64,000 bases of DNA, taken from NCBI GenBank assembly GCA_030148775.1, contig JASBST010000015.1, forward strand, positions 1 to 64,000. Direction: 5' to 3'. A model generated the notes under the pieces. It was not told the origin of the DNA. It was given only the letters and a program-made list of their open reading frames with translations, and searched no databases. Position numbers and translations under genes: made by a program. The DNA is from Thiogranum sp. Lineage in GTDB: Bacteria; Pseudomonadota; Gammaproteobacteria; DSM-19610. Every line of letters starts with the position of its first letter. Positions within the stretch are counted from its first letter, which is position 1. Of this stretch, positions 1-64,000 are shown piece by piece.

Positions 1-59
1 TTGTTGAGCCCCAGGTCCTCGAACAACTTTTCTGCCATGTCGGCTTTGGTTAGCGCCAT
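1..59 (-). CDS. ihfA: Integration host factor alpha subunit, N-terminal fragment
   Basis: Only the first 19 codons lie in the window, the rest running off the left edge. They read MALTKADMAEKLFEDLGLN, the typical amino terminus of IhfA. IHF alpha pairs with IHF beta to bind and sharply bend DNA. The start lies four bases after the pheT stop, matching the pheT-ihfA order usual in gammaproteobacteria. Confidence 0.9.
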   Translation of the reverse strand, partial: MALTKADMAEKLFEDLGLN

Positions 60-63
60 GGTG

Positions 64-2433
64 TCACTCTCTCAGTGTGGCCCCGAATTGGTCTTCCAGT
101 TGGCGGGTAACGGCTGCCATCACCCTGTCAACATCCTCGTCAGTAAGTGTGCGTGAAGAATCCTGTAGAATCAAGCCAAAAGCAATGCTTTTTCGCCCCG
201 TTTCTATACCCTTCCCCTGGTAAACGTCGAATACCGTCAGACCCTTCAGGGCATCGCCGGCCCGGGCGGTGATCGCGTCACACAGGTCGCCGGCCGGCGT
301 TTCGGCACTCACGACTATAGCTAAATCGCGGCGGATTGAGGGAAATCTTGAGAGATTTTGGAAGCTTGGCACACGACGTTGATCCAGTATCTGCAAATCC
401 AGCTCAAAAAGGTACGTCTGTGCCGAAATATCGAGTTTCTGCGCCACCGCGGGGTGGATACAACCGAGCCGGCCGCGGGCCACGCTATCGATGATAATCC
501 GGGCGCACTGGCCCGGATGCAGGGCCGGATGGGTGTCCGCCTGGAAGACCGCGCCGGCGCCTACGCAATCCAGCACCGCCTCCACATCCGCCTTGAGATC
601 GAAAAAATCGACCGCGGTGTTGTCCACGCCCCACTGCTCCGGGAAACGGCTGCCGACAAGCAGCCCGGAAAGATAATTATTTTGTTTTAAATCATTGCCT
701 TGATTAATATACTTAAGACCTTGCTCAAAAAGACGGACGCGGCTCTGCTGGCGCGACAGATTGTGTCGGGCGGCGGCGATCAGCCCGACCCAATGGCTGG
801 TGCGCATGACCGCCAGCTCGGACGAAATGGGATTGCGTAAGGCCACCGGCTCCAGGCCGGGCTCGATCAGCGCCTACTGCGCCGCATCGACGAAACTGTA
901 AGTGATCGCCTCATGGTAGCAACGGTCGACCAGCAGGCTGTGCACACGCTGCAACGGTGTTTTGGTCTCCGGCACCGGCCGCATGATCAACGCGCCGCGA
1001 TTGTTGGCACTGGGCAGATTGTCATAACCGAAGATCCTGCCGACCTCCTCGATCAGGTCGGCTTCGATAGCGAGATCGTAACGATAGCTCGGCGGCCGTA
1101 CCCGCCACCCCTGACCATCGACCCTGATGTCAGCTCCCAGACGGGTGAGCATGTCGACGATCGCCGGGTCATCGGGCGCAAAACCCAGCAGGCGCCGAAT
1201 ACGTTCACGGCGCAACCGGATATCGGCCCGCGGCGGCAGATGCGCCTCGCTGAAGGCCTCGCTAACCGGCCCCGCCCGACCACCGACGATCTGCAGCAAC
1301 AGCTCGGTCGCGCGCGCCATCGCCAGTGCCTGCAAAGCAGGATCGACACCGCGCTCGAAGCGATGCGCCGAGTCGGTGTTCAAGCCGTAAGCCCGTGCCT
1401 TGCCGGCGATGGCGGTTGGCGTGAAACAGGCCACTTCGAGGAACAGATCACAGGTGTCCGCGCTGATGGCCGAATCGCGGCCGCCCATAATGCCAGCCAG
1501 CGCCAGCGGGCGTTCCTGATCGCAGATCAAAAGCGTGTCGTCCCCGGGTTCGATGCACCGATCGTCCAGCAACACCAGTTGTTCGCCCGCGCGCGGGTAA
1601 CGCACCTCGATACCGCCGTTGATACGCGCCAGATCGAAGGCGTGCATCGGCTGGCCGAGTTCCAACAGCACATAATTGGTCACGTACACCACCGGCCCGA
1701 GGCTGCGCAGCCCGCTGCGACGCAGCTTTTCCTGCATCCACAAAGGGGTGGCGGCGGTGGTGTCGACAGCGCGGATGACGCGGCCCAGATAGCGGGGGCA
1801 AGCTTGCGGTTCTTTCACGTCCACCACCAGGCTGTCGGCAACCGCGGGCGGGGTTTCCTCAATTTCTGGCGCGGTGACATCGGTGCTCGTCAGGGCACCG
1901 ACTTCGCGCGCCAGTCCTTCGATCCCCAGGCAGTCGCCCCGGTTCGGCGTCAGATCAACTTCTATACTGACGTCGTTCAACCCCAGGTAGTCGCGCAGAT
2001 CCGCGCCCACCGGCGCATCCGCCGGCAGCGCCATCAAACCCTGGTGTTCATCGCTGAGGCCCAGTTCGCGCGCCGAACATAGCATGCCGTGCGAGTCCAC
2101 ACCGCGCAGCTTGGCCTGTTTCAGCGTCATCTCGCCGATGCGACCGCCCACCCGCGCCAACGGCGCCTTCATACCGGCACGCACATTTGGGGCGCCACAG
2201 ACGATCTGCAGCGGCTCGGCGGCACCCGCGGCAACCTGACAGACACGCAGTTTGTCGGCGTCGGGATGCGGTTCGACCGACAATACCTCGGCCACCACGA
2301 CATCGCGGAACTCGGCCGCCACCGGTTCGATTGCATCGACCTCAAGGCCGGCCATCGTCAGCTGTTCGGCCAGCTGGCGGCTGTCCAGCGCCGGGTTCAC
2401 CCATTCCCTCAACCAGGCTTCACTGAATTTCAT
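64..2433 (-). CDS. pheT: Phenylalanyl-tRNA synthetase beta subunit, interrupted by in-frame TAG
   Basis: Beta chain of the alpha2-beta2 enzyme that charges tRNA-Phe. The start ATG (MKFSEAWLREWVNP) follows the pheS TGA by four bases. The product has the N-terminal tRNA-binding domain, the B3/B4 editing region and the C-terminal anticodon-binding domain. At 789 positions it is close to the usual 795. The frame contains a TAG at 874-876, codon 520 (...SFVDAAQ-stop-ALIEPG...), and family homology continues in the same frame directly after it with no missing residue. Homologues often carry Gln near here, so CAG to TAG is the simplest change. The gene is essential, so a true null allele is implausible; a base-call error or readthrough is likelier. 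I therefore annotate one CDS. Confidence 0.88.
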
Positions 2434-2437
2434 CGTC

Positions 2438-3918
<1,481 letters not shown>

Positions 3919-3931
3919 CGCTCAGTCCTCC

Positions 3932-4129
3932 CTAAACGAATGGCAGCATACGGCGGACGGCGCGCTGGTCGGCATCGTTGACCGACGCCGGCATGCCCAG
4001 CTGACGCTTGCGCTTGCTGCTTTTCTTGGTGAGGATGTGGCGGCGGTGCGACTGGCCGCGCTTGAAACCGCCATTGGCGGTCCGGCGGAACCGCTTGGCG
4101 GCACCGCGATTGGATTTCATCTTTGGCAT
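3932..4129 (-). CDS. rpmI: 50S ribosomal protein L35
   Basis: 65-residue basic protein with the L35 signature [20 protein letters not shown] and [15 protein letters not shown]. It lies between infC and rplT as in the conserved IF3-L35-L20 operon. The 113 bases separating it from infC are where an L20 operator would be expected, but I did not establish one. Confidence 0.97.
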
Positions 4130-4242
4130 CGTTACTCTCCCGCTTCGTTAGGGGAACCGACTGACGTCCCCGGTATCGACTCGCCACCTAGGCGCGGTAA
4201 GCCCGGGACGAGTTGTGCGGCCGGGCAAACCCGGCACGGCAC

Positions 4243-4767
4243 TCACTTCTTTTTCGGCGCCAGCACCATCACCATCTGGCGGCCTTCCATCTTCGGGTAC
4301 TGCTCCACCGTACCCAGTTCCTGCAAATCGGTCTCGACCCGGTTGAGCAGGTCGCGTCCCAGCTCCTGGTGGGCCATCTCGCGGCCGCGAAACCGCAGGG
4401 TTACCTTGACCTTGTCGCCCTCATTGAGAAACTTGGTCAGGTTGCGCAGCTTGACGTTGTAGTCGCCGATATCGGTACCGGGCCGGAATTTGATTTCCTT
4501 GACCTGTATCTGTTTCTGCTTCTTGCGCTGCGCCTGGCGCTTCTTCTGTTCCTCGAATTTGAACTTGCCGTAATCCATCACCTTGCAAACCGGCGGCTCG
4601 GCTTGCGGGGAGATCTCCACCAGGTCCAGATTGGCCTCATCGGCAAGACTGCGGGCCTGCTCGATCGGCACGACGCCGATCTGCTCACCCTCGGCGCCGA
4701 TCAGGCGCACTTCCCTGGCATCAATATTCTCGTTCAGCCGGTACTTCGGTTTGTTTACTGCAGCGAT
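4243..4767 (-). CDS. infC: Translation initiation factor IF-3 (ATC start codon)
   Basis: IF-3 binds the 30S subunit, prevents premature joining and checks the start codon. The product has the N-domain ([14 protein letters not shown]), the lysine-rich linker and the C-domain ending MVLAPKKK. Homology extends upstream of the first in-frame ATG to [20 protein letters not shown]. The only suitable initiation codon there is ATC at 4767, with GGAG about ten bases upstream and just three bases after the thrS stop. This gives 174 residues. Escherichia coli infC uses AUU, and IF-3 represses initiation at such codons, so a rare start fits autoregulation. Starting at the internal ATG would remove conserved residues. 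Confidence 0.93.
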
Positions 4768-4770
4768 GTT

Positions 4771-6702
4771 TTAACTCTCCAAGACGGTTCGGCCGCGGCT
4801 CGCGATTTCCTGGCTCAGTCCTTCGGACAAAGCCGGCAAGGATAAACTGCCCAGATCCTTGCCACTGAGCTTGCGCACGGCCACAGTGTTCGATTCGGCC
4901 TCACGGTCTCCGACCACCAGCAGGTAGGGGACACGCTGAAGCGTGTGCTCGCGGATTTTAAAGCCGATCTTCTCATTTCTCAAGTCCGATTTGACCCTCA
5001 CCCCCTGATTTTTCAAGCTTTCTTCCACTTTCCGGGCGTAATCGGCCTGATTGTCGGTAATATTCATCACCACCGCCTGGTCCGGGGCCAGCCAAGTCGG
5101 CAAAGCGCCGGCATAGTGTTCGATCAAAATCCCGATAAAACGCTCCAGCGAACCAAGGATGGCGCGGTGCAACATCACCGGCACCTGTTTGCTGCCGTCT
5201 TCGGCGACATAGGTGGCGCCCAGCCGCGCGGGCATGGAAAAATCCAGCTGTATGGTGCCCAGTTGCCACACCCGTTCGAGGCAATCCTTGAGCGAGAATT
5301 CAACCTTGGGTCCGTAAAAAGCACCCTCCCCCGGCTGCAACTGCCAGTCGAGCCGCTTGTGGTTCAGGGCATCCTCCAGCGCCTTCTCCGCACGATCCCA
5401 CAAGGCATCGTCGCCGACACGCTGCTGCGGACGCGTCGACAGCTTGATAATGACTTCCTCGAAACCGAAATCGCGATAGACCTCGAACAACAGGTCGATG
5501 AACGCCGACACTTCATCCAGTATCTGTGCTTCAGTGCAGAAGATGTGCGCGTCGTCCTGGAGGAACCCGCGCACGCGCATCAGCCCGTGCAGGGTCCCGG
5601 ACGGTTCGTTGCGATGACAGGAACCGAACTCGGCCAGTCGCAGCGGCAGTTCACGGTAACTTTTCAGGCCCTGATTATAAATCTGTACATGCGCCGGGCA
5701 GTTCATCGGCTTGATGGCAAAGGTGCGCTTTTCCGACTCGGTGGTGAACATGTCGTCGTGAAATTTCTCCCAGTGACCGGACTTCTCCCACAAGGAACGG
5801 TCGATCACGGTGGGTGTATGCACTTCCTGATAGCCGTGCTGGCGCAGCTTGTCGCGGACATAATCCTGGATCTGCAGGTAGACGCGCCAGCCCCTGTCGT
5901 GCCAGAACACCATGCCGGGCGCCTCTTCCTGGGTGTGGAACAGATGCATGGCGCGGCCGAGCTTGCGGTGATCGCGTTTTTCCGCCTCTTCCAAACGATG
6001 CAGATAAGCCTTGAGTTCGTCCTTGTTACGCCAGGCGGTGCCGTAAATGCGTTGCAACATGGGATTGCGCGAATCGCCGCGCCAATAGGCCCCGGCCACG
6101 CTCATCAGTTTGAACGCCTTGGGCAACCTGCCGGTGCTCGGCAGATGGGGGCCGCGGCAGACATCGAACCATTCACCCTGGCGATAAACCGAAAGCTCCT
6201 CGCCCGGAGGAATGATGTCGTCGATGATTTCCACCTTGTAGGTTTCGCCCATGTCGGCGAATGTCTTCATCGCCTGCTCGCGCGGCCAGACTTCGCGCCG
6301 GATCGGCAGATCGCGTTTGACGATCTCCTGCATGCGCGTCTCGATATTGCGCAGATCCTCCGGGGTGAAGGGTTGCTCACGCGCGAAATCGTAATAAAAG
6401 CCATTGTCGATCGCCGGGCCTATGGTCACCTGCGTGCCCGGATACAGCTCCTGCACCGCCTGCGCCATCACGTGCGCCGCGTCGTGACGAATCAGCTCCA
6501 GCGCCGCATCGTCCCTGGCGGTGACTATCTCCAGTTGCGCGTCGTGCTCGATGGGAAACGTCGCGTCCACCAGACGCCCGTCCACGCGACCGGCCAGCGT
6601 GGCCTTGGCCAGACCGGGGCCGATATCCGCGGCGATGGCGGCAACCGTCATTGGCTGGGCATAAGAACGCTGACTACCGTCCGGGAGGGTGACTACAGGC
6701 AT
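4771..6702 (-). CDS. thrS: Threonyl-tRNA synthetase
   Basis: Charges tRNA-Thr in the cytoplasm. The 643 residues match the family length. They comprise an N-terminal TGS domain ([16 protein letters not shown]), an editing domain with [11 protein letters not shown] and the DVCRGPH zinc-site motif, a class II catalytic core with [10 protein letters not shown] and a C-terminal anticodon-binding domain. It is the first gene of the operon and ends three bases before the infC start. A small perfect inverted repeat abuts its ribosome binding site. Confidence 0.98.
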
Positions 6703-7123
6703 GCTTCATCTCCAGTGGTGACCACTACCAAAGGCCACTTGTCTCGTAAAACCATTGAATCCCTAACAACCGCCCGGCTATCGACCCAGTCGGGTGCTTC
6801 GGGCCGGGCATTTATCGCAATGACGAAATGATACCGGTGAAAAGCGGCACGAACAAGCAAGCGGACGGCATGCACGGATGAAATTCGTCCGACTACGGAA
6901 CCCGTCTGTAGGACTGTGTCGACCCCGGTCACAAGCCGCCTTTTTTTTTCTTGCCGGCTGCCGCCGTCGCTGTCAATCTGTCACCGGCGCCGGAAAGCGG
7001 CACTGCGCTGGCGATCGACGTCGCCGCGCGAAAGCGCCGAGAGTGGGTGCAGGAATCTTTCGCCGGAAACAAAAACAAACGACTGACGGACCGTTGCGGT
7101 CTTACGCCAGTGTAGGGGGCAAC
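6703..7123. other. Divergent intergenic region between thrS and the lipoprotein gene
   Basis: About 420 bases with no convincing gene. The thrS side would form a GC-rich leader including a GCCCGGC/GCCGGGC pairing around 6760-6800. Promoters for both directions are presumably here, but I do not see clear -35/-10 pairs. Confidence 0.4.
6714..6726 (-). promoter_or_regulatory. Perfect hairpin abutting the thrS ribosome binding site
   Basis: AGTGGTGACCACT is a 6-bp inverted repeat with a one-base centre, immediately upstream of the thrS GGAG (6713-6710). In Escherichia coli ThrRS represses its own mRNA by binding anticodon-arm-like hairpins in the leader. The position would suit translational control, but the mechanism here is inference, and a one-base loop would open in RNA. 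Confidence 0.3.
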
Positions 7124-7870
7124 ATGACCGATAAACGTATCGCCACGCCTTGGGCGACCATGGCACTGGCGGGCGCCGCATTGACTGGTTGCGCCACTAT
7201 GCCCGCCGATTCATGCGCGCCGCAACAGCGCGAAATCGTTCGTTTGCAGCAGGCCCTGGCGGCCCGCGAAACTGAGATAAAACAACTCAACGCGCAGAAA
7301 AATCAGCTCAAAGCTCAAAAAAAGGGGCAGACCGAGGAACTGGCCGAAACGACCACCGAGGCCGCCCGCGTGGAAGTGAAGCTGCGGCGTTTCGCCAGCG
7401 AAGCGGAAGTGGCCTCGCGCCTGGCCGAGATCGAGGTGGCCATGGAGAGCCTACGTACCACTGCCGCTGCTGACGCCACCGCACCGATGCGGGCCACGGC
7501 CCAACATCTGCTCAATCGCGCCACGTCCGCCTTCAACCGCGAGGAACTGAGCAAGGCAGTGGAGCTGGCGGCGCAGACTGAGCAACTGATCGATATGCTC
7601 AAGGACAACCGGTCATTCGCCGCCAACGGCGCCGCACCGGAAGTCCCGTTCAAACTCGGCGTGCCGCTGGCGACGGCCACCGACGCCCGCTTGCGCCGGG
7701 AACCCCACATGGATGCGCCCATCATTGAGGTTCTGCCGCAGACAACGCCGGTATTGGCGCTGGCCTACCGCGGCGCCTGGCTACGCATACATACGGAAGA
7801 CGAAGGTTCGGGCTGGATATTAGGGAAATTACTGACCGCGCGGGAATCCACGCCTCAACCGGAGCAATGA
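7124..7870 (+). CDS. Predicted lipoprotein with coiled coil and SH3-like domain
   Basis: 248 residues. The start follows GGGGG by about five bases. A signal peptide ends in a lipobox (AGAALTGC), so the mature protein should be lipidated at about Cys24. Residues about 35-90 form a charged, Gln/Lys/Glu-rich coiled coil. The C-terminal part (ATDARLRREPHMDAPIIEVL ... GAWLRIHTEDEGSGWI) resembles a bacterial SH3 domain, often cell-wall associated. A frame running upstream to about 6878 is low-complexity Arg-rich and lacks support. Its end overlaps the convergent cyclase gene by 16 bases. Specific role unknown. Confidence 0.8.
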   Translation: MTDKRIATPWATMALAGAALTGCATMPADSCAPQQREIVRLQQALAARETEIKQLNAQKNQLKAQKKGQTEELAETTTEAARVEVKLRRFASEAEVASRLAEIEVAMESLRTTAAADATAPMRATAQHLLNRATSAFNREELSKAVELAAQTEQLIDMLKDNRSFAANGAAPEVPFKLGVPLATATDARLRREPHMDAPIIEVLPQTTPVLALAYRGAWLRIHTEDEGSGWILGKLLTARESTPQPEQ

Positions 7871-9483
7871 ACGCGGTTGCGCCCGGCGTGCTTGGCCGCG
7901 TAAAGCAGTTGATCGGCGCGGGCGACCACCGCGTCGGCGGCCCCATCATCGTCGCGCACACCGGCCACGCCGATGCTCAACGTCACCCGCAGCGTGTGGC
8001 CGTCGAATGACACCGACGCCGCCTCCACCTGGTGGCAAATGCGTTCGGCCAGTTGTCGCGCCGTGGCCAGGGTGGTTTCCGGCAACACCAGAACGAACTC
8101 CTCTCCGCCGTAACGTGCGGCAAAGTCCACGCTGCGAACGCTTGCCGACAACAACGCCGCGACCTGTTTCAAGACCTGGTCGCCGGCTTGATGCCCGAAA
8201 CTGTCGTTGAGGCGCTTAAAATGGTCGATGTCCAACATGAGCACCGCAAAGGGGCGTCGATGGCGCCGATAACCGGCGAACTGATGGCCGAGGATCTCGT
8301 CCAGTTTGTTGCGGTTGTACAGCCCGGTCAGCCCGTCGGTGACCGACAGAGTCTGCAGCAGTTCATTTTTTTGCTGTAGCGCAAGATTGGCCGCCTCCAC
8401 CTCCGACTGGCTCTGACGCAGATTGCCGGTCATCTGGTTGAACACCCGGGTCAAATGACCGATTTCGTCTTTGCTGGCGATCGGCAGACACACACTGAGA
8501 TTGCCTTGCGCGACGCGATCGGCGGCGCCGGCCAGATCGTTGAGCGGCATGACAATGGAGCGCCCTATCCGCCAACCGGCAAACCCGACCAACAATGTCA
8601 GCCCGGCCAGCAGGCCCAGAAAAAGATTCCGCACCTCCCGCCAGTCACTGTAGATTTCGCTACGCTCGCGTTCGGCGACGATCAGGATGGGCAGTACGGC
8701 CGAGCGCTGCGCCATCCCCAGTACTTTGACGCCGAAGTGACCGTCAAAAGCGCTGGGTACGCCCGGGTGCTGCCGCAGTCGCCGCAATACCGGTGCGGCC
8801 AGTACCGGGAACTGTCCGACCCGTCGCTGTGTATCGAGCAAGGGTCTGCCGGCGAGATCGACCAGAACCAGATCGCCGGGAGAATTCCCCACCACGTAAT
8901 CCAGGCGCGATTGCAGTGCATCAAGTTTGATGACCGCGACCAGTTGCCCTATTACTTTGTCGTCCAACGACAACACCGGGACGGCGAGACTGAATACCAC
9001 CTGTTGGTACGCGGCGTCCCAATGCGGCGGCGCCAGGACAGTACTGTCGTCCCCCGCGGTCGGTGGCCCGGGATCGGATAACCGGTATCGGGTGGGCGCG
9101 AGGGCGCTGCTGGCCACGCGCTGCCCGCTCGCGTCCAGAACCGTCAGTTCCAGCAACGGATCGAGCTTTTCCTGCACCAGACGCAGATAGTGCGGCAACG
9201 CCTGCGATGTCCGGTCTTGCGGTTGGTCGGCGTGGCGCGCGAGCCCTTCCACCACCGCCTGCGAAGTGGCCAGCACACGCAAATTGTCGGTCTGTTTTTT
9301 GACCCAGTATTCCAGTTCCCGACCGGCGTCGTCGGTCAGCGTGCGTAATTGGTGGGTGACGTTGTCGTCAATGATGACCTTGTATTGCCAGAACAGCAGC
9401 AGCCCGAGCCCCAGGGAGGGAACCAGCGTGGCCAACAAGGAAAAAAACAACAGTTTGTTTTTGATACTGCTTCGCGAAAACAC
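7855..9483 (-). CDS. Membrane-bound diguanylate cyclase (sensor-HAMP-GGDEF)
   Basis: Predicted to make cyclic di-GMP in response to a periplasmic signal. From the GTG at 9483, which has AAGGGG upstream, the protein is 542 residues. A transmembrane segment at about 8-32 is followed by a long periplasmic Cache-like region, a second membrane segment near 300, a HAMP domain, a short coiled coil and a GGDEF domain. The signature is GGEEF at about residue 460, a catalytically competent variant. RSVD lies five residues upstream, matching the inhibitory I-site. A longer reading from a TTG at 9564 is possible but has a poorer ribosome binding site. No EAL domain is present. Confidence 0.9.
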   Translation of the reverse strand: MFSRSSIKNKLLFFSLLATLVPSLGLGLLLFWQYKVIIDDNVTHQLRTLTDDAGRELEYWVKKQTDNLRVLATSQAVVEGLARHADQPQDRTSQALPHYLRLVQEKLDPLLELTVLDASGQRVASSALAPTRYRLSDPGPPTAGDDSTVLAPPHWDAAYQQVVFSLAVPVLSLDDKVIGQLVAVIKLDALQSRLDYVVGNSPGDLVLVDLAGRPLLDTQRRVGQFPVLAAPVLRRLRQHPGVPSAFDGHFGVKVLGMAQRSAVLPILIVAERERSEIYSDWREVRNLFLGLLAGLTLLVGFAGWRIGRSIVMPLNDLAGAADRVAQGNLSVCLPIASKDEIGHLTRVFNQMTGNLRQSQSEVEAANLALQQKNELLQTLSVTDGLTGLYNRNKLDEILGHQFAGYRRHRRPFAVLMLDIDHFKRLNDSFGHQAGDQVLKQVAALLSASVRSVDFAARYGGEEFVLVLPETTLATARQLAERICHQVEAASVSFDGHTLRVTLSIGVAGVRDDDGAADAVVARADQLLYAAKHAGRNRVHCSG

Positions 9484-9879
9484 AATGCCCCTTGCTTGCA
9501 CCCGCTGGATCGCAGTAAAAACATTACACTCAAACCGAGCGCCGGAATCAGGCACCGATCCCAATTTTAACCGGTTGTTCCCGGCTGGTTGTTCTTCTTC
9601 GCGGTTCCCGGACCGCCGCCGTCGTCACTAATATGCCCACAGCATCGAGACGCACGAGGAAGGGAATGGCGCAGGGCCCGCGGATCGCCTTCAGACGGCT
9701 CAGCGCCGGCTTTTCCTCTGAAGAGGTCCGCCTACGACGACGCCGGAAAAAACTCCGCGCGATGGTCGCCGATGCACGCGCGAGACAGCCTGGGCGGGAT
9801 TATCGGCACAGCCCCCGTTCCGGAACCGCGATTGTTGCAGAGTCATACTGAAAACATCCATGTCATCATGTACTTAAAT
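9484..9879. other. Intergenic region between cyclase gene and tRNA-Val
   Basis: About 400 bases. Short arginine-rich frames exist on the plus strand around 9589-9885, but they lack good ribosome binding sites and show no recognisable family. The cyclase promoter is presumably at the left end; I see nothing else I can support. Confidence 0.35.
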
Positions 9880-9956
9880 TGGTAGGCGCGATTGGATTCG
9901 AACCAACGACCCCCACCATGTCAAGGTGGTGCTCTAACCAACTGAGCTACGCGCCT
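9880..9956 (-). tRNA. tRNA-Val (GAC)
   Basis: 77 bases including an encoded CCA. The 7-bp acceptor stem is AGGCGCG/CGCGCCT. The D-arm reads TAGCTCAGTTGGTTAGAGC, the anticodon arm CCACC-TTGACAT-GGTGG gives anticodon GAC, and the T-arm carries GGTTCGAATCC. All stems pair cleanly. Confidence 0.97.
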
Positions 9957-10404
9957 GTCGTCGAACCGCTGCATTATAGGGGGCCGGTTAGGCATGTCAA
10001 TGCGACACAAGCGCGGGCGGCACGCACTTGCAGCCGAACGATCCTGTGCCATGCTTAGCACGGAGGCTGTTATGGTGCATCTCCCCTGCTCGGCGCTGGC
10101 ATCGGATCCGACGCGCTATTTTGTTGACGCAGACGGCGTCATCGTAAGCTTTTACGGCACAATCGCGGCGGTCGGTCTTTCCGCTGCTCCGGGCGGTTAC
10201 CACCGTTCACCAACGCATCCTCCACCGGCGAGCCAACCACCGCCCCATTTACCCCACCCGCGACGGCTGTTGCGCATGCCCGGCGTTTCCGCGCCCTGGT
10301 GGGGACCATCGCGCCACCCTGTGGTGCAAACCGCCGGCTCCAGCGCCGTCGCTTCCGACGCCCACACACCCGCTGGGGCGCCCCCACCCGAGGAGAAAAA
10401 TGCT
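9957..10404. other. Intergenic region upstream of the ferritin-like gene
   Basis: About 450 bases holding the tRNA-Val promoter and the leader of the ferritin-like gene. An open frame runs through it in phase with that gene, but its translation is Pro/His/Arg-rich without family resemblance, so I treat it as noncoding. Confidence 0.35.
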
Positions 10405-11055
10405 ATGAGAACCTTATCGCTCGCCCCCGTCAGCCAGTATCGCGAAGCCATGGGGCAACTATTGGTCCTGTATACCCAGGTCGATCGCCTGATCATGGAA
10501 ATCTGCGCCGAACGAATCGCGACCGCGCCGGACGAACCGGCCAGACTGGCGCTGGCCAAACAGGTCGGTGACGAAAGCCGGCATGTGTGCATTCAGCGCC
10601 AATGGATGGAACGCTTCGGCACCACCACCACGCCACTGATCTCGGCGTCGCAGGAAGCGATGATCCGCGAGCACTTCCGCGGGCTGCCCTGGCTGGAGTT
10701 TCTCGCCGATCTGTACCTTTGCGTGGAGGCACTCGGCAGTGAGGCGGTGGAGAACATCGTGCCGCTGGCCGACCCCGGCACCCGGGAATCGCTGCACGTT
10801 CCCCTCAGCGACGAACAGGACCATGTCGCTTTCGGCGTTTCCCGCCTGCGAGACGAGCTGGCGCGGTTGAGTCCGGCGCAGCGGCACGCCTTTGTCGCCA
10901 CGATCCCGCAACGTATCGATCGACTCACACAGGCTTTTCACGGCCTCGGCATCGACGTGGCCGGGCTGTTCGCGCGCGTGGGTGCCGACTACGATTCGCT
11001 CAGCGCCGCAGTGGCCAGGCGGCGCGACGAACTGCTGCAGCAGGTCGCCGCCTGA
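10405..11055 (+). CDS. Ferritin-like di-iron protein beside the encapsulin operon
   Basis: 216-residue, mostly helical protein with a ferritin-like ligand pattern. Glu32 lies in helix 1, E57-x-x-H60 (DESRH) in helix 2, Glu108/Glu113 in the third helix and E137-x-x-H140 (DEQDH) in the fourth. Two ExxH motifs plus two further glutamates are the classic di-iron set, so ferroxidase- or oxygenase-type chemistry is plausible. The ATG at 10405 follows GAGGAG. The gene converges on the encapsulin gene 27 bases away. It lacks an encapsulin-targeting tail, so any packaging would need another route. The exact subfamily is not recognised. Confidence 0.7.
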   Translation: MRTLSLAPVSQYREAMGQLLVLYTQVDRLIMEICAERIATAPDEPARLALAKQVGDESRHVCIQRQWMERFGTTTTPLISASQEAMIREHFRGLPWLEFLADLYLCVEALGSEAVENIVPLADPGTRESLHVPLSDEQDHVAFGVSRLRDELARLSPAQRHAFVATIPQRIDRLTQAFHGLGIDVAGLFARVGADYDSLSAAVARRRDELLQQVAA

Positions 11056-11082
11056 ACCTGACGCCGGTCCGACACGCCGGTC

Positions 11083-11889
11083 TCAGGTTTTGTAGACCAG
11101 CGGGACGGCCGCCTCGGGCGCCAGCACACGAAAGCCCATCGACTCCTGCAGATAGAGGCTGACCGTTTCCGGGCTGTGGTGCAGATAGCCGAGCGAGAAA
11201 TCCTGCCCCACCGTGAGCGCGAAGTCACCGCCGCGCAAACTGATGACGACCGCGCCGTCGATGGCCGGCGCCGGCACAATGGGCCCGTCCAGCAGGCGGT
11301 GGATCTGCTCGATGGCCGGATAGCCTCCGATCATGGTCTTGCTCAGACCGGTAAAGCAGCGCGGCCCGAGGGCGATGGCATAGGGGCCGGCCACGCTGTT
11401 ACTACGCAGACGGTGCACCGCTTCGGCCACAACGCCGAGGTAGGCGCTGTAGTCCTCGCTGATAATGCATTCGCTGCCGGCCGACGCGGTCATAATGCCC
11501 CGGATGCCGGCGGCGTCGAAACCGTGAAACACGGCACGGTCTTCGGCGACGCCCAGTGCGCGCGCCGCCGCGCGCACAGGATCCAGATCCGCATCCCGGG
11601 CGCCGCGTCCGATGGCCTCGAGTTCGCGCCGGTCCAGATCGAACGGAATCCGCAGTTCCATCAGCGGCTGGACCTGGCGCAGGCGCGCCAGCACACCATC
11701 CTGGGGACTGCTGTCCAACGGTTCGCTGCGTCCCAGGTTAAGGGCCGAGCTCTCCCAGCCCAGGGGGCCGTCGAAGTCGACCAACTTGCGCGCCGCCAAT
11801 ACGGCTTTCAAGCTGCGTTTCGCTTCCTGTTCAATCTCGGCCCAGGCGGCGGTCGTTATCGGGGCCAATTCGCGCTGCAGATCGTCCAT
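11083..11889 (-). CDS. Encapsulin nanocompartment shell protein
   Basis: 268 residues, the usual size for a family 1 (linocin M18-like, HK97-fold) encapsulin. Family features include WAEIEQEAKRSLKAVLAARK and VDFDGPLGWE near the N-terminus, the E-loop region (LMELRIPFDLDRRELEAI) and the C-terminal GQDFSLGYLHHSPETVSLYL. The shell self-assembles in the cytoplasm and encloses cargo bearing a short C-terminal targeting peptide. The ATG at 11889 is one base after the ferritin stop and has GGGGAG upstream, so the two genes are tightly coupled. Confidence 0.95.
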   Translation of the reverse strand: MDDLQRELAPITTAAWAEIEQEAKRSLKAVLAARKLVDFDGPLGWESSALNLGRSEPLDSSPQDGVLARLRQVQPLMELRIPFDLDRRELEAIGRGARDADLDPVRAAARALGVAEDRAVFHGFDAAGIRGIMTASAGSECIISEDYSAYLGVVAEAVHRLRSNSVAGPYAIALGPRCFTGLSKTMIGGYPAIEQIHRLLDGPIVPAPAIDGAVVISLRGGDFALTVGQDFSLGYLHHSPETVSLYLQESMGFRVLAPEAAVPLVYKT

Positions 11890-11890
11890 C

Positions 11891-12268
11891 TTAACTGTTC
11901 TCCCCACGCAGACTACCGATGCCTAGCGAACCCGCCGGGTATCCGTCCGGCGCGTCGCTGTCGGGATCCGTTTCCTCCAGGTCGATCACCGCTCCGTCAG
12001 CGAAGAGATATTTACGTAAATTCTCGTCCAGTTGCGGATCGCGCCGGCGCAGCCATTCGAGCACCATCGCCGCGTGCTCCTTTTCCTCGTCGCGGTTGTG
12101 CGCCAGAATCGCCGCCAACTCAGGATCACCGGCGGCGTCGACGCGCTGGTCGTACCAATCCACCGCTTCGAGTTCTTCCATGATCGACACAATCGCCCGG
12201 TGCCGATCCAGGGTCTCCGGCTTTAGCGCTTCAAGGCTCTCGTGCACACCGCCACTCTGGTCTGCCAT
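11891..12268 (-). CDS. Encapsulated ferritin (EncFtn) with encapsulin targeting tail
   Basis: 125 residues. EncFtn is a two-helix ferroxidase whose subunits pair to build a ferritin-like site; the encapsulin shell then stores the oxidised iron. Residues at the positions known in the Rhodospirillum rubrum protein are all present: Glu31, Glu32, Glu34, Trp38, Tyr39, Glu62 and His65. The C-terminal SLGIGSLRG is the canonical encapsulin-loading peptide. The ATG at 12268 follows AGGAG. It is the middle gene of a three-gene unit with a DsrC-like protein upstream and the shell downstream. Confidence 0.95.
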   Translation of the reverse strand: MADQSGGVHESLEALKPETLDRHRAIVSIMEELEAVDWYDQRVDAAGDPELAAILAHNRDEEKEHAAMVLEWLRRRDPQLDENLRKYLFADGAVIDLEETDPDSDAPDGYPAGSLGIGSLRGENS

Positions 12269-12320
12269 AGCGTAATCTCCTGCTCTCGTTGACTGAATCG
12301 ATGAATAACCGCCGCGTTGT

Positions 12321-12659
12321 TCAATCGGTCTGCTCCGGTAATTCGGCGCTCTCCAGGTAGGCCTTGGCCTCCTCGCCCGGATTCGGCAAACCGGCGATAC
12401 GCCATGCCCGACGGGGATCGGCCAGCAGATCGCTGACACAGTGCTTTTCCAATCCGGTCTCGGCGCAGATCTGGCGCATCACCGGCAGCGTTCTCTTGGC
12501 CATATAGTGCGCGCGCAACGCTTCGATCACTTGCATATGGTCCGCGCTCAAAGGTCCGATGCCTTCGCGCGCGGCGATCTCCGAGGCCAGGTCCGGACTC
12601 CAGGCGTCTGCCGAGCGCAAAAATCCGTCGGCGTCGAACTCGGCTTCTTCCACCGGCAT
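12321..12659 (-). CDS. DsrC/TusE-family protein lacking the catalytic cysteines
   Basis: 112 residues with the DsrC/TusE fold pattern: DADGFLRSADAWSPDLASEI, ADHMQVIEALRAHY, LPVMRQICAETGL and the C-terminal RAWRIAGLPNP. Classical DsrC has CysB just before RIAGLP and a penultimate CysA; TusE keeps CysA. Here CysB is Trp and the tail (GEEAKAYLE...) has no Cys, so sulfur-trafficking chemistry of that type is unlikely. Cys-less relatives have been proposed to be regulatory. It is first in the unit with EncFtn and encapsulin, behind a conserved ATCAAATGT box. GGGAGAG precedes the ATG. Confidence 0.85.
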   Translation of the reverse strand: MPVEEAEFDADGFLRSADAWSPDLASEIAAREGIGPLSADHMQVIEALRAHYMAKRTLPVMRQICAETGLEKHCVSDLLADPRRAWRIAGLPNPGEEAKAYLESAELPEQTD

Positions 12660-12725
12660 CGTGTCTCTCCCGATCAATGCATTTCCTACGATACAGTCTT
12701 GGCCAAGGCGACAGCACGCTCATTC

Positions 12726-12734
12726 ACATTTGAT
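12726..12734 (-). promoter_or_regulatory. Conserved ATCAAATGT box A (DsrC-like/encapsulin operon)
   Basis: Minus-strand TTATCAAATGTGAATG, ending 66 bases before the DsrC-like start. The 14 bases from ATCAAA are identical to those before hsp20, and three more units share the nine-base core. The binding factor is unknown. Confidence 0.55.
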
Positions 12735-12824
12735 AACGGCCGACGCCCCGCTGCGAGCCGGCATCGCGCCGACGGCCGGAGCGTGGGCTCCGCAGTGCGA
12801 CGATCCCGGACCGAACACAAATGG

Positions 12825-13247
12825 TCAGCGCAACAGTTTATTTTTCAGGGGTGGGAAGAATCTCAAGATAACGAAATTGACCCCCGCCAGCGCCACCGCC
12901 ACCTCATAACGCTGGAAGGCCACGGCCGCGCCGACAGCGCCAGTGTTCCAGATACTCGCCGCGGTCGCCGTGCCATGCACATTACCGCCATCCTTGAGGA
13001 TAGCGCCGCCGCCGATGAACCCGATCCCGGTCATGAGCCCGTAGAGCACCCGCGAGAGCGCCTCAGGACTGTCCTGCATCAGCGACTGCCCGAGCAGGAT
13101 GTAACCGCACGACGCGACCGACACCATCGGGAACGTCCGCAACCCGATACCGCGCGTTTCGCGTTCCCGGTCCCATCCGATAGGCAGCGCCAGCAAAAAC
13201 GCCAGCGCCAGCTCAGTGAGATTGGCCACGTCAACCAGGCCTTGCAA
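12825..13247 (-). CDS. MgtC/SapB-family membrane protein
   Basis: About 140 residues with several transmembrane segments and the family motifs GWDRERETRGIGLRTF and GIGFIGGGAILKDGGNVHGT. MgtC-type proteins aid survival at low magnesium or in acid and interact with membrane ATPases or transporters; the substrate here is unknown. It is the short form without the C-terminal cytoplasmic domain. The start is uncertain. A TTG at 13247 works, but AGGAGG lies five bases from an in-frame ATC at 13256, which would add three residues. Confidence 0.85.
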   Translation of the reverse strand: MQGLVDVANLTELALAFLLALPIGWDRERETRGIGLRTFPMVSVASCGYILLGQSLMQDSPEALSRVLYGLMTGIGFIGGGAILKDGGNVHGTATAASIWNTGAVGAAVAFQRYEVAVALAGVNFVILRFFPPLKNKLLR

Positions 13248-13340
13248 AGTCTCGATAAGCGCCTCCTGGATCAGGGTCAGGGAAACGACTTTTGTTCCCT
13301 GGCAACGGGCAAGGTTTGAAAATCCTTTCAGGCGGACAGC

Positions 13341-13481
13341 TTACATTTTGTCCTTGACGTGCTCCGAGGCGTCCTGGATTTCTTCGCCACCGCTTTCCAC
13401 GTCCTTGCCCAAGCCTTCCACGGTGTTACAACCCGCCAACAGCAGCGGAATCAGTAGTGTTGCCAATACATATGTCTTCAT
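13341..13481 (-). CDS. Entericidin-like small lipoprotein
   Basis: 46 residues. A short signal sequence ends in the lipobox LLLAGC, and the mature part NTVEGLGKDVESGGEEIQ is typical of entericidin A/B-type lipoproteins, which are often under stress or stationary-phase control. A second, longer relative lies at 21472-21651. Confidence 0.85.
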   Translation of the reverse strand: MKTYVLATLLIPLLLAGCNTVEGLGKDVESGGEEIQDASEHVKDKM

Positions 13482-14105
13482 GGAGTTTCACCCTCGATAG
13501 CGGGAATCGGCTCAGGCCGTGCGGAGCGCTTTCCCGGAAAGCCGTGTCGTAAGTTACCGGACCGACATTAAGGGTCCGACCGGGGCATGACTGTCAGCCG
13601 ATCCGGAACAGATTGTAGGGCATCGCCTTCATGCCGGTTTTCATCGCCACCTCCCGATATCGAGGCATCGCTGTTGTAACCCGCTCAACGAAAAAGCATT
13701 CTTTCCAGGTACCGGTATGCGATCAGAACCCGGCCGGCGATTGCAGAGGAATTGCGGGGAATTCAGGCACTTCCCATTTCCCTACAGCAGCAATGTCAGT
13801 TATCCGACAGAAGCGGATTTCGCGATACGGTTTACTACGCTCAACCGCAGAGGCGATACATCCGGTGGAACTTTGGAGGTTGGGTCTATATCACAGGAAT
13901 CTGCTCTCAAAAATTCAAGCGTTGTGATCTTGGTGCCTGCAGCACTGGAAATGTCCGCACGATGATTGCCGCTCCCTTAGGCCACTATATTTGGCCACAT
14001 AGCCAGCCTGGAATCTCCAAACCTCCCTCCTTCTCAGCTGGCTTTTTTATTTTCCGTTTGCTTGATAGGCTGTCGGTTTAACATAGGCAATCGCAGGAGA
14101 CTCTG
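13482..14105. other. 624-base region without a recognisable gene
   Basis: Overlapping short frames (for example 13752-14081) have no family resemblance and no good ribosome binding site. The region is more AT-rich than its neighbours and ends in a terminator-like hairpin. An untranslated RNA or a leader for the kinase gene are possibilities I cannot distinguish. Confidence 0.35.
14001..14048 (+). terminator. Terminator-like hairpin upstream of the first histidine kinase
   Basis: AGCCAGC at 14001-14007 pairs with GCTGGCT at 14037-14043, followed by a T-run and TATTTT. The loop is long (29 bases). It ends about 55 bases before the kinase ATG, so it would terminate a transcript arising in the gene-free region to its left. 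Confidence 0.45.
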
Positions 14106-15506
14106 ATGGAGCAAGTTGTTCCTACCCGGGACATCGCTGCGGCACCTGCGGTCCCGGAGTGGTGGCCACACGTAATACTGGGCGTCGCCAGCGCACTGTT
14201 GCTGACTTTGCTGGTAGTCACTTTGTATTACGCCACCACGGCCCGCCGATTGCTGACCGACCTGCAGCAGTACGCCTGGCAGGTGGACAAGGTCGACGCA
14301 CTTCTGATCCAGCTGTTGAACGCGGAAACCGGCGCCAGGGGCTTTCTGGTCACCGCCGACAATGTCTACCTGGATCGTTACCGGGAGGGGATTTCCAGAC
14401 TGGGTGCGCTGCTGAGCGATATCGACAGCCATCCGGAAAAACCACCGCTGAACGTCGACGAGTACGGCAAACTGAAACGATTGATCGACGCCGAAATCAA
14501 GGCGCTGTCCTCGGCGATCGACGCCAGACAGGCCGGAGCCCGTCTGCCCGACAAGCTGATCGAGCACGGCAACCGGATGATGGACGCGATACGCGACAGT
14601 CTCAATCGCATCCGCTCGCAGCTTTCCCAGGACAATGCCACCTACTATGTGACTTCGCTGGGTTTTCTCGGCAAGTCGCGCTGGGTAGTGGTGTCGCTCT
14701 TCACTGCAGCCTTTCTGCTCCTGTTGAGCCTGTTTCTCCTGCTGCAAAAACAGATCGGCCTGCGTCATCGCATCGCCTCGATGATGAGCGATGAGAATGA
14801 GCGGCTGGAAAAACTGGTCAAACAGCGGACCACCGAACTCAACGATCTGGCCAGCTATCTCACCCGCCTGAGCGAAACGGAGAAACGCCGTATCGCCCAG
14901 GAGTTACACGACGAGATGGGGGCGCTGCTGACCGCCGCCCGAATGGACACGACCTGGATTATGCGGGACCTCGACCCCCGGCTGAGCGAGAAATACGCCC
15001 GCCGCCTGAGCCGGCTGTCCGAATCGCTGGACGCCGCCATCAGCCTGAAGCGCAAAATCACTTCCGACCTCAAACCGCCTTTGTTGCAGGAATTGGGCTT
15101 GATCGAATCGGTCAGTGTCATGGTGCAGGACCTCGCCAACGACGGCTCCCATCAGGTTCGAATGGAGCTGCCGAAGAGTCTTCCGCCGATAGACAGTGAA
15201 CGTACGCTCGCCGTCTTCCGGATCATCCAGGAATCCCTGACCAACATCCGCAAATATGCACAGGCACGACATATTGAGGTAGGCGTCAGCCTCGAGGACC
15301 AGGACATCCATATCCGTATCGCCGACGACGGCCAAGGCTTCGACAGCGACAGGCAGCGCAGCGCCGGCAACGGGATACCGGGCATGCGCCACCGCGCCCA
15401 GATGTTCGGCGGCGGTCTGACGGTCACTTCCTCGCCCGGCCAGGGGACCTTGATAGAAGCCTATATTCCGATCCAGGGACGGGCGGAGCGTCGGCAGGCT
15501 CAGTGA
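14106..15506 (+). CDS. CHASE3-type NarL-family sensor histidine kinase (first copy)
   Basis: 466 residues. A transmembrane segment at about 22-43 is followed by a periplasmic CHASE3-like domain with NAETGARGFLVT, a second segment at about 190-212, and a coiled coil. The HisKA_3 dimerisation domain has phosphoacceptor His268 in RRIAQELHDEMGALL, and the HATPase domain has NIRKYAQA and DDGQGFD. It should autophosphorylate and pass phosphate to a NarL/FixJ-type regulator. Its 3' end overlaps by seven bases the convergent receiver gene, beyond which lies a LuxR-type regulator. The 19016-20431 kinase is a paralogue with the same order of domains. Ligand unknown. Confidence 0.92.
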   Translation: MEQVVPTRDIAAAPAVPEWWPHVILGVASALLLTLLVVTLYYATTARRLLTDLQQYAWQVDKVDALLIQLLNAETGARGFLVTADNVYLDRYREGISRLGALLSDIDSHPEKPPLNVDEYGKLKRLIDAEIKALSSAIDARQAGARLPDKLIEHGNRMMDAIRDSLNRIRSQLSQDNATYYVTSLGFLGKSRWVVVSLFTAAFLLLLSLFLLLQKQIGLRHRIASMMSDENERLEKLVKQRTTELNDLASYLTRLSETEKRRIAQELHDEMGALLTAARMDTTWIMRDLDPRLSEKYARRLSRLSESLDAAISLKRKITSDLKPPLLQELGLIESVSVMVQDLANDGSHQVRMELPKSLPPIDSERTLAVFRIIQESLTNIRKYAQARHIEVGVSLEDQDIHIRIADDGQGFDSDRQRSAGNGIPGMRHRAQMFGGGLTVTSSPGQGTLIEAYIPIQGRAERRQAQ

Positions 15507-15928
15507 TTGATGATGTCGCGCTCGTTCTGGATAAAGTCAATCAAGTCGTCGAGCTGGTAGGATTTGTCGAAAAATCCGTCGACACCCAGATCCTCGCATC
15601 GCCGACGCAATACGCTGGAACCATGGTTGGTAAAAATTACGGTTTTGGGATTGCCATAACGCTCGCGATCATTGCTCAGCGCGGTCAATACTCCGATCCC
15701 ACTGCCGGCCTTCAGTTCGAGATCGATAATAACCAGATGAGGTTGCTTCGTCTCCATGCTGTGCAGGCCGCCCGACTGGTCTTCCGCTTCACCAACCACG
15801 GAAACATCGTCCACGCTCGACAGGACATCCACCAGCATTTCTCTCAACAGCATGGAATCTTCGATAATGACGACGTCGAACACAGGCATCGTTCGGCTGA
15901 TCTCGGCGTTGCTATACCCGCTTTGCAT
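15500..15928 (-). CDS. Stand-alone response-regulator receiver domain
   Basis: 142 residues containing only a receiver domain: acidic pair in VVIIEDSMLL, phosphoacceptor Asp in HLVIIDLELKAG and the conserved Lys in GFFDKSY. There is no output domain, so it probably works by protein contact or as a phosphate sink, as CheY or Spo0F do. It lies 17 bases behind the LuxR-type regulator gene and converges on the kinase gene. The ATG at 15928 is preferred; a GTG two codons upstream is possible. Confidence 0.85.
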   Translation of the reverse strand: MQSGYSNAEISRTMPVFDVVIIEDSMLLREMLVDVLSSVDDVSVVGEAEDQSGGLHSMETKQPHLVIIDLELKAGSGIGVLTALSNDRERYGNPKTVIFTNHGSSVLRRRCEDLGVDGFFDKSYQLDDLIDFIQNERDIINH

Positions 15929-15945
15929 GATCACCCACCACGCGT

Positions 15946-16599
15946 CTACGCCAAACCGTGGCGGACGGCATAAGCCGCCAATTCAGCGTTACTATTCAAC
16001 CCCATTTTCTCCATGAGGCGAGAGCGGTAGGTGCTTATGGTTTTGGTACTCAGGTGCAGCGTATCGGCGATGGTCGAAACGTTCGCACCTTGCGCCAGAC
16101 GCAGAAACACCTGAAGCTCACGTTCGGACAACTGCTGATGGGGTTGGGCATCCTGTTCGCCCGCAACCTCCCTGGCCAGCAGCTCCGCGGTCTTGGGGGA
16201 AATATAGCGCTGACCGCGCGCCACACTGCGAATGGCCGAAATCAAGTCCTCTTTTTCACAGTCCTTGCACAGGTAGCCGTCGGCGCCGTTTCGAATCATC
16301 GGCAGGGCATAACGATCTTCGGGATAACCACTGAGTATCAAAACCCCGATATTGTCGTAGCGCTGGCGTATGGCACGCAGGATATCGACACCGCTCTCTT
16401 CCGGCAGTGAAATATCCAGCAGCACCAGATCGCACTGATCGTTCCGCAACGCTTCCATCAACGCGGTACCCGAGGACGTATCGAGGGTCACCTCGAATCC
16501 GGGTTCATCCGCCAACAACTCGCGGAAACCGCGACGAACAATTTCGTGATCGTCGACGATGGCGATTCGTACCGGGCTGTAAATACTAGATGGTTTCAT
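15946..16599 (-). CDS. NarL/FixJ-family response regulator (first copy)
   Basis: 217 residues: receiver domain with phosphoacceptor Asp62 (LVLLDISLPE) and C-terminal LuxR-type HTH (LSERELQVFLRLAQGANVST ... STKTISTYRSRL). The switch lysine sits in C111-K-D-C114, a CxxC around a conserved functional residue. The same motif occurs in the paralogue at 20438-21079. It presumably pairs with the kinase at 14106. Targets unknown. Confidence 0.93.
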   Translation of the reverse strand: MKPSSIYSPVRIAIVDDHEIVRRGFRELLADEPGFEVTLDTSSGTALMEALRNDQCDLVLLDISLPEESGVDILRAIRQRYDNIGVLILSGYPEDRYALPMIRNGADGYLCKDCEKEDLISAIRSVARGQRYISPKTAELLAREVAGEQDAQPHQQLSERELQVFLRLAQGANVSTIADTLHLSTKTISTYRSRLMEKMGLNSNAELAAYAVRHGLA

Positions 16600-16955
16600 G
16601 GACGAGAATTTTCGCAGTTATAGTCAGCGGTGACGGCCGGGCGCAACGCTTTCGCGCTTGCCTGTACCCCCCCAATCCCAAAGACGGATCCGGTCGCAAT
16701 CCGTCTCTGACGCTAGCTATTCTAGATCTGTTTACCTCGCTTACGCCAGTCTTCCCGGTAGGATGTCTCTTATTTAGATGTCGTCTCTGTCCTACATTCC
16801 CGTGCGCCGCGGAGATTCATGCCCAATCCGTCGCGTCGAAAACTAACTGCTTGTTTCTCATGGCTGAACGAGCAACAGACTCGGGCCCTATGTGGCACGG
16901 GAATGCCCGGCCAGGCGCCGACCGCCCGGCCTGACTGCTCCCGTGCCCCGGGCGG
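16600..16955. other. Intergenic region upstream of the response regulator
   Basis: About 355 bases between two minus-strand genes. It should hold the promoter of the response regulator. I see no gene, clear terminator or repeat. Confidence 0.35.
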
Positions 16956-17480
16956 TCAAAAATTGAAGCCCACCCCGAGGCCATAAAAGATCGCACCATC
17001 GTCGTAGCTGTCATCGATGTCATTGGATTCGTCGAACAGGAACTGGTACTCCATGGCGACGTTGATGAAGGTCTTGTCCTTGACATAGTACTTGAGTCCC
17101 ACCTCCGGGCCGGCGCTGAAGCTTTCGTTGGTGTCTTCGCCATAAAGATAACCGAGGCTCGCGCCCACGTAGGGCCGCCAGGCGCCGCCGTCGAAGTGCC
17201 AGTCGTAGAACAGGCGTGTGGCGCCATTCCAGCGGGAGCTGGAATTGTTCGTGTCCGAGACACTCACGGACTGCCGGATTCCCCACTCCGACTGATCCGT
17301 GGTAAACCAGCCATAGCTGCCGGAGGCGGAAAAAATATTGGCATCGAAATCCTTGTCGCTGGAGCCCGTGCCCTGGATGGTGATCTCGCGGTCGCCGGCC
17401 GCCGGTGCGGCCTGCGCCAGATTCGCCGCGCCCATACAGGCCAGCAACCCACAGGCAAGATAAGTGCGTTTACGCATCAT
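16956..17480 (-). CDS. Predicted outer-membrane beta-barrel protein
   Basis: 174 residues. A signal peptide ends ANLAQA-AP, then come alternating amphipathic strands rich in aromatic residues and Gly (ASGSYGWFTTD, RLFYDWHF, WRPYVGASLGYLYGE, GPEVGLKYYV). The C-terminus GLGVGFNF ends in Phe, as is usual for BAM-assembled barrels. It resembles small OmpA/OmpW-like eight-stranded barrels of unknown function and stands among stress-related small genes. Confidence 0.8.
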   Translation of the reverse strand: MMRKRTYLACGLLACMGAANLAQAAPAAGDREITIQGTGSSDKDFDANIFSASGSYGWFTTDQSEWGIRQSVSVSDTNNSSSRWNGATRLFYDWHFDGGAWRPYVGASLGYLYGEDTNESFSAGPEVGLKYYVKDKTFINVAMEYQFLFDESNDIDDSYDDGAIFYGLGVGFNF

Positions 17481-17538
17481 AGTCGATTCCTCTAGTCGTC
17501 ATTATTCAGTTTGTGTCCGGCGAAACGTCGGTTGCAAT

Positions 17539-17703
17539 TCAACGTCGTCCCACCAGGTGCAGAAAAAAACTCGCAATGGCCATCACCATGAACAACACGA
17601 ACAATATCCTGGCTATTTCTTCCGCACCGGCCGCCAGGCTTCCGAAGCCCGCGATGGCGGCGATCAACGCCTCCATGAGGTAAACCAGTGAATAGGACAA
17701 CAT
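17539..17703 (-). CDS. DUF1328 (UPF0391)-like small membrane protein
   Basis: 54 residues with two hydrophobic segments (YLMEALIAAIAGFGSLA and ILFVLFMVMAIASFFLHLVG), the DUF1328 layout. Function unknown; such proteins are frequent in stress and stationary-phase gene groups. A closer match to the family consensus lies at 34109-34273. Confidence 0.75.
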   Translation of the reverse strand: MLSYSLVYLMEALIAAIAGFGSLAAGAEEIARILFVLFMVMAIASFFLHLVGRR

Positions 17704-17770
17704 CCGCGTCTTCGTTCCTGGGTAGAGCGCCAGAAGCGCGGCCGTCTATCCGGCCGCGCGAGCGGTCACG

Positions 17771-17974
17771 TCACGAGTTCAGGTTACGCTGCCATTCGTC
17801 CACCTGACGTTCGGCTTCATCGCGCTCCACGCCATAACGCTCCTGGATTTTCCCGGCCAGCTCTGTCGTCCGGCCGTCGATGACATCGAGATCGTCATCG
17901 GTGAGTTTCCCCCACTGTGCCTTGACCTTGCCGGACATCTGCTTCCAGTTTCCTTCGATAATGTCTTTATTCAT
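17771..17974 (-). CDS. CsbD-family stress protein
   Basis: 67 residues, hydrophilic, with the CsbD signature MNKDIIEGNWKQMSGKVKAQ, WGKLTDDDLDVIDG and a C-terminal YGVERDEAERQVDEW. CsbD proteins are induced by general stress; their biochemical role is unknown. Confidence 0.93.
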   Translation of the reverse strand: MNKDIIEGNWKQMSGKVKAQWGKLTDDDLDVIDGRTTELAGKIQERYGVERDEAERQVDEWQRNLNS

Positions 17975-18018
17975 GATGTTCTCCGTGTATAAACCTGACA
18001 GGCATTTAAATCGGTTGA

Positions 18019-18237
18019 TCAGGCGTTGCCGCCTGATGAACGGGCGTGGGAAAGACCTTCTTTTTCGGCCTCTGACAGCTCGCGCTCCTCGTCGGCGTCT
18101 CGCGGCGCCGCTTTCTCCGCGGCGGACTTCACCTTTCCGCGCTTGACGAACTCGCGTACACCCTCGTCATAATCTTCCGCGGCGGTGTAGTTGCCTTCGC
18201 CCTGTATCTCGTCGTTGGATTTGGCGCTGTCTGACAT
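18019..18237 (-). CDS. Small acidic conserved hypothetical protein
   Basis: 72 residues from the ATG at 18237, which follows AGGAGAT. Highly charged (NYTAAEDYDEGVREFVKRGK ... EERELSEAEKEG), without membrane segments and probably disordered. Its place beside the CsbD gene suggests a stress role, but that is inference. Confidence 0.7.
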   Translation of the reverse strand: MSDSAKSNDEIQGEGNYTAAEDYDEGVREFVKRGKVKSAAEKAAPRDADEERELSEAEKEGLSHARSSGGNA

Positions 18238-18515
18238 GATTTCATCTCCTGATAACTGCATCGGTCCCTGTGCCGATGTTGGGGATGAAGCCTATCCAGC
18301 CGCCGGGTTGGCCACAGTCGGTGCAGCCCCCGGAAAGAAGTAGGTTGTGACCTAAGTCTGGTCGGCCCCATCCTACGGTTGCACAGATTTACTCTTTGAA
18401 ATTCCTTGTAATATTTAGATTCACGCCGGGTGGCGCAACCGCGCTGCTGTGGGCCCGGGCCGGTGTTCCGGGGCCCGGTAGGGCGCAAACCGCTGCTCGC
18501 CCCGAAGGGGGTTTG
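18238..18515. other. GC-rich intergenic stretch with an internal near-repeat
   Basis: Contains GGCGCAACCGCGCTGCT (about 18433) and GGCGCAAACCGCTGCT (about 18482) some 50 bases apart, plus long runs of G and C that should fold stably. No riboswitch family matched by eye. Confidence 0.3.
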
Positions 18516-18854
18516 TCAATGCGAACGCGGCCGGGGGAAAGACTCGGGATTCACGCCGGAACGGCCGCAACCAGTCCCGTCGCCGCGGACCCCGGCCGAC
18601 ATCAGACAAAAGGAAATACATAAACATTCGATGCCCGATTTGCGATCCCGGTGGACCCCGAGAAAACGGTAGCGCTGGCGTCGCGCGGCGGAATTCTGAC
18701 CCGGTTCCAGCAACTCATTCAGCACCGGAATATAGACACTTGGATTTGAAAGGGCTTTGTCCACCCACAAGTGAACGATATCGCCGGGCGCCGTGTGTAA
18801 CTCCAGCACGCCATCCGCGCCGCGGACGTTGGCGGGTCGGCTTGTCCTGTTCAT
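18516..18854 (-). CDS. Hypothetical protein (low support)
   Basis: 112-codon frame whose ATG is preceded by AGGGGG at ideal spacing. The first 75 residues look protein-like (VLELHTAPGDIVHLWVDKAL), while the last 35 are Arg/Gly/Ser-rich and may be untranslated if the true end differs. It is divergent from the second kinase gene. No family recognised. Confidence 0.4.
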   Translation of the reverse strand: MNRTSRPANVRGADGVLELHTAPGDIVHLWVDKALSNPSVYIPVLNELLEPGQNSAARRQRYRFLGVHRDRKSGIECLCISFCLMSAGVRGDGTGCGRSGVNPESFPRPRSH

Positions 18855-19015
18855 AATACCCCCTGTGAAATCGCTGACCCCGGCGCAAGGCGCGAGGACA
18901 TTGAAAAACGCCGAATAATCATTTTACTCGGATGTAACTTATGTCACTGTAAGAATCCTCCGAAGTGCGCGTAGGCACTTCCGGCGGGTTTGTTTTTCGG
19001 CGAGATGATTGACTG

Positions 19016-20431
19016 ATGACGCGACATTCCCCTCCCCCTCCCAGCGAAGACTGCGAACCGGCCGCGGAAGCGGGGTCCAAAAACCATGTCATTCTGGCGC
19101 TGGCGTCCCTGGTCATCCTCGCCATATTCATCGCCTGGTTCTACCAGTCCAATGCCACACGGGACGCGCTCGCGCGACTGGAAGAGCATGCCGCAAGGAC
19201 CGAACATCTCGACCGTCTGTTGATCAGTCTGCTCAAATCGGAGACCGGCGTGCGCGGCTTTCTGGTTTCAGGCGACAACGAATATCTGCAACCTTATAGC
19301 GAGGCGATCGATCAACTGGACAGAAACCTGGCACTCGTCATGCGTGGCGTCGGCCACGTCGGCAAGGCGGAGGAAACTGAACAGTTACGGCGCGCGATCC
19401 GCCAATACGAAATACTGGCGCGGGATCTGATCCAGGACAAGAAAAAGGGGGGCAGCGCCAACCTGCTGGATCTTTACCGCGGCAACAATTCTCTGGAATA
19501 CCTGAAAAGCACGATCGCGCAGCTGAAACAGCGACTGACCGAGGAAAGCCAGGCTTTCTATCAGCGTACCGCCCGCAGCCAATATGTGACGCGCTGGGCC
19601 GTATTCGGCCTTTGCCTGGCCGCGCTGTTTCTGGTGCTGTGGCTATTCTGGTCACTGCAGCGGCAGGCGCGTTTGCGCCGGGAGCTGGCGCTAGCCCTGC
19701 ACCGGCGCGCTTCGGATCTGGAATCCGAGGTGAGAAATCGCACTGCGGAACTCACGTCGCTCGCCGCGCAACTGACGCGTGTCAGCGAGGAGGAAAAGAT
19801 GAACCTGGCGCGCGAACTGCACGACGATCTGGGGGCCTCGCTGACCGCCGCGAAGATGGACGCGGCCTGGCTGCGGGCGCGCTGTGAGTTATTGCCGGAA
19901 GACCAGGCGTGTACGAAGACGCAACGTCTTATCCGCTCGCTGGATCACGCGATCGGGATGAAACGCCGGCTTACCAGCAATCTCATGCCGCCGCTGCTCA
20001 GGGACCTCGGCCTGTTCGACGCCCTCGAAGGCCTGGCCGACGATCTGCGCGCCGACGGCAACATCCAGGTCGCCCTCAGACTGCCGCGCCAGCAACCCGA
20101 ACTGGAGGCTTCCGTGGCACTGGCCCTGTTCCGGATAACGCAGGAGGCGATTACCAATGTGCGCAAATATGCCCGCGCTGATCGACTAAGCATCTCGATA
20201 TCCACTGAAGACAATCGGCTAAAATTGAGTATTGAAGACGACGGGACCGGATTCGATCCCGGGCACACAGAAGAGAAGAGTTTCGGCATCATCAGCATGC
20301 GCCATCGCTGCCAATTGATCGGCGGGGAGTTCGAACTCCACAGCGCGCCGGGCCGGGGGACCCGCATCGTCGTCGCCCTGGGTCTGCCGACCGAGCCCCG
20401 GGACGGCCATCCGTCCGAGGCCCCGGGCTGA
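19016..20431 (+). CDS. CHASE3-type NarL-family sensor histidine kinase (second copy)
   Basis: 471 residues with the same architecture as the kinase at 14106: transmembrane segment at about 25-45, CHASE3-like domain (KSETGVRGFLVSGDNEYLQP), second segment near 200, HisKA_3 domain with His269 in NLARELHDDLGASLTAAKMD, and an HATPase domain with TNVRKYARA and DDGTGFD. Strong similarity across the kinase core suggests a duplication, with sensor domains more diverged. It converges on its likely partner regulator, leaving six bases between the stops. Confidence 0.92.
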   Translation: MTRHSPPPPSEDCEPAAEAGSKNHVILALASLVILAIFIAWFYQSNATRDALARLEEHAARTEHLDRLLISLLKSETGVRGFLVSGDNEYLQPYSEAIDQLDRNLALVMRGVGHVGKAEETEQLRRAIRQYEILARDLIQDKKKGGSANLLDLYRGNNSLEYLKSTIAQLKQRLTEESQAFYQRTARSQYVTRWAVFGLCLAALFLVLWLFWSLQRQARLRRELALALHRRASDLESEVRNRTAELTSLAAQLTRVSEEEKMNLARELHDDLGASLTAAKMDAAWLRARCELLPEDQACTKTQRLIRSLDHAIGMKRRLTSNLMPPLLRDLGLFDALEGLADDLRADGNIQVALRLPRQQPELEASVALALFRITQEAITNVRKYARADRLSISISTEDNRLKLSIEDDGTGFDPGHTEEKSFGIISMRHRCQLIGGEFELHSAPGRGTRIVVALGLPTEPRDGHPSEAPG

Positions 20432-20437
20432 AGCGCC

Positions 20438-21079
20438 TCAGGTGTCGATCAGTCCGTTGCGTACCGCATAGGTGGCCAGCTCCGCGTTACTGGAGACGCC
20501 GATTTTGTCGAGAAGACGGCTGCGATAGGTACTGATGGTCTTGACACTGAGATTCAGATTGCGCGCGATCTGGGTGACACTGTCACCGTGAGCCAGGCGG
20601 GTAAATACCTGCAGTTCCCGCTCGGAGAGCAGGTGGTGTGGCTGCTTGCCGGCCCCGCCCGCCACCTCTTCGGCCAGTATGTGGGCCGCTTTGGTGGAAA
20701 GATAACGCCGGCCCCGCGCTACGGTACGAATCGCCTTCACCAAATTCTTGCCGTCACAGTCCTTGCAAAGATAGCCGTGCGCGCCATGGCGGATCAACGC
20801 GGAGGCGTAACGGTCCTCTGGATAACTGCTCAGCATCAGCACGCGCATGTCGGGGTGACACTGACGCACCTGTTGCAGAATATCGATGCCGCTCTTACCG
20901 GGCAGCGATATGTCGAGCAGCAACACGTCGCAATCCGCATCTTTCAGATTCTCCAGCGCCTCTTCGCCGCTGGCGGCTTCAAATACGACTTGAACAGCCC
21001 CTTCCGCGTGACTCTCGAGCATTTCGCGAAAACCGGCCCGTACGATACTGTGATCGTCGACTATTCCTACGCGCGTCAT
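20438..21079 (-). CDS. NarL/FixJ-family response regulator (second copy)
   Basis: 213 residues from MTRVGIVDDHSIV: receiver domain with Asp56 (VLLLDISLP) and LuxR-type HTH (LSERELQVFTRLAHGDSVTQ ... SVKTISTYRSRLLDKIG). Very similar to the regulator at 15946, including the C105-K-D-C108 motif around the switch lysine. An upstream ATG at 21154, overlapping the preceding gene, would add 25 residues. I prefer 21079 because it gives the paralogue's length and has GGGAG upstream. Likely partner of the facing kinase. Confidence 0.9.
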   Translation of the reverse strand: MTRVGIVDDHSIVRAGFREMLESHAEGAVQVVFEAASGEEALENLKDADCDVLLLDISLPGKSGIDILQQVRQCHPDMRVLMLSSYPEDRYASALIRHGAHGYLCKDCDGKNLVKAIRTVARGRRYLSTKAAHILAEEVAGGAGKQPHHLLSERELQVFTRLAHGDSVTQIARNLNLSVKTISTYRSRLLDKIGVSSNAELATYAVRNGLIDT

Positions 21080-21146
21080 CCCTGTGGTTTCTCCCGCCGG
21101 ATACGAACGGCGCACCTTGTGTCCCGCCGTGTCGGGTGTAGGTAGG

Positions 21147-21365
21147 CTACTCATATCGATTACCCGTTCCACGCACCAGACCCGCCAGGGCCGGCACAAT
21201 TGATAAAACAAATAACAATTTGGCATGCCCCGCCGTTTGCGAGGCGGCGCCGCCAGCACCCAATGCCAGTGCCAGTGCGGCGACCAAAAACAATGCCGTA
21301 AGATAAGCGGGCGTATAACGCGCTTCCCGCGGCCTGGTCATTATATCGTGTGTTAAAGGTTTCAT
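21147..21365 (-). CDS. Small two-segment membrane protein upstream of the response regulator
   Basis: 72 residues from the ATG at 21365, preceded by GGAG. Two hydrophobic stretches (AYLTALFLVAALALALGAGG and LLFVLSIVPALAGLVRG) suggest a helical hairpin in the inner membrane. Its stop overlaps the alternative regulator start, so the genes are probably cotranscribed. No family recognised. Confidence 0.6.
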   Translation of the reverse strand: MKPLTHDIMTRPREARYTPAYLTALFLVAALALALGAGGAASQTAGHAKLLFVLSIVPALAGLVRGTGNRYE

Positions 21366-21471
21366 TCGATTCTCCAGACGCTCGCAATCCCCTTGCTCAA
21401 AGACCGCGACGGTCAACTATCGGGATCATCCGACCCACGCCACCGAAACCGGCGACGTGGTCGAGCCTTGC

Positions 21472-21651
21472 TCACTGATTGACTTCATCCTGAATCTTGT
21501 CGCCCGCGTTCTCGATTTTCTCTCCGCTCTTGTCAATGGCGTTGTCCACGTTCTCGCCGGCCTCCTCGGCCGGCCCGTCGTTGGTGTCGCAACCGGCGAG
21601 CATCAGCATACTGGCGAGCCCTGCCGCCACTAACAGATTATTGAAAGTCAT
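21472..21651 (-). CDS. Small entericidin-like lipoprotein
   Basis: 59 residues. The signal sequence ends in SMLMLAGC (lipobox), followed by a strongly acidic mature part with repeated DN/EN-A-G/D-K units (EEAGENVDNAIDKSGEKIEN). Likely lipidated and envelope-located; function unknown. Confidence 0.8.
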   Translation of the reverse strand: MTFNNLLVAAGLASMLMLAGCDTNDGPAEEAGENVDNAIDKSGEKIENAGDKIQDEVNQ

Positions 21652-21935
21652 GATTTTTCTCTCCCTAGGATGAAATAACTTACGGAAGAGCAATTTACCC
21701 TCGCGGGTCCGCCATGACTGTCGGAGGGACCGGATTAGCATGCAGGACGATTCCTACATCCGCAACCTGTCCGAAAAACGTTAGACACATCCTACACAAA
21801 GGTCAGCAGCGGCTGATCCTTTGCGCCCTGGCTAGCCTCCTACACTCTTACTGTGCCCATAGGCCGCCCCTGCAGCACCGAGCGTCCGGCCAAATAGTTT
21901 AACAAAACTTTTTTACCTATACGGAGAGTACAGTT

Positions 21936-22685
21936 ATGAATGTGAGCTCAATGACAGACAGGCAGCGTCAAACGTTACGCTGCCGCAGCGCGAGCCACCT
22001 GCACCTGCTGGGCAGCCGTACACAGCACGCGCGCAGCGCTGAGGCCAACGAAATCCTTATCAACGAGGGATCGATGCCGTCACGGGTTCTGCTGATCGAC
22101 AACGGCTGGGCGATCCGTTACAAGACGCTGGCCGACGGCAGACGGCAGATCCTGGACTTTCTCCTGCCCGGAGACATGGTGGGAATGTTTGCGATTCTTT
22201 TCGATCAGACGGAATACGGCGTGCAGGCACTGACTCCGTTGACGGTCCGCAGCATCGACGCCAAACACGTCATCGCCGAGCTCAACCGGTCGCAACAGTT
22301 CGCCATAACCCTGAACTGGCTGGCCGGCAGCGTAGAGCAGCGCATGGACGAACATCTGATGCGGGTGGGCCGACGCAGCGCCGAGGAACGAATGGCGCAT
22401 CTGTTTGTAGAGCTGCACCGTCGGTTGAAACGCAGCGGCCTGCAGGATACCGCCGCACGCCGCCTGCCGATTACCCAGAAGACCATTGCCGATCATCTGG
22501 GCATGAGCCATGTGCACGCCAATCGCACCTTCCGTTCGCTGGTGCGTCAGGGAACCGTATCGCTCAGCGACGGCGAGATCCTGCTGCTCGACCCGTGCGA
22601 ACTGGTCCGGCTGGCCGGCTTCGAGGAAAGTTACCTTTGCCATACACCGGCGTGCGTCAGCGAACAGAGCTACTCCTGCGCATGA
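21936..22685 (+). CDS. Crp/Fnr-family transcriptional regulator
   Basis: 249 residues: N-terminal cyclic-nucleotide-binding-like barrel (VLLIDNGWAIRYKTLADGRR ... FLLPGDMVGMFAILFD) and C-terminal Crp-type HTH (LPITQKTIADHLGMSHVHAN). The four N-terminal cysteines of Fnr are absent, so an oxygen-labile cluster of that type is unlikely. The cAMP-contact residues of Crp are not evident. The C-terminal tail carries three Cys (SYLCHTPACVSEQSYSC). It is followed 47 bases later by a DsrC-like gene and may control it. Confidence 0.9.
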   Translation: MNVSSMTDRQRQTLRCRSASHLHLLGSRTQHARSAEANEILINEGSMPSRVLLIDNGWAIRYKTLADGRRQILDFLLPGDMVGMFAILFDQTEYGVQALTPLTVRSIDAKHVIAELNRSQQFAITLNWLAGSVEQRMDEHLMRVGRRSAEERMAHLFVELHRRLKRSGLQDTAARRLPITQKTIADHLGMSHVHANRTFRSLVRQGTVSLSDGEILLLDPCELVRLAGFEESYLCHTPACVSEQSYSCA

Positions 22686-22732
22686 ACGCCCAGGCCCCTT
22701 GCATCGAATTTGTCATAAGAGGAAAAATACCC

Positions 22733-23143
22733 ATGAGTAGCGAAAACGAACAAATCCGTCGCGGTTTCGAAGAGGCTTACCGCGAAGCGGGTGACGTCAG
22801 CGTCGAGACCGACATCGACGCGCAGCAGCGGTCGCGACGACAGCGCGAATTGGACACCTGGAATCTCGACAAGGCGCGCGCAACCGCGGCCGAGGAAGGC
22901 ATCGAACTCAACAACGCCCACCTTCAGGTCATTCACTGCCTGCGTAATCATTACCTGGAACACGGCTTGGCGGAACACGGACGCGAATTGGGCGACATGC
23001 TTGACGAACGCTTCGCCAACGCCGGCGGTCGCAAGTATTTGCGGCGACTGTTCCCGGAGGGGCCTGTCGCGCAGGGACTGAAACTAGCCGGACTGCCCGT
23101 TCCGGGTGACACCGAAGATGCGGGATTCGGCACAGCGCGCTGA
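22733..23143 (+). CDS. Second DsrC-family-like protein without catalytic cysteines
   Basis: 136 residues. After a charged N-terminal extension of about 35 residues the DsrC pattern appears: LDTWNLDKARATAAEEGIEL, NAHLQVIHCLRNHYLEHG, a middle helix and KLAGLPVPGD near the end. Neither the Cys before the (R/K)(I/L)AGLP motif nor the C-terminal Cys is present, as in the protein at 12321. It sits directly downstream of the Crp/Fnr gene. A regulatory role is inference. Confidence 0.78.
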   Translation: MSSENEQIRRGFEEAYREAGDVSVETDIDAQQRSRRQRELDTWNLDKARATAAEEGIELNNAHLQVIHCLRNHYLEHGLAEHGRELGDMLDERFANAGGRKYLRRLFPEGPVAQGLKLAGLPVPGDTEDAGFGTAR

Positions 23144-23160
23144 ATACGCTAAAGATTGTT

Positions 23161-23169
23161 ATCAAATGT
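23161..23169 (+). promoter_or_regulatory. Conserved ATCAAATGT box B (upstream of hsp20)
   Basis: TTATCAAATGTGAATG, identical over 16 bases to box A before the encapsulin operon. It ends 99 bases before the likely hsp20 start and begins 18 bases after the DsrC-like stop. Confidence 0.55.
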
Positions 23170-23268
23170 GAATGCTTCCGGCGGCCGCTGATGGCACCCT
23201 GGTTTGCGCTTGGCAAACCCGTGGAATCGCCGGAGAATGCAGATGCTTGAGTTGGATATCCAGCCTGG

Positions 23269-23721
23269 ATGCACGCCGTGAGCTGCGCAGGCTGGAACCC
23301 ATTGCAGGAGATGGAAGAACTGCTGGACCGTTACCACAGAGCGACCGGACGAAGCGTCGTCAACTGCGCGGACGATTACCTGAACTCAGACTGGCTTCCG
23401 CACACCGACCTTGAGGAAACCCCCAGCACCGTTGTGGTGCGCGCGGAGCTGCCCGGCGTACGCAAGCGGGACATCGTGGTCAACATCAGTCGCGGCATGC
23501 TGGAAATCAGCGGTGAGAAACACGCCGAACTGAAGCAGGCCCAGGGTAATCGCAAGCACATCGGTGAGTGCCAGTTCGGTTGTTTTCGACGTACGCTGTC
23601 GCTGCCGCAGGAATTGGAGGTCTCGGCGGCGAATGCCACCTACAGCGACGGCGTTTTGATCATACAAATACCAAAATTATCCGGGAGCGCCGACTATGAA
23701 CACCGTATCCAGATTGACTGA
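23269..23721 (+). CDS. Hsp20/alpha-crystallin-family small heat-shock protein
   Basis: About 150 residues. A short N-terminal arm (WNPLQEMEELLDRY) precedes an alpha-crystallin domain: PSTVVVRAELPGVRKRDIVV, ISRGMLEISGEKHAE, GECQFGCFRRTLSLPQEL and DGVLIIQIPKL. Small heat-shock proteins hold unfolding proteins in a refoldable state. The start is uncertain because no strong ribosome binding site precedes 23269. A conserved ATCAAATGT box lies upstream, fitting stress control. Confidence 0.88.
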   Translation: MHAVSCAGWNPLQEMEELLDRYHRATGRSVVNCADDYLNSDWLPHTDLEETPSTVVVRAELPGVRKRDIVVNISRGMLEISGEKHAELKQAQGNRKHIGECQFGCFRRTLSLPQELEVSAANATYSDGVLIIQIPKLSGSADYEHRIQID

Positions 23722-23947
23722 GCCTGTCGCGGCCACCGCGGCCACCGATCCGCCCATCAAACCTCCGCAGCCGCAAAATCCCCCGATCGAACCGCCTGGC
23801 CCCGACAAACCGCCGGTCATACCCCCCGAGCCCGGAAAGCCGCCGGTGGAACCGCCGGGGCCGGCTCAGCCTCCGGTCGAGCCGCCGGGTCCGGGCGAGC
23901 CGCAGCCGGGTGATCCGCAGGATCCCGACCATCCCCCAGCCCTCTGA
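23696..23947 (+). CDS. Small proline-rich repeat protein overlapping hsp20
   Basis: 83 residues. The ATG lies inside the end of hsp20 in another frame, with GGGAG seven bases upstream. From about residue 19 the chain is nearly pure Pro-rich repeat, with units like PPVEPPGP and PPVIPPEPGK, probably a polyproline II rod. There is no signal peptide or membrane segment. The overlap and spacing suggest coexpression with hsp20. Function unknown; a chance frame cannot be fully excluded. Confidence 0.55.
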   Translation: MNTVSRLTEPVAATAATDPPIKPPQPQNPPIEPPGPDKPPVIPPEPGKPPVEPPGPAQPPVEPPGPGEPQPGDPQDPDHPPAL

Positions 23948-24019
23948 AACGGCCTCAGGCGCGCCATCGATGGCCGGCCCCGCCCAGGCGAACACCCGCG
24001 GCCGCCTCGTCGACGCTCA

Positions 24020-25381
24020 GTGACAATGCGACGCTCGTTCAGACTGATTTGGGACCGGTTGCAAACCACGATCTGGTTCATCCCCACGCTGCTGGCGCTC
24101 GGCGGGGTCGCCGCCGCCCTGGCGCTGATAGACGTCGACCTGCAGATCGATCCGGACGGCCGCTCCTGGATGACCGTTTTTCAGATCGGCGCCACCGGCG
24201 TGCGCCAGGTGCTGGCGGTGACCACCGGCGCCATGATGACCATCACCGGCGTGGTATTTTCCATTTCCGTAGTGACGCTGACGCTGGCAGCCAATCAGTT
24301 CGGCGCGAAAATATTGCGCAACTATCTGAGCGACTCACGCAACAAAGTGGTGTTGGGCTTGTTTGTCGGCAGCTTTCTCTACGGACTGGTGGTGCTGGCC
24401 TCGATAGATTCGGAAACCGACAGCAGTATTCCCGCGCTGGCGTTCATGGTCAGCCTGTTGTTGACTGTGGCGGCGATCGCCGCGCTGATTTACTTCATCA
24501 ACAATATTTCGACGTCCATACAGGCCGATATCGTCATCGCGGAGATCGGCAAAAGCCTCGGCGCCACCGTGGATCAGAACCTGCTGCCCGGCGGACCCGA
24601 TCTGGAGGAGGCTGAGATTCGCAGCCGATGGGAAATCGCCGTGCGCGGAGACCACCGCAGCCCCGTGGTCGCGTCCAAAAGTGGCTACGTGGAATATATC
24701 GATTACACGAGCCTGCTCGACCACAGCCGTCGCAGCGGTGATCACATTGAAATCCACGCGCGCGCCGGAGACTTTATTGTCAAGGGGAATCCACTGGCGA
24801 CGATTCACAGCGCCGGGAATAAGGACACGGACACCGCCATCGAGCATCACTTCTCCCTGGGCACTCAGCGCACCAACGTCCAGGATCTGGAATACGCCAT
24901 CATGCAGCTGCTGCAGATCGCCCAAAGAGCGCTGTCACCCGGCGTCAACGACTCCCTCACGGCCATCGCCTGTATCGACTGGTTCTGCGCAGCCCTGGCG
25001 CAGATGTCGGCCGGACGTTTTCGGCCCGGCTACCAGACCGACAAGGACGGTCAGGTACGCCTGAAACTGCATCCGTTCGACTTCGCCGGCGCGGTCAATG
25101 CCGTTTTCAATCCGCTGCGGCAGAATTCCCGCGACAACGAAATGGTCACCATCCGTCTACTGGACGGCATCGCGTCCATCATGCGCGTCGCCACGCAAGC
25201 GGACTATCTGCAGCTGTTGTTCAGACACGCCGGGCTCATCTACCGGCACGTCGGCAAGGCGTTTCCGGACGATCCCGATGTGGAGGACATTGCCGCGCGC
25301 TACAGAAGTTGCGAATCGCTGTTCCGGGAACGCCTTCAGGTGGTACGCGCCGGTCGGCGTCCAGAGCATGCCGGCAGTTGA
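24020..25381 (+). CDS. DUF2254 membrane protein
   Basis: 453 residues. Four hydrophobic segments lie in the first 170 residues (FIPTLLALGGVAAALALI, GAMMTITGVVFSISVVTLTL, VVLGLFVGSFLYGLVVLA, LLLTVAAIAALIYFINNI). A large soluble C-terminal part contains the conserved SPGVNDSLTAIACID. This is the DUF2254 pattern; function is not established. The next gene carries its own ATCAAATGT box right after this stop. Confidence 0.85.
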   Translation: MTMRRSFRLIWDRLQTTIWFIPTLLALGGVAAALALIDVDLQIDPDGRSWMTVFQIGATGVRQVLAVTTGAMMTITGVVFSISVVTLTLAANQFGAKILRNYLSDSRNKVVLGLFVGSFLYGLVVLASIDSETDSSIPALAFMVSLLLTVAAIAALIYFINNISTSIQADIVIAEIGKSLGATVDQNLLPGGPDLEEAEIRSRWEIAVRGDHRSPVVASKSGYVEYIDYTSLLDHSRRSGDHIEIHARAGDFIVKGNPLATIHSAGNKDTDTAIEHHFSLGTQRTNVQDLEYAIMQLLQIAQRALSPGVNDSLTAIACIDWFCAALAQMSAGRFRPGYQTDKDGQVRLKLHPFDFAGAVNAVFNPLRQNSRDNEMVTIRLLDGIASIMRVATQADYLQLLFRHAGLIYRHVGKAFPDDPDVEDIAARYRSCESLFRERLQVVRAGRRPEHAGS

Positions 25382-25382
25382 T

Positions 25383-25391
25383 ATCAAATGT
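25383..25391 (+). promoter_or_regulatory. Conserved ATCAAATGT box C (upstream of phospholipase D-VTT gene)
   Basis: The nine-base core begins two bases after the DUF2254 stop and ends 62 bases before the phospholipase start. Bases after the core (TAACC) differ from the other copies. TTGATATCAA overlaps it as a short palindrome. Confidence 0.5.
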
Positions 25392-25453
25392 TAACCTGGA
25401 CGCAAGTGGATACCGATAAGCTATTGTTATCTTTCGGATCAAGGTTCTAGAGC

Positions 25454-27619
25454 ATGCCAGTCCAGGGACAGACTACGCAGTTACTTAAACCCGGTCACAA
25501 TTGCTGGGCCCTGGCCCGGGCCGAGCGGCTGGCGTTTCTGATAGACGGCGAGGCATACTTCCGCGCTTTCCATCAGGCGGTGAGAAAGGCGCGCCATTCG
25601 GTGTTCATCCTCGGCTGGGACATCGACACCCGTTTGCGCCTGCTCCGCGAGCCATTTGCCGAAGACGGTGTGCCGAACCGGCTGGGCGAAGTGCTACATC
25701 TGGCGCTGAAACAAAACCGCAAGCTGCATATCCATATTCTGGTCTGGGACTGGGCCATGCTCTATGCCGGCGAGCGCCAGTGGATGCCGCTGTACAGTAT
25801 TTGATGGCGTAAACACAAGCGTCTGCATTTCCATCTCGACGACGAATGCCCTTTCGGCGCATCCCAACACCAAAAGATCGTGGTGATTGACGACAAGCTG
25901 GCGTTCATCGGTGGCTTCGATCTGTCCAAGGACCGCTGGGACACCTGCGAGCACAAACCCGACGACCGGCGACGCATCAACACCGACGGCAAACCCTACC
26001 GGCCGTTTCACGACCTGCAGGCGGCCGTCTGCGGCGAGGCGGCGGGAAAGCTCGGCGAACTCGCGCGCCAGCGCTGGACAATGGTGACCGGCAAGACCGC
26101 CCCGCCGCCGGCCGCCGATGCGCCAACCCCCTGGCCGGACTGTATCGGCGCGCACCTCGGCGACGTGCAGGTGGCCTTTTCCCGGACCGTACCGGAGATC
26201 GATCAGCAGCCCGGCGTTCGGGAAATCGAAAAGGTCCTGATAGACGCCATCGCCAGTGCCCGGCAGAGCATCTATATTGAAAACGAATACCTGACGTCGA
26301 AAAGCATCGGCGATGCCCTGTTGCAGGCGATCGGGAAAGCGGACGCGCCGGAGATCATTCTGGTCCTGCCGGAAAAGACCGGAAACTGGTTGGAGCAGAA
26401 CACCATGGACGTGTTGCGCTGGCGACTGTTATGCCGCTTACGCGAGGCCGACCATCACAAGCGGCTGTATATCTGTTATCCCGAGCACAGGGCGCTTGGC
26501 GACGAGTACATCTCGCTTCACTCCAAGCTGCTCATCGCCGACGACCATTTTCTGACGCTGGGTTCGGCCAACCTCAGCAACCGCTCCATGGGTTTCGACA
26601 CCGAGTGCAACCTGGTAGTGGAAGGCCACGACGCGGCGACCCGGTGCGCCATCCTGGACTTGCGCAACCGCCTGTTGGGCGAGCACCTGGGCACGGATGC
26701 CGAGAGCGTCGCGCGCGAGACAGCGGAGCATCAGTCGCTGATGGCCTATATCGAACAGTTTCGCGGTCGCGAACGCGCACTCGAGCCCTTGGACGGCAGC
26801 GTGCCCGAATTCATAGAAAACCTGTTACCCCACCAGCGGATCATCGATCCCGAAAGCCCCGTTGACGCGGAAGAGATGGCAGACATGATGCTACCCCCGG
26901 AAGAACGCAAATCCACGCTGCGGCAGCTGGCCCCGGCGCTCATCACACTGGTGCTGCTCGCCGCTCTCGCCGCCGCCTGGCGCTGGACTCCGCTCAGCGA
27001 GTGGCTGGACACGGAAAGCCTGCAGGCCCTGATGACCCAGGTGAACCAGTACCCCTTCGCATTGATCGCGGTGCCCAGCGCCTACGTGGTGGCCGGACTG
27101 TTGTCGGTCCCTCTGACCCTTTTGGTGATTGTGACCGTCATCGTCTTCGGTGCCTGGCAGGGATTTTTGTTCGGCCTGGGCGGGGCGCTGCTCAGCGCGG
27201 TCGTCAACTTCGCCCTCGGCCGCTGGCTGGCGGGCGATCTGGTGCGCCGCGTCGCCGGCAGGCGCCTGAACACGCTGAGCGAGAAACTGGCCAAGCGGGG
27301 CATTATTACCATTGTCACGTTGCGCCTGGTGCCGATCGCGCCGTATGGCGTGATCAACCTGGTGGCCGGCGCCTCGCGCGTCCGCCTCAGGGACTTCATC
27401 ATCGGCAGCCTGATCGGACTGTCGCCCGGCCTGCTGGCCATTTCGATTTTCTCCGACCAGGTTATCGAGACTATTCGCAAACCGGACCTGGGCGCATTTG
27501 CCGTGCTCGCGGCGGTCGCCGGCGCACTGGCTGTCGGCGGCTGGATGTTGTATCGCTGGGCACAGAAACGGGACGACAATGACTCCAATGACAAAGTGAT
27601 GCCGCCCGGACAGTCCTGA
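25454..27619 (+). pseudogene. Phospholipase D/cardiolipin synthase-like protein fused to a VTT domain, interrupted by TGA
   Basis: Nominal 721 residues. Two HxKxxxxD active-site motifs are present: HQKIVVIDD at about 140 and HSKLLIADD at about 356. After a linker comes a membrane domain (about 500-700) with the VTT/DedA signature (FGAWQGFLFGLGGALLSAVV ... RGIITIVTLRLVPIAPYGVI). Such enzymes exchange or hydrolyse phospholipid head groups. A TGA at 25802-25804 (codon 117, PLYSI-stop-WRKHKRLHF) splits the frame ahead of both motifs, with homology resuming at the next codon. It could be a sequencing error, readthrough or a recent null mutation. The ATCAAATGT box and an intact second part argue that the gene was recently functional. 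Confidence 0.82.
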
Positions 27620-27621
27620 GC

Positions 27622-28980
27622 GTGACCGACAAAGCACATCCGCAGTCCGAGCAGACGCGCCTGGAACGAAAGTTCGAACGGGCTCTTTCGCCCTTTCAGG
27701 CGTTTATTACCGATCAGGCGACCAGCAGCAAACTGCTGATCGTCTGCACGGTCGCTGCCCTGTTGATCGCCAATACGCCCTACGCGGATTGGTACAGGGA
27801 ATTTTTTGAAACGCCGGTCGGCCTGGTGTTCGGCGACCATACCTTCGGCTTGAGTCTGCGTGACTGGATCAATGACGGCCTCATGACCCTTTTCTTTTTC
27901 CTCATTGGCATGGAGATCAAACGCGAATTGCTGGTGGGTGAACTCAAGGATCTGCATCGGTCGGTGCCGGTGATATTCGCCGCCGTCGGCGGCATGCTGG
28001 TGCCGGCACTGATATTCGCGGCGCTGAATTTCAATTCCGATTATGCGCACGGCTGGGGCATCCCGATGGCCACCGACACCGCCTTCGCCGTCGGGATTCT
28101 GGCCATGCTGGGCGGACGGATCCCCGCGGCCACCGTCACGTTCCTGACCGCACTGGCCATCATCGACGATATCGGCGCCATTCTGGTGATCGCCGCCTTC
28201 TATTCGACATCGATCAGCTTTCCGCATCTGGCGGCCGCCGGGGTTCTTCTCGCGCTGTTGGTCCAGTTCAATATACTCGGTATACGCGCGCCCTGGGTGT
28301 ACCTGCTCGGCGGCATTCTCGTATGGGCGGCGGTGATGGGCTCGGGCGTACATCCGACAGTCGCCGGAATTCTGGTGGCTGCGACCATACCTGCCAGACC
28401 GAAACGCCGGCCCGGCTGGTTTCTCACCCGCACCGAAGAGCTGGTAAGCCGCTTTCGCGAGATCGAACGCAACAAATCCGGCCGCCCGCTGCCCATGTTG
28501 GCGGAAGCCGAACAACATGCCGTGGTCGAGAGCGTACAAGACGCGGCGGAGAAGACGACCACGCCGCTGCGCCGCTGGGAGCACGCCCTGGATCGCCCCG
28601 TCGCCCTGTTCGTCATGCCGATATTCGCCATCGCCAACGCGGGGATTCCGATCAACATGCAGGCCATGGACGCGCTGTTCAGCAGCCCCTTGACCCATGG
28701 CGTGATTCTGGGGCTGATCGTGGGCAAGGGTCTCGGCATTCCACTGTTTGCCTGGGTGGCTCTGCGCTTGCGGCTCGGTGCGCTGCCGAAGGGAATCAAT
28801 CTCAACCATATTGTCGGCGTCGGCCTGCTCGGCGGCATGGGCTTCACCATGTCGATCTTTATCGCCAGTCTGGGTTTTGCCGATATGCGCGAAGCGATGC
28901 AGGCCGCCAAGATCGGCATCCTGGCGGCGTCTCTTGTCGCCGGCGTCGCCGGCTATCTCTGGTTGCGATTGCGCGCCTGA
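27622..28980 (+). CDS. nhaA: Na+/H+ antiporter NhaA
   Basis: 452 residues with a GTG start two bases after the phospholipase stop. About 11-12 transmembrane segments are seen, with the NhaA hallmarks DWINDGLMTLFFFLIGMEIK, GIPMATDTAFAVGILAML and the ion-binding Asp pair in LTALAIIDDIGAILVIA. It exports sodium in exchange for protons at alkaline pH or high salt. It is longer than the Escherichia coli protein (388), with a cytoplasmic insert of about 70 residues near 260-330. Confidence 0.95.
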   Translation: MTDKAHPQSEQTRLERKFERALSPFQAFITDQATSSKLLIVCTVAALLIANTPYADWYREFFETPVGLVFGDHTFGLSLRDWINDGLMTLFFFLIGMEIKRELLVGELKDLHRSVPVIFAAVGGMLVPALIFAALNFNSDYAHGWGIPMATDTAFAVGILAMLGGRIPAATVTFLTALAIIDDIGAILVIAAFYSTSISFPHLAAAGVLLALLVQFNILGIRAPWVYLLGGILVWAAVMGSGVHPTVAGILVAATIPARPKRRPGWFLTRTEELVSRFREIERNKSGRPLPMLAEAEQHAVVESVQDAAEKTTTPLRRWEHALDRPVALFVMPIFAIANAGIPINMQAMDALFSSPLTHGVILGLIVGKGLGIPLFAWVALRLRLGALPKGINLNHIVGVGLLGGMGFTMSIFIASLGFADMREAMQAAKIGILAASLVAGVAGYLWLRLRA

Positions 28981-28982
28981 TC

Positions 28983-29678
28983 GTGTCCGTCGTCCGTCTG
29001 TGCACCTACAATATCCATGGCGCCATCGGCACCGACGGGCGTTTCGATCCGGCCCGTATTGCCAGCGTCATCCAGGAAACCGGCAGCGACATCGTTGCGC
29101 TGCAGGAGGTCGAGCACCACGCGGTCGACGGCGAGGATCTGCCCGACTATCTGGCCCGTGTCGGCGGCTATCAACTGCACCTCGGCCCGACACAGATCCG
29201 CTACCGCCGCCCCTATGGCAACGCTCTACTGAGCCGGCTGCCGCTGCGCAGCCTGCACCGGCTCGACATCAGCATTCCCGGGCGCGAGCCGCGCGGCGCG
29301 CTGGACATCAAGTTTGACACCGACAGCGGCGGCCTGCGAATCATCAATACCCACCTCGGTTTGCTGCCGGGTGAACGACGCCAGCAGGTACAACACCTGT
29401 TGACGCATCTCGAAGCCAGCGAACCTGCGCCCCTCACTCTACTGACCGGCGATATCAATGAATGGTTTTTATGGGGTCGACCGATACGCTGGCTTAACAA
29501 ACATTTTCGCGCTGTCAAAGCCGTAAATACGTTTCCGTCCGCGTGGCCGTTTCTGGCGCTGGACCGCATCTGGATCAAGCCCCGCCAGCAGTTGCTCTCG
29601 GTACAGGCTCACCGCTCTGTGCTCTCGCGTCGGGCTTCCGACCATCTGCCGGTTTGCGCCAGATTCACGCTGCCCTGA
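28983..29678 (+). CDS. Endonuclease/exonuclease/phosphatase-family hydrolase
   Basis: 231 residues from the GTG at 28983, two bases after nhaA. It has the EEP motifs: CTYNIHGAIG, ALQEVEHH (metal-binding Glu), NTHLG, LTGDINEW and the C-terminal SDHLPVCARF catalytic pair. The family includes nucleases, inositol phosphatases and sphingomyelinases; the substrate is unknown, though neighbouring lipid genes make a phosphodiesterase role reasonable. It is probably cotranscribed with the two genes before it. Confidence 0.88.
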   Translation: MSVVRLCTYNIHGAIGTDGRFDPARIASVIQETGSDIVALQEVEHHAVDGEDLPDYLARVGGYQLHLGPTQIRYRRPYGNALLSRLPLRSLHRLDISIPGREPRGALDIKFDTDSGGLRIINTHLGLLPGERRQQVQHLLTHLEASEPAPLTLLTGDINEWFLWGRPIRWLNKHFRAVKAVNTFPSAWPFLALDRIWIKPRQQLLSVQAHRSVLSRRASDHLPVCARFTLP

Positions 29679-29694
29679 GGTTTAAAGTGAAATT

Positions 29695-29703
29695 ATCAAA
29701 TGT
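29695..29703 (+). promoter_or_regulatory. Conserved ATCAAATGT box D (upstream of arylsulfotransferase cluster)
   Basis: TTATCAAATGTAAGTG, starting 17 bases after the preceding stop and ending 56 bases before the arylsulfotransferase ATG. Same orientation as boxes B, C and E. Confidence 0.5.
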
Positions 29704-29759
29704 AAGTGCTGACCGCCGTGCTTCCTGCCACGCTGAGTTAAAAGCATGGTGGCGGTTTT

Positions 29760-31142
29760 ATGCGTGAGCCGGACTCGGGGAATTTTCAACTGGCGTTGTT
29801 TATCGGCGCATTGTTGTTTATCGCGTTCATTGTCGGCGCCTTGCTCACAGTAGCGAAAGTATTCCCCTACTCCTATGTGAAAGACGCCTATCGCGCCGGC
29901 ACCGCGCTCTACGAGAAACTGACCGGCTACACCGATCCGCTGACGACCGATCTCTGGGCCAAGGCAAAAACCCCGGCCAAAGGCGTCACCATCCATGACC
30001 CGACCCGGGCCATGGATGGCTACACCCTTTACACGTCGGGCGATGCCCCCAAGGCCACCCTGATCTCCATGGACGGACAGGTCGTCTACACCTGGGAACG
30101 TCCTTATAGCAGTATCTGGGATGAAACGGCCGCCGCCCGCGACCCGGTTCCCGACAGTCAAACCTATTTCCGTAGAGCCGAGCTGATGCCGAACGGCGAT
30201 CTGCTGGCGATTTATATCGGCGTCGGCGACAGTCCCTATGGTTATGGCATGGTCAAGCTGGACAAGAAATCAAAGCCGATCTGGAAGAATCTCGATCACT
30301 TCCACCACGATTTCGACGTGGGCGACGACGGTCACATCTACGGTCTCACCCACGCCTACCGCACAGCGCCGATAGCCGGCGCCGACCAGTTCGAACCGCC
30401 GTTTCTGGACGACTACCTGACGGTGGTCGACGCCGACGACGGCCGGACCCTGAAAAAGATCTCGATACTCGACGCCATCGCCCGCTCGCCCTATCGACGT
30501 CTGCTCTGGCGTGTCCACTATTACAGTCTCGAGGATCCGTTGCACACCAACGCCGTGGATTTTCTCGACGCCGGACGGGCCAGGGCGCTCGCCCGCAAGC
30601 TGCCGCAGGCGGCACGGGGACAGGTGTTGTTGTCTTTTCGCGAACTCGCCGGCGGCAGTGTCGCCTTACTGGATGTCGATAAAGAAGAGATCGTCTGGGT
30701 TTCACGCGGCCCCTGGATCGCTCAGCACGATCCCGACATCCTGCCCGACGGCGATCTGCTGGTATTCGACAACCTGGGACACTTCGGCCCCGGTGGTACG
30801 TCGCGGGTCATCGAAGTGGATCCCGCGACGGGTGGAATCACCTGGAGCTACACCGGCACCGGACAGCAACCGCTGGAGAGCAGCATCCGCTCGGCCCAGC
30901 AGCGGCTTGCCAACGGCAACACGCTGATCACCGAATCCAACGGCGGCAGACTGCTCGAAGTCACCGGGCAGGGCGACATCGTCTGGGAATACATCAACCC
31001 GGTAAGAGCGGGCAAGGACAAGAAGAAAATTCCCATAGTCAGTTGGGCCCAGCGCATCGATCCCGCCAACATCCATGGTCTCCCGCTGGCCGACAGCGCA
31101 CCGCCCACATCCGAAACCAAACCTGAACGGAGTCAGCAATGA
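29760..31142 (+). CDS. Membrane-anchored arylsulfotransferase (ASST)-family protein
   Basis: 460 residues. One N-terminal transmembrane segment (about 10-32) is followed by an extracytoplasmic beta-propeller-like region: GYTLYTSGDAPKATLISMDG, AELMPNGDLLAIY, HHDFDVGDDGHIYGLTHAYR, HTNAVDFLD, AQHDPDILPDGDLLVFDNLG and RLANGNTLITESNGGRLLEV. The family transfers sulfate between phenolic compounds through a catalytic His; some members may not be sulfotransferases. The next gene starts inside its stop codon. Confidence 0.8.
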   Translation: MREPDSGNFQLALFIGALLFIAFIVGALLTVAKVFPYSYVKDAYRAGTALYEKLTGYTDPLTTDLWAKAKTPAKGVTIHDPTRAMDGYTLYTSGDAPKATLISMDGQVVYTWERPYSSIWDETAAARDPVPDSQTYFRRAELMPNGDLLAIYIGVGDSPYGYGMVKLDKKSKPIWKNLDHFHHDFDVGDDGHIYGLTHAYRTAPIAGADQFEPPFLDDYLTVVDADDGRTLKKISILDAIARSPYRRLLWRVHYYSLEDPLHTNAVDFLDAGRARALARKLPQAARGQVLLSFRELAGGSVALLDVDKEEIVWVSRGPWIAQHDPDILPDGDLLVFDNLGHFGPGGTSRVIEVDPATGGITWSYTGTGQQPLESSIRSAQQRLANGNTLITESNGGRLLEVTGQGDIVWEYINPVRAGKDKKKIPIVSWAQRIDPANIHGLPLADSAPPTSETKPERSQQ

Positions 31143-31402
31143 TCAAACACATCGGTAGTCTAGTTCTGATACTGCTCGGCATCTCGACCAGCCAGGCGGC
31201 GCTCGCCTACGTCGGTCCGGGATCCGGACTGAGTCTGCTGGGCGCACTCTGGGGGCTGCTCGCGGCGCTCGGCGCGGCGCTGCTATTCATCATACTGTGG
31301 CCCCTGCGCCGCTATCGCAAACGACGGAAAATGCAACAGGCCGCTCACGCCGACCGGGGCGGGTCGTCGCCTACCGCCGGCAACGCGGAACGCAAACCCT
31401 GA
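31139..31402 (+). CDS. Small membrane protein coupled to the arylsulfotransferase
   Basis: 87 residues. The ATGA overlap with the preceding stop indicates translational coupling. A signal-like segment (SLVLILLGISTSQAALA) is followed by YVGPGSGLSLLGALWGLLAA, a hydrophobic helix and a basic, disordered tail (RRYRKRRKMQQ). Likely an inner-membrane accessory protein; function unknown. Confidence 0.65.
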   Translation: MIKHIGSLVLILLGISTSQAALAYVGPGSGLSLLGALWGLLAALGAALLFIILWPLRRYRKRRKMQQAAHADRGGSSPTAGNAERKP

Positions 31403-31424
31403 GCCGGCGAAACCGGCGTTCGCC

Positions 31425-32174
31425 GTGAAAATGGGGATTTTCGATCTGCCGGCGCCATTGTTCGCCTGGGTCGACACGCTGGAAGCACCGCTGCTGCCGC
31501 CGCTGGGGCGGCTGGTGGTCTGGGGCATATTGGGCGCGCTGTTGTCGATGAGCCTGTACCGGTTTCTGTCCCCGCAGCAACGCATCGCGCGCGGCAAACG
31601 CGAGATCGTCGAATCCCGACAACGTCTGTACGCCTGCGACGGCGAATTCGCCGACGCCTGGCCGCTTATGCGGAACATGCTGGCCGTGGCCCTGCGCCAG
31701 GTGGGCCGCATCACCCTGCCGGCCGTGGTCGCGTCTGTGCCGTTGATATCGCTGCTGACCTGGCTGAGCACCCACTATGGCTATGCCTATCCGCCACCGG
31801 GCGAAGCGCCGCGGATCGAGGTTGTTCCCCCGGCCTTGCAGGCCGAATGGGTCGGGAAGCCGCGGCCGGAGCAACCCGCCGCACCCTCTGCGCCCCATAT
31901 CGTGGTGACCGACGCCGACAAAAAAATGCTGACGACAGTTGCGCTCAACGCGCCGGTGCCGACACTGCATAAACAACAATGGTGGAATCTTTTCCTAGGT
32001 AATCCCGCCGGCTATCTTCCCGACGACACACCGGTACAGCGCATCAATGTGGACCTTCCGGAGAAGGAATTCCTGCATTTCGGGCCGAACTGGATTCGCG
32101 GCTGGGAATTCAGTTTCTTCGTCTCTCTCCTGATCGTCTCCATTGCAATGAAAGTGCTGATCCGTATCGAGTAG
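31425..32174 (+). CDS. Hypothetical membrane protein in the sulfotransferase cluster
   Basis: 249 residues. Three hydrophobic segments are seen: LGRLVVWGILGALLSMSLY, ITLPAVVASVPLISLLTWL and the C-terminal FSFFVSLLIVSIAMKVLI. An extracytoplasmic loop between the last two carries charged and Pro-rich sequence. The early part (KREIVESRQRLYACDGEFAD) faintly recalls EMC3/Oxa1-like insertases, but the match is too weak to assign. Context suggests work with the flanking sulfotransferase genes. Confidence 0.6.
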   Translation: MKMGIFDLPAPLFAWVDTLEAPLLPPLGRLVVWGILGALLSMSLYRFLSPQQRIARGKREIVESRQRLYACDGEFADAWPLMRNMLAVALRQVGRITLPAVVASVPLISLLTWLSTHYGYAYPPPGEAPRIEVVPPALQAEWVGKPRPEQPAAPSAPHIVVTDADKKMLTTVALNAPVPTLHKQQWWNLFLGNPAGYLPDDTPVQRINVDLPEKEFLHFGPNWIRGWEFSFFVSLLIVSIAMKVLIRIE

Positions 32175-32193
32175 TGAAACAGACGGCTGCACT

Positions 32194-33324
32194 GTGAGCA
32201 CCTCCGAACAAGACAACATTTTCCGGGTCGATCCCTGGACCCATTTTCTCGGCGGCCTGGTGGCGCGTGCTCCCGCGCTCTTTCAGCGGCTGGGTTCGTT
32301 CGAATCCCGTCTGTTGACCGACAGACTGGCCGACATCCCGATCCGCCAGCCCATTTTCATCGCCGGCCTGGCCCGTTCCGGGACGACGCTGTTACTGGAA
32401 ATCCTCGACAAGCATCCGGACACGGCCAGTCACCGCTACCGGGACTTCCCCATGCTGCATATCCCCTATTTCTGGAACCGCTTTCTCGCCTTCACGCCAC
32501 GGGCCGAGGAGAAGCCGGCCGAACGGGCCCATCAGGACGGCATTATGGTCACGGCGGACAGTCCCGAGGCCTTCGAGGAAGTGCTGTGGATGAGCTATTT
32601 CCCCGATCTGCATGATATCGCCAAGTGTTCGATCCTGGACACCGGGACGACGCACCCCCAATTCGAGCGCTTCTACCGCGACCACATTCGCAAATTAATG
32701 CTGGTACGGGGCGGAAAACGCTATCTGTCAAAGGGCAACTATAATATCACCCGGCTCGATTACCTGCTGCGTCTGTTTCCGGACGCGCGCATTCTGATCC
32801 CGGTGCGCGACCCTGTCTGGCACATCGCCTCACTACGCAAACAGCATCGGTTGTTCTGCCGCGGGCAGGAAAACAACCCGCGCGCCGTCCGCCACCTGCA
32901 ACGGGTCGGACATTTCGAATTCGGCCGCGACCGACGCCCGATCAATACCGGCGACAGCGACGAAACCCAAGCCATCGCCGAACTCTGGCGACAGGGCGAT
33001 GAAGTCGAGGGCTGGGCCCGTTACTGGGACCACGTCTACCGTTTCCTCGCCTGCCGCCTGCAGCAAAACGACGCGCTCCGCCAGGCGGCCAGCATCGTGT
33101 CCTACGAAACGTTGTGTCAACAACCCATGGATGTCCTGCGCGGGATTTTTTCCCATTCCGGGCTTCAGGTTTCCGATGTCATGCTGGAGCGCGCCGCGAC
33201 GCGGATCCATGCGCCCGGCTACTATGCACCGGACTTTTCCTCGCGGGAACTGGCTTGCATCGAGCGTCATACGGGTCCCACATGGGCGCGTCTTCAGGCG
33301 TTAGGCAACCATCATCAAATGTAA
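32194..33324 (+). CDS. PAPS-dependent sulfotransferase-family protein
   Basis: 376 residues with a GTG start 19 bases after the previous stop. The phosphosulfate-binding loop is clear (PIFIAGLARSGTTLLLEILD), followed by a core with LFPDARILIPVRDPVWHIAS as the 3'-phosphate-binding strand. It should move sulfate from PAPS to a hydroxyl of a small molecule or sugar. The acceptor is unknown. The last codons overlap the ATCAAATGT box before sodB. Confidence 0.82.
   Translation: MSTSEQDNIFRVDPWTHFLGGLVARAPALFQRLGSFESRLLTDRLADIPIRQPIFIAGLARSGTTLLLEILDKHPDTASHRYRDFPMLHIPYFWNRFLAFTPRAEEKPAERAHQDGIMVTADSPEAFEEVLWMSYFPDLHDIAKCSILDTGTTHPQFERFYRDHIRKLMLVRGGKRYLSKGNYNITRLDYLLRLFPDARILIPVRDPVWHIASLRKQHRLFCRGQENNPRAVRHLQRVGHFEFGRDRRPINTGDSDETQAIAELWRQGDEVEGWARYWDHVYRFLACRLQQNDALRQAASIVSYETLCQQPMDVLRGIFSHSGLQVSDVMLERAATRIHAPGYYAPDFSSRELACIERHTGPTWARLQALGNHHQM
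33314..33322 (+). promoter_or_regulatory. Conserved ATCAAATGT box E (upstream of sodB)
   Basis: ATCAAATGTAAATG within the last codons of the sulfotransferase gene, ending 77 bases before the sodB ATG. It suggests that sodB is transcribed separately from the cluster. Confidence 0.5.
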
Positions 33325-33399
33325 ATGTCGAACACGGCGGTATGAGTAAAGTCTGCCGTCTGTCACGCCCAAGATGCACGCCGAGCAAAAGGAGTAAAC

Positions 33400-33990
33400 A
33401 TGAAATTCGAACTCGAGCCTTTACCCTACAAAATGGATGCGCTGGAGCCTCACATCAGCGCGCGCACGCTGGAATTCCATTACGGCAAGCACCATCAGAC
33501 CTATATGGACAAACTTGAAGGTTTGATCAAGGACGATCCGCTTGCGGAAAAAAGCCTGGAGGAGATCATTCGCCAGAGCAGCGGCGGCGTATTCAACAAC
33601 GCCGCGCAGGTCTGGAACCATTCGTTTTACTGGAACTGCATGACGCCGAACGGCGGTGGCGAACCCGAAGGCGAACTGGCCAAACTGATACAGAACGAAT
33701 TCGGCTCCGTCGAAACCTTCAAGGAAAAATTCGGCACCGCCGCCAAAGGGGCCTTTGGTTCCGGTTGGGCCTGGCTGGTGTTCACGCCCGACAAACGGTT
33801 GCAGATCGTCGCCACCTCCAACGCCGACAACCCGATGTGCCAGGACCACACGCCACTGCTGACGCTCGACGTGTGGGAACATGCCTACTATCTGGATTAC
33901 CAGAACAAGCGACCCGATTACGTGCAGGCGTTTCTGGACCATCTCGTGAACTGGGAATTCGCGCAGGAGAACCTGAAAAAAGCGGTATAA
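33400..33990 (+). CDS. sodB: Superoxide dismutase, iron type
   Basis: 196 residues; converts superoxide to peroxide and oxygen in the cytoplasm. Metal ligands lie in LEFHYGKHHQTY, QVWNHSFYWNC and DVWEHAYYLDYQN. The Gln in NNAAQVWNHSFYW and the GSGWAWLV motif favour an iron rather than manganese enzyme. AGGAG precedes the ATG. Confidence 0.96.
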   Translation: MKFELEPLPYKMDALEPHISARTLEFHYGKHHQTYMDKLEGLIKDDPLAEKSLEEIIRQSSGGVFNNAAQVWNHSFYWNCMTPNGGGEPEGELAKLIQNEFGSVETFKEKFGTAAKGAFGSGWAWLVFTPDKRLQIVATSNADNPMCQDHTPLLTLDVWEHAYYLDYQNKRPDYVQAFLDHLVNWEFAQENLKKAV

Positions 33991-34108
33991 AAATCAATTC
34001 CGCTGAAAAATAGGGGGCATTCTACATCATTTGATGCAACCGCTTCAGCGGATCGGGGTTATCTTAAATCGCGTACCAAACAACCATTCTATTCACGGAG
34101 GAACGCTT

Positions 34109-34273
34109 ATGTTCAGTTGGGCTTTAACCTTTCTAGTCGTCGCCATCATTGCCGGCCTGTTCGGCCTGTCGGGCGTGGCGGGTGTGGCCACGCAAATCGC
34201 CTGGGCATTGTTTGTCATCGGCCTGATTCTCGCCGTCATCTTTTTTGTCGCGGGACGTCGCCCGCCTGTCTAG
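34109..34273 (+). CDS. DUF1328 (UPF0391) small membrane protein
   Basis: 54 residues with two hydrophobic helices: WALTFLVVAIIAGLFGLSG and IAWALFVIGLILAVIFFVAG. This is a close match to the DUF1328/UPF0391 pattern. GGAGG lies eight bases upstream of the ATG. An ATCAAATGA palindrome, an imperfect relative of the shared box, lies at 34026-34035. Confidence 0.9.
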   Translation: MFSWALTFLVVAIIAGLFGLSGVAGVATQIAWALFVIGLILAVIFFVAGRRPPV

Positions 34274-34324
34274 CGATTGGACGACAAGGACACCACGCAG
34301 TGCGCCGTGGCTAGATGGAGCTTT

Positions 34325-34358
34325 CGCGGCAGACCGGGTATCGCCCGTGTCTGCCGCG
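34325..34358. terminator. Strong hairpin between convergent genes
   Basis: CGCGGCAGAC pairs perfectly with GTCTGCCGCG around a 14-base loop that can itself pair. It lies between two convergent small genes. There is no T-run on either side, so intrinsic termination is uncertain. Confidence 0.35.
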
Positions 34359-34373
34359 GCTTGTCCAGGGTTG

Positions 34374-34556
34374 TTATCCGTCTTTCGGTCCGAACAACAG
34401 CCAGAGAATAAAACCGAGCACCGGCAATAACAGTATCAGCACTATCCAGACCACTTTGGTCCCGGTCGAAGCGCCGCTTTGAAACACCTTGACCATCGCC
34501 CAGACATCCAGCACCAGAATAATCAGACCGAACAGTCCGCCGACTTCGATATTCAT
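34374..34556 (-). CDS. PLDc_N-type small membrane protein
   Basis: 60 residues, two transmembrane helices and a C-terminal LWLLFGPKDG, matching the phospholipase-D N-terminal membrane module that also occurs as a stand-alone protein. Function unknown. Confidence 0.85.
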   Translation of the reverse strand: MNIEVGGLFGLIILVLDVWAMVKVFQSGASTGTKVVWIVLILLLPVLGFILWLLFGPKDG

Positions 34557-34640
34557 CGCACAGCCTCTTTAATCAGGTAAGGGTGGCCGCCAACCGTCCA
34601 CCGGTAGCACTTTAGGGCGAGCCCGTGGCAAAGTGAAGCC

Positions 34641-36650
<2,010 letters not shown>

Positions 36651-36722
36651 AGGGATTAAGTAATCCGCACCGTTTCAGTATCATTACCGGCTGGCGTCAA
36701 CAACACACCCAAGGAAGCCTGA

Positions 36723-37925
36723 GTGAACGACATCGCCCTGTCGCAACGTGTATTACGCGTAAAACCTTCACCGACCCTGGCCGTAACCGCGCGCGCGGCC
36801 GAGTTACGGGCCGCCGGTCGGGACATTGTCAGCCTGGGGGCCGGCGAACCGGATTTTCCTACCCCCGAGCACATCCGCCAGGCCGCCATCCGCGCCATTG
36901 AACAGGGCGCCACCCGCTATACCGCGGTCGACGGCACGCCACAACTCAAGACAGCCATTATAAACAAGTTTGAACGCGATAACGGTCTCACCTACACGGC
37001 CGACCAGATTCTGGTTTCGTGCGGCGGCAAACAAAGCTTCTACAATCTGGTGCAGGCGCTGCTCAACCCGGGAGACGAGGTCATTATTCCCGCGCCCTAT
37101 TGGGTTTCCTATCCGGACATGGTGCGTCTGGCCGACGGCGAACCGGTGATCATCAAGGCCGGGTTGGAGCAGCGTTTCAAAATCAGTCCGGAACAACTGC
37201 AGGCGGCGATCACGCCCAAAACCAGACTCTTTGTATTGAATAGCCCGTCCAATCCGACCGGCGTGGCCTACACGCGCGCGGAACTGGCCGCCCTGGCGGA
37301 GGTGTTGCAGGCCAATCCCCACGTCCTGATCGCCAGCGACGACATGTACGAGCATATCCTGTGGGCGCAAGAACCCTTCTGCAACATCGTCAATGTCTGC
37401 GAAGCCCTGTATCCGCGCACCGTGGTACTCAACGGCGTCTCCAAAGCCTACGCCATGACCGACTGGAGCATCGGTTACGCAGGGGGGCCGGCGCCGCTGA
37501 TCCAGGCGATGAAAAAAATCCAGTCCCAGAGTACGTCCAATCCGGCCTCGATTTCACAGGCCACGGCGGTGGCGGCGCTCGAAGGGGACCAGTCCTGCAT
37601 AACGCCCATGCTGCAGGCGTTCAAACAACGCCACGACTACCTGGTGGCCGCGCTCGACGAACTGCCCGGCGTACGCTGCGCCAAAGCCGACGGCACTTTC
37701 TATGCGTTTCCCGATTTCAGCGCGGTCATCAGTGGCCTCGACTGGGTCGATGACGATCTCGGCCTGGCCGAGTACCTGCTGGAACGGGCCGACGTCGCCC
37801 TGGTACCGGGCTCGGCATTCGGGGCCCAGGGCTATGCGCGCCTGTCTTTCGCCACCTCCATGGAACTGCTCGAACAGGCGGTCGGCCAGCTGCGCAAGGC
37901 CCTGGAAGACGGCGTCCGCGGTTGA
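36723..37925 (+). CDS. Pyridoxal-phosphate aminotransferase, aspartate aminotransferase type
   Basis: 400 residues from a GTG start. It is a class I/II fold type I aminotransferase of the Ib aspartate aminotransferase subgroup: VSLGAGEPDFPTPEHIRQA, VSCGGKQSFYN, LNSPSNPTGVAYTRAELAAL, and the PLP-binding Lys in LNGVSKAYAMTDWSIGY. The C-terminal YARLSFATSMELL holds the carboxylate-binding Arg. Most likely it interconverts aspartate and oxaloacetate, although other amino donors cannot be excluded. It diverges from uvrB. Confidence 0.92.
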   Translation: MNDIALSQRVLRVKPSPTLAVTARAAELRAAGRDIVSLGAGEPDFPTPEHIRQAAIRAIEQGATRYTAVDGTPQLKTAIINKFERDNGLTYTADQILVSCGGKQSFYNLVQALLNPGDEVIIPAPYWVSYPDMVRLADGEPVIIKAGLEQRFKISPEQLQAAITPKTRLFVLNSPSNPTGVAYTRAELAALAEVLQANPHVLIASDDMYEHILWAQEPFCNIVNVCEALYPRTVVLNGVSKAYAMTDWSIGYAGGPAPLIQAMKKIQSQSTSNPASISQATAVAALEGDQSCITPMLQAFKQRHDYLVAALDELPGVRCAKADGTFYAFPDFSAVISGLDWVDDDLGLAEYLLERADVALVPGSAFGAQGYARLSFATSMELLEQAVGQLRKALEDGVRG

Positions 37926-37975
37926 CCGGTTGGGGGCGCTCCCGTATGATTTCGCCTTCTCGCGCAACGCGATAT

Positions 37976-38051
37976 TCCCCGGTAGCTCAGTCGGTAGAGC
38001 GGGTGACTGTTAATCACTAGGTCGGCAGTTCGAGCCTGTCCCGGGGAGCCA
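37976..38051 (+). tRNA. tRNA-Asn (GTT)
   Basis: 76 bases with encoded CCA. The acceptor stem is TCCCCGG/CCGGGGA, the anticodon loop CTGTTAA gives anticodon GTT, and the T-arm has GTTCGAGCC. The 3' 47 bases are the left attachment repeat of the neighbouring element, so integration left the tRNA intact. Confidence 0.98.
38005..38051 (+). repeat. attL: 47-bp direct repeat within tRNA-Asn
   Basis: The sequence from GACTGTTAATC to GGGGAGCCA is repeated exactly at 46898-46944. It covers the tRNA anticodon loop to the CCA end, a typical tyrosine-integrase target. Flanking bases differ (AAATAA here, TTTCGC at the other copy). Confidence 0.93.
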
Positions 38052-38068
38052 AATAAAACAATGAGTTA

Positions 38069-38090
38069 GGCCGCACAGTAGCGGCCTTTT
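38069..38090 (+). terminator. Intrinsic terminator just inside attL
   Basis: GGCCGC-acagta-GCGGCC followed by TTTT. It now serves as the terminator of the tRNA-Asn transcript; the original one was displaced beyond attR. Confidence 0.65.
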
Positions 38091-38097
38091 CCATATT

Positions 38098-38118
38098 CGG
38101 GTAACAGGCCGGGTAACA
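38098..38118 (+). repeat. Left arm-type integrase sites (two CGGGTAACA copies)
   Basis: CGGGTAACA at 38098-38106 and 38110-38118, twelve bases apart. The same nine bases occur in tandem near attR. Short direct repeats flanking an att core are the usual binding sites for the integrase N-terminal domain. Confidence 0.6.
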
Positions 38119-38260
38119 GACTGCACGGCGAAGGGACCCCCATGCCCATACTCAGCCACCGGGGTGCTGAAGCTATCGCTGCCCGGTGCCGCTAGCGTAT
38201 GATGTAACAAGCCTCAGCGGCGTGATGGCTGGGACAACCACAGTAAAGCGAGTAACGACC

Positions 38261-38449
38261 ATGGCCGTGAAATCAACCGTATTCGGGGGCGTTGTACTGT
38301 CGGGTCAGGAAGCCGAGACGTTCCGCCGGCAAGTGACGTATGGCCGCCCGAAAAAGGCCGCAATCGAATCCGCCAGGAAGGGCGACCGCCTGGGCACCGA
38401 ATTCGAGAAAACCGGCCAGGTGGTGGTGCGCGCACGCAATACCAAGTAG
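38261..38449 (+). CDS. Small basic protein, possible antitoxin to the adjacent GNAT
   Basis: 62 residues (FGGVVLSGQEAETFRRQVTY ... GRPKKAAIESARKGDRLG). Basic, with no obvious ribbon-helix-helix motif. Its stop lies nine bases before the GNAT start, the arrangement seen in GNAT toxin-antitoxin pairs. The antitoxin role is inferred from position only. Confidence 0.5.
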   Translation: MAVKSTVFGGVVLSGQEAETFRRQVTYGRPKKAAIESARKGDRLGTEFEKTGQVVVRARNTK

Positions 38450-38458
38450 CCGCCCTCG

Positions 38459-39001
38459 TTGGCGCTTCCCCAACAACTCATACTCCGAGAGATTCAGAGC
38501 GGTGATCGTGTCACCGGTCTTTCGCTTGGCGACAAAGAAGCAGCGCCCCTCAAAACATTCTTACGCAAGTGCGCCAAGGACTTTCACTAGGCTAATGTCG
38601 CCCGGACTTACGTGCTCGTTCCGGACAGTGGGGACAATACCGTCTGGGGTTACATCACCCTGATGTGCAGCGAAATCAAGTTGGGCAATACGCACACCTT
38701 GGATGATTGCGAAGCCGCGAATCGCTACAGCGATTTCCCGTCAGTGAAGATTGCCAGACTGGCGGTAGATCACCGTATACAAGGCCGTGGGTATGGTGAT
38801 GCGTTGGTGCAGTTTGCGGTATTCATTGCCCGCCGAAACATCATGCCGCGCATTGGCTGCCGGTTTTTGGTTGCTGAATCGAAGGCCGGCGCGCTGAACT
38901 TCTACCAACGAATCGGGTTTACCGTGCTGGATACAGAGAAGAACAAGCAGCGGCGGCTACCGGTTGTCTTCATCGATCTGAACAAACTTCACTCGGATTG
39001 A
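38459..39001 (+). pseudogene. GNAT acetyltransferase (possible toxin), interrupted by TAG
   Basis: 180 nominal residues from a TTG at 38459. The C-terminal two-thirds is a clear GNAT fold: IARLAVDHRIQGRGYGDALV (acetyl-CoA loop), FLVAESKAGALNFYQRIGF. The N-terminal part (LGDKEAAPLKTFLRKCAKDF) matches the start of TacT-like toxins, which acetylate aminoacyl-tRNAs. A TAG at 38588-38590 (codon 44, AKDFH-stop-ANVARTYVLV) separates the two without loss of residues. If real it would inactivate the protein; a shorter product might start at a GTG near 38609. Confidence 0.7.
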
Positions 39002-39093
39002 GCGGTATCAACGTTGCCTGGGCGAAACGCTCAAGGCTCAGAGCGCGGTTCCAGAAGGGACAAGCCCCGCCGAAGCGGGGCTGTGTGATCTAC

Positions 39094-39366
39094 TCAGGAA
39101 AGCGATGACCGCAACCCTTCCTTCGCCCGCCTGTACAGTTCCTGTTCCGTGAAAATGCCGCTATTAAAGTCTTCGAGCGCCTGGACGCCCTGGGCTCGAT
39201 CATGTACCAACCACTTGATCAGTTTATAAACGTTGTCAAACCTCTTTGGGTCTTGCTGTCTTATATCCTTCAGAAACAGCGCTAATTCTATAAGTTCTTC
39301 AAACGCGTCCTGGTCATTGCAATGAAGTTCCATGAGAGCGCTGTATTGCCCTTTCGATAGTCGCAT
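39094..39366 (-). CDS. Hypothetical protein of the integrated element
   Basis: 90 residues, helical and charged (ELIELALFLKDIRQQDPKRF, EQELYRRAKEGLRSSLS). No family recognised. It is the last minus-strand gene before the GNAT module and is separated by 53 bases from the next small gene. Confidence 0.6.
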   Translation of the reverse strand: MRLSKGQYSALMELHCNDQDAFEELIELALFLKDIRQQDPKRFDNVYKLIKWLVHDRAQGVQALEDFNSGIFTEQELYRRAKEGLRSSLS

Positions 39367-39419
39367 ACGTTTCTCCCGTTTCGGTTATGAAAGACTACGC
39401 CAGAGGGTGGCTCTGTGGG

Positions 39420-39704
39420 TCAGCCGCTTCTGTCCCGCCTGCGCAGCTCCTGCTCCATGATCCGGACAATCTCGATCTGCTTAAAACATAAGTTTATTGA
39501 ATCAATATATATGCCCATCAGCTCGCTAAAGGCGTCTTTTAAAACTATTGTCGCCGCAAGGCCGCTGTTTCCTATCCTACGAATTTCTTCCCCGGTGATG
39601 TCCTCATCACCACCAAAGGCAGCCATCAGCTTAAAATGCGAATAGGCGGTGGAATAGGCATTAGCGGCTTGGTCATCGTCATCGGAAAAAAACGGTTCAT
39701 TCAT
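39420..39704 (-). CDS. Hypothetical acidic protein of the integrated element
   Basis: 94 residues with an acidic N-terminus (NEPFFSDDDDQAANAY), a central helix and a basic C-terminus (EQELRRRDRSG). Preceded by AGGAG. No family recognised. Confidence 0.6.
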   Translation of the reverse strand: MNEPFFSDDDDQAANAYSTAYSHFKLMAAFGGDEDITGEEIRRIGNSGLAATIVLKDAFSELMGIYIDSINLCFKQIEIVRIMEQELRRRDRSG

Positions 39705-39806
39705 CGCAAAATCTCCTGGTTAGGGAGGCTGACAGATAGGAAGCGAGTAAATGATTCTGTATGATTCCGATGGTCACTGGTCGAGCCTCCCGTTGGCTTG
39801 ATTAGT

Positions 39807-39900
39807 GAAAGTCAGCCGGCGGTGTTGTCGCACTTCCGGCTGGCGCTTCCTACGCTACGCCTATCCATTGCTTAACTCAAGGTTGCGCTGGCTGACTTTC
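39807..39900. repeat. Nested inverted repeats downstream of the HTH gene
   Basis: GAAAGTCAGCC (39807-39817) is the exact inverse of GGCTGACTTTC (39890-39900). The first arm can instead pair as CAGCCGG with CCGGCTG at 39836-39842. The two pairings exclude each other. The distal arm overlaps the last codons of the HTH gene. Confidence 0.45.
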
Positions 39901-40354
39901 CAGCGGCGTCAGGCCCGGTCTCGGCCAAATAGTCTGGCAAACGGAATTCCATATCTTCGTCCCCAAGAATATTCGACAGCCCGTAAACCAAGGCCATGAC
40001 GACGATTTGTAACCCGCGCCACGCCTGCGCGGGGGTTAGGTTTAATTCCTCCTGCAGTCCGTTGTAAGCCACGCTGGCGAAATATTCTGAATCAACCAAC
40101 GCCGGAAAAAGATTCAGACCGATTATTTCTCGAAACCCGGCCAGCGCATCGTCCGCGTCGGGTTCCGGCCCAGAATCGCCGTTTAGGTGCTTCAGGACGT
40201 CGGCCAAAAACCAACGCCGATCAACCCGGCCGCCCTTGGTTTCCTTGCTCGTCGCCGGCGCCAGGCCGTCGAGTTTCGACGCAAGCGTGCGCCGGTCAAT
40301 GCCCAGCTCGACGGCCAAGCCGCTGATCGACCATGTCTTTTTCTGCATTGCCAT
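39872..40354 (-). CDS. HTH protein resembling small terminase subunits (DUF1441/Nu1-like)
   Basis: 160 residues. An N-terminal winged-helix-like segment (WSISGLAVELGIDRRTLASK ... DRRWFLADVLKHLNG) is typical of Nu1/DUF1441 DNA-packaging proteins. The C-terminal 90 residues are helical and unassigned. If it is a small terminase it would redirect helper-phage packaging, as in PICI satellites. An element regulator is equally possible. Confidence 0.5.
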   Translation of the reverse strand: MAMQKKTWSISGLAVELGIDRRTLASKLDGLAPATSKETKGGRVDRRWFLADVLKHLNGDSGPEPDADDALAGFREIIGLNLFPALVDSEYFASVAYNGLQEELNLTPAQAWRGLQIVVMALVYGLSNILGDEDMEFRLPDYLAETGPDAAGKSASATLS

Positions 40355-40462
40355 CCATAATCCCCTGTGGTGGAACGAAAATATATTGCCTGACGCTGGA
40401 AAAACTTCGAGCTTCGTACACCCGTATCTAACAAAGGTCCAGGAAGGACCCGCAGCGCGGCA

Positions 40463-41182
40463 TCAGGCGGCCCATGCCTTAGTTTTAATAATCACCTTGT
40501 TTTGATCCATTGGGTCCGGCAATTGGATTTTCGCTGCGGTTAGGTCGGCGGCCTTTCTCCCGCGTTTGAACTCCCGTTCTTTTTTCAGGCGCTGGCCCTG
40601 CACCTGCTCATATCCCACCACGACTCCGACTCCTCCCCTGAACTCGTAAATGGGTTTGTCGTAAGTTGGGCCTGGCTCGTATTCGGCCGGAAAATCCTGA
40701 TCCGGCTCTGAGAGCGCGAAATGCGGCAGCTGTAGGGCGCACGCGACGCCAGCGTCAGCCGCGATCTCGCGGGCCGCGTTGATTTCGTCGTGGATTTGTC
40801 GGAGTTCTTCGACCAGGCTGGCGATACGCTTTGCCTGTTCGGAAAATTCCCGGTAAATTTCCATGCCACGCCGTTGTGCTTTTTCGGCGGCCTTGATGGT
40901 GGTTGTCGCGCGAGATTTGTCTTCCGTGGCTTCCAGCTCGACCAGTCTGGATTCCAAGTGTTTCTTCGCGGCTGTAAGTCGCTCGATCTGCTTCTGGGCG
41001 GCTGCTATTTCCTGGTCGGATTGATTGATCTTCTTGTCGTCCCCAAAGACCAGCACCGATTCGCGCTCGGCTTCAAGTTTAGTAAGCGCGCGCTGAGCGT
41101 CGGCCAGCGTCGATTCTAGTGCGGCCAGATTGTCGGCGGCTTCTTCGGCTGTTTTGCAAGTCATAGCTTCCGGAATATTCAT
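40463..41182 (-). CDS. Coiled-coil hypothetical protein of the integrated element
   Basis: 239 residues. Residues about 15-140 form a long heptad-rich coiled coil (ESTLADAQRALTKLEAERES, AAAQKQIERLTAAKKHLESR). The rest is a small globular tail with a glycine-valine motif (FRGGVGVVVGYEQVQGQRLK). Its start overlaps the stop of the next upstream gene (ATGA). Function unknown. Confidence 0.65.
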   Translation of the reverse strand: MNIPEAMTCKTAEEAADNLAALESTLADAQRALTKLEAERESVLVFGDDKKINQSDQEIAAAQKQIERLTAAKKHLESRLVELEATEDKSRATTTIKAAEKAQRRGMEIYREFSEQAKRIASLVEELRQIHDEINAAREIAADAGVACALQLPHFALSEPDQDFPAEYEPGPTYDKPIYEFRGGVGVVVGYEQVQGQRLKKEREFKRGRKAADLTAAKIQLPDPMDQNKVIIKTKAWAA

Positions 41183-41748
41183 AGCGGTTCCTCATCCAAC
41201 GGTGGTATCTGATCATGCGACGGCGCTGGCCACTGACACAACATGCTATAGCTCGTGTCAGTGACTGCGTGAAAAATACGATACAGGTGGCGGACTCCCC
41301 CCGGCAGCTCGCCGCAATCTTTCGCGTAAAAAAGATGCGTGTTGACCTTGCTCGCTCCAAGCGGCGGGCGATCCAGCCACTTCCAAGTCGGCCATACGGT
41401 TTGCTCGAACGTTCGGATGGCTTCCGCCAATAGCTTGGCGCGTTGCCAGTCGCCGATATCCCCGACTGCCAGGTTGTTCCACGCGACCCTCAAATGCTTG
41501 TTCCTCGTCGAAAACCGATGACGTGTCGCCGCAGAGCGTTCTGTGGGCGCCGCCTTGAGCTGTAGGGAAGCTGATAAATCAGCCCCCGACAGATAGGCGC
41601 ATATTCCTGCCTCAAGCCATTGAACGAGGTCAGGCGGCCCATGATCTCGGACCAGGGCCTGCACCGCCAGCAGGTTGTCGATAGGTTCAGGCACGCTCCT
41701 GGCGCGCACCTGGTCCCCAGGACGGACGCGCTGCAATGAGTCATTCAT
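41179..41748 (-). CDS. Hypothetical protein of the integrated element
   Basis: 189 residues, soluble (VQWLEAGICAYLSGADLSAS, WNNLAVGDIGDWQRAKLLAE). No family recognised. ATGA overlaps at both ends place it in a coupled chain with its neighbours. Confidence 0.65.
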   Translation of the reverse strand: MNDSLQRVRPGDQVRARSVPEPIDNLLAVQALVRDHGPPDLVQWLEAGICAYLSGADLSASLQLKAAPTERSAATRHRFSTRNKHLRVAWNNLAVGDIGDWQRAKLLAEAIRTFEQTVWPTWKWLDRPPLGASKVNTHLFYAKDCGELPGGVRHLYRIFHAVTDTSYSMLCQWPAPSHDQIPPLDEEPL

Positions 41749-42098
41749 GCCTTCACCACCAGCGCCAGCCGCTCGCCATAGGTCACCAGCAGCTCACCCC
41801 GTGCGGCAACTAGGTCGCCGGCGTCCGTGATATAGATCCCGCCGTCGCCTTCGGTGGTGCGATAGAGGTAGGCGTGGCGGCGGACCCCTGGGTGTTCCAG
41901 GTTGGCAAGGCCGTGGCGCGCCGAATCGCCGAAAGTGCGCCGAAAGATCGCCGAATCATTCGGCGCGTACCGGCCGCGCCCAGAGCGCGCGCCGAAAGCG
42001 CTAGGGGGTATGGGGGATTGGAGCGCGCGCACTTTTGGCGTCACATTTTCAGACTGGTCCGGGCCGGCGGGGGCAGTCTGGGCCACTATTCGGCGCAT
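41745..42098 (-). CDS. Hypothetical small protein of the integrated element
   Basis: 117 residues from the ATG at 42098, inside the end of the ATPase gene. A longer version would run far into that gene and is unlikely. The C-terminal part (RRHAYLYRTTEGDGGIYITD, GELLVTYGERLALVVKA) is more protein-like than the Arg/Ser/Pro-rich N-terminus, so the start remains uncertain. Confidence 0.5.
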   Translation of the reverse strand: MRRIVAQTAPAGPDQSENVTPKVRALQSPIPPSAFGARSGRGRYAPNDSAIFRRTFGDSARHGLANLEHPGVRRHAYLYRTTEGDGGIYITDAGDLVAARGELLVTYGERLALVVKA

Positions 42099-43258
42099 AC
42101 CCACCGCTCCCGTCGATGCCGTGACGCCGTGGTGACTACGGTCCGGGTGATATGTCCCGCACGCTGTAGCCGCGTGATCGCCGACCAGAACCGGGGCCGC
42201 CCGACAGCTCCGCGCAATTCCTCGGGTAAATCCGGGTAGGTGCACAGCACGCTGTGCGTGGTGGTCGCGCCCTTGCGCGCCGTTGGTATCCCGTCACCGT
42301 CAGCGATCGCCGCTCTTATCGCCGCTAGTACCGCCGCGTCGTCGTCATGGTTATATGCCGTCGTGTCTGGTCGATCTGGCGATCCTGGTATCAGCACGCC
42401 GTCGTCAGTCCACCTCAGCGCGATAGGGTCGATACGCCGCCCCAGATTGGCTTTTTCATGCAGCAGCTCGCCGTCGACCAGTGCCAGGCGTGAGCGTGCG
42501 CTGTTATGCCAGGCGGTGCTGCCCGAGTAGCTGTTGCCGTTGGCGCCGTACTTGGCCGCCATCTTGTCGACATGGGCCAACAGGAGCACGGCAGCGTCCT
42601 GCTCGCGGGCGATGCGGGCCAACCCGGCCATGAATGCGCGGACCAGCTGCCGGTCGTTCTCGCTGGCGGCGTAGGCGTCGCTGGCGTTGTCGATGAGGAT
42701 GAGTCCATGCCCGGCAGCCAGTTCGCGCAACTCGTCGTAGGCAGTGGTGAGCGTCAGCCCACGCGCACCGTACCCGACCGCCTCATGGGCAAGGCATACT
42801 TCGTCCGTGCCGTCTACGATGGTAATACCCGACTCCACGGCATCGGCCGGCAGGTCATACTCGGCGACGATACGCCGCAGCCTCAGCCGTACAAGGTCGG
42901 CCGGGTCCTCCAGCGTCGCGATCAGGGTGCGGCACTGGATCGCCGGCAGTCCGGCCCAGTCACGGCCAGCGGCACAGTGCGCAGCGATGATCAGCGCCAG
43001 TAGCGACTTGCCGCTTCCACCGTGCCCGCCCAATAGGGTGACATTGCCGCGCGGCAGTATGTGCTCGACCACATGCCGCACTGGCGGTATTGGTCGAGTC
43101 AGCGCTACAGGTACGGTGCGCAATACCCGGTGGGCGTCCACGTCGCCGCTCGGCTCAGCCTTACTCAGGTATTCGGCGTCGTCACGGAAGTCATTCGGGT
43201 CGTTGCCTTTTTCGCCGGCAGGCAGAAAAATGCGCCTCACCTTCACTTTTTCGGGCAT
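42086..43258 (-). CDS. RepA-like AAA ATPase/helicase of the integrated element
   Basis: 390 residues of the RecA/DnaB-like AAA_25 type: Walker A in LLGGHGGSGKSLLALIIAAH, Walker B in HGLILIDNASDAY, and AVLLLAHVDKMAAKYG as the sensor region. The C-terminal part looks winged-helix-like (PRFWSAITRLQRAGHITRTV). Such proteins load or act as helicases at element origins. The start overlaps the primase gene by 16 bases. Confidence 0.8.
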   Translation of the reverse strand: MPEKVKVRRIFLPAGEKGNDPNDFRDDAEYLSKAEPSGDVDAHRVLRTVPVALTRPIPPVRHVVEHILPRGNVTLLGGHGGSGKSLLALIIAAHCAAGRDWAGLPAIQCRTLIATLEDPADLVRLRLRRIVAEYDLPADAVESGITIVDGTDEVCLAHEAVGYGARGLTLTTAYDELRELAAGHGLILIDNASDAYAASENDRQLVRAFMAGLARIAREQDAAVLLLAHVDKMAAKYGANGNSYSGSTAWHNSARSRLALVDGELLHEKANLGRRIDPIALRWTDDGVLIPGSPDRPDTTAYNHDDDAAVLAAIRAAIADGDGIPTARKGATTTHSVLCTYPDLPEELRGAVGRPRFWSAITRLQRAGHITRTVVTTASRHRRERWVCAE

Positions 43259-44052
43259 GGGCGCTCCTCCAGGATCGTGATTTCCAGCGGGTCGAAGGCG
43301 TCGATCATGATCTGCGCTGTTTCGTCAAGGCGGCCCTTGCCGAATGCCATGCCACAAACCGCGTTTCCCTTTTTGTGGTGCCAGACCACTGAAACAGCCG
43401 ATGCCCATCCCTCGCAGACGTACCACCCTATGCGCCGATCAAGGGTATTGCCGAGAACTAGACAGCCGCCAGACAGTGTCCCGAAGGTTTGTTTCGCGCC
43501 CGTGGGGCTGATCGCCTGCACGGCCTGTACCTTGCCGGTCGCGCCGGTGCGGATCGGGACGATGATGCAGTCGGCATCCCGGCCGATGACGCGCCCGCTC
43601 GCGGTCGTACGTCCGGCGCCAGCGGCCCACGTAACGCCTTTTTTCACCGCATATGGGTGGCTAGCCACGACGCTGTCATTGAAATCGGCGCGAAGCCAGA
43701 GCTTGGCGGCGTATGCAGCGGTATCGCGCTGCGGTGCTGGTCGTCTCCCCGGTGCGGGTCTCGTCGGTGGTGGTGCTGTCCGTCGGTAGCCATGCTGCTG
43801 CGCCAGGTGGAATAAAGTTCCGATACTCACGCCGCCGTCGGGTCGGATACTGCGCCACACGTCCCGCGCGTCCCGCTCGTCGTAATTGCCGGCGGTCGCT
43901 GACCAGTCATCCCATATCGCGTACCCGTCGTCGCCCAGCTCGGCGCGGATCGCCATGCCGACCTTGACCCACGTCCGCCGCTCGTCGGCGGGAATGCAGC
44001 GCAACGCCTCGGCGATGCGGTCATGAATGTCGTCGTGTCGTCTGGCGGTCAC
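43243..44052 (-). CDS. PriCT_2/Toprim primase-like protein
   Basis: 269 residues from a GTG. The N-terminal 90 residues match PriCT_2 (HDRIAEALRCIPADERRTWV, WDDWSATAGNYDERD, GGVSIGTLFHLAQQHGY). The remainder resembles the Toprim region of phage and plasmid primases (DCIIVPIRTGATGKVQAVQA, GWYVCEGWASAVSV with the conserved Glu). It would prime replication of the excised element with the ATPase. The start shares GTGA with the preceding stop. Confidence 0.8.
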   Translation of the reverse strand: MTARRHDDIHDRIAEALRCIPADERRTWVKVGMAIRAELGDDGYAIWDDWSATAGNYDERDARDVWRSIRPDGGVSIGTLFHLAQQHGYRRTAPPPTRPAPGRRPAPQRDTAAYAAKLWLRADFNDSVVASHPYAVKKGVTWAAGAGRTTASGRVIGRDADCIIVPIRTGATGKVQAVQAISPTGAKQTFGTLSGGCLVLGNTLDRRIGWYVCEGWASAVSVVWHHKKGNAVCGMAFGKGRLDETAQIMIDAFDPLEITILEERPCPKK

Positions 44053-44255
44053 GGTGCACTCCGCAGCAAGCGGGCCAGTGCGGCCAGATAGCCCGGCGGC
44101 ACTGGCTGGCGCGTATTGGCCAGCGCCTGGCGCACTGCTGGCACGGCGGTGCGCAGCTCTGCGGAGGTCGGTGTGCTCATGCGGTGCCAGCCCAGGGCTT
44201 CGTCGAATAGGGCCGCTACTCTAGGCGCCGGCCTTTTTCGTTGCGGGGCCGTCAT
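44049..44255 (-). CDS. Small hypothetical protein between alpA-like and primase genes
   Basis: 68 residues from the ATG at 44255, basic and helical (RVAALFDEALGWHRMSTPTS, VRQALANTRQPVPPGYLAAL). It overlaps genes on both sides (ATGA upstream, GTGA downstream), strong evidence of translation. No family recognised. Confidence 0.6.
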   Translation of the reverse strand: MTAPQRKRPAPRVAALFDEALGWHRMSTPTSAELRTAVPAVRQALANTRQPVPPGYLAALARLLRSAP

Positions 44256-44467
44256 GCGGCGCCCTTCCGACGCTGCGCGTACCACCGGGGCAGATCCAGC
44301 AGCTGCTGGGCGGTCCATTTCGGAGAATCACCGAGATAAAACGCTGGTTTAGGGAATTCGCCTTTTCGGGTTCTTAGCCAGATTGTCTTGCGCGACCCGT
44401 ATCCGCGAGCGACCAATTCTTTGTAGCCAAACACCCGCAGCGGATCGATTGCCGACTGCTGTTCCAT
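44252..44467 (-). CDS. AlpA-like regulator/excisionase
   Basis: 71 residues with the MerR-like winged HTH of AlpA proteins: VFGYKELVARGYGSRKTIWL, then PKPAFYLGDSPKWTAQQLLD. AlpA-type proteins activate integrase or serve as excisionase in P4-like elements. GGAGG precedes the ATG. First gene of the replication operon. Confidence 0.8.
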   Translation of the reverse strand: MEQQSAIDPLRVFGYKELVARGYGSRKTIWLRTRKGEFPKPAFYLGDSPKWTAQQLLDLPRWYAQRRKGAA

Positions 44468-44552
44468 ACTGCTTCCTCCGCATCTCTGTTGTTACGATGC
44501 GAGACTTTTGCAGCTTCACCGCTGCCGCAATAGGAAAAATAACAGGCGGCGC

Positions 44553-45377
44553 TTATTTTTCCCGTGCTCTACCGGAGAGCGCCGATACCAGCCAATAGTC
44601 GCTGTCACGCAGCAGCCTTGCGGCCTTCAGCTGCTGCCGTGCCTTTCTCGATGCACTGTAATCCGGATAGTTATTTGCGTCGCCGGGATAAAGCACCTCG
44701 ACCATTTTTTGGATGTCAGCCCCAGCGAAGTCTGCGTCTAGCAGCCGAAGATAGATCGGGTATTTTTTCAACTGGTTGCGGCGCTCAGGTATTGGAGCAA
44801 AAGTGCCTTGAATTGTGAACCTCTCAATCCTATCGAGCAGCTGTGCTCTCACCACCTCCAACTGCTTATCGATAGACTGATTTATATCGAACGCATAGAT
44901 CGGCATGTGCTGGAACCGCATGAAGTAGCCCGACTCGTCAATAGTCACATACCAAGGCGGCAGGCTGTCTTCCGTTGCCCAGTCAGAAAAATCGACGTAA
45001 TACGGTAACGGCGAGATTGGATCGCACGGTATCGGCTCCATCTTGTAGTGTCGGGTCATGTATTCAGCGAACGACAGCACACACCAATCGTCAATACCGT
45101 CCCTCTTTAACCGCTGTTCATACTCGTGCAGCGTCTCGCCGGCAGATGCCGGCGGATTGCAATAGAAATTGTCCAACTGCCCTTCGAGGCTGGGCGCTCC
45201 CTCCCACTTTCCATTTTTCACGCCGACAATCGGGTCGCTGTCCGGCAGTGCGGCAAAGTGCGCGTAATCCCTTTGATACTCCGGGTTCCGCCGCAGAAAC
45301 TCCCAGGCCCATTCCCGCGCTTCCAGGGTTTGGGTGTACGCTGATTCGTTCTGCCAATCTGGCCGCCAGCCGCTCAT
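44553..45377 (-). CDS. DUF6499/DUF2285-like protein coupled to the integrase
   Basis: 274 residues from MSGWRPDWQNE, whose ATG overlaps the integrase stop (ATGA). The N-terminus AREWAWEFLRRNPEYQRDYA matches a domain found in regulators of proteobacterial integrative elements. The C-terminal half (YPIYLRLLDADFAGADIQKM ... ARQQLKAARLL) resembles DUF2285. A transcriptional or excision-control role is inferred. Confidence 0.68.
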   Translation of the reverse strand: MSGWRPDWQNESAYTQTLEAREWAWEFLRRNPEYQRDYAHFAALPDSDPIVGVKNGKWEGAPSLEGQLDNFYCNPPASAGETLHEYEQRLKRDGIDDWCVLSFAEYMTRHYKMEPIPCDPISPLPYYVDFSDWATEDSLPPWYVTIDESGYFMRFQHMPIYAFDINQSIDKQLEVVRAQLLDRIERFTIQGTFAPIPERRNQLKKYPIYLRLLDADFAGADIQKMVEVLYPGDANNYPDYSASRKARQQLKAARLLRDSDYWLVSALSGRAREK

Positions 45378-46564
45378 ACCGCCCCCACAACCAGCCCGGC
45401 TAAGAATTCGGACCACAAGAGCAATGCGGCCTGCTTCTCCGTGTCGTAGCTGTGCCGGTCGTAGACGGCGGTTATGTCGCGCTCAGCATGGTTGAGGATT
45501 TTTTTTATTACCAAACGGCTGACGCCCATGCCGGCCATGTGGCTGGCTGCGGTGCGCCGCAAATCGTGCGGCGTCCAATGCTCAATGGCTAGGTGCTCGC
45601 GGTTGTTGCGCACTGCCCTGTCGATGGCGCTGTCCGCCATTACACCCCCGGTTCTCGGTGACGGCAGCACGAGCTTGCTGCCGCCAGCGGCTTCCTCGGC
45701 CTGCCGCAACAGCTCTAGCGCCAGCGGCGACAGCGGTACACGGTGGCTTTGCCGGTTCTTCACATGCGCTGCCGGTATCGTCCACCAGCCGGCTTTTAGG
45801 TCGATTTCCGACCACTCAGCCAGCAGCCATTCTTGCTTGCGCTGCGCGGTGGCGAGCATTAGCTTCAACAGCAGCCTGATCTGTTCGGCCATGTCGGCGG
45901 TTTCGAGCGACGGCCACAGCGCCTTGATCTCAACGGCACTCAATACCCGGTCGCGGGTGGCTTCCTTGTACCGCTGAATATTGGTTGCCGGATTCATTTC
46001 CAACAGGTCGCGCTGAATCGACCAATTGAACAGCCTGCGGACGCAACTGTGCGCCCGATTGGCAGCCACAGGGCCGCGCTCTGCGATTCGGTCGAGTACA
46101 GCTATTACATGTCGGCGGCGGATGTCCTGCGCCTTTTCATCGCGCCATGCGGAGATAAAGTCGCGCTCGAGAATTTCACGGTCGCGCCGGCCGTCGTCCT
46201 TTTTGTTAATGGCGTAGCGTAGCAGGAACAGCTCGGCAACAACCTCGAAGGTGGGCGACGCCTTGCGCTCGTTGCGGGCTTCTCCCGGGTCGATATTTTG
46301 CAGCAGCAGGCCGAGTATCTGCCGGCCGGTTTCGGCTGCATCAGCCAGCGACAAGGCCGGATAGCGTCCAATAGTGTAGGGAGGGCGATGCTTGCCGTTC
46401 TTGGTGTAGGTGACGCACCAGGATTTCGTGCCGCTACGGCGTACTCTGAGCACCAGGGCCTGGCCCTTATCAAAGTAGCCATAATCGAAGTAATCGACGC
46501 GCTCAGTGTCCATCGGCGGTTTGACGGCTTTCACCCATCTGGCTGTAAACTGTTGGGCGGGCAT
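45374..46564 (-). CDS. int: Tyrosine-type integrase
   Basis: 396 residues, P4-like integrase size. The N-terminal DUF4102-type arm-binding domain (YFDKGQALVLRVRRSGTKSW, YTIGRYPALSLADAAE) precedes a SAM-like core-binding domain. The catalytic domain has Arg242 (TAQRKQEW), His333/Arg336 (HDLRRTAASH), His359 and nucleophile Tyr368 (ITAVYDRHSY). It should recombine the 47-bp tRNA-Asn core. It lies 333 bases from attR and reads toward the element interior. Confidence 0.95.
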   Translation of the reverse strand: MPAQQFTARWVKAVKPPMDTERVDYFDYGYFDKGQALVLRVRRSGTKSWCVTYTKNGKHRPPYTIGRYPALSLADAAETGRQILGLLLQNIDPGEARNERKASPTFEVVAELFLLRYAINKKDDGRRDREILERDFISAWRDEKAQDIRRRHVIAVLDRIAERGPVAANRAHSCVRRLFNWSIQRDLLEMNPATNIQRYKEATRDRVLSAVEIKALWPSLETADMAEQIRLLLKLMLATAQRKQEWLLAEWSEIDLKAGWWTIPAAHVKNRQSHRVPLSPLALELLRQAEEAAGGSKLVLPSPRTGGVMADSAIDRAVRNNREHLAIEHWTPHDLRRTAASHMAGMGVSRLVIKKILNHAERDITAVYDRHSYDTEKQAALLLWSEFLAGLVVGAV

Positions 46565-46589
46565 AATGGGTCCCTCGTCGCTGGTTGTG

Positions 46590-46687
46590 CCCGGTCTCAG
46601 CCGCCGAGCTGGCTTTGTTACCCGGCCTGATGTGGCGCACCGACGGGGTTTGCTTTGTTGCTCGGCTTGCTGTTGGCCGAGACCGGG
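46590..46687. repeat. Inverted repeat in the integrase upstream region
   Basis: CCCGGTCTC at 46590-46598 is the exact inverse of GAGACCGGG at 46679-46687, 80 bases apart. An inverted CGGGTAACA arm-like site lies between them (46616-46624). It could be an operator or a recombination accessory site. Confidence 0.4.
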
Positions 46688-46723
46688 GCCGTCGTGTCAC
46701 TGGGTTTGCTTTTTCGGGGTGTC

Positions 46724-46743
46724 CGGGTAACACACGGGTAACA
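46724..46743 (+). repeat. Right arm-type integrase sites (two CGGGTAACA copies)
   Basis: CGGGTAACA at 46724-46732 and 46735-46743, with an inverted fifth copy at 46616-46624. They mirror the pair near attL. The stretch from 46565 to attR has no gene and holds these sites plus the integrase promoter region. Confidence 0.6.
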
Positions 46744-46897
46744 AACTGACTGAAACTATATGCAACATTCCATACTGTCGCAAGGCGTTTCTTTATGTTT
46801 CGATAAGTCCTAACTAATTGGTAATACAGACTGTTTTTTGACATCAACCGACATCCTAAGTGACTGACAGCAAAGGCGGTTTTTTGACGGTTAAAGA

Positions 46898-46944
46898 GAC
46901 TGTTAATCACTAGGTCGGCAGTTCGAGCCTGTCCCGGGGAGCCA
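46898..46944 (+). repeat. attR: 47-bp direct repeat
   Basis: Exact copy of the 3' part of tRNA-Asn at 38005-38051, ending in CCA. Upstream bases (TTAAAGA) are element-derived, so no second tRNA can form here. Confidence 0.93.
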
Positions 46945-46964
46945 TTTCGCAACAACTGATTCAA

Positions 46965-46989
46965 GGCCGGTGCAGACCGGCCTTTTTTT
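46965..46989 (+). terminator. Intrinsic terminator beyond attR (ancestral tRNA-Asn terminator)
   Basis: GGCCGGT-gcag-ACCGGCC followed by seven T. It lies about 20 bases after the displaced tRNA 3' end, so before integration it would have terminated the tRNA-Asn transcript. Confidence 0.75.
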
Positions 46990-47073
46990 GCATCCCGCGC
47001 GACGGCGTGGTTGAAAGCAGCGCAGACACCCCCATAGTTAAAACAAGTTCCTCTGTTCACAAGGAGTGCAGTC

Positions 47074-47259
47074 ATGGTGACCGGTGTGGTATTAATACTG
47101 GCGGGGATCCTGCTATTGGTCTATCCCCAGTTGCTGGCCATTGTCGTGGCCGGCCTGTTACTGGTCGCCGGCGTGCTGACGATTTCCGTCGCCCGCTTCA
47201 ACCGCCGCCACCGGCGGCATTTCGACAACCCCACCGTGGAATTCTTTTTCAGGTATTGA
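47074..47259 (+). CDS. Small two-helix membrane protein (DUF3096-like)
   Basis: 61 residues: VVLILAGILLLVYPQLLAIV then VAGLLLVAGVLTISVARF and a basic tail. AAGGAG precedes the ATG. The pattern resembles DUF3096; function unknown. It is followed one base later by another small membrane protein. Confidence 0.72.
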   Translation: MVTGVVLILAGILLLVYPQLLAIVVAGLLLVAGVLTISVARFNRRHRRHFDNPTVEFFFRY

Positions 47260-47260
47260 T

Positions 47261-47494
47261 ATGTCCGTGGAAAGAGCGATGTTTGCGTTTGGCGGCGTGA
47301 TGGTAATGCTGAGTGCATTGCTGGCGCTGTTTCACAACCCCAACTGGAACTGGTTAACCCTGTTTATCGGTTTCAATTGCCTGCAGAGTTCGTTTACCGG
47401 TTTCTGCCCGCCCGCGTTCCTGATGCGAAAACTGGGCCTGAAAACCGAAGCCGAGCAGGCGCGCGCAGAGAGCGGCGACCCGTCATCGGTCTGA
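47261..47494 (+). CDS. DUF2892-family small membrane protein
   Basis: 77 residues with two hydrophobic helices (FAFGGVMVMLSALLALFH, WLTLFIGFNCLQSSFTGFCP) and C-terminal PAFLMRKLGLKTE, the DUF2892/YgaP-like membrane pattern including the conserved FCP. No rhodanese domain is attached. Convergent with the ATPase gene, 16 bases apart. Confidence 0.82.
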   Translation: MSVERAMFAFGGVMVMLSALLALFHNPNWNWLTLFIGFNCLQSSFTGFCPPAFLMRKLGLKTEAEQARAESGDPSSV

Positions 47495-47510
47495 GGTCCG
47501 TATCGCCGCG

Positions 47511-50114
47511 TTATCGCGGCGGACGGCGGTATTCGCGGGTGATGCCCTTGCCGTCCAGGCAGGCGACGCGGTCGCTGTCCTCCAGTTTGCAGCTCATGGC
47601 GTATTCGGTGACCTGCCAGTCCTTGCCGGCACCCGCGCCGCTTTCGCCGACCAGCTTCACCAGCGTCTTGTAGGACATTTCGAACAGGCCTTCCGGCGAA
47701 AACCCGCTGAGTTCGCTTTCGACCTTGTACAAGGCGTTACCGTACTGCGTCTTGACGTTCTGCGGCACGCTTACGCAACTGATGTCAGCGCCTTCGCTCT
47801 TGCAATAGGTGGTCTCCGAAGGCAGTAACGACGCCGGTTTGTTACCGCTGTTCCAACGTCCGCCCAGGATCAAGGCGCGGACTTCGGCGGCAGTCGCCCG
47901 CGCCGGCGCCCCGGCCGCAGCGGTTCGGGTCTTCGGCTGTGACGGTGTCACTTGGGCGACGGAAGGCGCAGCAGTGGGCGCAGCGTGAGTAGGCGCGGCG
48001 ACGGCAGACGCGGCGGGAGTAGACACGGTGCCTGCGCCCCCGGACTGGGCACGGGCCAGTCGGCTGGAGTAGCGCTGCTGCGCCGCCGCGCGCAATTGTT
48101 CCCGTCGCGCCGCTATGGAAACCGCATCAGGCGTTTTAGTGGCACTATCGGGTGACGCCGGCGGCGAAACTCCAGTTGACGCCGCGGCGCTGGCGGGCTG
48201 CTCGCCGGCCGACTTGTCTGCCGCCTGCGATGGCCGGGTGGCGGCAGCCGTATCGCGCGCCTCCGGCGGCGAATCCGCGGCGTCGGCGGAGCGGGCGGCC
48301 TCGCTCGCAGGCGAGGAAGCACCGGCGGAGTGCGGCGTTTCGGCGGCCGACAGGTCGGTTTTGGCGGCCGCGGCGGCACCCTCCGCAGCCTGTGGCGCAG
48401 CCTCGGCGTCAGCCACCCGCGGGGTATCGCCGGCCGCTGATTGTTCCTGATCCGGTGTCGGTCCCTCTCCAACGGCCGCAGGGGCAGTGTCTACCGCCGA
48501 TCCCGATCCGCTGGCGTCGTCCTCGGGGCGGCTACGCTGAATCGTGCCTTTCTCGCCGTCCCTCGTGCCGGGAGCGTCGACGGCGGACTCCGACGCACCT
48601 GGGGAACCAGTGGCCGGTTCGGCGCTCGCGGCCAGATCCGCGGGCGACGTCGACGGCTGAGGTGACCCGGGCCGATCCTGCGGTACGCTGCTGCGATCCG
48701 GCGCGGCCTGTTGTTGTTGCGGGCCGCTCCCGACGAAATACGCGGCGATGGCGGCCAGCACAAAAACCGCCATCACCAAGTAGCCTTTACGGGCGGACTT
48801 TGTCTCAGCAGGGTTCGTCTGCGCGGATCTGTGCGGCCGGATCAGCGCGTCGGGATCCACGGGAGGCGGAGGATAACGTTGCGCGGTGCCCGGCGGTTTT
48901 CTGCGCCCGCGAGCGCGAACAGCGGCTGCGGCTGTGCTGTCACCCCCGGGCTGCGCCACGCGTGCGCGACTGCCCGGCATGTTGCCGCTGTCCAGATGAA
49001 TTCCAGGTGACAGCCGCGATCCGCCACGCTGACCCGCGGCCGCCCGCTGTTGCACGGATTGCGCCGCCGCCGTCGACGCCTCCACCGCTTTGGGTACCGC
49101 CCCGGCTTTTGCCTCCGCTTCGGTCTGAGCCACGGCTTCGGTCTGCGCCACCTCCTTTGTCTTTGCCGCCGGTTCTACAATGCTGCCGGGACGGGGCAGC
49201 ACGCGGGGTTTGTGAGTCCGATCCCCGGACTGCGCCGACAACACCTGCTGTGCCGACAACACCTGCTCGTCGATCAACGGCTGCGGAGCCAGGAGGTGCT
49301 CTTCGACCAATCCGTCGATCACGGCCCGGGCGTCGGCGCCGGTCAATTGATGCTTGCGCTCCATGCCGCCATAGAGGAACAGCCGGTTGGCTATCAGGTT
49401 GATCCGTCGCGGCGTGCCCGCGCTGTAACGGTAAATGAGTATCAGCGCCTCCTCGTCGATCGAGGGGTCGCCCTGCCACCCCACTTTGCCGAGACGGTGC
49501 TCGATATAGTCGATTGTCTCGTCCAGGCCCAGCGGTTCCAGCGTGGTGGCCGCCACGAGCCGCTGCTGCAAGTGTTCCATGCCAGGAGAATGGATCAGCT
49601 CGAGCAGTTTCTCCTGCCCGACCAGACAGATCTGCAACAACAGCTGATACTGGTACTGGAGATTGGCCAACAGGCGCAATTCTTCCAAGGCGCCGGCCGA
49701 AAGCCCCTGGGCTTCGTCGACGATGAGCATGGCACGCTGACCACCGCGGAGTTTCTTGACCAGAAAAGCCTCGATCTCCAGCACCAGTGCGGCTTTGTCC
49801 AGCCGCTCGGCCTGAATCCCGAACGCGTTGGCGACCATGTGCAGCAGATCGCGTGATTCCAATTGGGTGCTGGTGAGGGTGGCCACCTGCACTTGGCTGC
49901 GGTCCAGCGTGGCGAGGATTTCGCTGATCAAGGTCGTTTTGCCAGTGCCCGGACCGCCACTGATGGCGATGAAGCCCTCGCCCTGATAAATGGCATAGTC
50001 CAGATAGGCCTTGGCACTGGCGTAACTGGTATGGTGAAGAGAAAAACGATAATCCGGGCCCAACCGGAACGGTTCGCCGCTGAATCCGTAAAAACTTCTG
50101 TAAACGTCGAGCAT
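47511..50114 (-). CDS. ExeA/GspA-like AAA ATPase with long linker and C-terminal periplasmic region
   Basis: 867 residues. Residues about 1-280 are an ExeA-type AAA ATPase: MLDVYRSFYGFSGEPFRLGP, Walker A AISGGPGTGKTTLISEIL, Walker B RAMLIVDEAQGL, SAGTPRRINLIANRLFLYGG. A transmembrane segment lies near 450 (GYLVMAVFVLAAIAAYFVG). It is flanked by roughly 280 residues of Ala/Ser/Pro/Glu-rich low complexity, then a C-terminal domain of about 110 residues with Cys pairs (TTYCKSEGADISCVSV). Such ATPases occur in type II secretion and in exosortase-linked polysaccharide loci. Here the context is polysaccharide export; its partner is unknown. Confidence 0.85.
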   Translation of the reverse strand: MLDVYRSFYGFSGEPFRLGPDYRFSLHHTSYASAKAYLDYAIYQGEGFIAISGGPGTGKTTLISEILATLDRSQVQVATLTSTQLESRDLLHMVANAFGIQAERLDKAALVLEIEAFLVKKLRGGQRAMLIVDEAQGLSAGALEELRLLANLQYQYQLLLQICLVGQEKLLELIHSPGMEHLQQRLVAATTLEPLGLDETIDYIEHRLGKVGWQGDPSIDEEALILIYRYSAGTPRRINLIANRLFLYGGMERKHQLTGADARAVIDGLVEEHLLAPQPLIDEQVLSAQQVLSAQSGDRTHKPRVLPRPGSIVEPAAKTKEVAQTEAVAQTEAEAKAGAVPKAVEASTAAAQSVQQRAAAGQRGGSRLSPGIHLDSGNMPGSRARVAQPGGDSTAAAAVRARGRRKPPGTAQRYPPPPVDPDALIRPHRSAQTNPAETKSARKGYLVMAVFVLAAIAAYFVGSGPQQQQAAPDRSSVPQDRPGSPQPSTSPADLAASAEPATGSPGASESAVDAPGTRDGEKGTIQRSRPEDDASGSGSAVDTAPAAVGEGPTPDQEQSAAGDTPRVADAEAAPQAAEGAAAAAKTDLSAAETPHSAGASSPASEAARSADAADSPPEARDTAAATRPSQAADKSAGEQPASAAASTGVSPPASPDSATKTPDAVSIAARREQLRAAAQQRYSSRLARAQSGGAGTVSTPAASAVAAPTHAAPTAAPSVAQVTPSQPKTRTAAAGAPARATAAEVRALILGGRWNSGNKPASLLPSETTYCKSEGADISCVSVPQNVKTQYGNALYKVESELSGFSPEGLFEMSYKTLVKLVGESGAGAGKDWQVTEYAMSCKLEDSDRVACLDGKGITREYRRPPR

Positions 50115-50376
50115 AGTGGATTATGGGTCCCGATATAACCAGCTGCAGACCAAGCATACGTCGCCTCGGCGGCGATAGCGACAGCTTACTACATTCCTCT
50201 CTAGCAAATTATCGCAACCTTAGGAAGAATCATCAAAATTCATGTCAGATTTGGCTGATAGCCGAGACCGGACCGGTGCGGCGGCGAAAAAGCTTGACTT
50301 GAACCTCTCCAGCCCGGATTCTAGAGCCCGAGCAAGCAGTTACCTGTCGCACCGCCCGGATTTAGAGGCTGAAATA

Positions 50377-50712
50377 GTGAGAAAAAATCCCGTCATTCAG
50401 TTTCTGGCCTGGTTTCTGCTCCTGAACCCGCCGTTGTTCGCCCAGGACGCCATCCAGATCGAAATCGACAGCGCGCCGGTGGAAGTGGAAATCCCGAAAC
50501 CGGACACCCCTGCCCGTCAGCCGGAACCGGCGCCCGCGCCGAAACAGGCACAAACCCCGACACCGCCGCCGGAACAAAAAGCGGAAAAGGACAGTGGTCG
50601 CGGCTATGGCGTGGCTATCGGTATCGGCGCACTGGTAGCCGGCCTGCTGGCGGCGCTGGCCGGCGGAGGTGGCGGCAGCGGTGGAGGCGGCTCTACACCG
50701 CAGCATCCCTAG
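50377..50712 (+). CDS. Small secreted proline-rich, glycine-tailed protein
   Basis: 111 residues from a GTG at 50377 (GAGG upstream). A signal peptide (FLAWFLLLNPPLFA-QD) is followed by an acidic/Pro-rich segment (EPAPAPKQAQTPTPPPEQK), a hydrophobic helix (VAIGIGALVAGLLAALAG) and a Gly/Ser run. A longer frame from 50242 is possible but would bury the signal peptide. Tail-to-tail with the Wzz-like gene by four bases. Function unknown. Confidence 0.6.
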   Translation: MRKNPVIQFLAWFLLLNPPLFAQDAIQIEIDSAPVEVEIPKPDTPARQPEPAPAPKQAQTPTPPPEQKAEKDSGRGYGVAIGIGALVAGLLAALAGGGGGSGGGGSTPQHP

Positions 50713-51704
50713 CCACGGGCCGTCGTACACGCGGCCGCTGCCTGACCGACGGGGCGACGCGTCGCATTGAGCAGCAGCGCCGTCAGAATACCGATGAACA
50801 AACCAGCCAGTGTACCCAGGATCACCATCGAGAGAATATTCGGTCTGAACGGATCCTTCGGCGCCACGGCCTTGTCGATGACTTTGAAGGCGTAATCCTG
50901 ATGGATGTTGGCGAGAATGATTTTTTTCATTTCCGATTCTATCAGGCGGTGCAACACCTGCTGCAGTTCAACGACCGAGGTACGCGCCAACTGTTCCTGT
51001 AAATACGCGATGGCGCCGTTGGACGTTTCCACGGCCTGCTGCCGAAGTTCGGCGTTGACATCCGCAACCATGGCATTGGCCCATCGCGCAGCGAGTTCGG
51101 GGTCGCTCCACTCCACCGACAAGGTGACCAGTCCGGTGCCGCGATCCCTTCGAATATAGCGCACGTCTTCGTCGAATTTTTCATACGCGTCCCACAGCGT
51201 GGGCACCTCCTTCTCCGGCACCCCTGTCTTCCAATGCCCCGCATCACTGTCCCAAAGATTCGCGAACAGCACCGGCAGCAGTTTGTTCTCGCGAATGAAC
51301 TGTTCGGTGAATTGACGCGATCGCAGCGTCGCTATCGATTCCTCGCGGCGGTCTTTTTGGTTAAATTTGATCCCCGCCAGGGCGGCGAGATTGCCGAAAT
51401 CGCCCAGCGGCAAGGAATCGCGCGGGGCATCGTCCAGATCCGTGACCGGCGACACCAGCACTTCGGCGCGATAGAGCGGGGTCATCAACAGCGCGGCGGC
51501 GGACGAGATCAGTGCGGCCAGCAGGGTCAGACCCAGAATTAATCGTCGATGACGGCTTAATACCTGCCAGGTATCGGCAAGACTGATCTCGTCTTCGGCG
51601 CGTCCATCGGAGACGCGACCAAACACCACCTCGCCGACCTGGCGCGTTGCCTCGGCCTCCAGGCGTGGCGGCATCTTTCCGCCCGGATCGCGGCGGGCAT
51701 ACAT
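50709..51704 (-). CDS. Wzz-type polysaccharide chain-length/co-polymerase protein
   Basis: 331 residues with two transmembrane helices (LILGLTLLAALISSAAALLM near 60; ILSMVILGTLAGLFIGILTA near 305) around a periplasmic coiled-coil region. APKDPFRPNILSM is the proline-rich motif before the second helix. There is no tyrosine-kinase domain. The start overlaps the export-protein stop (TGATG). It sets polymer length in Wzy-type pathways. Confidence 0.9.
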   Translation of the reverse strand: MYARRDPGGKMPPRLEAEATRQVGEVVFGRVSDGRAEDEISLADTWQVLSRHRRLILGLTLLAALISSAAALLMTPLYRAEVLVSPVTDLDDAPRDSLPLGDFGNLAALAGIKFNQKDRREESIATLRSRQFTEQFIRENKLLPVLFANLWDSDAGHWKTGVPEKEVPTLWDAYEKFDEDVRYIRRDRGTGLVTLSVEWSDPELAARWANAMVADVNAELRQQAVETSNGAIAYLQEQLARTSVVELQQVLHRLIESEMKKIILANIHQDYAFKVIDKAVAPKDPFRPNILSMVILGTLAGLFIGILTALLLNATRRPVGQAAAACTTARG

Positions 51705-54196
51705 CAAAAGACCCCTACAGCGTGGGCGCTGGCAGCGGTGATCGCCAACTGATAAATAATCTGACTCACGTTGGTCCACAGGTTGATCGGCCGCACCCGA
51801 TCCACGTCCAGCGGTACGACAATGGTGTCGCCCGGCAGGATCTCGGCACCGTCGGGATCAAACCAGTGCTTCGCGGCATCGACACTCCCATCGGCGCGAA
51901 TTACGTAGATCCGGTGGGTATCCGCTTTACTGGTCGCGCCACCGCTCATGTTGATATATCGATCGCGGTCGAAACCGCGGGTGTACAGATGAGAGGTAGG
52001 ATAGAACACTTCACCGGTCACCGTCACTTCCTGGGTGATCGCCGGAATATACAGTTTGTCGCCGTCGGCGAGCGTGACATCGTAGTCGCTCCGCCGCCCG
52101 TCGCGCGTATCCTCCAGCAATTCGGGCAGATCGATCACCAGGCGGCCGGTCGGTTCGACGCCGCGCAGCTGGTCGCCGAGCTGGCGCACAATCTCCAGTG
52201 AGCCCCCTTTGCTGCTGTCTTCCTGGGCCAGCTTGAGGGACAACGAGGCCAGATCCGCTTCAAGCCTGCGGCGCATTTCATCGAGGCGTTTTCTTTCGCG
52301 CTCCTGCAGTTCCTTGCGCAGGAATAGCGCACCGCGCGGAAAAGCCATATCGGTTAGGCCGCCGGCGCGTTGCAGCAGACTACTGAGCTGTTCGCCCCGG
52401 GAGATCGGATAAACGCCCGGGAACCTGACCTCGCCGCGGATTTCCACGCTGACAGCACTTGCCCATTCCGGGAGTCGCTGGATATGCAGATTGTCATGGG
52501 GATTAAGCTGTAGATCGGCGTCCCGGCCACCGGCGAGGATGGTTTTGAGGTCCACTTTAACGTGAGCCACTTCGCGGTAACTGCCGTCGACAATCTCGTA
52601 ACGGGTCAGCTCGGCGCCGAGCGCATAGGCCGCCTCGGCAAGACCGCCACCGGCACGGATCAGATCGCTGACACGCATCGAGGGCACCAATGGATAATCG
52701 CCGGGATCACGCACCAGGCCCCCGACCGATACGACCCGAGCGGGTTGTTGGAAACTCGCCTGTTGTTTCAGCGTATCCACCAGTTGGCCTACGATCACGT
52801 CGCGATCAACCGACGTGTCGAACACCATGAGTTCGTCGCGCGCCTGCAGTTCGATATTTTCAGCCGATGACGGGTTCTCGACCGCCTCGCCGAGCCGGAC
52901 GGCCAGCGCGGCAATGTGCCGATCGGGCGGCATTTCCCGCCGGATCAGTGCGTAGTTCAGGTCCGCTCTGGGCAACAGGGTATGCTCGAGCGAAGGGATC
53001 AGATCGGCGACCCGCATGCCGGCGCGCCACTGATAACCGCCGGGCCGCTGGACATGTCCCGACAACAGTACGATGTCCTGCATTTTCTCCAGAACCGAAT
53101 AAATCCTTAGAGTATCGCCGGAGCGGACGTCGGTCCGCGCATGCCTGCCCTGACTGAGGTCCACGTCCACCAGCGTGCGCTCACCTCGCTTGTTGATACG
53201 CTCGATCTGTGAGGCCGCCGGATACGCGGTCGGCAGCAGCCCCCCGCTCAGCTGCAGCAACTGCCCGATACTGCGTTCGTGTTTCAGCTCGTAAATAGCC
53301 GGCCGTTTGACTTCTCCGGCCACGCCCACCCGCACGCCCACCGGGGGGATGAAAATCACGTCACCGGGCTGCAACCGCCGGTCGCCGCTGGTGTCTCCGT
53401 GCAGCAAAAGATCGTAGAGATCGAGATGGGCGACAATCCTGCCACTGCGTTTGAGTTGAATGTCGCGCAGCGATCCGATCGGTTTGACGCCGCCGCTGAC
53501 AAACAGCGCGTTGGTCAACGTGGAGAGCGCACTGACGGTATAGGAACCCGGTCGATTGGCCTCCCCGAGCACGAACACACGGATGGAGCGCAGGGCGCCA
53601 AGGCTGATCACCGCCTGCTCGCCCAATAGCTGCCGCTTGATGTGATTGTTGAGCATCGCCTGCATCTCGGCGAAGCTGAGACCGGCCACGCTCAGCGGAC
53701 CGAGTTTGGGGAAATGCAGTTGACCGTCGCGCGACACCGTAAGGCTGTATTGAGCCGGTTCCTTGCCGAATAGCTGGATGTTCACCGTATCGCCGGGGCC
53801 GATGACGTAATCCGGATCCACCGGAATATCGGTAGCCGGCGCAAAGGTCGTCGGAACGCCCGCGAACAGGTCGTAGCCGAAGGGCTGCAAGGGCGCATTT
53901 TCGTCCCGCTCCTGCACCGGTATCGGACCCATCTGCGCGGGCTGCGAAAGGGTGGCCGTCTCAGACGACGGCAACGGTGCAACCAACCTCGGCTGCTCGG
54001 GCGGCAGGTCGTTTGAACTTCCATTCCCCGCTCCCCAGGCTTCCAGCAACCGGTTCTGCTGCTCGGCCGGCAGACTCTTGAACCGCTGCATTTGCTCGGG
54101 AGTCGGTGTCTGCGCCGGTGCCGCGGACGAAATACAGACCAAAGCCGCCGCGACAAGGCAGGAGAAGGCGGAATGGAGTCTGTGCTTAAAGTTCAT
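51704..54196 (-). CDS. Wza-like SLBB polysaccharide export protein
   Basis: 830 residues. A signal peptide ends near SSAAPA-Q without a proper lipobox. A polysaccharide export domain (PVDPDYVIGPGDTVNIQLFG) is followed by about six SLBB repeats (for example GEANRPGSYTVSALSTLTNA, LSGHVQRPGGYQWRAGMRVA, VGGLVRDPGDYPLVPSMRVS, GEVRFPGVYPISRGEQLSSL). It is much longer than capsular Wza (about 380), the size class of multi-SLBB export proteins. Likely the periplasmic/outer-membrane conduit for the exopolysaccharide. Confidence 0.92.
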   Translation of the reverse strand: MNFKHRLHSAFSCLVAAALVCISSAAPAQTPTPEQMQRFKSLPAEQQNRLLEAWGAGNGSSNDLPPEQPRLVAPLPSSETATLSQPAQMGPIPVQERDENAPLQPFGYDLFAGVPTTFAPATDIPVDPDYVIGPGDTVNIQLFGKEPAQYSLTVSRDGQLHFPKLGPLSVAGLSFAEMQAMLNNHIKRQLLGEQAVISLGALRSIRVFVLGEANRPGSYTVSALSTLTNALFVSGGVKPIGSLRDIQLKRSGRIVAHLDLYDLLLHGDTSGDRRLQPGDVIFIPPVGVRVGVAGEVKRPAIYELKHERSIGQLLQLSGGLLPTAYPAASQIERINKRGERTLVDVDLSQGRHARTDVRSGDTLRIYSVLEKMQDIVLLSGHVQRPGGYQWRAGMRVADLIPSLEHTLLPRADLNYALIRREMPPDRHIAALAVRLGEAVENPSSAENIELQARDELMVFDTSVDRDVIVGQLVDTLKQQASFQQPARVVSVGGLVRDPGDYPLVPSMRVSDLIRAGGGLAEAAYALGAELTRYEIVDGSYREVAHVKVDLKTILAGGRDADLQLNPHDNLHIQRLPEWASAVSVEIRGEVRFPGVYPISRGEQLSSLLQRAGGLTDMAFPRGALFLRKELQERERKRLDEMRRRLEADLASLSLKLAQEDSSKGGSLEIVRQLGDQLRGVEPTGRLVIDLPELLEDTRDGRRSDYDVTLADGDKLYIPAITQEVTVTGEVFYPTSHLYTRGFDRDRYINMSGGATSKADTHRIYVIRADGSVDAAKHWFDPDGAEILPGDTIVVPLDVDRVRPINLWTNVSQIIYQLAITAASAHAVGVF

Positions 54197-54245
54197 GCTG
54201 GTAGTCTGTACGGTTACCGGGTCGGTTGGTACTCAGCGGCCCGGG

Positions 54246-56348
54246 CTATTGTCCCAAATGGCTGCCGACACTTCGATAGGGGTTATCCAGCCCGAGGCTG
54301 CGCTCAAGGGTAGTGTACAGATCAGCGGGGGAAACCACCATTTGTCCGACGTCGCGGGTCCAGGGTGCCAGCGCCAACTCGCTACGCGCCCGCGTATCCC
54401 GGGTCAGCATCGACCCCAAGGGGATGGAGAGAAAAATGCCTTTATCGAAATAGGGATCGCCGGGACTACCCGGCGAGGTGATGTCGTTGCCATCGGTACG
54501 CGTGTACCAGGCGCCAAACGTGATGCCGGAACGGAAACGCCGCTTCAACTCGAACCGCACCCCGGTGTCGCGCGCCAGGAAGCGACCGGCGCGAACGGTG
54601 GCGGTCACGCCCCATGCCGGCAGGCGGTAATGGAAGGCGCCCAGCAAGGTGAGTGTGTCGTAGTCACGGAACTCGAAGACCCCATCGGGAGAGCGCTGAC
54701 GTAGCCGATCCACCGAAAGGTCCGCCGCCCAGTTCCCTTTCGCGGGAAGATAGAGCGCTTGTCCGCCGACGCCGGCGAACATCAATTCATACAGTCCCGC
54801 CGACAACCGCGTATAGACCCGTTGTCGCGGCTGGAAATATTGATTGATCAGCAAACGTGGAAGCTTGAAGCGACCCTCCTGGAGGTACAGCGCGATATCG
54901 GAACGCACATGCGCCAGGGTGCTGTTGGAGGCCTGTTCGACCTTGCTGACGTTCTCGTAGAGCGTCAACTCCGCACTGGTTTCGAAAAAGCGGCCGCGTC
55001 CAATCTGCTTGCGATAATTCGCTCGGGCAAACAGATTGAAGCGCGCCGCCCCATTTGGATCGTTGAAAAACACGCCCAGATTAAACGGCACAAGCTCAAA
55101 ACCACTGAGATCGGTATCCTCGAACCGGTAGCTGAGCACATGGCCTTCGTCGCTACGCTGAACCTCGCGATTGAGCAGCCTGGCATCTTCAACCATTGGT
55201 ATCTCCACCTGGTGTCGCGCCAACGCCTTGTCCGCCAACGGGTCGGCGTAGCTGATCTGCAGATACCTGTCGAGCTGCCGGCGTGAAATTAGTCCGGCGA
55301 AGTAGCGCCGCAACTTGTGGGTGTCGGTGAAACTGTAGGTAAGGATAGCCAGGTCCCGGTCTGTGTAGGTAATGCGCAGCGCGCGCACGTCGGCCGGTCC
55401 AAGGGACAGAAGAATACGCGCCGCGCGCCCCACCGCCCGGCCGGTCGCGCTGATGCGCGAATTGGTCAGCTGGGCATGCAGCGTATGGCCGTCAAAGGCC
55501 AGGTGAATATTCTTGTAATCACTCCGGTACAGGGCCCGCGCCAGTCGTGCCGCGGAATCGGTACTGGCAAGCCACTGCCCCATATCGGCCTGGGGGCGGC
55601 TGAGCGGGTACGGGTCGGGTTCGTCGAGCTTTGGCACAAACTCCGGCTTCATCAGTGGCACCGACACAAAGGCGTTGGCGCCCAGGCTGTCGTCCTGCGC
55701 CGAAAGCTGGACCCCGAACCAGTTGTTGCGATATTCCAGTGCGTAGTTCAGACCGCCGTCGCGGCGCGCCGCACCGGACGCAGCGGCCCCGGGGTCGGTA
55801 CGATAATCATAGGCATCGTACTCAACCACCAGCGAAAAATGCCGGTTCCAGGGGAGCCGGTGGCGCACGCCCCCAAACCAGCCGTCGATCCGGTCCGAGC
55901 CGTAACCCAGGGTATAATCGCTGTTTCCGAGCCGCTTCGACAGGGCGCCGTAATGGGCTTTGAACACACCGGTGCCGGTGAAATCCTGTGCGCCCAGCGC
56001 CAGGCTGGGCCACCAGTCCCCTTCGCGCCAGACGAGGGCTTTGGCGTCGAAGGCCTTGTCTTTGAAGTCACCAAACCCCCGCCCCAGGCCGCTCGACAGC
56101 CCACGGATCACCGTGTAGCGCGCCGACAGTTCCAGGCGTGGAAACAGGCTGACGCTGCTCCATATAGGCAAATAGGTATCGGACCAGCCGGCGCCTAGAC
56201 GCAGCGTCCCGTCCGCTTCCAGGCGCGCGTCCGGCATATTGATGAGGCCCGTTTGCCCGGAGCTGCTGGGCTGCGCAGCGGCCGAACCGGCGAAGGCCAA
56301 AACCGTGGACAACAATAGTACCCGAAAAACCGGGAAGTTCGGCGGCAT
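54246..56348 (-). CDS. YjbH-like outer-membrane exopolysaccharide protein
   Basis: 700 residues. The signal peptide ends SAAA-QPS. GQTGLINMPDARLEADGTLR, with WSDTYLPIWSSVSLFPRLEL and GSDRIDGWFGGVRHRLPWNR, matches the N-terminus of the YjbH/GfcD beta-barrel family. The C-terminal half is also strand-rich (FHYRLPAWGVTATVRAGRFL). In enteric bacteria YjbH acts with YjbEFG; here only a Wza-like protein is adjacent and no GfcB/GfcC homologues are seen. Role in secretion is inferred. Confidence 0.87.
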   Translation of the reverse strand: MPPNFPVFRVLLLSTVLAFAGSAAAQPSSSGQTGLINMPDARLEADGTLRLGAGWSDTYLPIWSSVSLFPRLELSARYTVIRGLSSGLGRGFGDFKDKAFDAKALVWREGDWWPSLALGAQDFTGTGVFKAHYGALSKRLGNSDYTLGYGSDRIDGWFGGVRHRLPWNRHFSLVVEYDAYDYRTDPGAAASGAARRDGGLNYALEYRNNWFGVQLSAQDDSLGANAFVSVPLMKPEFVPKLDEPDPYPLSRPQADMGQWLASTDSAARLARALYRSDYKNIHLAFDGHTLHAQLTNSRISATGRAVGRAARILLSLGPADVRALRITYTDRDLAILTYSFTDTHKLRRYFAGLISRRQLDRYLQISYADPLADKALARHQVEIPMVEDARLLNREVQRSDEGHVLSYRFEDTDLSGFELVPFNLGVFFNDPNGAARFNLFARANYRKQIGRGRFFETSAELTLYENVSKVEQASNSTLAHVRSDIALYLQEGRFKLPRLLINQYFQPRQRVYTRLSAGLYELMFAGVGGQALYLPAKGNWAADLSVDRLRQRSPDGVFEFRDYDTLTLLGAFHYRLPAWGVTATVRAGRFLARDTGVRFELKRRFRSGITFGAWYTRTDGNDITSPGSPGDPYFDKGIFLSIPLGSMLTRDTRARSELALAPWTRDVGQMVVSPADLYTTLERSLGLDNPYRSVGSHLGQ

Positions 56349-56551
56349 GGGCTCGGCGATAGACGGTTGCGGGGAGTCGCAAGGGCGCTCCCGATTTTAT
56401 TTGCGAGAAAATCCACACGTGGTCACCGCGCCGCCCACCGCGGGCGCCGCGACGGCGTCGCAGAGAAGGGACTTTACAACAAAATTACACTCGACGTATA
56501 CGCGGGCGGGAACCGGAAGCCTGCGCCGGACCGAGCGATCAAGGCGGACCG

Positions 56552-57478
56552 CTAACCGGTCTGCTTTACCAACTGGGCGATCTTGTCGCCGTTTTTACCG
56601 AAGCGCTGGTGCAGATAGTCGAGAAAATCCTGGCTCAGCTCGGGATGCTGCAAGGCGTACTCCACCGTCGCGCGCAGATAACCCAGCTTGCTGCCGCAAT
56701 CGTAACGTTGCCCGGTAAATTCATAGGCCAGAACCTGTTCCTCTTTCAGCAGAGCTGCGATCGCGTCGGTCAACTGGACCTCGCCGCCGGCCCCTTTGGG
56801 GACGTTCTCAAGCAGATCGAAAATTCGCGGGGTGAGGATATACCGGCCCACTACCGCCAGCGTGGTCGGCGCATCGGCCGGCTTGGGTTTTTCCACAATA
56901 CTGCTGACCCGACTGAGGCCGGTGGTGATCTCGTCGGACTGTACGATACCGTATTTTTCGGTTTCCTCGCGCGGCACCTGCTCAACGCCCAGCAGGCTGC
57001 ACCGATTATAGGCAAACGCCGAAGCCATCTGCGCCATACAGGGGGTATCGCCGCCGTCGATCAGATCGTCCGCCAGAATAACCGCGAAGGGTTCGTCGCC
57101 CACTACCGGGCGGGCGCACAGCACCGCGTGCCCGAGTCCCAGCGCCTCCGGTTGGCGGACATAGACGCAGGAGACCCCTTTCGGGACGACATTTCTAAGA
57201 ACTTCAAGCAGATGCGTCTTGCCTTTGCGTTCGAGTTCGATTTCCATCTCGAAGTTTTTATCGAAATGGTCTTCGATCGCCCGTTTACTGCTGCTGGTGA
57301 CAAAAATCAGCTCCTCGACGCCGGCGGCAATGGCCTCCTCGGCCGCGTACTGGATCAGCGGCTTGTCGACGATTGTGAGCATTTCCTTGGGATTCGCCTT
57401 GGTGGCGGGCAGGAAGCGGGTACCGAGCCCGGCGACCGGGAAAACCGCCTTCTTGATTTGGACTTTCTTGCTGGCCAT
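56552..57478 (-). CDS. galU: UTP-glucose-1-phosphate uridylyltransferase
   Basis: 308 residues. GalU makes UDP-glucose, the precursor of many cell-surface sugars. Conserved motifs: [20 protein letters not shown] (nucleotide loop), [31 protein letters not shown] and GIVEKP-like [13 protein letters not shown]. The C-terminal [18 protein letters not shown] is also typical. Confidence 0.96.
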
Positions 57479-57509
57479 GGTTTCGGGTTCCTTATAATTC
57501 GGCTATATC

Positions 57510-59420
57510 CTAGTGCAGCACCGGTGTATCGGCATTAACGGATGAGGTATCCGCCCCGGAAAACGCTACGGGCTGGCGGCCTCCTTCCTCGCCGATACTG
57601 CCCCATTCCGGCACCATTTCGCGCAGCAGCGTGTGCAATTGTGCTTCATCGCAATTATCGCAAGCAGTAACCATGCCATTCAAGATTTCCGTCAACCGAT
57701 GCCAGTCGCATTCCCGATGGGAGGCGAGCAGAATCTTGTCGTGCACCGTGCTTTGAAGGGCCTCCTTCTCATGAAAGAGCTCTTCGAAAAGCTTTTCACC
57801 GGGACGCAAGCCAGTATATACGATATCGAGGTCTTCGCCGGGGACTTTACCGGATAAGCGAATCATCTGCTCCGCCAGATAGGCGATTTTGATCGGTTCC
57901 CCCATATCCAGGACGAAGATTTCGCCACCGGAACCCATCACACTGGCCTGCAGGATCAGTTGGCAGGCTTCCGGTATGGTCATGAAAAAGCGGGTGATTT
58001 CCCGGTGGGTCACGGTGACCGGGCCGCCCTCGGCAATCTGTTGCTTAAAGAGAGGGACAACACTGCCAGCTGAACCCAGAACGTTACCGAAACGCACGGT
58101 GACGAAACAGGTACGAGAGCGTCTATCCAGATTCTGACAGAAGATTTCAGCCGCCCGTTTACTAGAGCCCATCACATTAGCGGGATTCACCGCTTTGTCG
58201 GTCGAAATCATCACAAAGGACTCACAGCCATACCGATCAGCCAATTCCGCGACGATACGAGTACCAAGTACATTATTCCTTACCGCTTCGCGTATTTGGT
58301 TTTCCAGCATAGGTACGTGCTTGTACGCTGCCGCGTGGAAGATCACCTCAGGCTGACCATCGCGGATCAACTGTTCAACCGCCGCACGGTCGGTCACGTC
58401 ATTCAACGATCGACGAATGTGTAATTTCGGAAAACTCCTAACGAGTTCCATCTCAATGGAGTAGAGATTAAATTCACAGTTGTCCAACAAAATCAAATAA
58501 GCAGGCCGAAGCGTCGCGATTTGGCGACATAGCTCTGATCCGATAGAACCCCCCGCACCGGTGACCAAAACCTTCTTGTCCTTGACTTCCAGTTCTATGG
58601 CGCGCCAATCAAGCGCCACTGGCTCGCGCCCGAGTAGATCGTCAATAGACACCTCACGCAGCTGATTGAGCGTGACCTCGCCAGACATCAGTCGATCCAT
58701 CGGCGGCAACGTACGAAACGGAACGCCAGTGCGTTCACACAAGCCTACCAACCGACGCATTTGACGGGAACTGGCCGAAGGTAGCGCCAGTACGATCAGA
58801 TCCAAGGATAAGTGTTCGGCGAAATCAATTATCTCGTCGCATGGCCCTAACACCCTCACCCCGTGGATTTCACGACCATGCTTATATAAGCTATCGTCGA
58901 CAAAACCAACGGGGTTATAGATTTCGTCTCGGCTACGCAGCAGATCTCTTACTAGCATCTCTCCAGCTTTTCCGGCGCCTACCACCAATACCCGGCAACC
59001 TTCACCGCGATAAATATGCCGGTCTTTCGACCAACGAACCGCCAAACGCGACGCACCTAACAGTGAGATCAATAATATTCCATAGAGGGGAAAAATCGAC
59101 CGGGGCACGCCGTCCATACGGGTTAACAGAAACACTATAACCGCGGAAAATGCCATACCGACAAGCACCGCTTTACCAATGCGGATCAGATCGGGAATGG
59201 ACGCAAACCGCCAAACACCCCGGTACAGGCCATAATAGTGAAAGGCAATCGCCTGTACGCTAACCAATACTACCAAACTATGGATTGCCGTAAAAAACTG
59301 CTCGGACGGGATCGCGCCTAAATTGTAACGTAACCAATAAGCGCCGAACCAAGCCACAGGAATCATCGCTAAATCGTGGGTGATGGCCAAAGTCCTATTA
59401 TTTAAAAATCTGTTTCTCAT
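57510..59420 (-). CDS. CapD/WbpM-type nucleotide-sugar dehydratase/epimerase with membrane domain
   Basis: 636 residues from the ATG at 59420. Four to five transmembrane helices in the first 140 residues are followed by a CoA-binding-like Rossmann domain (CRVLVVGAGKAGEMLVRDLL). The C-terminal short-chain dehydrogenase domain carries KVLVTGAGGSIGSELCRQIA, FHAAAYKHVPMLE and SSKRAAEIFCQNL. Such enzymes make 4-keto-6-deoxy sugars (UDP-GlcNAc 4,6-dehydratase) for surface polysaccharides. In the SSKRAAE motif Ser replaces the usual Tyr, or Met serves as in the large FlaA1 forms. That matches the WbpM group. Confidence 0.92.
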   Translation of the reverse strand: MRNRFLNNRTLAITHDLAMIPVAWFGAYWLRYNLGAIPSEQFFTAIHSLVVLVSVQAIAFHYYGLYRGVWRFASIPDLIRIGKAVLVGMAFSAVIVFLLTRMDGVPRSIFPLYGILLISLLGASRLAVRWSKDRHIYRGEGCRVLVVGAGKAGEMLVRDLLRSRDEIYNPVGFVDDSLYKHGREIHGVRVLGPCDEIIDFAEHLSLDLIVLALPSASSRQMRRLVGLCERTGVPFRTLPPMDRLMSGEVTLNQLREVSIDDLLGREPVALDWRAIELEVKDKKVLVTGAGGSIGSELCRQIATLRPAYLILLDNCEFNLYSIEMELVRSFPKLHIRRSLNDVTDRAAVEQLIRDGQPEVIFHAAAYKHVPMLENQIREAVRNNVLGTRIVAELADRYGCESFVMISTDKAVNPANVMGSSKRAAEIFCQNLDRRSRTCFVTVRFGNVLGSAGSVVPLFKQQIAEGGPVTVTHREITRFFMTIPEACQLILQASVMGSGGEIFVLDMGEPIKIAYLAEQMIRLSGKVPGEDLDIVYTGLRPGEKLFEELFHEKEALQSTVHDKILLASHRECDWHRLTEILNGMVTACDNCDEAQLHTLLREMVPEWGSIGEEGGRQPVAFSGADTSSVNADTPVLH

Positions 59421-59542
59421 CCCACTTATCTTACTCTGCCCGAAAAAACGACGCCAAATCCACTCAAATCCGATCCCTTGCAACGACTAAAACCTACCAC
59501 CCAAAACCATCTTATTTTAAAGGTAATAGTCAGACTCTGAAG

Positions 59543-59559
59543 TATACTAATTCAGTATA
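59543..59559. promoter_or_regulatory. Short AT-rich palindrome upstream of the capD-like gene
   Basis: TATACT-aattc-AGTATA in the AT-rich gap between the sugar-transferase stop and the capD-like gene. TATACT on either strand resembles a -10 box. It could be a promoter/operator or a weak terminator; evidence is only the symmetry. Confidence 0.25.
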
Positions 59560-59569
59560 AAACTTTTAG

Positions 59570-60178
59570 CTAATGGGAGACGCCACGGCGGCGGATTACC
59601 CGGCTCACGGTTATAAATAGGATTTTTATATCAAACATCAACGACTGGCGCCCCAAATATTCGACATCTAGACGGACTTTTTCCAGTACGGGCAGTTCAT
59701 CGCGCCCATTTATCTGCGCCCAACCGGTCAAACCTGGCAACAGACTATCGACTCCGGACTCGGTACGCAGGACTATCAAATCATCCTGATTGAATAATGC
59801 AGGGCGAGGTCCTACAAGGCTCATATCGCCTTTAATGATATTCCAGAGCTGAGGCAACTCATCAAGACTCGTCCTACGCAGAAATCTTCCTACCTTGGTC
59901 AGATATCTTTCCGGATCATCCATCAAGTGCGTGGCAATGACCGGAGTGTCGGTCCGCATAGTACGGTACTTTGCCATACTAAAGTATTTATTACGTTTTC
60001 CCACTCTTTTTGACCAATACAACACCGGACCTTTTGAAGTCAGCCTTATCACCAGGGCGATAAGGAGGCCTGGAACGAAAGTCGCTATTATCAGTATGCT
60101 TGCGAGTACAATATCGACCAGTCTTTTCGCAGGATATCCTGAAAACGCCACTCCAGCAGCAGATCTTGTATCATTCAT
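59570..60178 (-). CDS. Undecaprenyl-phosphate sugar-1-phosphate transferase
   Basis: 202 residues of the bacterial sugar transferase family (short WbpL/WcaJ-C-terminal type). One membrane helix (LVDIVLASILIIATFVPGLL) precedes a catalytic part with KYRTMRTDTPVIATHL, FLRRTSLDELPQLWNIIKGD, MSLVGPRPAL and PGLTGWAQINGRD. It links the first sugar phosphate to the lipid carrier to start a repeat unit. Confidence 0.94.
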   Translation of the reverse strand: MNDTRSAAGVAFSGYPAKRLVDIVLASILIIATFVPGLLIALVIRLTSKGPVLYWSKRVGKRNKYFSMAKYRTMRTDTPVIATHLMDDPERYLTKVGRFLRRTSLDELPQLWNIIKGDMSLVGPRPALFNQDDLIVLRTESGVDSLLPGLTGWAQINGRDELPVLEKVRLDVEYLGRQSLMFDIKILFITVSRVIRRRGVSH

Positions 60179-60210
60179 AAACTATTAGCCCGCCTCGAAT
60201 GAGATTCTAA

Positions 60211-61197
60211 TTATTTCAACCCGAGAGCGGCGATTATCTTCGGTAGACTTTCTCGCAAACCATATTGCGGCTTGAACTCCAAATCTCTTTGCAATTTAGC
60301 CGAAGAATACCAGGCCGATCCAATGAGTTTATCGAGCGCGGCTGAGTCAAACAAAAAGCGCCGTCCCTGTAGCCGCCCCATAACATCACCCGCTTTCGCC
60401 AATAGCTTCAGAACCGAGGTCGGAACGTTAACATTCGAAATCGGTCGATTCAGTGCCTCACAAATCCATTCATAGATCTGCCTTGTAGAGTACGGATGGT
60501 CGTCAGTGACAATATAGGTTTGATCTGCGGCATGGGGGTTTTCCGCAGCCAGCAAAGCCGCCTGAACCACATCCTCGACATGCACCATGGAACGACGATT
60601 GCCGGACTCGGCCAATGGTGGAAAATGCCCCCGCGCAACAGCCTCAATCATACGTGGAAGATTACCTTTACTGGTCGAACCGTACACCATAGCAAGACGC
60701 AAGACTGTCGAGTGCGGTATCAGTCGGTCGCTAAAAACCAGCTGCTCCGCGGCTAATTTGCTTCGGCCATAAGGGGTCGTCGGCACCCCTTCAAAGCTCT
60801 CGTCGAGACAAGCATCCCCGCCTTCCCCCATTGCCTTTACACTACTGAAAAAAATGAATCGATCTACGCCTTCGGTAGCTGCGGCGTTCAACAGTCTTTC
60901 TGTGCCATCGGTGTTAATGGCGAAATACTCAGCCGCATCTTGTCGATTTTCGCTTATGGCATGCGACTTTCCGGCCAGATGGAACACTGTGTCGACACAA
61001 CGCATCGCTCCGCACGGCAAAATACCTCTCAGGTCGCCGGTTACTCTCTCGTCCCAAATTCCTTCGCTGACATCGCGCGTCAACGCCCGAACTCGAACGC
61101 CGATTTCCTGTAGGCGTCTGCATAATACTTGCCCGACAAACCCTGAAGCTCCAGTCACCATCGCGCATGACATCCTGCTCGCACTTTTCGTCCGCAT
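60211..61197 (-). CDS. NAD-dependent sugar epimerase/dehydratase
   Basis: 328 residues from the ATG at 61197; a GTG at 61209 overlapping the upstream gene is an alternative. Extended SDR features: MVTGASGFVGQVLCRRLQEI (NAD loop), VFHLAGKSHAI, FFSSVKAMGE and the catalytic YGRSK. It resembles UDP-glucose 4-epimerase-like enzymes of O-antigen loci (WbpV/WbfT type). The exact nucleotide sugar is not determined. Confidence 0.87.
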   Translation of the reverse strand: MRTKSASRMSCAMVTGASGFVGQVLCRRLQEIGVRVRALTRDVSEGIWDERVTGDLRGILPCGAMRCVDTVFHLAGKSHAISENRQDAAEYFAINTDGTERLLNAAATEGVDRFIFFSSVKAMGEGGDACLDESFEGVPTTPYGRSKLAAEQLVFSDRLIPHSTVLRLAMVYGSTSKGNLPRMIEAVARGHFPPLAESGNRRSMVHVEDVVQAALLAAENPHAADQTYIVTDDHPYSTRQIYEWICEALNRPISNVNVPTSVLKLLAKAGDVMGRLQGRRFLFDSAALDKLIGSAWYSSAKLQRDLEFKPQYGLRESLPKIIAALGLK

Positions 61198-61202
61198 AAC
61201 CT

Positions 61203-62357
61203 CTAGCACTCACCCAACAAAGACCGATACATTTCAAGGGTCTTGGATACCACAACGGTTTCAGAGAATCGGTCCTCGACTAATTTGCGTCCGTTCCTAC
61301 CCATTTGCCTGCGCAGAACCGGATCGGACACCAATTTTCGAATTGCCTCAGCCAGTGATTGCGCATCCCTGGTTGGCACCAAGATACCATTCACCCCATC
61401 GAGTACGATTTCCCGGCAACCCGGTGTATCGGTCGTCACAATGGGCCTACCGCAGGCGGCCGCTTCGATCAACGATTTTGGGACGCCCTCGCCATAAAAC
61501 GACGGTAGCACTGCGATATGCGACTGAGCCCATACTCGTGGGATATCACCGTCGTGACCTTTCCATTGTACCCAACCTTCGGAGTCCCAAGATTCTAAGC
61601 GTGATTCCTCAATGGACGTAGGATTGGCCGGATCCGGCGTTCCCACCAACACTGCGTTTAGTGACAAGCCATCTTGTTTCAGGATACGTGCCGCTTCGAC
61701 GAATTCGACTATTCCTTTGGCACGGATCATCCGTGCCACCAATGTAACTACCGTCGGCCCGGACTCCGGCTCCGGCAAAGGACAAAAACGCCGTGTATCG
61801 ACTCCAGATCCGCTGATGACTTCGGTACGCTCCGGCAATACCGCTCCGCTGTCGATCAGCAGGCGTCGATCGTCTGGGTTCTGCAATAAAATGTGCGTGC
61901 GTGGAGAGTTGAACAATAAGCGAAATGCCCTGCGTACGAAGAAGCTGATCAATCTCGCCTGTTTGCTATTGGAGGAAAAGACGTATCCCATTCCCGCCAG
62001 GGCATTGACCACAGCAGGACCACAAACCATCCGTGCAGCGATTGAACCATACAGCACCGGCTTGAGGGCCACATGATGAACCAGATCCGGTCGCTCCCTC
62101 CGATATATCGAAAAGATTTCAACAATCGCAGCCAATTCACGTAACGGGTTATTGTTGCGGCGTCGCATTTTCAGGGGTATTAGACGAAATCCTTCGTTAA
62201 CGATGCGTTCCCTATGCATAGTGACATGCGTGGCCACGACCACCTTCATCCCAGCATCACGGGCTGCGCGTGCAATTGGCAACCTATGCGAACAGAAATA
62301 CCAGTCTTCCGTCACCACGTAGATGATAGTCTTCCCGGACAGATGATTAGCCTCCAA
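61203..62357 (-). CDS. GT4-family glycosyltransferase
   Basis: 384 residues with a GT-B fold. N-terminal TIIYVVTEDWYFCSHRLPIA, donor-site motif EGVPKSLIEAAACGRPIVTT with the conserved E-x7-E pattern, and GCREIVLDGVNGILVPTRDA. It adds a sugar to the lipid-linked intermediate on the cytoplasmic side. Donor and linkage unknown. Its end overlaps the epimerase GTG option. Confidence 0.92.
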   Translation of the reverse strand: MEANHLSGKTIIYVVTEDWYFCSHRLPIARAARDAGMKVVVATHVTMHRERIVNEGFRLIPLKMRRRNNNPLRELAAIVEIFSIYRRERPDLVHHVALKPVLYGSIAARMVCGPAVVNALAGMGYVFSSNSKQARLISFFVRRAFRLLFNSPRTHILLQNPDDRRLLIDSGAVLPERTEVISGSGVDTRRFCPLPEPESGPTVVTLVARMIRAKGIVEFVEAARILKQDGLSLNAVLVGTPDPANPTSIEESRLESWDSEGWVQWKGHDGDIPRVWAQSHIAVLPSFYGEGVPKSLIEAAACGRPIVTTDTPGCREIVLDGVNGILVPTRDAQSLAEAIRKLVSDPVLRRQMGRNGRKLVEDRFSETVVVSKTLEMYRSLLGEC

Positions 62358-62388
62358 ACTCTAGCCTTTTTTGGTTGCTCACGAAAGT

Positions 62389-64000
62389 TCATGGATGATG
62401 GGCATCAAGCCAAGCCTGAAACACTAGAATATTCCAAAGCGCAGAGGCCCAGTTTCTTTTTCCCGTAACATGTTCCCGCCATTTCCTACGAATCTGCTGA
62501 GCATTCAGATAGCCATCATCCCTCAACCGTTTCTCCTCGAGTAGATTCTCCGCCCAATCTTTTAAAGGACCGCGTAACCAATTGTCCAGGGGAATTGCAA
62601 ACCCCATTTTGGGGCGTTCCACGAGCCGGCTAGGCACATACTTGTCGAGCACCTGACGCAACAGCCATTTTCCTTTTCCATCCCTGATTTTCATTTCGGG
62701 GGGCACTCGCCAGGCGAATTCCACGATGCGATGATCCAAAAAGGGCACCCGCGTTTCCAAGCTAACACCCATCGCCGCGCGGTCCACCTTTGTGAGTATA
62801 TCGTCAGGAAGGTAACTCATCATATCGAGATACTGCATGCGTTGTACGAGATGGGGTAAGTTCGCCCAACGGGCAGTATCCGTCAACACTGTTGAAAGCA
62901 TATCACCTGAGAGCACGGGATTTTCTTCGTGCCAGTGAGAGACCAGCCTCAAATACATTTCCTCAGGGGATCCAGCAGCCAAAACATCGGCCAGCTTATG
63001 CAGTTTATCGCCTGGAGTGCGCGGCATTTTTCGCTGGGGCACAATACTCCCTAGCATCATAAACACCTTATCCCATTTTTGTGGTGGAACGCTTTGAAGA
63101 AATTGTTTGGCCGCTCGCCGCAACGGCATTGGCAGGCCCCCAATGCGGCTCCAGATCGACTGCGCCCAGATATAGCGATTATAACCGCCGAACAACTCGT
63201 CTCCCCCATCTCCGGTTAGCGCTACCGTGACATGCTTCCGAGTCATTTGCGAAATCAAGAACGTGGGCAACTGTGACGAATCGGCGAACGGTTCATCATA
63301 GAGAAACGGCAATCTCGGAATCACGTCCATTACCTGCTCTGCTGCCACATACAACTCAGTATGTTCTGTACCAAGGTATCCAGCAATCGACTTCGCAGTT
63401 TCAGCTTCGTTGTATGCCGCTTCATGAAAACCGATTGAGAAAGTCCTGACCGGCCGGTTACTTTCCGCCTGCATAACAGCGGTCACCGTCGTAGAATCAA
63501 TGCCTCCGGACAAAAAGGCTCCCAGTGGCACGTCAGAAATCATCTTCTCCCGGATAGTAGTTCTCAACAAATCGTCAAGCGCGCTTACAGCCTCATTATC
63601 GGTAAAAGTCCACTCGTTAACACAGCCTGCTTCCGCAACTTGCCTGAGGTCCCAGAACGAAACAGGCGCTGGCAAATCCGGACACCGCATACTCAGCGGA
63701 AAACTCAACGATGTGCCTGGCGTGAGTTTATAAACCCCCCTGTATATCGAATAAGGCGTCGGGACGTAGCCGTGTTGCAAATACAAGGCCAACGCCCCCC
63801 GATCCAAACGCTCCTCCCACTCCGGATGGCCGCGCATCGCTTTCAACTCCGAAGCAAATAGCAACGTCCGCCCTATCCAACCATAATATAGCGGTTTCTC
63901 ACCGATTCGATCCCGCGCAAGCGTCAGAGTCCGCTCTTGTCTGTCCCATAGGCCGAAAGCGAACATTCCCACAGATCGCGACAGGGCGCCCTGAAGACCC
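62389..64000 (-). CDS. Asparagine synthetase B-like (glutamine-hydrolysing), 5' end outside window
   Basis: At least 536 codons present; the N-terminal glutaminase start lies beyond 64000. The visible part begins in the glutaminase domain (VGMFAFGLWDRQERTLTLAR, DRIGEKPLYYGW). It continues through the synthetase domain with PP-loop LSGGIDSTTVTAVMQ and the C-terminal MGVSLETRVPFLDHRIVEFA. In exopolysaccharide loci these enzymes may amidate a sugar acid rather than make asparagine; I cannot tell which here. Confidence 0.92.
   Translation of the reverse strand, partial: GLQGALSRSVGMFAFGLWDRQERTLTLARDRIGEKPLYYGWIGRTLLFASELKAMRGHPEWEERLDRGALALYLQHGYVPTPYSIYRGVYKLTPGTSLSFPLSMRCPDLPAPVSFWDLRQVAEAGCVNEWTFTDNEAVSALDDLLRTTIREKMISDVPLGAFLSGGIDSTTVTAVMQAESNRPVRTFSIGFHEAAYNEAETAKSIAGYLGTEHTELYVAAEQVMDVIPRLPFLYDEPFADSSQLPTFLISQMTRKHVTVALTGDGGDELFGGYNRYIWAQSIWSRIGGLPMPLRRAAKQFLQSVPPQKWDKVFMMLGSIVPQRKMPRTPGDKLHKLADVLAAGSPEEMYLRLVSHWHEENPVLSGDMLSTVLTDTARWANLPHLVQRMQYLDMMSYLPDDILTKVDRAAMGVSLETRVPFLDHRIVEFAWRVPPEMKIRDGKGKWLLRQVLDKYVPSRLVERPKMGFAIPLDNWLRGPLKDWAENLLEEKRLRDDGYLNAQQIRRKWREHVTGKRNWASALWNILVFQAWLDAHHP

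What the first reader, a model, noticed from the sequence alone, without database searches (positions are those of the whole stretch)
11083..12734. Iron-storage encapsulin operon headed by a DsrC-like protein
The order DsrC-like, EncFtn, encapsulin with one-base and 52-base gaps indicates one unit. EncFtn has the full ligand set and loading tail. A cysteine-less DsrC relative as first gene is not part of the usual encapsulated-ferritin layout I know, and may link iron storage to sulfur or redox state.
Basis: partly seen in the sequence, partly recalled or inferred. Interest (0 to 1): 0.7.

Follow-up and report, generated by a model that had tools for sequence, protein, structure and literature searches.

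The report
DsrC-like gene heading iron-storage encapsulin operon
A standard bacterial iron-storage nanocompartment (ferritin-like enzyme plus protein shell) sits behind a gene for a sulfur-carrier relative that has lost its sulfur-carrying arm, under a control sequence shared with a heat-shock gene; similar pairings recur in related bacteria with other sulfur-carrier relatives and other shells, and I found no published mention of the link.

Summary
On the minus strand lie a DsrC-family protein (12659-12321), EncFtn (12268-11891) and a family-1 encapsulin (11889-11083), with 52-base and 1-base gaps. EncFtn has the full ferroxidase ligands and loading tail. 'Cysteine-less' is wrong: the DsrC-like protein has Cys65 (nearly invariant in its subfamily) and Cys74, but it lacks both cysteines of the sulfur-carrying C-terminal arm.

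The order is conserved in only one of the sampled relatives (G005). In a third species (G003) the same dsrC-like gene, at the same chromosomal site, heads a cytochrome-oxidase operon instead. Its promoter region carries a 16-bp element found three times in the genome and at the same sites in three species: before this gene, hsp20 and a metallo-beta-lactamase-fold gene. EncFtn-Enc therefore looks like a passenger of a stress-type dsrC transcription unit.

The pairing recurs. A second DsrC subfamily heads a second, deeply diverged EncFtn-encapsulin operon in G002 and G008. A third DsrC lies tail-to-tail with an unencapsulated EncFtn in this genome. Outside the family, 4 close pairs occur in 3 genomes against about 0.06 expected. 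None of 80 EncFtn loci in a general survey has a DsrC neighbour.

Best reading: a known cassette under regulated dsrC-like units; DsrC function unproven.

The parts
12321..12659 (-). A-type DsrC-like protein, 112 aa (ATG at 12659; an in-frame TTG at 12677 is possible). Lacks both C-terminal-arm cysteines; ends IAGLPNPGEEAKAYLESAELPEQTD; Cys65 and Cys74 present.
   Evidence: PF04358 E 5e-17; PDB DsrC homologues E 5e-12; subfamily alignment A1; dN/dS 0.11 against G005
11891..12268 (-). EncFtn, encapsulated ferritin, 125 aa, with ferroxidase ligands E31 E32 E34 Y39 E62 H65 and targeting tail GSLGIGSLRG
   Evidence: PF22277 E 3e-40; TIGR04535 142 bits against cut-off 125; ligand numbering as in PMC5012862
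11083..11889 (-). Family-1 encapsulin shell protein (ATG at 11889, one base after the encFtn stop)
   Evidence: PF04454 E 4e-85; NF041155 303 bits against cut-off 100; encapsulin tree
12719..12737 (-). Conserved upstream element GTTATCAAATGTGAATGAG (core TTATCAAATGTGAATG), 59 bases before the dsrC-like ATG
   Evidence: Identical in G005, 1 mismatch in G003, where EncFtn is absent; 3 copies in the own genome, 0 for the reversed control pattern; 0.01 expected in the window
23158..23176 (+). Second copy of the element (2 mismatches over 19 bases, 0 over the 16-base core), between a B-type dsrC and hsp20
22733..23143 (+). B-type DsrC-like paralogue (ends DTEDAGFGTAR; no arm cysteines). The same subfamily heads an EncFtn-encapsulin operon in G002 and G008.
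   Evidence: PF04358 E 9e-19; alignment A2
23269..23721 (+). Hsp20 small heat-shock protein behind the second element copy
   Evidence: PF00011 E 6e-18; same order with the element in G005 and G003

Best explanation
A conventional two-gene iron-storage cassette (EncFtn plus family-1 encapsulin: EncFtn oxidises Fe2+ and the shell sequesters the mineral) was placed directly behind dsrC-A, a gene with its own regulated promoter, and is now the passenger of that transcription unit. The promoter carries a dedicated element (TTATCAAATGTGAATG) shared with hsp20 and a metallo-beta-lactamase-fold gene, so iron storage is induced together with a small stress regulon. DsrC-A is not a sulfur carrier, because both arm cysteines are gone; most likely it is a small regulatory or adaptor DsrC, perhaps sensing redox or sulfur state through Cys65. 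Shown: gene order, conservation, element, loss of arm cysteines, recurrence. Inferred: co-transcription, induction by stress, the direction of assembly, and the regulatory role of DsrC-A.
For: 52-base and 1-base gaps and no terminator-like site on the minus strand. The upstream region is only 62% identical between window and G005 except for a 19-base perfectly conserved block. The 16-base core occurs 3 times in the genome, with 0 for the reversed control, and at orthologous sites in G005 and G003: before dsrC-A, before hsp20 (one mismatch in G003), before the MBL-fold gene. In G003 the element and dsrC-A stand at the same site, beside the same histidine kinase, without EncFtn-Enc and in front of a cytochrome-oxidase operon, so dsrC-A and its promoter can exist without the cassette. 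80 EncFtn loci elsewhere have no DsrC gene, so the two-gene cassette is the common unit. The neighbourhood is rich in stress-type genes: MgtC, CsbD, Hsp20, Crp/Fnr regulator, two CHASE3-kinase/response-regulator sets. The arm cysteines (A. vinosum Cys100 and the sulfur-binding Cys111, PMC3397948) are absent.
Against: No transcript data; the element's binding protein is unknown, and no sigma-70-like promoter was found in the region. The element is restricted to three species of one genus. Recurrence with a second DsrC subfamily and a second encapsulin clade, and pairs in other families, suggest more than promoter capture. The cassette could equally have been lost in G003. Nothing tested shows that DsrC-A binds DNA or protein.
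Confidence: 0.5

Rival explanations
1. A- and B-type DsrC-like proteins are functional accessory factors of EncFtn systems, for instance a cytosolic partner that binds EncFtn or the shell, or controls iron uptake or release according to redox or sulfur state; selection keeps them next to EncFtn.
For: Two DsrC subfamilies each head an operon with a different encapsulin clade (A with clade 1 in G000 and G005; B with clade 2 in G002 and G008). A third DsrC is 24 bp tail-to-tail with a short EncFtn in G000 and G005. Outside the family, A/B types lie within 3 kb of EncFtn in G376, G327 and twice in G264: 4 pairs against 0.06 expected. Canonical DsrC/TusE never appears there. A-type genomes carry EncFtn more often (17 of 38 against 83 of 331, Fisher P 0.02).
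Against: Most A- and B-type genes are not near EncFtn and most EncFtn loci have no DsrC. No targeting peptide on any of these DsrC tails. Arrangements differ (upstream, divergent, convergent). G003 pairs the same dsrC-A with cytochrome oxidase.
Confidence: 0.22
2. Neighbourhood hitch-hiking: EncFtn cassettes and A/B-type dsrC genes are both stress-island genes, so they end up side by side without functional coupling.
For: Window and G264 surroundings are full of stress-type genes (CsbD, MgtC, Hsp20, a DnaJ-like and a DUF883-like protein; the last two named by eye). A-type genes sit beside very varied partners.
Against: Operon-like spacing of dsrC with encFtn in two unrelated systems; clear excess over random placement, although that test assumes uniform placement and thresholds were set after seeing the data.
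Confidence: 0.2
3. DsrC-A is a transcriptional regulator of its own operon (a DNA-binding DsrC), tuning EncFtn-Enc expression.
For: First gene of the unit with a conserved element in its own upstream region; arm cysteines lost. From memory, cysteine-less DsrC relatives have been proposed as regulators (RspA) and A. vinosum DsrC as DNA-binding; I could not open those papers.
Against: The element also stands before hsp20 and an MBL-fold gene, so its binder need not be DsrC-A, and other A-type orthologues lack the element. No helix-turn-helix domain was reported by Pfam, and the structure model was too weak to judge (mean pLDDT 65).
Confidence: 0.2
4. DsrC-A is an ordinary DsrC/TusE sulfur carrier delivering sulfur to the iron store.
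For: It belongs to the DsrC Pfam family.
Against: Both arm cysteines are absent, NCBIfam TIGR03342 is missed, and the penultimate cysteine is the sulfur-binding residue (PMC3397948).
Confidence: 0.03

Closest known systems
EncFtn-encapsulin iron-storage systems (Rhodospirillum rubrum, Haliangium ochraceum; PMC5012862, PMC8791618)
   Same: EncFtn ligands, targeting tail, and encapsulin gene immediately downstream
   Different: A DsrC-family gene heads the operon; none of 80 EncFtn loci from a general genome collection had one
DsrC/TusE/DsvC sulfur-relay proteins (TIGR03342; A. vinosum DsrC, PMC3397948)
   Same: DsrC homology over residues 10-100
   Different: Flexible arm with CysA and CysB replaced by IAGLP(N/D)PGEEAKAY; below the family cut-off
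RspA-type DsrC relatives without arm cysteines (recalled from the literature, not read here)
   Same: No arm cysteines; occur as extra paralogues in organisms with many DsrC copies
   Different: A-type keeps a nearly invariant Cys65; the link to EncFtn is not described in the papers I could search
IMEF encapsulin operons with a 2Fe-2S ferredoxin partner (PMC8346489)
   Same: Precedent for an iron-storage encapsulin operon with an accessory redox gene
   Different: That ferredoxin has a targeting-peptide-like motif and co-purifies with the shell; the DsrC-like proteins have no such motif

Membership tests
EncFtn (encapsulated ferritin) | Family model score | tested here: met
   TIGR04535 142.2 bits against cut-off 125; PF22277 E 3e-40
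EncFtn (encapsulated ferritin) | Ferroxidase and entry-site ligands E31 E32 E34 Y39 E62 H65 | tested here: met
   Read from the sequence at window 12268-11891 with the same numbering as in PMC5012862
EncFtn (encapsulated ferritin) | C-terminal encapsulin targeting peptide | tested here: met
   GSLGIGSLRG near the C-terminus; motif described
Family-1 encapsulin | Shell protein model score | tested here: met
   NF041155 303.5 bits against cut-off 100
Family-1 encapsulin | Self-assembly into an icosahedral shell with loaded cargo | not testable with these tools
   Needs expression and electron microscopy
DsrC/TusE sulfur-relay protein | DsrC-like domain | tested here: met
   PF04358 62.7 bits against cut-off 24.9
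DsrC/TusE sulfur-relay protein | Penultimate cysteine that binds sulfur (A. vinosum Cys111) | tested here: not met
   C-terminus GLPNPGEEAKAYLESAELPEQTD; role of Cys111
DsrC/TusE sulfur-relay protein | NCBIfam TIGR03342 cut-off | tested here: not met
   50.3 bits against 53.5
RspA-type regulatory DsrC | Loss of both arm cysteines | tested here: met
RspA-type regulatory DsrC | DNA binding or regulatory activity | not testable with these tools
   Needs gel shift or expression tests
Encapsulin cargo protein (for the DsrC-like protein) | Targeting peptide at a terminus | tested here: not met
   No (L)xIGSLxG-like stretch in A-, B- or C-type DsrC tails

The most novel reading that the evidence does not exclude
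Carrier-dead DsrC paralogues (A and B types) are a recurring, functionally dedicated partner of EncFtn iron-storage systems, recruited separately to two diverged encapsulin clades and to an unencapsulated EncFtn, coupling iron storage or release to a redox or sulfur signal.
Probability: 0.2. Interest if true: 0.75.

Novelty: new variant of a known kind. Interest (0 to 1): 0.48.

Why it matters
How encapsulated iron stores are regulated, loaded and emptied is largely open; in the encapsulin survey passages read, only IMEF systems have a proposed redox partner (PMC8346489). A DsrC-like gene tied recurrently to EncFtn gives a testable candidate. The shared 16-bp element gives a handle on which signal turns the nanocompartment on. 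It may also give a role to DsrC relatives that cannot carry sulfur, several of which are present as extra paralogues in this genome.

Tried and rejected
Cargo idea: no targeting peptide on any DsrC tail. Canonical sulfur carrier: arm cysteines absent. Viral origin or carriage of A-type DsrC: no relative in viral contigs; plasmid hits are only TusE at about 33% identity. Literature: no paper with both encapsulin and DsrC; the papers on regulatory DsrC relatives were not found in the library. Conserved partner of A-type genes elsewhere: contexts vary; a small unnamed protein directly behind it recurs in three genomes only. A second EncFtn match in G001 is a broken short copy, not a decayed encapsulin operon. 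The gene-calling script failed on the very GC-rich G327 locus, so its intervening 1.2 kb is not annotated.

Full report
Observation. The three genes exist on the minus strand as described: dsrC-like 12659-12321, encFtn 12268-11891, encapsulin 11889-11083, with gaps of 52 and 1 bases. Pfam and NCBIfam name them DsrC (PF04358, 5e-17), EncFtn (PF22277, 3e-40; TIGR04535 passed) and family-1 encapsulin (PF04454, 4e-85; NF041155 passed). EncFtn carries E31, E32, E34, Y39, E62 and H65 at the positions of the R. rubrum protein (PMC5012862) and the tail GSLGIGSLRG. The DsrC-like protein is not cysteine-less: it has Cys65 and Cys74, and Cys65 is kept in 16 of 17 relatives. It lacks both cysteines of the C-terminal arm; in A. 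vinosum the penultimate one binds sulfur (PMC3397948). It therefore fails membership as a sulfur-relay protein while being a clear DsrC homologue.

Genome. The window's assembly (3.1 Mb, 86.7% complete) holds ten DsrC-family genes and two EncFtn genes. The second EncFtn has no encapsulin beside it and lies tail-to-tail, 24 bp apart, with a third kind of DsrC (C77). The window itself holds another DsrC-like gene at 22733-23143 (B type).

Relatives. The A-type DsrC, EncFtn, encapsulin order is kept in one same-genus species, G005 (L139), with dN/dS of 0.11, 0.16 and 0.07. In G003 the orthologous dsrC-A (69% identity) stands beside the same histidine kinase but is followed by cytochrome-oxidase subunits and no EncFtn-Enc. 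In G002, G018 and G019 the orthologue is not near EncFtn. In G002 and G008 a B-type DsrC heads a different EncFtn-encapsulin operon (L142 3571-5258; L145 11302-9736), and in G008 an A-type gene also lies convergent, about 0.4 kb beyond the encapsulin gene.

Two encapsulin clades. A tree of 69 encapsulins places window and G005 with G327 and G350 (97/93 support). It places G002 and G008 in a separate, deeply split clade with G264, G091 and others. So A-type DsrC goes with clade 1 and B-type with clade 2. G327 (clade 1) has an A-type gene about 1.2 kb convergent to its EncFtn-Enc; G264 (clade 2) has B-type genes about 1.2 kb downstream of two EncFtn-Enc copies; G376 has an A-type gene about 0.1 kb divergent from a short EncFtn. 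Because G327 and G264 share encapsulin clades with the window's family, these may be old associations rather than wholly independent ones.

Numbers. None of 80 EncFtn loci from a general genome collection has a DsrC neighbour. In a 369-genome class sample, 38 genomes carry a strong A-type gene, and 17 of them have EncFtn, against 83 of the other 331 (Fisher P 0.02, no correction for kinship). Outside the own family, A/B-type genes within 3 kb of EncFtn number 4 pairs in 3 genomes, against about 0.06 expected under uniform placement (Poisson P about 4e-5 for three or more). Thresholds were chosen after seeing the data, so this is indicative. In the wider phylum sample of 399 genomes only one genome besides the own one has an A-type match.

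The control element. Aligning window and G005, the region before dsrC-A is 62% identical overall but contains a 19-base identical block, GTTATCAAATGTGAATGAG. The whole genome holds only three copies with up to 3 mismatches and none of the reversed control. Among 20 genomes searched, only G000, G005 and G003 have the 16-base core (up to 1 mismatch), each at the same three places: before dsrC-A, between B-type dsrC and hsp20, and before a metallo-beta-lactamase-fold gene, about 75-120 bases before the start codons. A second, weaker match (CCAANACT) follows 18 bases after the core in the dsrC-A copies and, in full or in part, in two of the MBL copies (by eye). Its binder is unknown. Because G003 has the element and dsrC-A but no EncFtn-Enc, the promoter most simply belongs to dsrC-A, and the cassette is a passenger; loss in G003 is the alternative.

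Mechanism. Shown: order, spacing, conservation, element, loss of arm cysteines, recurrence. Inferred: one transcript, induction with a small stress regulon, and a regulatory or adaptor role of DsrC-A. EncFtn-Enc itself should work as in known systems: Fe2+ oxidation by decameric EncFtn and mineral storage in the shell.

Known or new. The cassette is ordinary. The DsrC-headed layout and its recurrence are not mentioned in the library searched, and the large encapsulin survey passages read name ferredoxins with IMEF systems but no DsrC (PMC8346489; its supplements could not be read). I class it as a new variant of a known kind, of moderate interest, with a less likely but attractive reading that carrier-dead DsrC proteins are dedicated EncFtn partners.

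Noticed in passing
window 9994-11055 (+): Gene convergent to the encapsulin with weak hits to MiaE-like, AurF and DUF455 diiron families; conserved beside the encapsulin in G005. Possibly another diiron protein of the same locus.
   Followed up: partly
L164 9007-9720 (own genome C77): Second, unencapsulated EncFtn tail-to-tail with a DsrC paralogue ending MRKPRKLMLDV; the same in G005 (L165).
   Followed up: partly
window 12721-12736 (-), 23159-23174 (+), and own genome C109:6734-6749: Three-member element TTATCAAATGTGAATG at orthologous sites in three species, before dsrC-A, hsp20 and an MBL-fold gene; binder unknown.
   Followed up: partly
window 12825-28980: Stress-type island: MgtC, two CHASE3 histidine kinases with LuxR-type response regulators, CsbD, Crp/Fnr regulator, B-type DsrC, Hsp20, DUF2254, phospholipase-D/VTT fusion, NhaA antiporter; the part from the Crp-type regulator to NhaA is syntenic in G003.
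   Followed up: partly
own genome, ten places: Ten DsrC-family genes in one 3.1 Mb genome, several without arm cysteines.
   Followed up: partly
L140 5936-10218 (G003): dsrC-A at the head of a cytochrome-oxidase operon, 36 bp before the subunit-II gene, with the same element upstream.
   Followed up: partly
window 58001-64000: G+C drops from about 0.60 to about 0.50-0.52 with stronger GC skew; possible foreign segment.
   Followed up: no

Follow-up and report, generated by a model that had tools for sequence, protein, structure and literature searches.

A conserved nine-base promoter box in Thiogranum, probably the site of a Crp/Fnr-family activator of a small stress regulon

The nine-base word ATCAAATGT, which recurs in a 64,000-nucleotide stretch of a Thiogranum sp. 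genome (hereafter the window), very probably acts as a genuine regulatory switch for stress- and sulfur-related genes in this sulfur bacterium. Judged from sequence, the box is probably the site of a class II activator of the Crp/Fnr family, most likely the protein encoded at 21936–22685 on the plus strand (Pfam cNMP_binding and HTH_Crp_2, both above cut-off), which would switch on a small stress regulon from a position near −41.5. The protein is predicted to bind the box there and to contact RNA polymerase at core promoters that would be weak and of sigma70 type (−35 xTG[A/C]C, −10 xAnnnT), with an activated set comprising encapsulated ferritin and DsrC-like proteins, hsp20, PLD-VTT, arylsulfotransferase, superoxide dismutase, a cytochrome-like protein and a metallo-hydrolase; a kinase and response-regulator step may lie above crp. 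We infer binding, transcription starts, activation as opposed to repression, and the existence of an inducing signal from the arrangement of sites and genes described below.

Five exact copies of the word occur in the window against 0.33 expected, and none of 100 dinucleotide shuffles reached five. Their places and strands agree with the preliminary description, as does the identity of the first two copies across 16 bases. When one mismatch was allowed, 12 matches were found against 8.9 expected, a number reached by 20 of 100 shuffles; this relaxed count is near chance, and the signal therefore lies in the exact word and its extension. Across the whole genome the nine-mer occurs 16 times, compared with once for a reversed control, and the extended form TTATCAAATGT six times, compared with none. 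The preliminary description would have taken random occurrence across the genome, also within genes, as refuting a regulatory role, and part of the genomic copies do occur in this way: eight of the 16 nine-mers sit in conserved promoters, whereas the other eight lie outside them, at least two inside long reading frames. Among the matches listed in a literature search for ATCAAATGT, no title concerned such a box.

Eight of the genome's boxes sit in promoters conserved in a related genome (G012), and seven of these also in a second (G013), one with a changed base, giving an aligned set of 23 sites (eight promoters, two or three species each). Agreement between ortholog pairs in this set was 196 of 198 cells for the nine bases, compared with 145 of 352 for the spacer (columns 16–31) and 94 of 132 for the −10 (columns 34–39). 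The three regulon-bearing species are relatives and so do not represent three independent events. The consensus, (TT)ATCAAATGTnA, has limited dyad symmetry: four of seven pairs match, a value equalled by 19% of shuffles, and a centre at 5.5 scores almost as high. Two readings by known half-sites, ATCAA as the right half of an FNR-type site and TGTGA as the left half of a CRP-type site, were rejected because the columns of the partner half are not conserved.

The conserved boxes precede stress-type genes in two or three species, which supports the earlier suggestion of a regulator site for a stress regulon. On the minus strand, the box TTATCAAATGTGAATG at 12721–12736, conserved in G012 and G013, stands before the genes for a DsrC-like protein (from the ATG at 12659), an EncFtn-like encapsulated ferritin and an encapsulin shell (11083–12659; Pfam DsrC, EncFtn-like and Linocin_M18), with a predicted −10, AAGACT, at 12695–12700 in the same place in three species. 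The remaining boxes in the window are on the plus strand. The hsp20 promoter carries TTATCAAATGTGAATG at 23159–23174 (conserved in G012 and, with one altered base, in G013) and a predicted −10, CACCCT, at 23195–23200, ahead of a gene at 23269–23721 (Pfam HSP20) whose exact start is uncertain. The phospholipase D-VTT gene (25454–27619), whose reading frame this assembly shows broken by an internal TGA, has the box ATATCAAATGTTAACC at 25381–25396, of which ATCAAATGTTAA is conserved in G012 and G013, and a predicted −10, TAAGCT, at 25417–25422; the arylsulfotransferase gene (29760–31142; Pfam Arylsulfotran_2) has TTATCAAATGTAAGTG at 29693–29708, conserved in G012, and a predicted −10, CACGCT, at 29729–29734. 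At sodB (33400–33990; iron/manganese superoxide dismutase, Pfam Sod_Fe_N/Sod_Fe_C), the box is TCATCAAATGTAAATG at 33312–33327, its core conserved in G012 and G013, and the likely −10, TAAAGT at 33347–33352, is one base nearer the box than most. The other conserved boxes precede a cytochrome-like gene with two CxxCH motifs, a metallo-beta-lactamase-fold gene and one divergent locus. The reported box-to-start spacing of 56–99 bases is correct for the starts as first annotated, with the caveat that the hsp20 ATG at 23269 is, by eye, not an ATG in G012.

The statement that no common −10 is evident proved wrong, since a −10 stands at a fixed distance from the box. Of 20 forward sites, 15 have the pattern xAnnnT starting at offset 34 from the beginning of the box and 19 have it within one base of that place, and none of 20,000 within-promoter column permutations matched the best-offset −10 score. 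This count used 20 of the 23 sites; the three at the locus of an ECF sigma gene were omitted because no forward −10 is present there. These three fit only in the reverse direction, in which AATG is followed, at 33 bases, by TAAGCT, TAAGCT and TAGGGT. Where a 17-base spacer would put the −35, T12 is found in 17, G13 in 19 and C15 in 12 of the 23 sites, so that TG(A/C)C stands at the −35 place of boxed promoters, and the box centre falls near −41.5 as reckoned from the predicted −10. With a sigma70-like −35/−10 pair downstream and its own centre near −41.5, where class II activators usually bind, the box is best read as an activator's site at a promoter of sigma70 type and not as an alternative-sigma −35. 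In E. coli, 19 of the 23 promoters that FNR activates directly and whose start is known have sites at −41.5 ± 4, according to PMC3688515.

The Crp/Fnr protein in the window follows the regulon closely. Its gene was found in three of 20 genomes of the order (E ≤ 1e-15), exactly those that bear the regulon; no clear box was seen upstream of the crp gene itself. A class scan recovered homologues (E ≤ 1e-25) in 17 of 369 genomes, own included, and we scored the 20 non-own crp loci with a matrix built from the forward sites. The two nearest homologues, in G264 and G339 (45% and 41% identity), are the sole carriers of an SHVHA helix among them; their loci, chosen post-scan as the top scorers, carry sites that score 19.6 and 17.8, start 32 and 49 bases past the crp stop and have a well-spaced −10, which is CATACT (offset 35) or TAAGCT (offset 34). 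The third-best locus scores 16.8, with its site inside a broken homologue, and the remaining 17 score at most 9.8; no site of 17.5 or more occurred in 957 kb of other loci, where the top score was 16.7. In G264 the genes behind the box are hsp20 and a dsrC-like gene, both of types that the Thiogranum regulon contains. The linkage between boxes and crp-type genes extends to two further families, and in three families in all such a gene is found at or close to a boxed one. In a plasmid search with the Crp protein all 487 records were under 60% identity, and comparison with PHROGs gave no match.

The preliminary description had named the Crp/Fnr protein and two NarL-type regulators as local candidates; of these the Crp/Fnr protein fits better. 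The NarL-type regulators co-occur with the regulon equally well in the genus, but none was found near the distant boxes beside crp homologues. The GacA/NarL-type response regulator RR1 (15946–16599, minus; Pfam Response_reg and GerE), its paralogue RR2 (20438–21259, minus, start uncertain) and perhaps RR3 might bind the box themselves, possibly as a dimer at −41.5, with RR1 either a rival candidate or an upstream regulator. RR1 and RR2 are found at E ≤ 1e-50 in exactly the three of 20 genomes that bear the regulon, RR1–3 share the recognition helix KT[IV]STYRSR, and the genes of RR1 and the CHASE3-HisKA_3 sensor kinase HK1 (14106–15506, plus; Pfam) are no more than about 4 kb away from the dsrC box in all three; a second such kinase, HK2, is encoded at 19016–20431 (plus; Pfam). 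We nevertheless consider direct binding by these regulators unlikely, as the boxes in G264 and G339 adjoin crp homologues and no match to RR1–3 or HK1–3 (E ≤ 1e-8) occurs in the 39–40 kb around them. RR1, encoded in the same island, is nearest to UvrY/SirA/GacA, its best NCBIfam match (below cut-off), and the GacA UAS, given as TGTAAGCATTCTCTTACA in PMC4353343, is unlike the box; it resembles a different motif, YCCTACA, which is nearer to a GacA-type half-site and has copies ahead of crp and HK1 as well as in the RR1 intergenic region. YCCTACA is absent from the 700 bases that precede the G264 open frame and the G339 crp gene (one CCTTACA in G339), which counts against a general cascade. A possible box upstream of RR2, TTATCAATTGT (21206–21196, minus), was dropped, as the corresponding place in the G012 and G013 stretches has no counterpart with two mismatches or fewer.

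Of the earlier interpretation, the stress-regulon regulator site is thus supported, and the alternative-sigma −35 is not. It is highly improbable that the box is the −35 of an ECF-type sigma, such as the product of the ECF gene beside the C109 box, although a box lies 102–212 bases upstream of that gene in three species and another nine-mer overlaps, by eye, the start of a second ECF-like gene. The ECF gene has a conserved element of its own near its start, GAATAAA...[CT]ATCT, which seven genomes lacking the regulon share; seven of the ten loci compared show no box ahead of the ECF gene (only 53 upstream bases being available in G019), and the putative anti-sigma gene behind it has homologues in 19 of 20 genomes (E ≤ 0.001). 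In ECF sigma promoters the −35 lies about 16–18 bases from the −10; here the end of the conserved box element is about 20 bases from the −10, with the sigma70-like −35 at the element's edge. Binding by some other regulator, or a role in repression, is improbable too. The candidates considered were box-neighbouring genes and Crp binding is a prediction, but crp-type genes lie at or near boxed genes in three families, and a −41.5 site on a weak core promoter is a typical sign of activation.

A Crp/Fnr-family class II activator would have close parallels. FixLJ–FixK systems have sensor kinase and response regulator genes nearby, an arrangement similar to that seen here, and FixK2 (4i2o) is the best sequence match of the Thiogranum protein among solved structures. 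FNR/FixK class II promoters (FNR box TTGATnnnnATCAA) likewise combine a Crp/Fnr-family protein with a 14-base site near −41.5 on sigma70 promoters (PMC3688515). In contrast, the FNR/FixK site is TTGAT-N4-ATCAA and the core here is TTATCA-AA-TGTnAA; the recognition helix reads SHVHANR where FixK2 has TLETVSR and lacks the FNR/FixK residues E..SR, and all FNR/FixK NCBIfam matches of the protein are below cut-off. Nearly the same pattern as the core is seen in the box of PrfA, also of the Crp/Fnr family (tTAACanntGTtAa; PMC5359189), but organism and regulon are unrelated and PrfA is absent from the protein's solved-structure and NCBIfam matches, so that the likeness is of site only. The CprK (de)halobox, TTAAT-N4-ATTAA in PMC2610375, has equal length and the outer TT...AA, with different inner bases and regulon.

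More tentatively, the protein may represent a Crp/Fnr subgroup of its own, set apart by an S(H/Q)VHA(N/H)R helix and a distinct site code (TTATCA-NN-TGTnAA) and spanning three or more gammaproteobacterial families. Such a subgroup could couple CHASE3-kinase/GacA-like signalling to a regulon of iron-storage nanocompartment, DsrC-like sulfur carrier and superoxide defence through a FixLJ–FixK-like cascade, with response regulators driving crp through YCCTACA. This pairing of helix and site could widen the Crp/Fnr recognition code. A word spotted by eye becomes a testable promoter model, and a sulfur-bacterium lineage represented here by draft and metagenome genomes only would gain a defined regulon, with one site, one likely regulator and about eight promoters, that groups encapsulated ferritin and DsrC-like proteins with heat-shock and superoxide genes.

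Among 58 loci with RR1 relatives in named genomes, none exceeded 38% identity except two Thiogranum records, and in loci L097–L154 the box pattern appeared only in those two records and once in L117. A class-wide search of 369 genomes, from which G012 and G013 were not drawn, found the extended box in six besides the Thiogranum genome, one match each; all six lie inside open frames of at least 70 codons and were taken as chance. Four genomes without the crp gene each hold a single copy of TTATCAAATGT, and the copies in G001 and G010 look alike.

In the window, the nine-base box upstream of stress and sulfur genes was recovered at all five places reported in the preliminary description (against 0.33 expected), and none of 100 shuffles reached five copies. 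The source genome (3.1 Mb in 111 contigs, 86.7% complete) holds 16 copies compared with one of a reversed control, and six of TTATCAAATGT compared with none. Conserved promoters account for 8 of the 16; no TT stands ahead of the remaining eight, and three of these (on contigs C53, C70 and C108) were among the weak matches compared with the same-genus genome G012, where only the C70 word recurred, inside a reading frame. G012 retained the box at the same eight promoters as the source genome, namely those of dsrC-like, hsp20, PLD-VTT, arylsulfotransferase, sodB, cyt (on C37, its protein showing two CxxCH motifs by eye), a metallo-beta-lactamase-fold gene (fold assigned by Pfam) and an ECF-adjacent site (C109). 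A second relative, G013, carried it at seven of the eight; its hsp20 has ATCATATGT, and no arylsulfotransferase match was found in the G013 stretches searched. Over 23 aligned sites, with column 0 the first A of the box, ortholog pairs were identical at 196 of 198 cells of the nine-base word; in spacer columns 16 to 31 this held for 145 of 352, from -30 to -5 for 246 of 572, and from 40 to 69 for 261 of 660. We take the window genome as a Thiogranum species because the identity of RR1, a GacA/NarL-type response regulator, matches G012 and G013 to Thiogranum sp. BWSM_145 and BWSM_138. In this assembly an in-frame TGA at window 25802-25804 interrupts the boxed PLD-VTT gene; in both relatives the frame is open there.

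Conservation at the box covers columns -2 and -1 (T), 0 to 8, 10 (A), 12 (T), 13 (G) and 15 (C), and resumes at 35 (A, 17/23) and 39 (T, 16/23). A hexamer xAnnnT begins at column 34 in 15 of the 20 forward sites, and in 19 if a shift of one base is allowed; 0 of 20,000 permutations matched the best-offset score. TG(A/C)C is seen within columns 11 to 16, the -35 place given a 17-base spacer. Taking the hexamer as -12 to -7 sets the box centre (4.5) at -41.5; of the 23 promoters that Escherichia coli FNR activates directly and whose start is known, 19 have sites at -41.5 ± 4 (PMC3688515). The fixed -10 offset, the -35 at the box edge, the centre and the FNR parallel lead us to read the box as a putative activator site directly bordering a weak sigma70 -35. 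At the three ECF-locus sites no -10 is present in the forward direction; in reverse, AATG stands behind the box, with TAAGCT, TAAGCT and TAGGGT at 33 bases, pointing to a 113-residue gene (L047:9830-10171) with no Pfam or NCBIfam match. Since dyad symmetry is modest (4/7 pairs, reached by 19% of shuffles), reverse action at this locus is only tentatively proposed.

The earlier idea of an alternative-sigma -35 region gave way to this sigma70-type -35/-10 downstream of the box, and the ECF sigma factor was set aside. Its pair with a putative anti-sigma lies at G000:C109:8271-9532 (L047); the putative anti-sigma itself has no Pfam match, and of 20 genomes in the order 19 have homologues of it. 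Read by eye in 10 genomes (only 53 bases covered in G019), the ECF upstream region holds the box in the three with the regulon and in none of the other seven, while its own element, GAATAAA...[CT]ATCT, stands just before the start codon in all 10, including the seven without the box. Among the local candidates named earlier, binding by the response regulators RR1 and RR2 would fit their presence at E ≤ 1e-50 in exactly the 3/20 genomes bearing the regulon (best NCBIfam name UvrY/SirA/GacA, below cut-off). The Crp/Fnr protein (window 21936-22685, plus strand) also occurs in 3/20, at E ≤ 1e-15, and because the three species are relatives, co-occurrence alone can neither separate these two candidates nor count as three independent events.

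A class scan found Crp homologues at E ≤ 1e-25 in 17 of 369 genomes, own included, and 20 non-own Crp loci were scored with a matrix derived from the forward set. The nearest homologues, in the distant genomes G264 (45%) and G339 (41%), alone among the 20 have the helix SHVHA(N/H)R; the window protein has GMSHVHANR, and G012 and G013 have SQVHANR. Sites near these two crp genes, loci chosen after scoring, reached 19.6 and 17.8; from the crp stop to the start of the site is 32 bases in the first and 49 in the second. The third-best locus scored 16.8, within a broken homologue (L179), the other 17 at most 9.8, and 957 kb of other loci held no site of 17.5 or above (maximum 16.7). In G264 the site matches TTATCAAATGT exactly, although the DNA there is 66% GC; it precedes hsp20 and a dsrC-like gene and has CATACT at 35. 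G339 has TTATCATTTGTTAATG and, at 34, TAAGCT; its site lies 117 bases ahead of a 95-codon open frame. Against the response regulators, the 39-40 kb neighbourhoods of both crp genes contain no match to RR1-3 or the sensor kinases HK1-3 at E ≤ 1e-8. Because the class scan links the box to crp homologues without such matches, and the window order runs crp, second DsrC-like gene, box, hsp20, the Crp/Fnr protein is the candidate we favour, and probably the factor at the box. Counting against it are the modest symmetry, the selection of the two distant loci only once scores were known, and single copies of TTATCAAATGT in four genomes lacking crp, two of them alike; nor was a clear box found at the crp gene itself. 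The two that are alike, G001 (L056:6390) and G010 (L059:4618), also lack RR1, and the surroundings of their TTATCAAATGT copies are similar. The gene for the second DsrC-like protein comes immediately after crp, at window 22595-23143.

In full, the site TTATCA-AA-TGTnAA resembles Crp/Fnr-type sites given in the literature: the PrfA box tTAACanntGTtAa (PMC5359189), the CprK box TTAAT-N4-ATTAA (PMC2610375) and the FNR site TTGATnnnnATCAA (PMC3688515). By helix, site and NCBIfam cut-off, the window protein and its site fall outside the FNR and FixK subfamilies. Judged from sequence, the box is a real, conserved, class II-type putative activator box, and the regulon is new, of a known kind. On C109, a box at 6734 lies between divergent genes (6165-6653, minus; 6808-7794, plus) and could serve both; counterparts of the 162-residue protein encoded by the C109 box, and of the hydrolase that lies behind it (best NCBIfam name SoxH-related, below cut-off), are also found close to crp in G264.

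A further layer may lie above crp. The motif YCCTACA occurs at window 21752, 21790, 21838 and 13780 (plus), 13620 (minus) and 16790 (plus), with copies ahead of both crp and HK1 and others within the intergenic region at RR1; the whole window has 16 copies, seven between 11 and 34 kb. In all three species two copies stand at matching places upstream of crp and one upstream of HK1, and the RR1 region has one per species, not clearly aligned. The motif resembles a half-site of the GacA type (UAS TGTAAGCATTCTCTTACA, PMC4353343) and is possibly a candidate site of GacA-like response regulators; ahead of crp in G264 and G339 it was not seen. FixLJ-FixK is a model of a kinase/response-regulator cascade. 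By analogy, CHASE3 kinases would act through response regulators on crp, and crp on the box. Two small entericidin-like lipoprotein genes were seen by eye on the minus strand, in the RR2-crp (21077-21935) and HK1-dsrC (12737-14105) intergenic regions.
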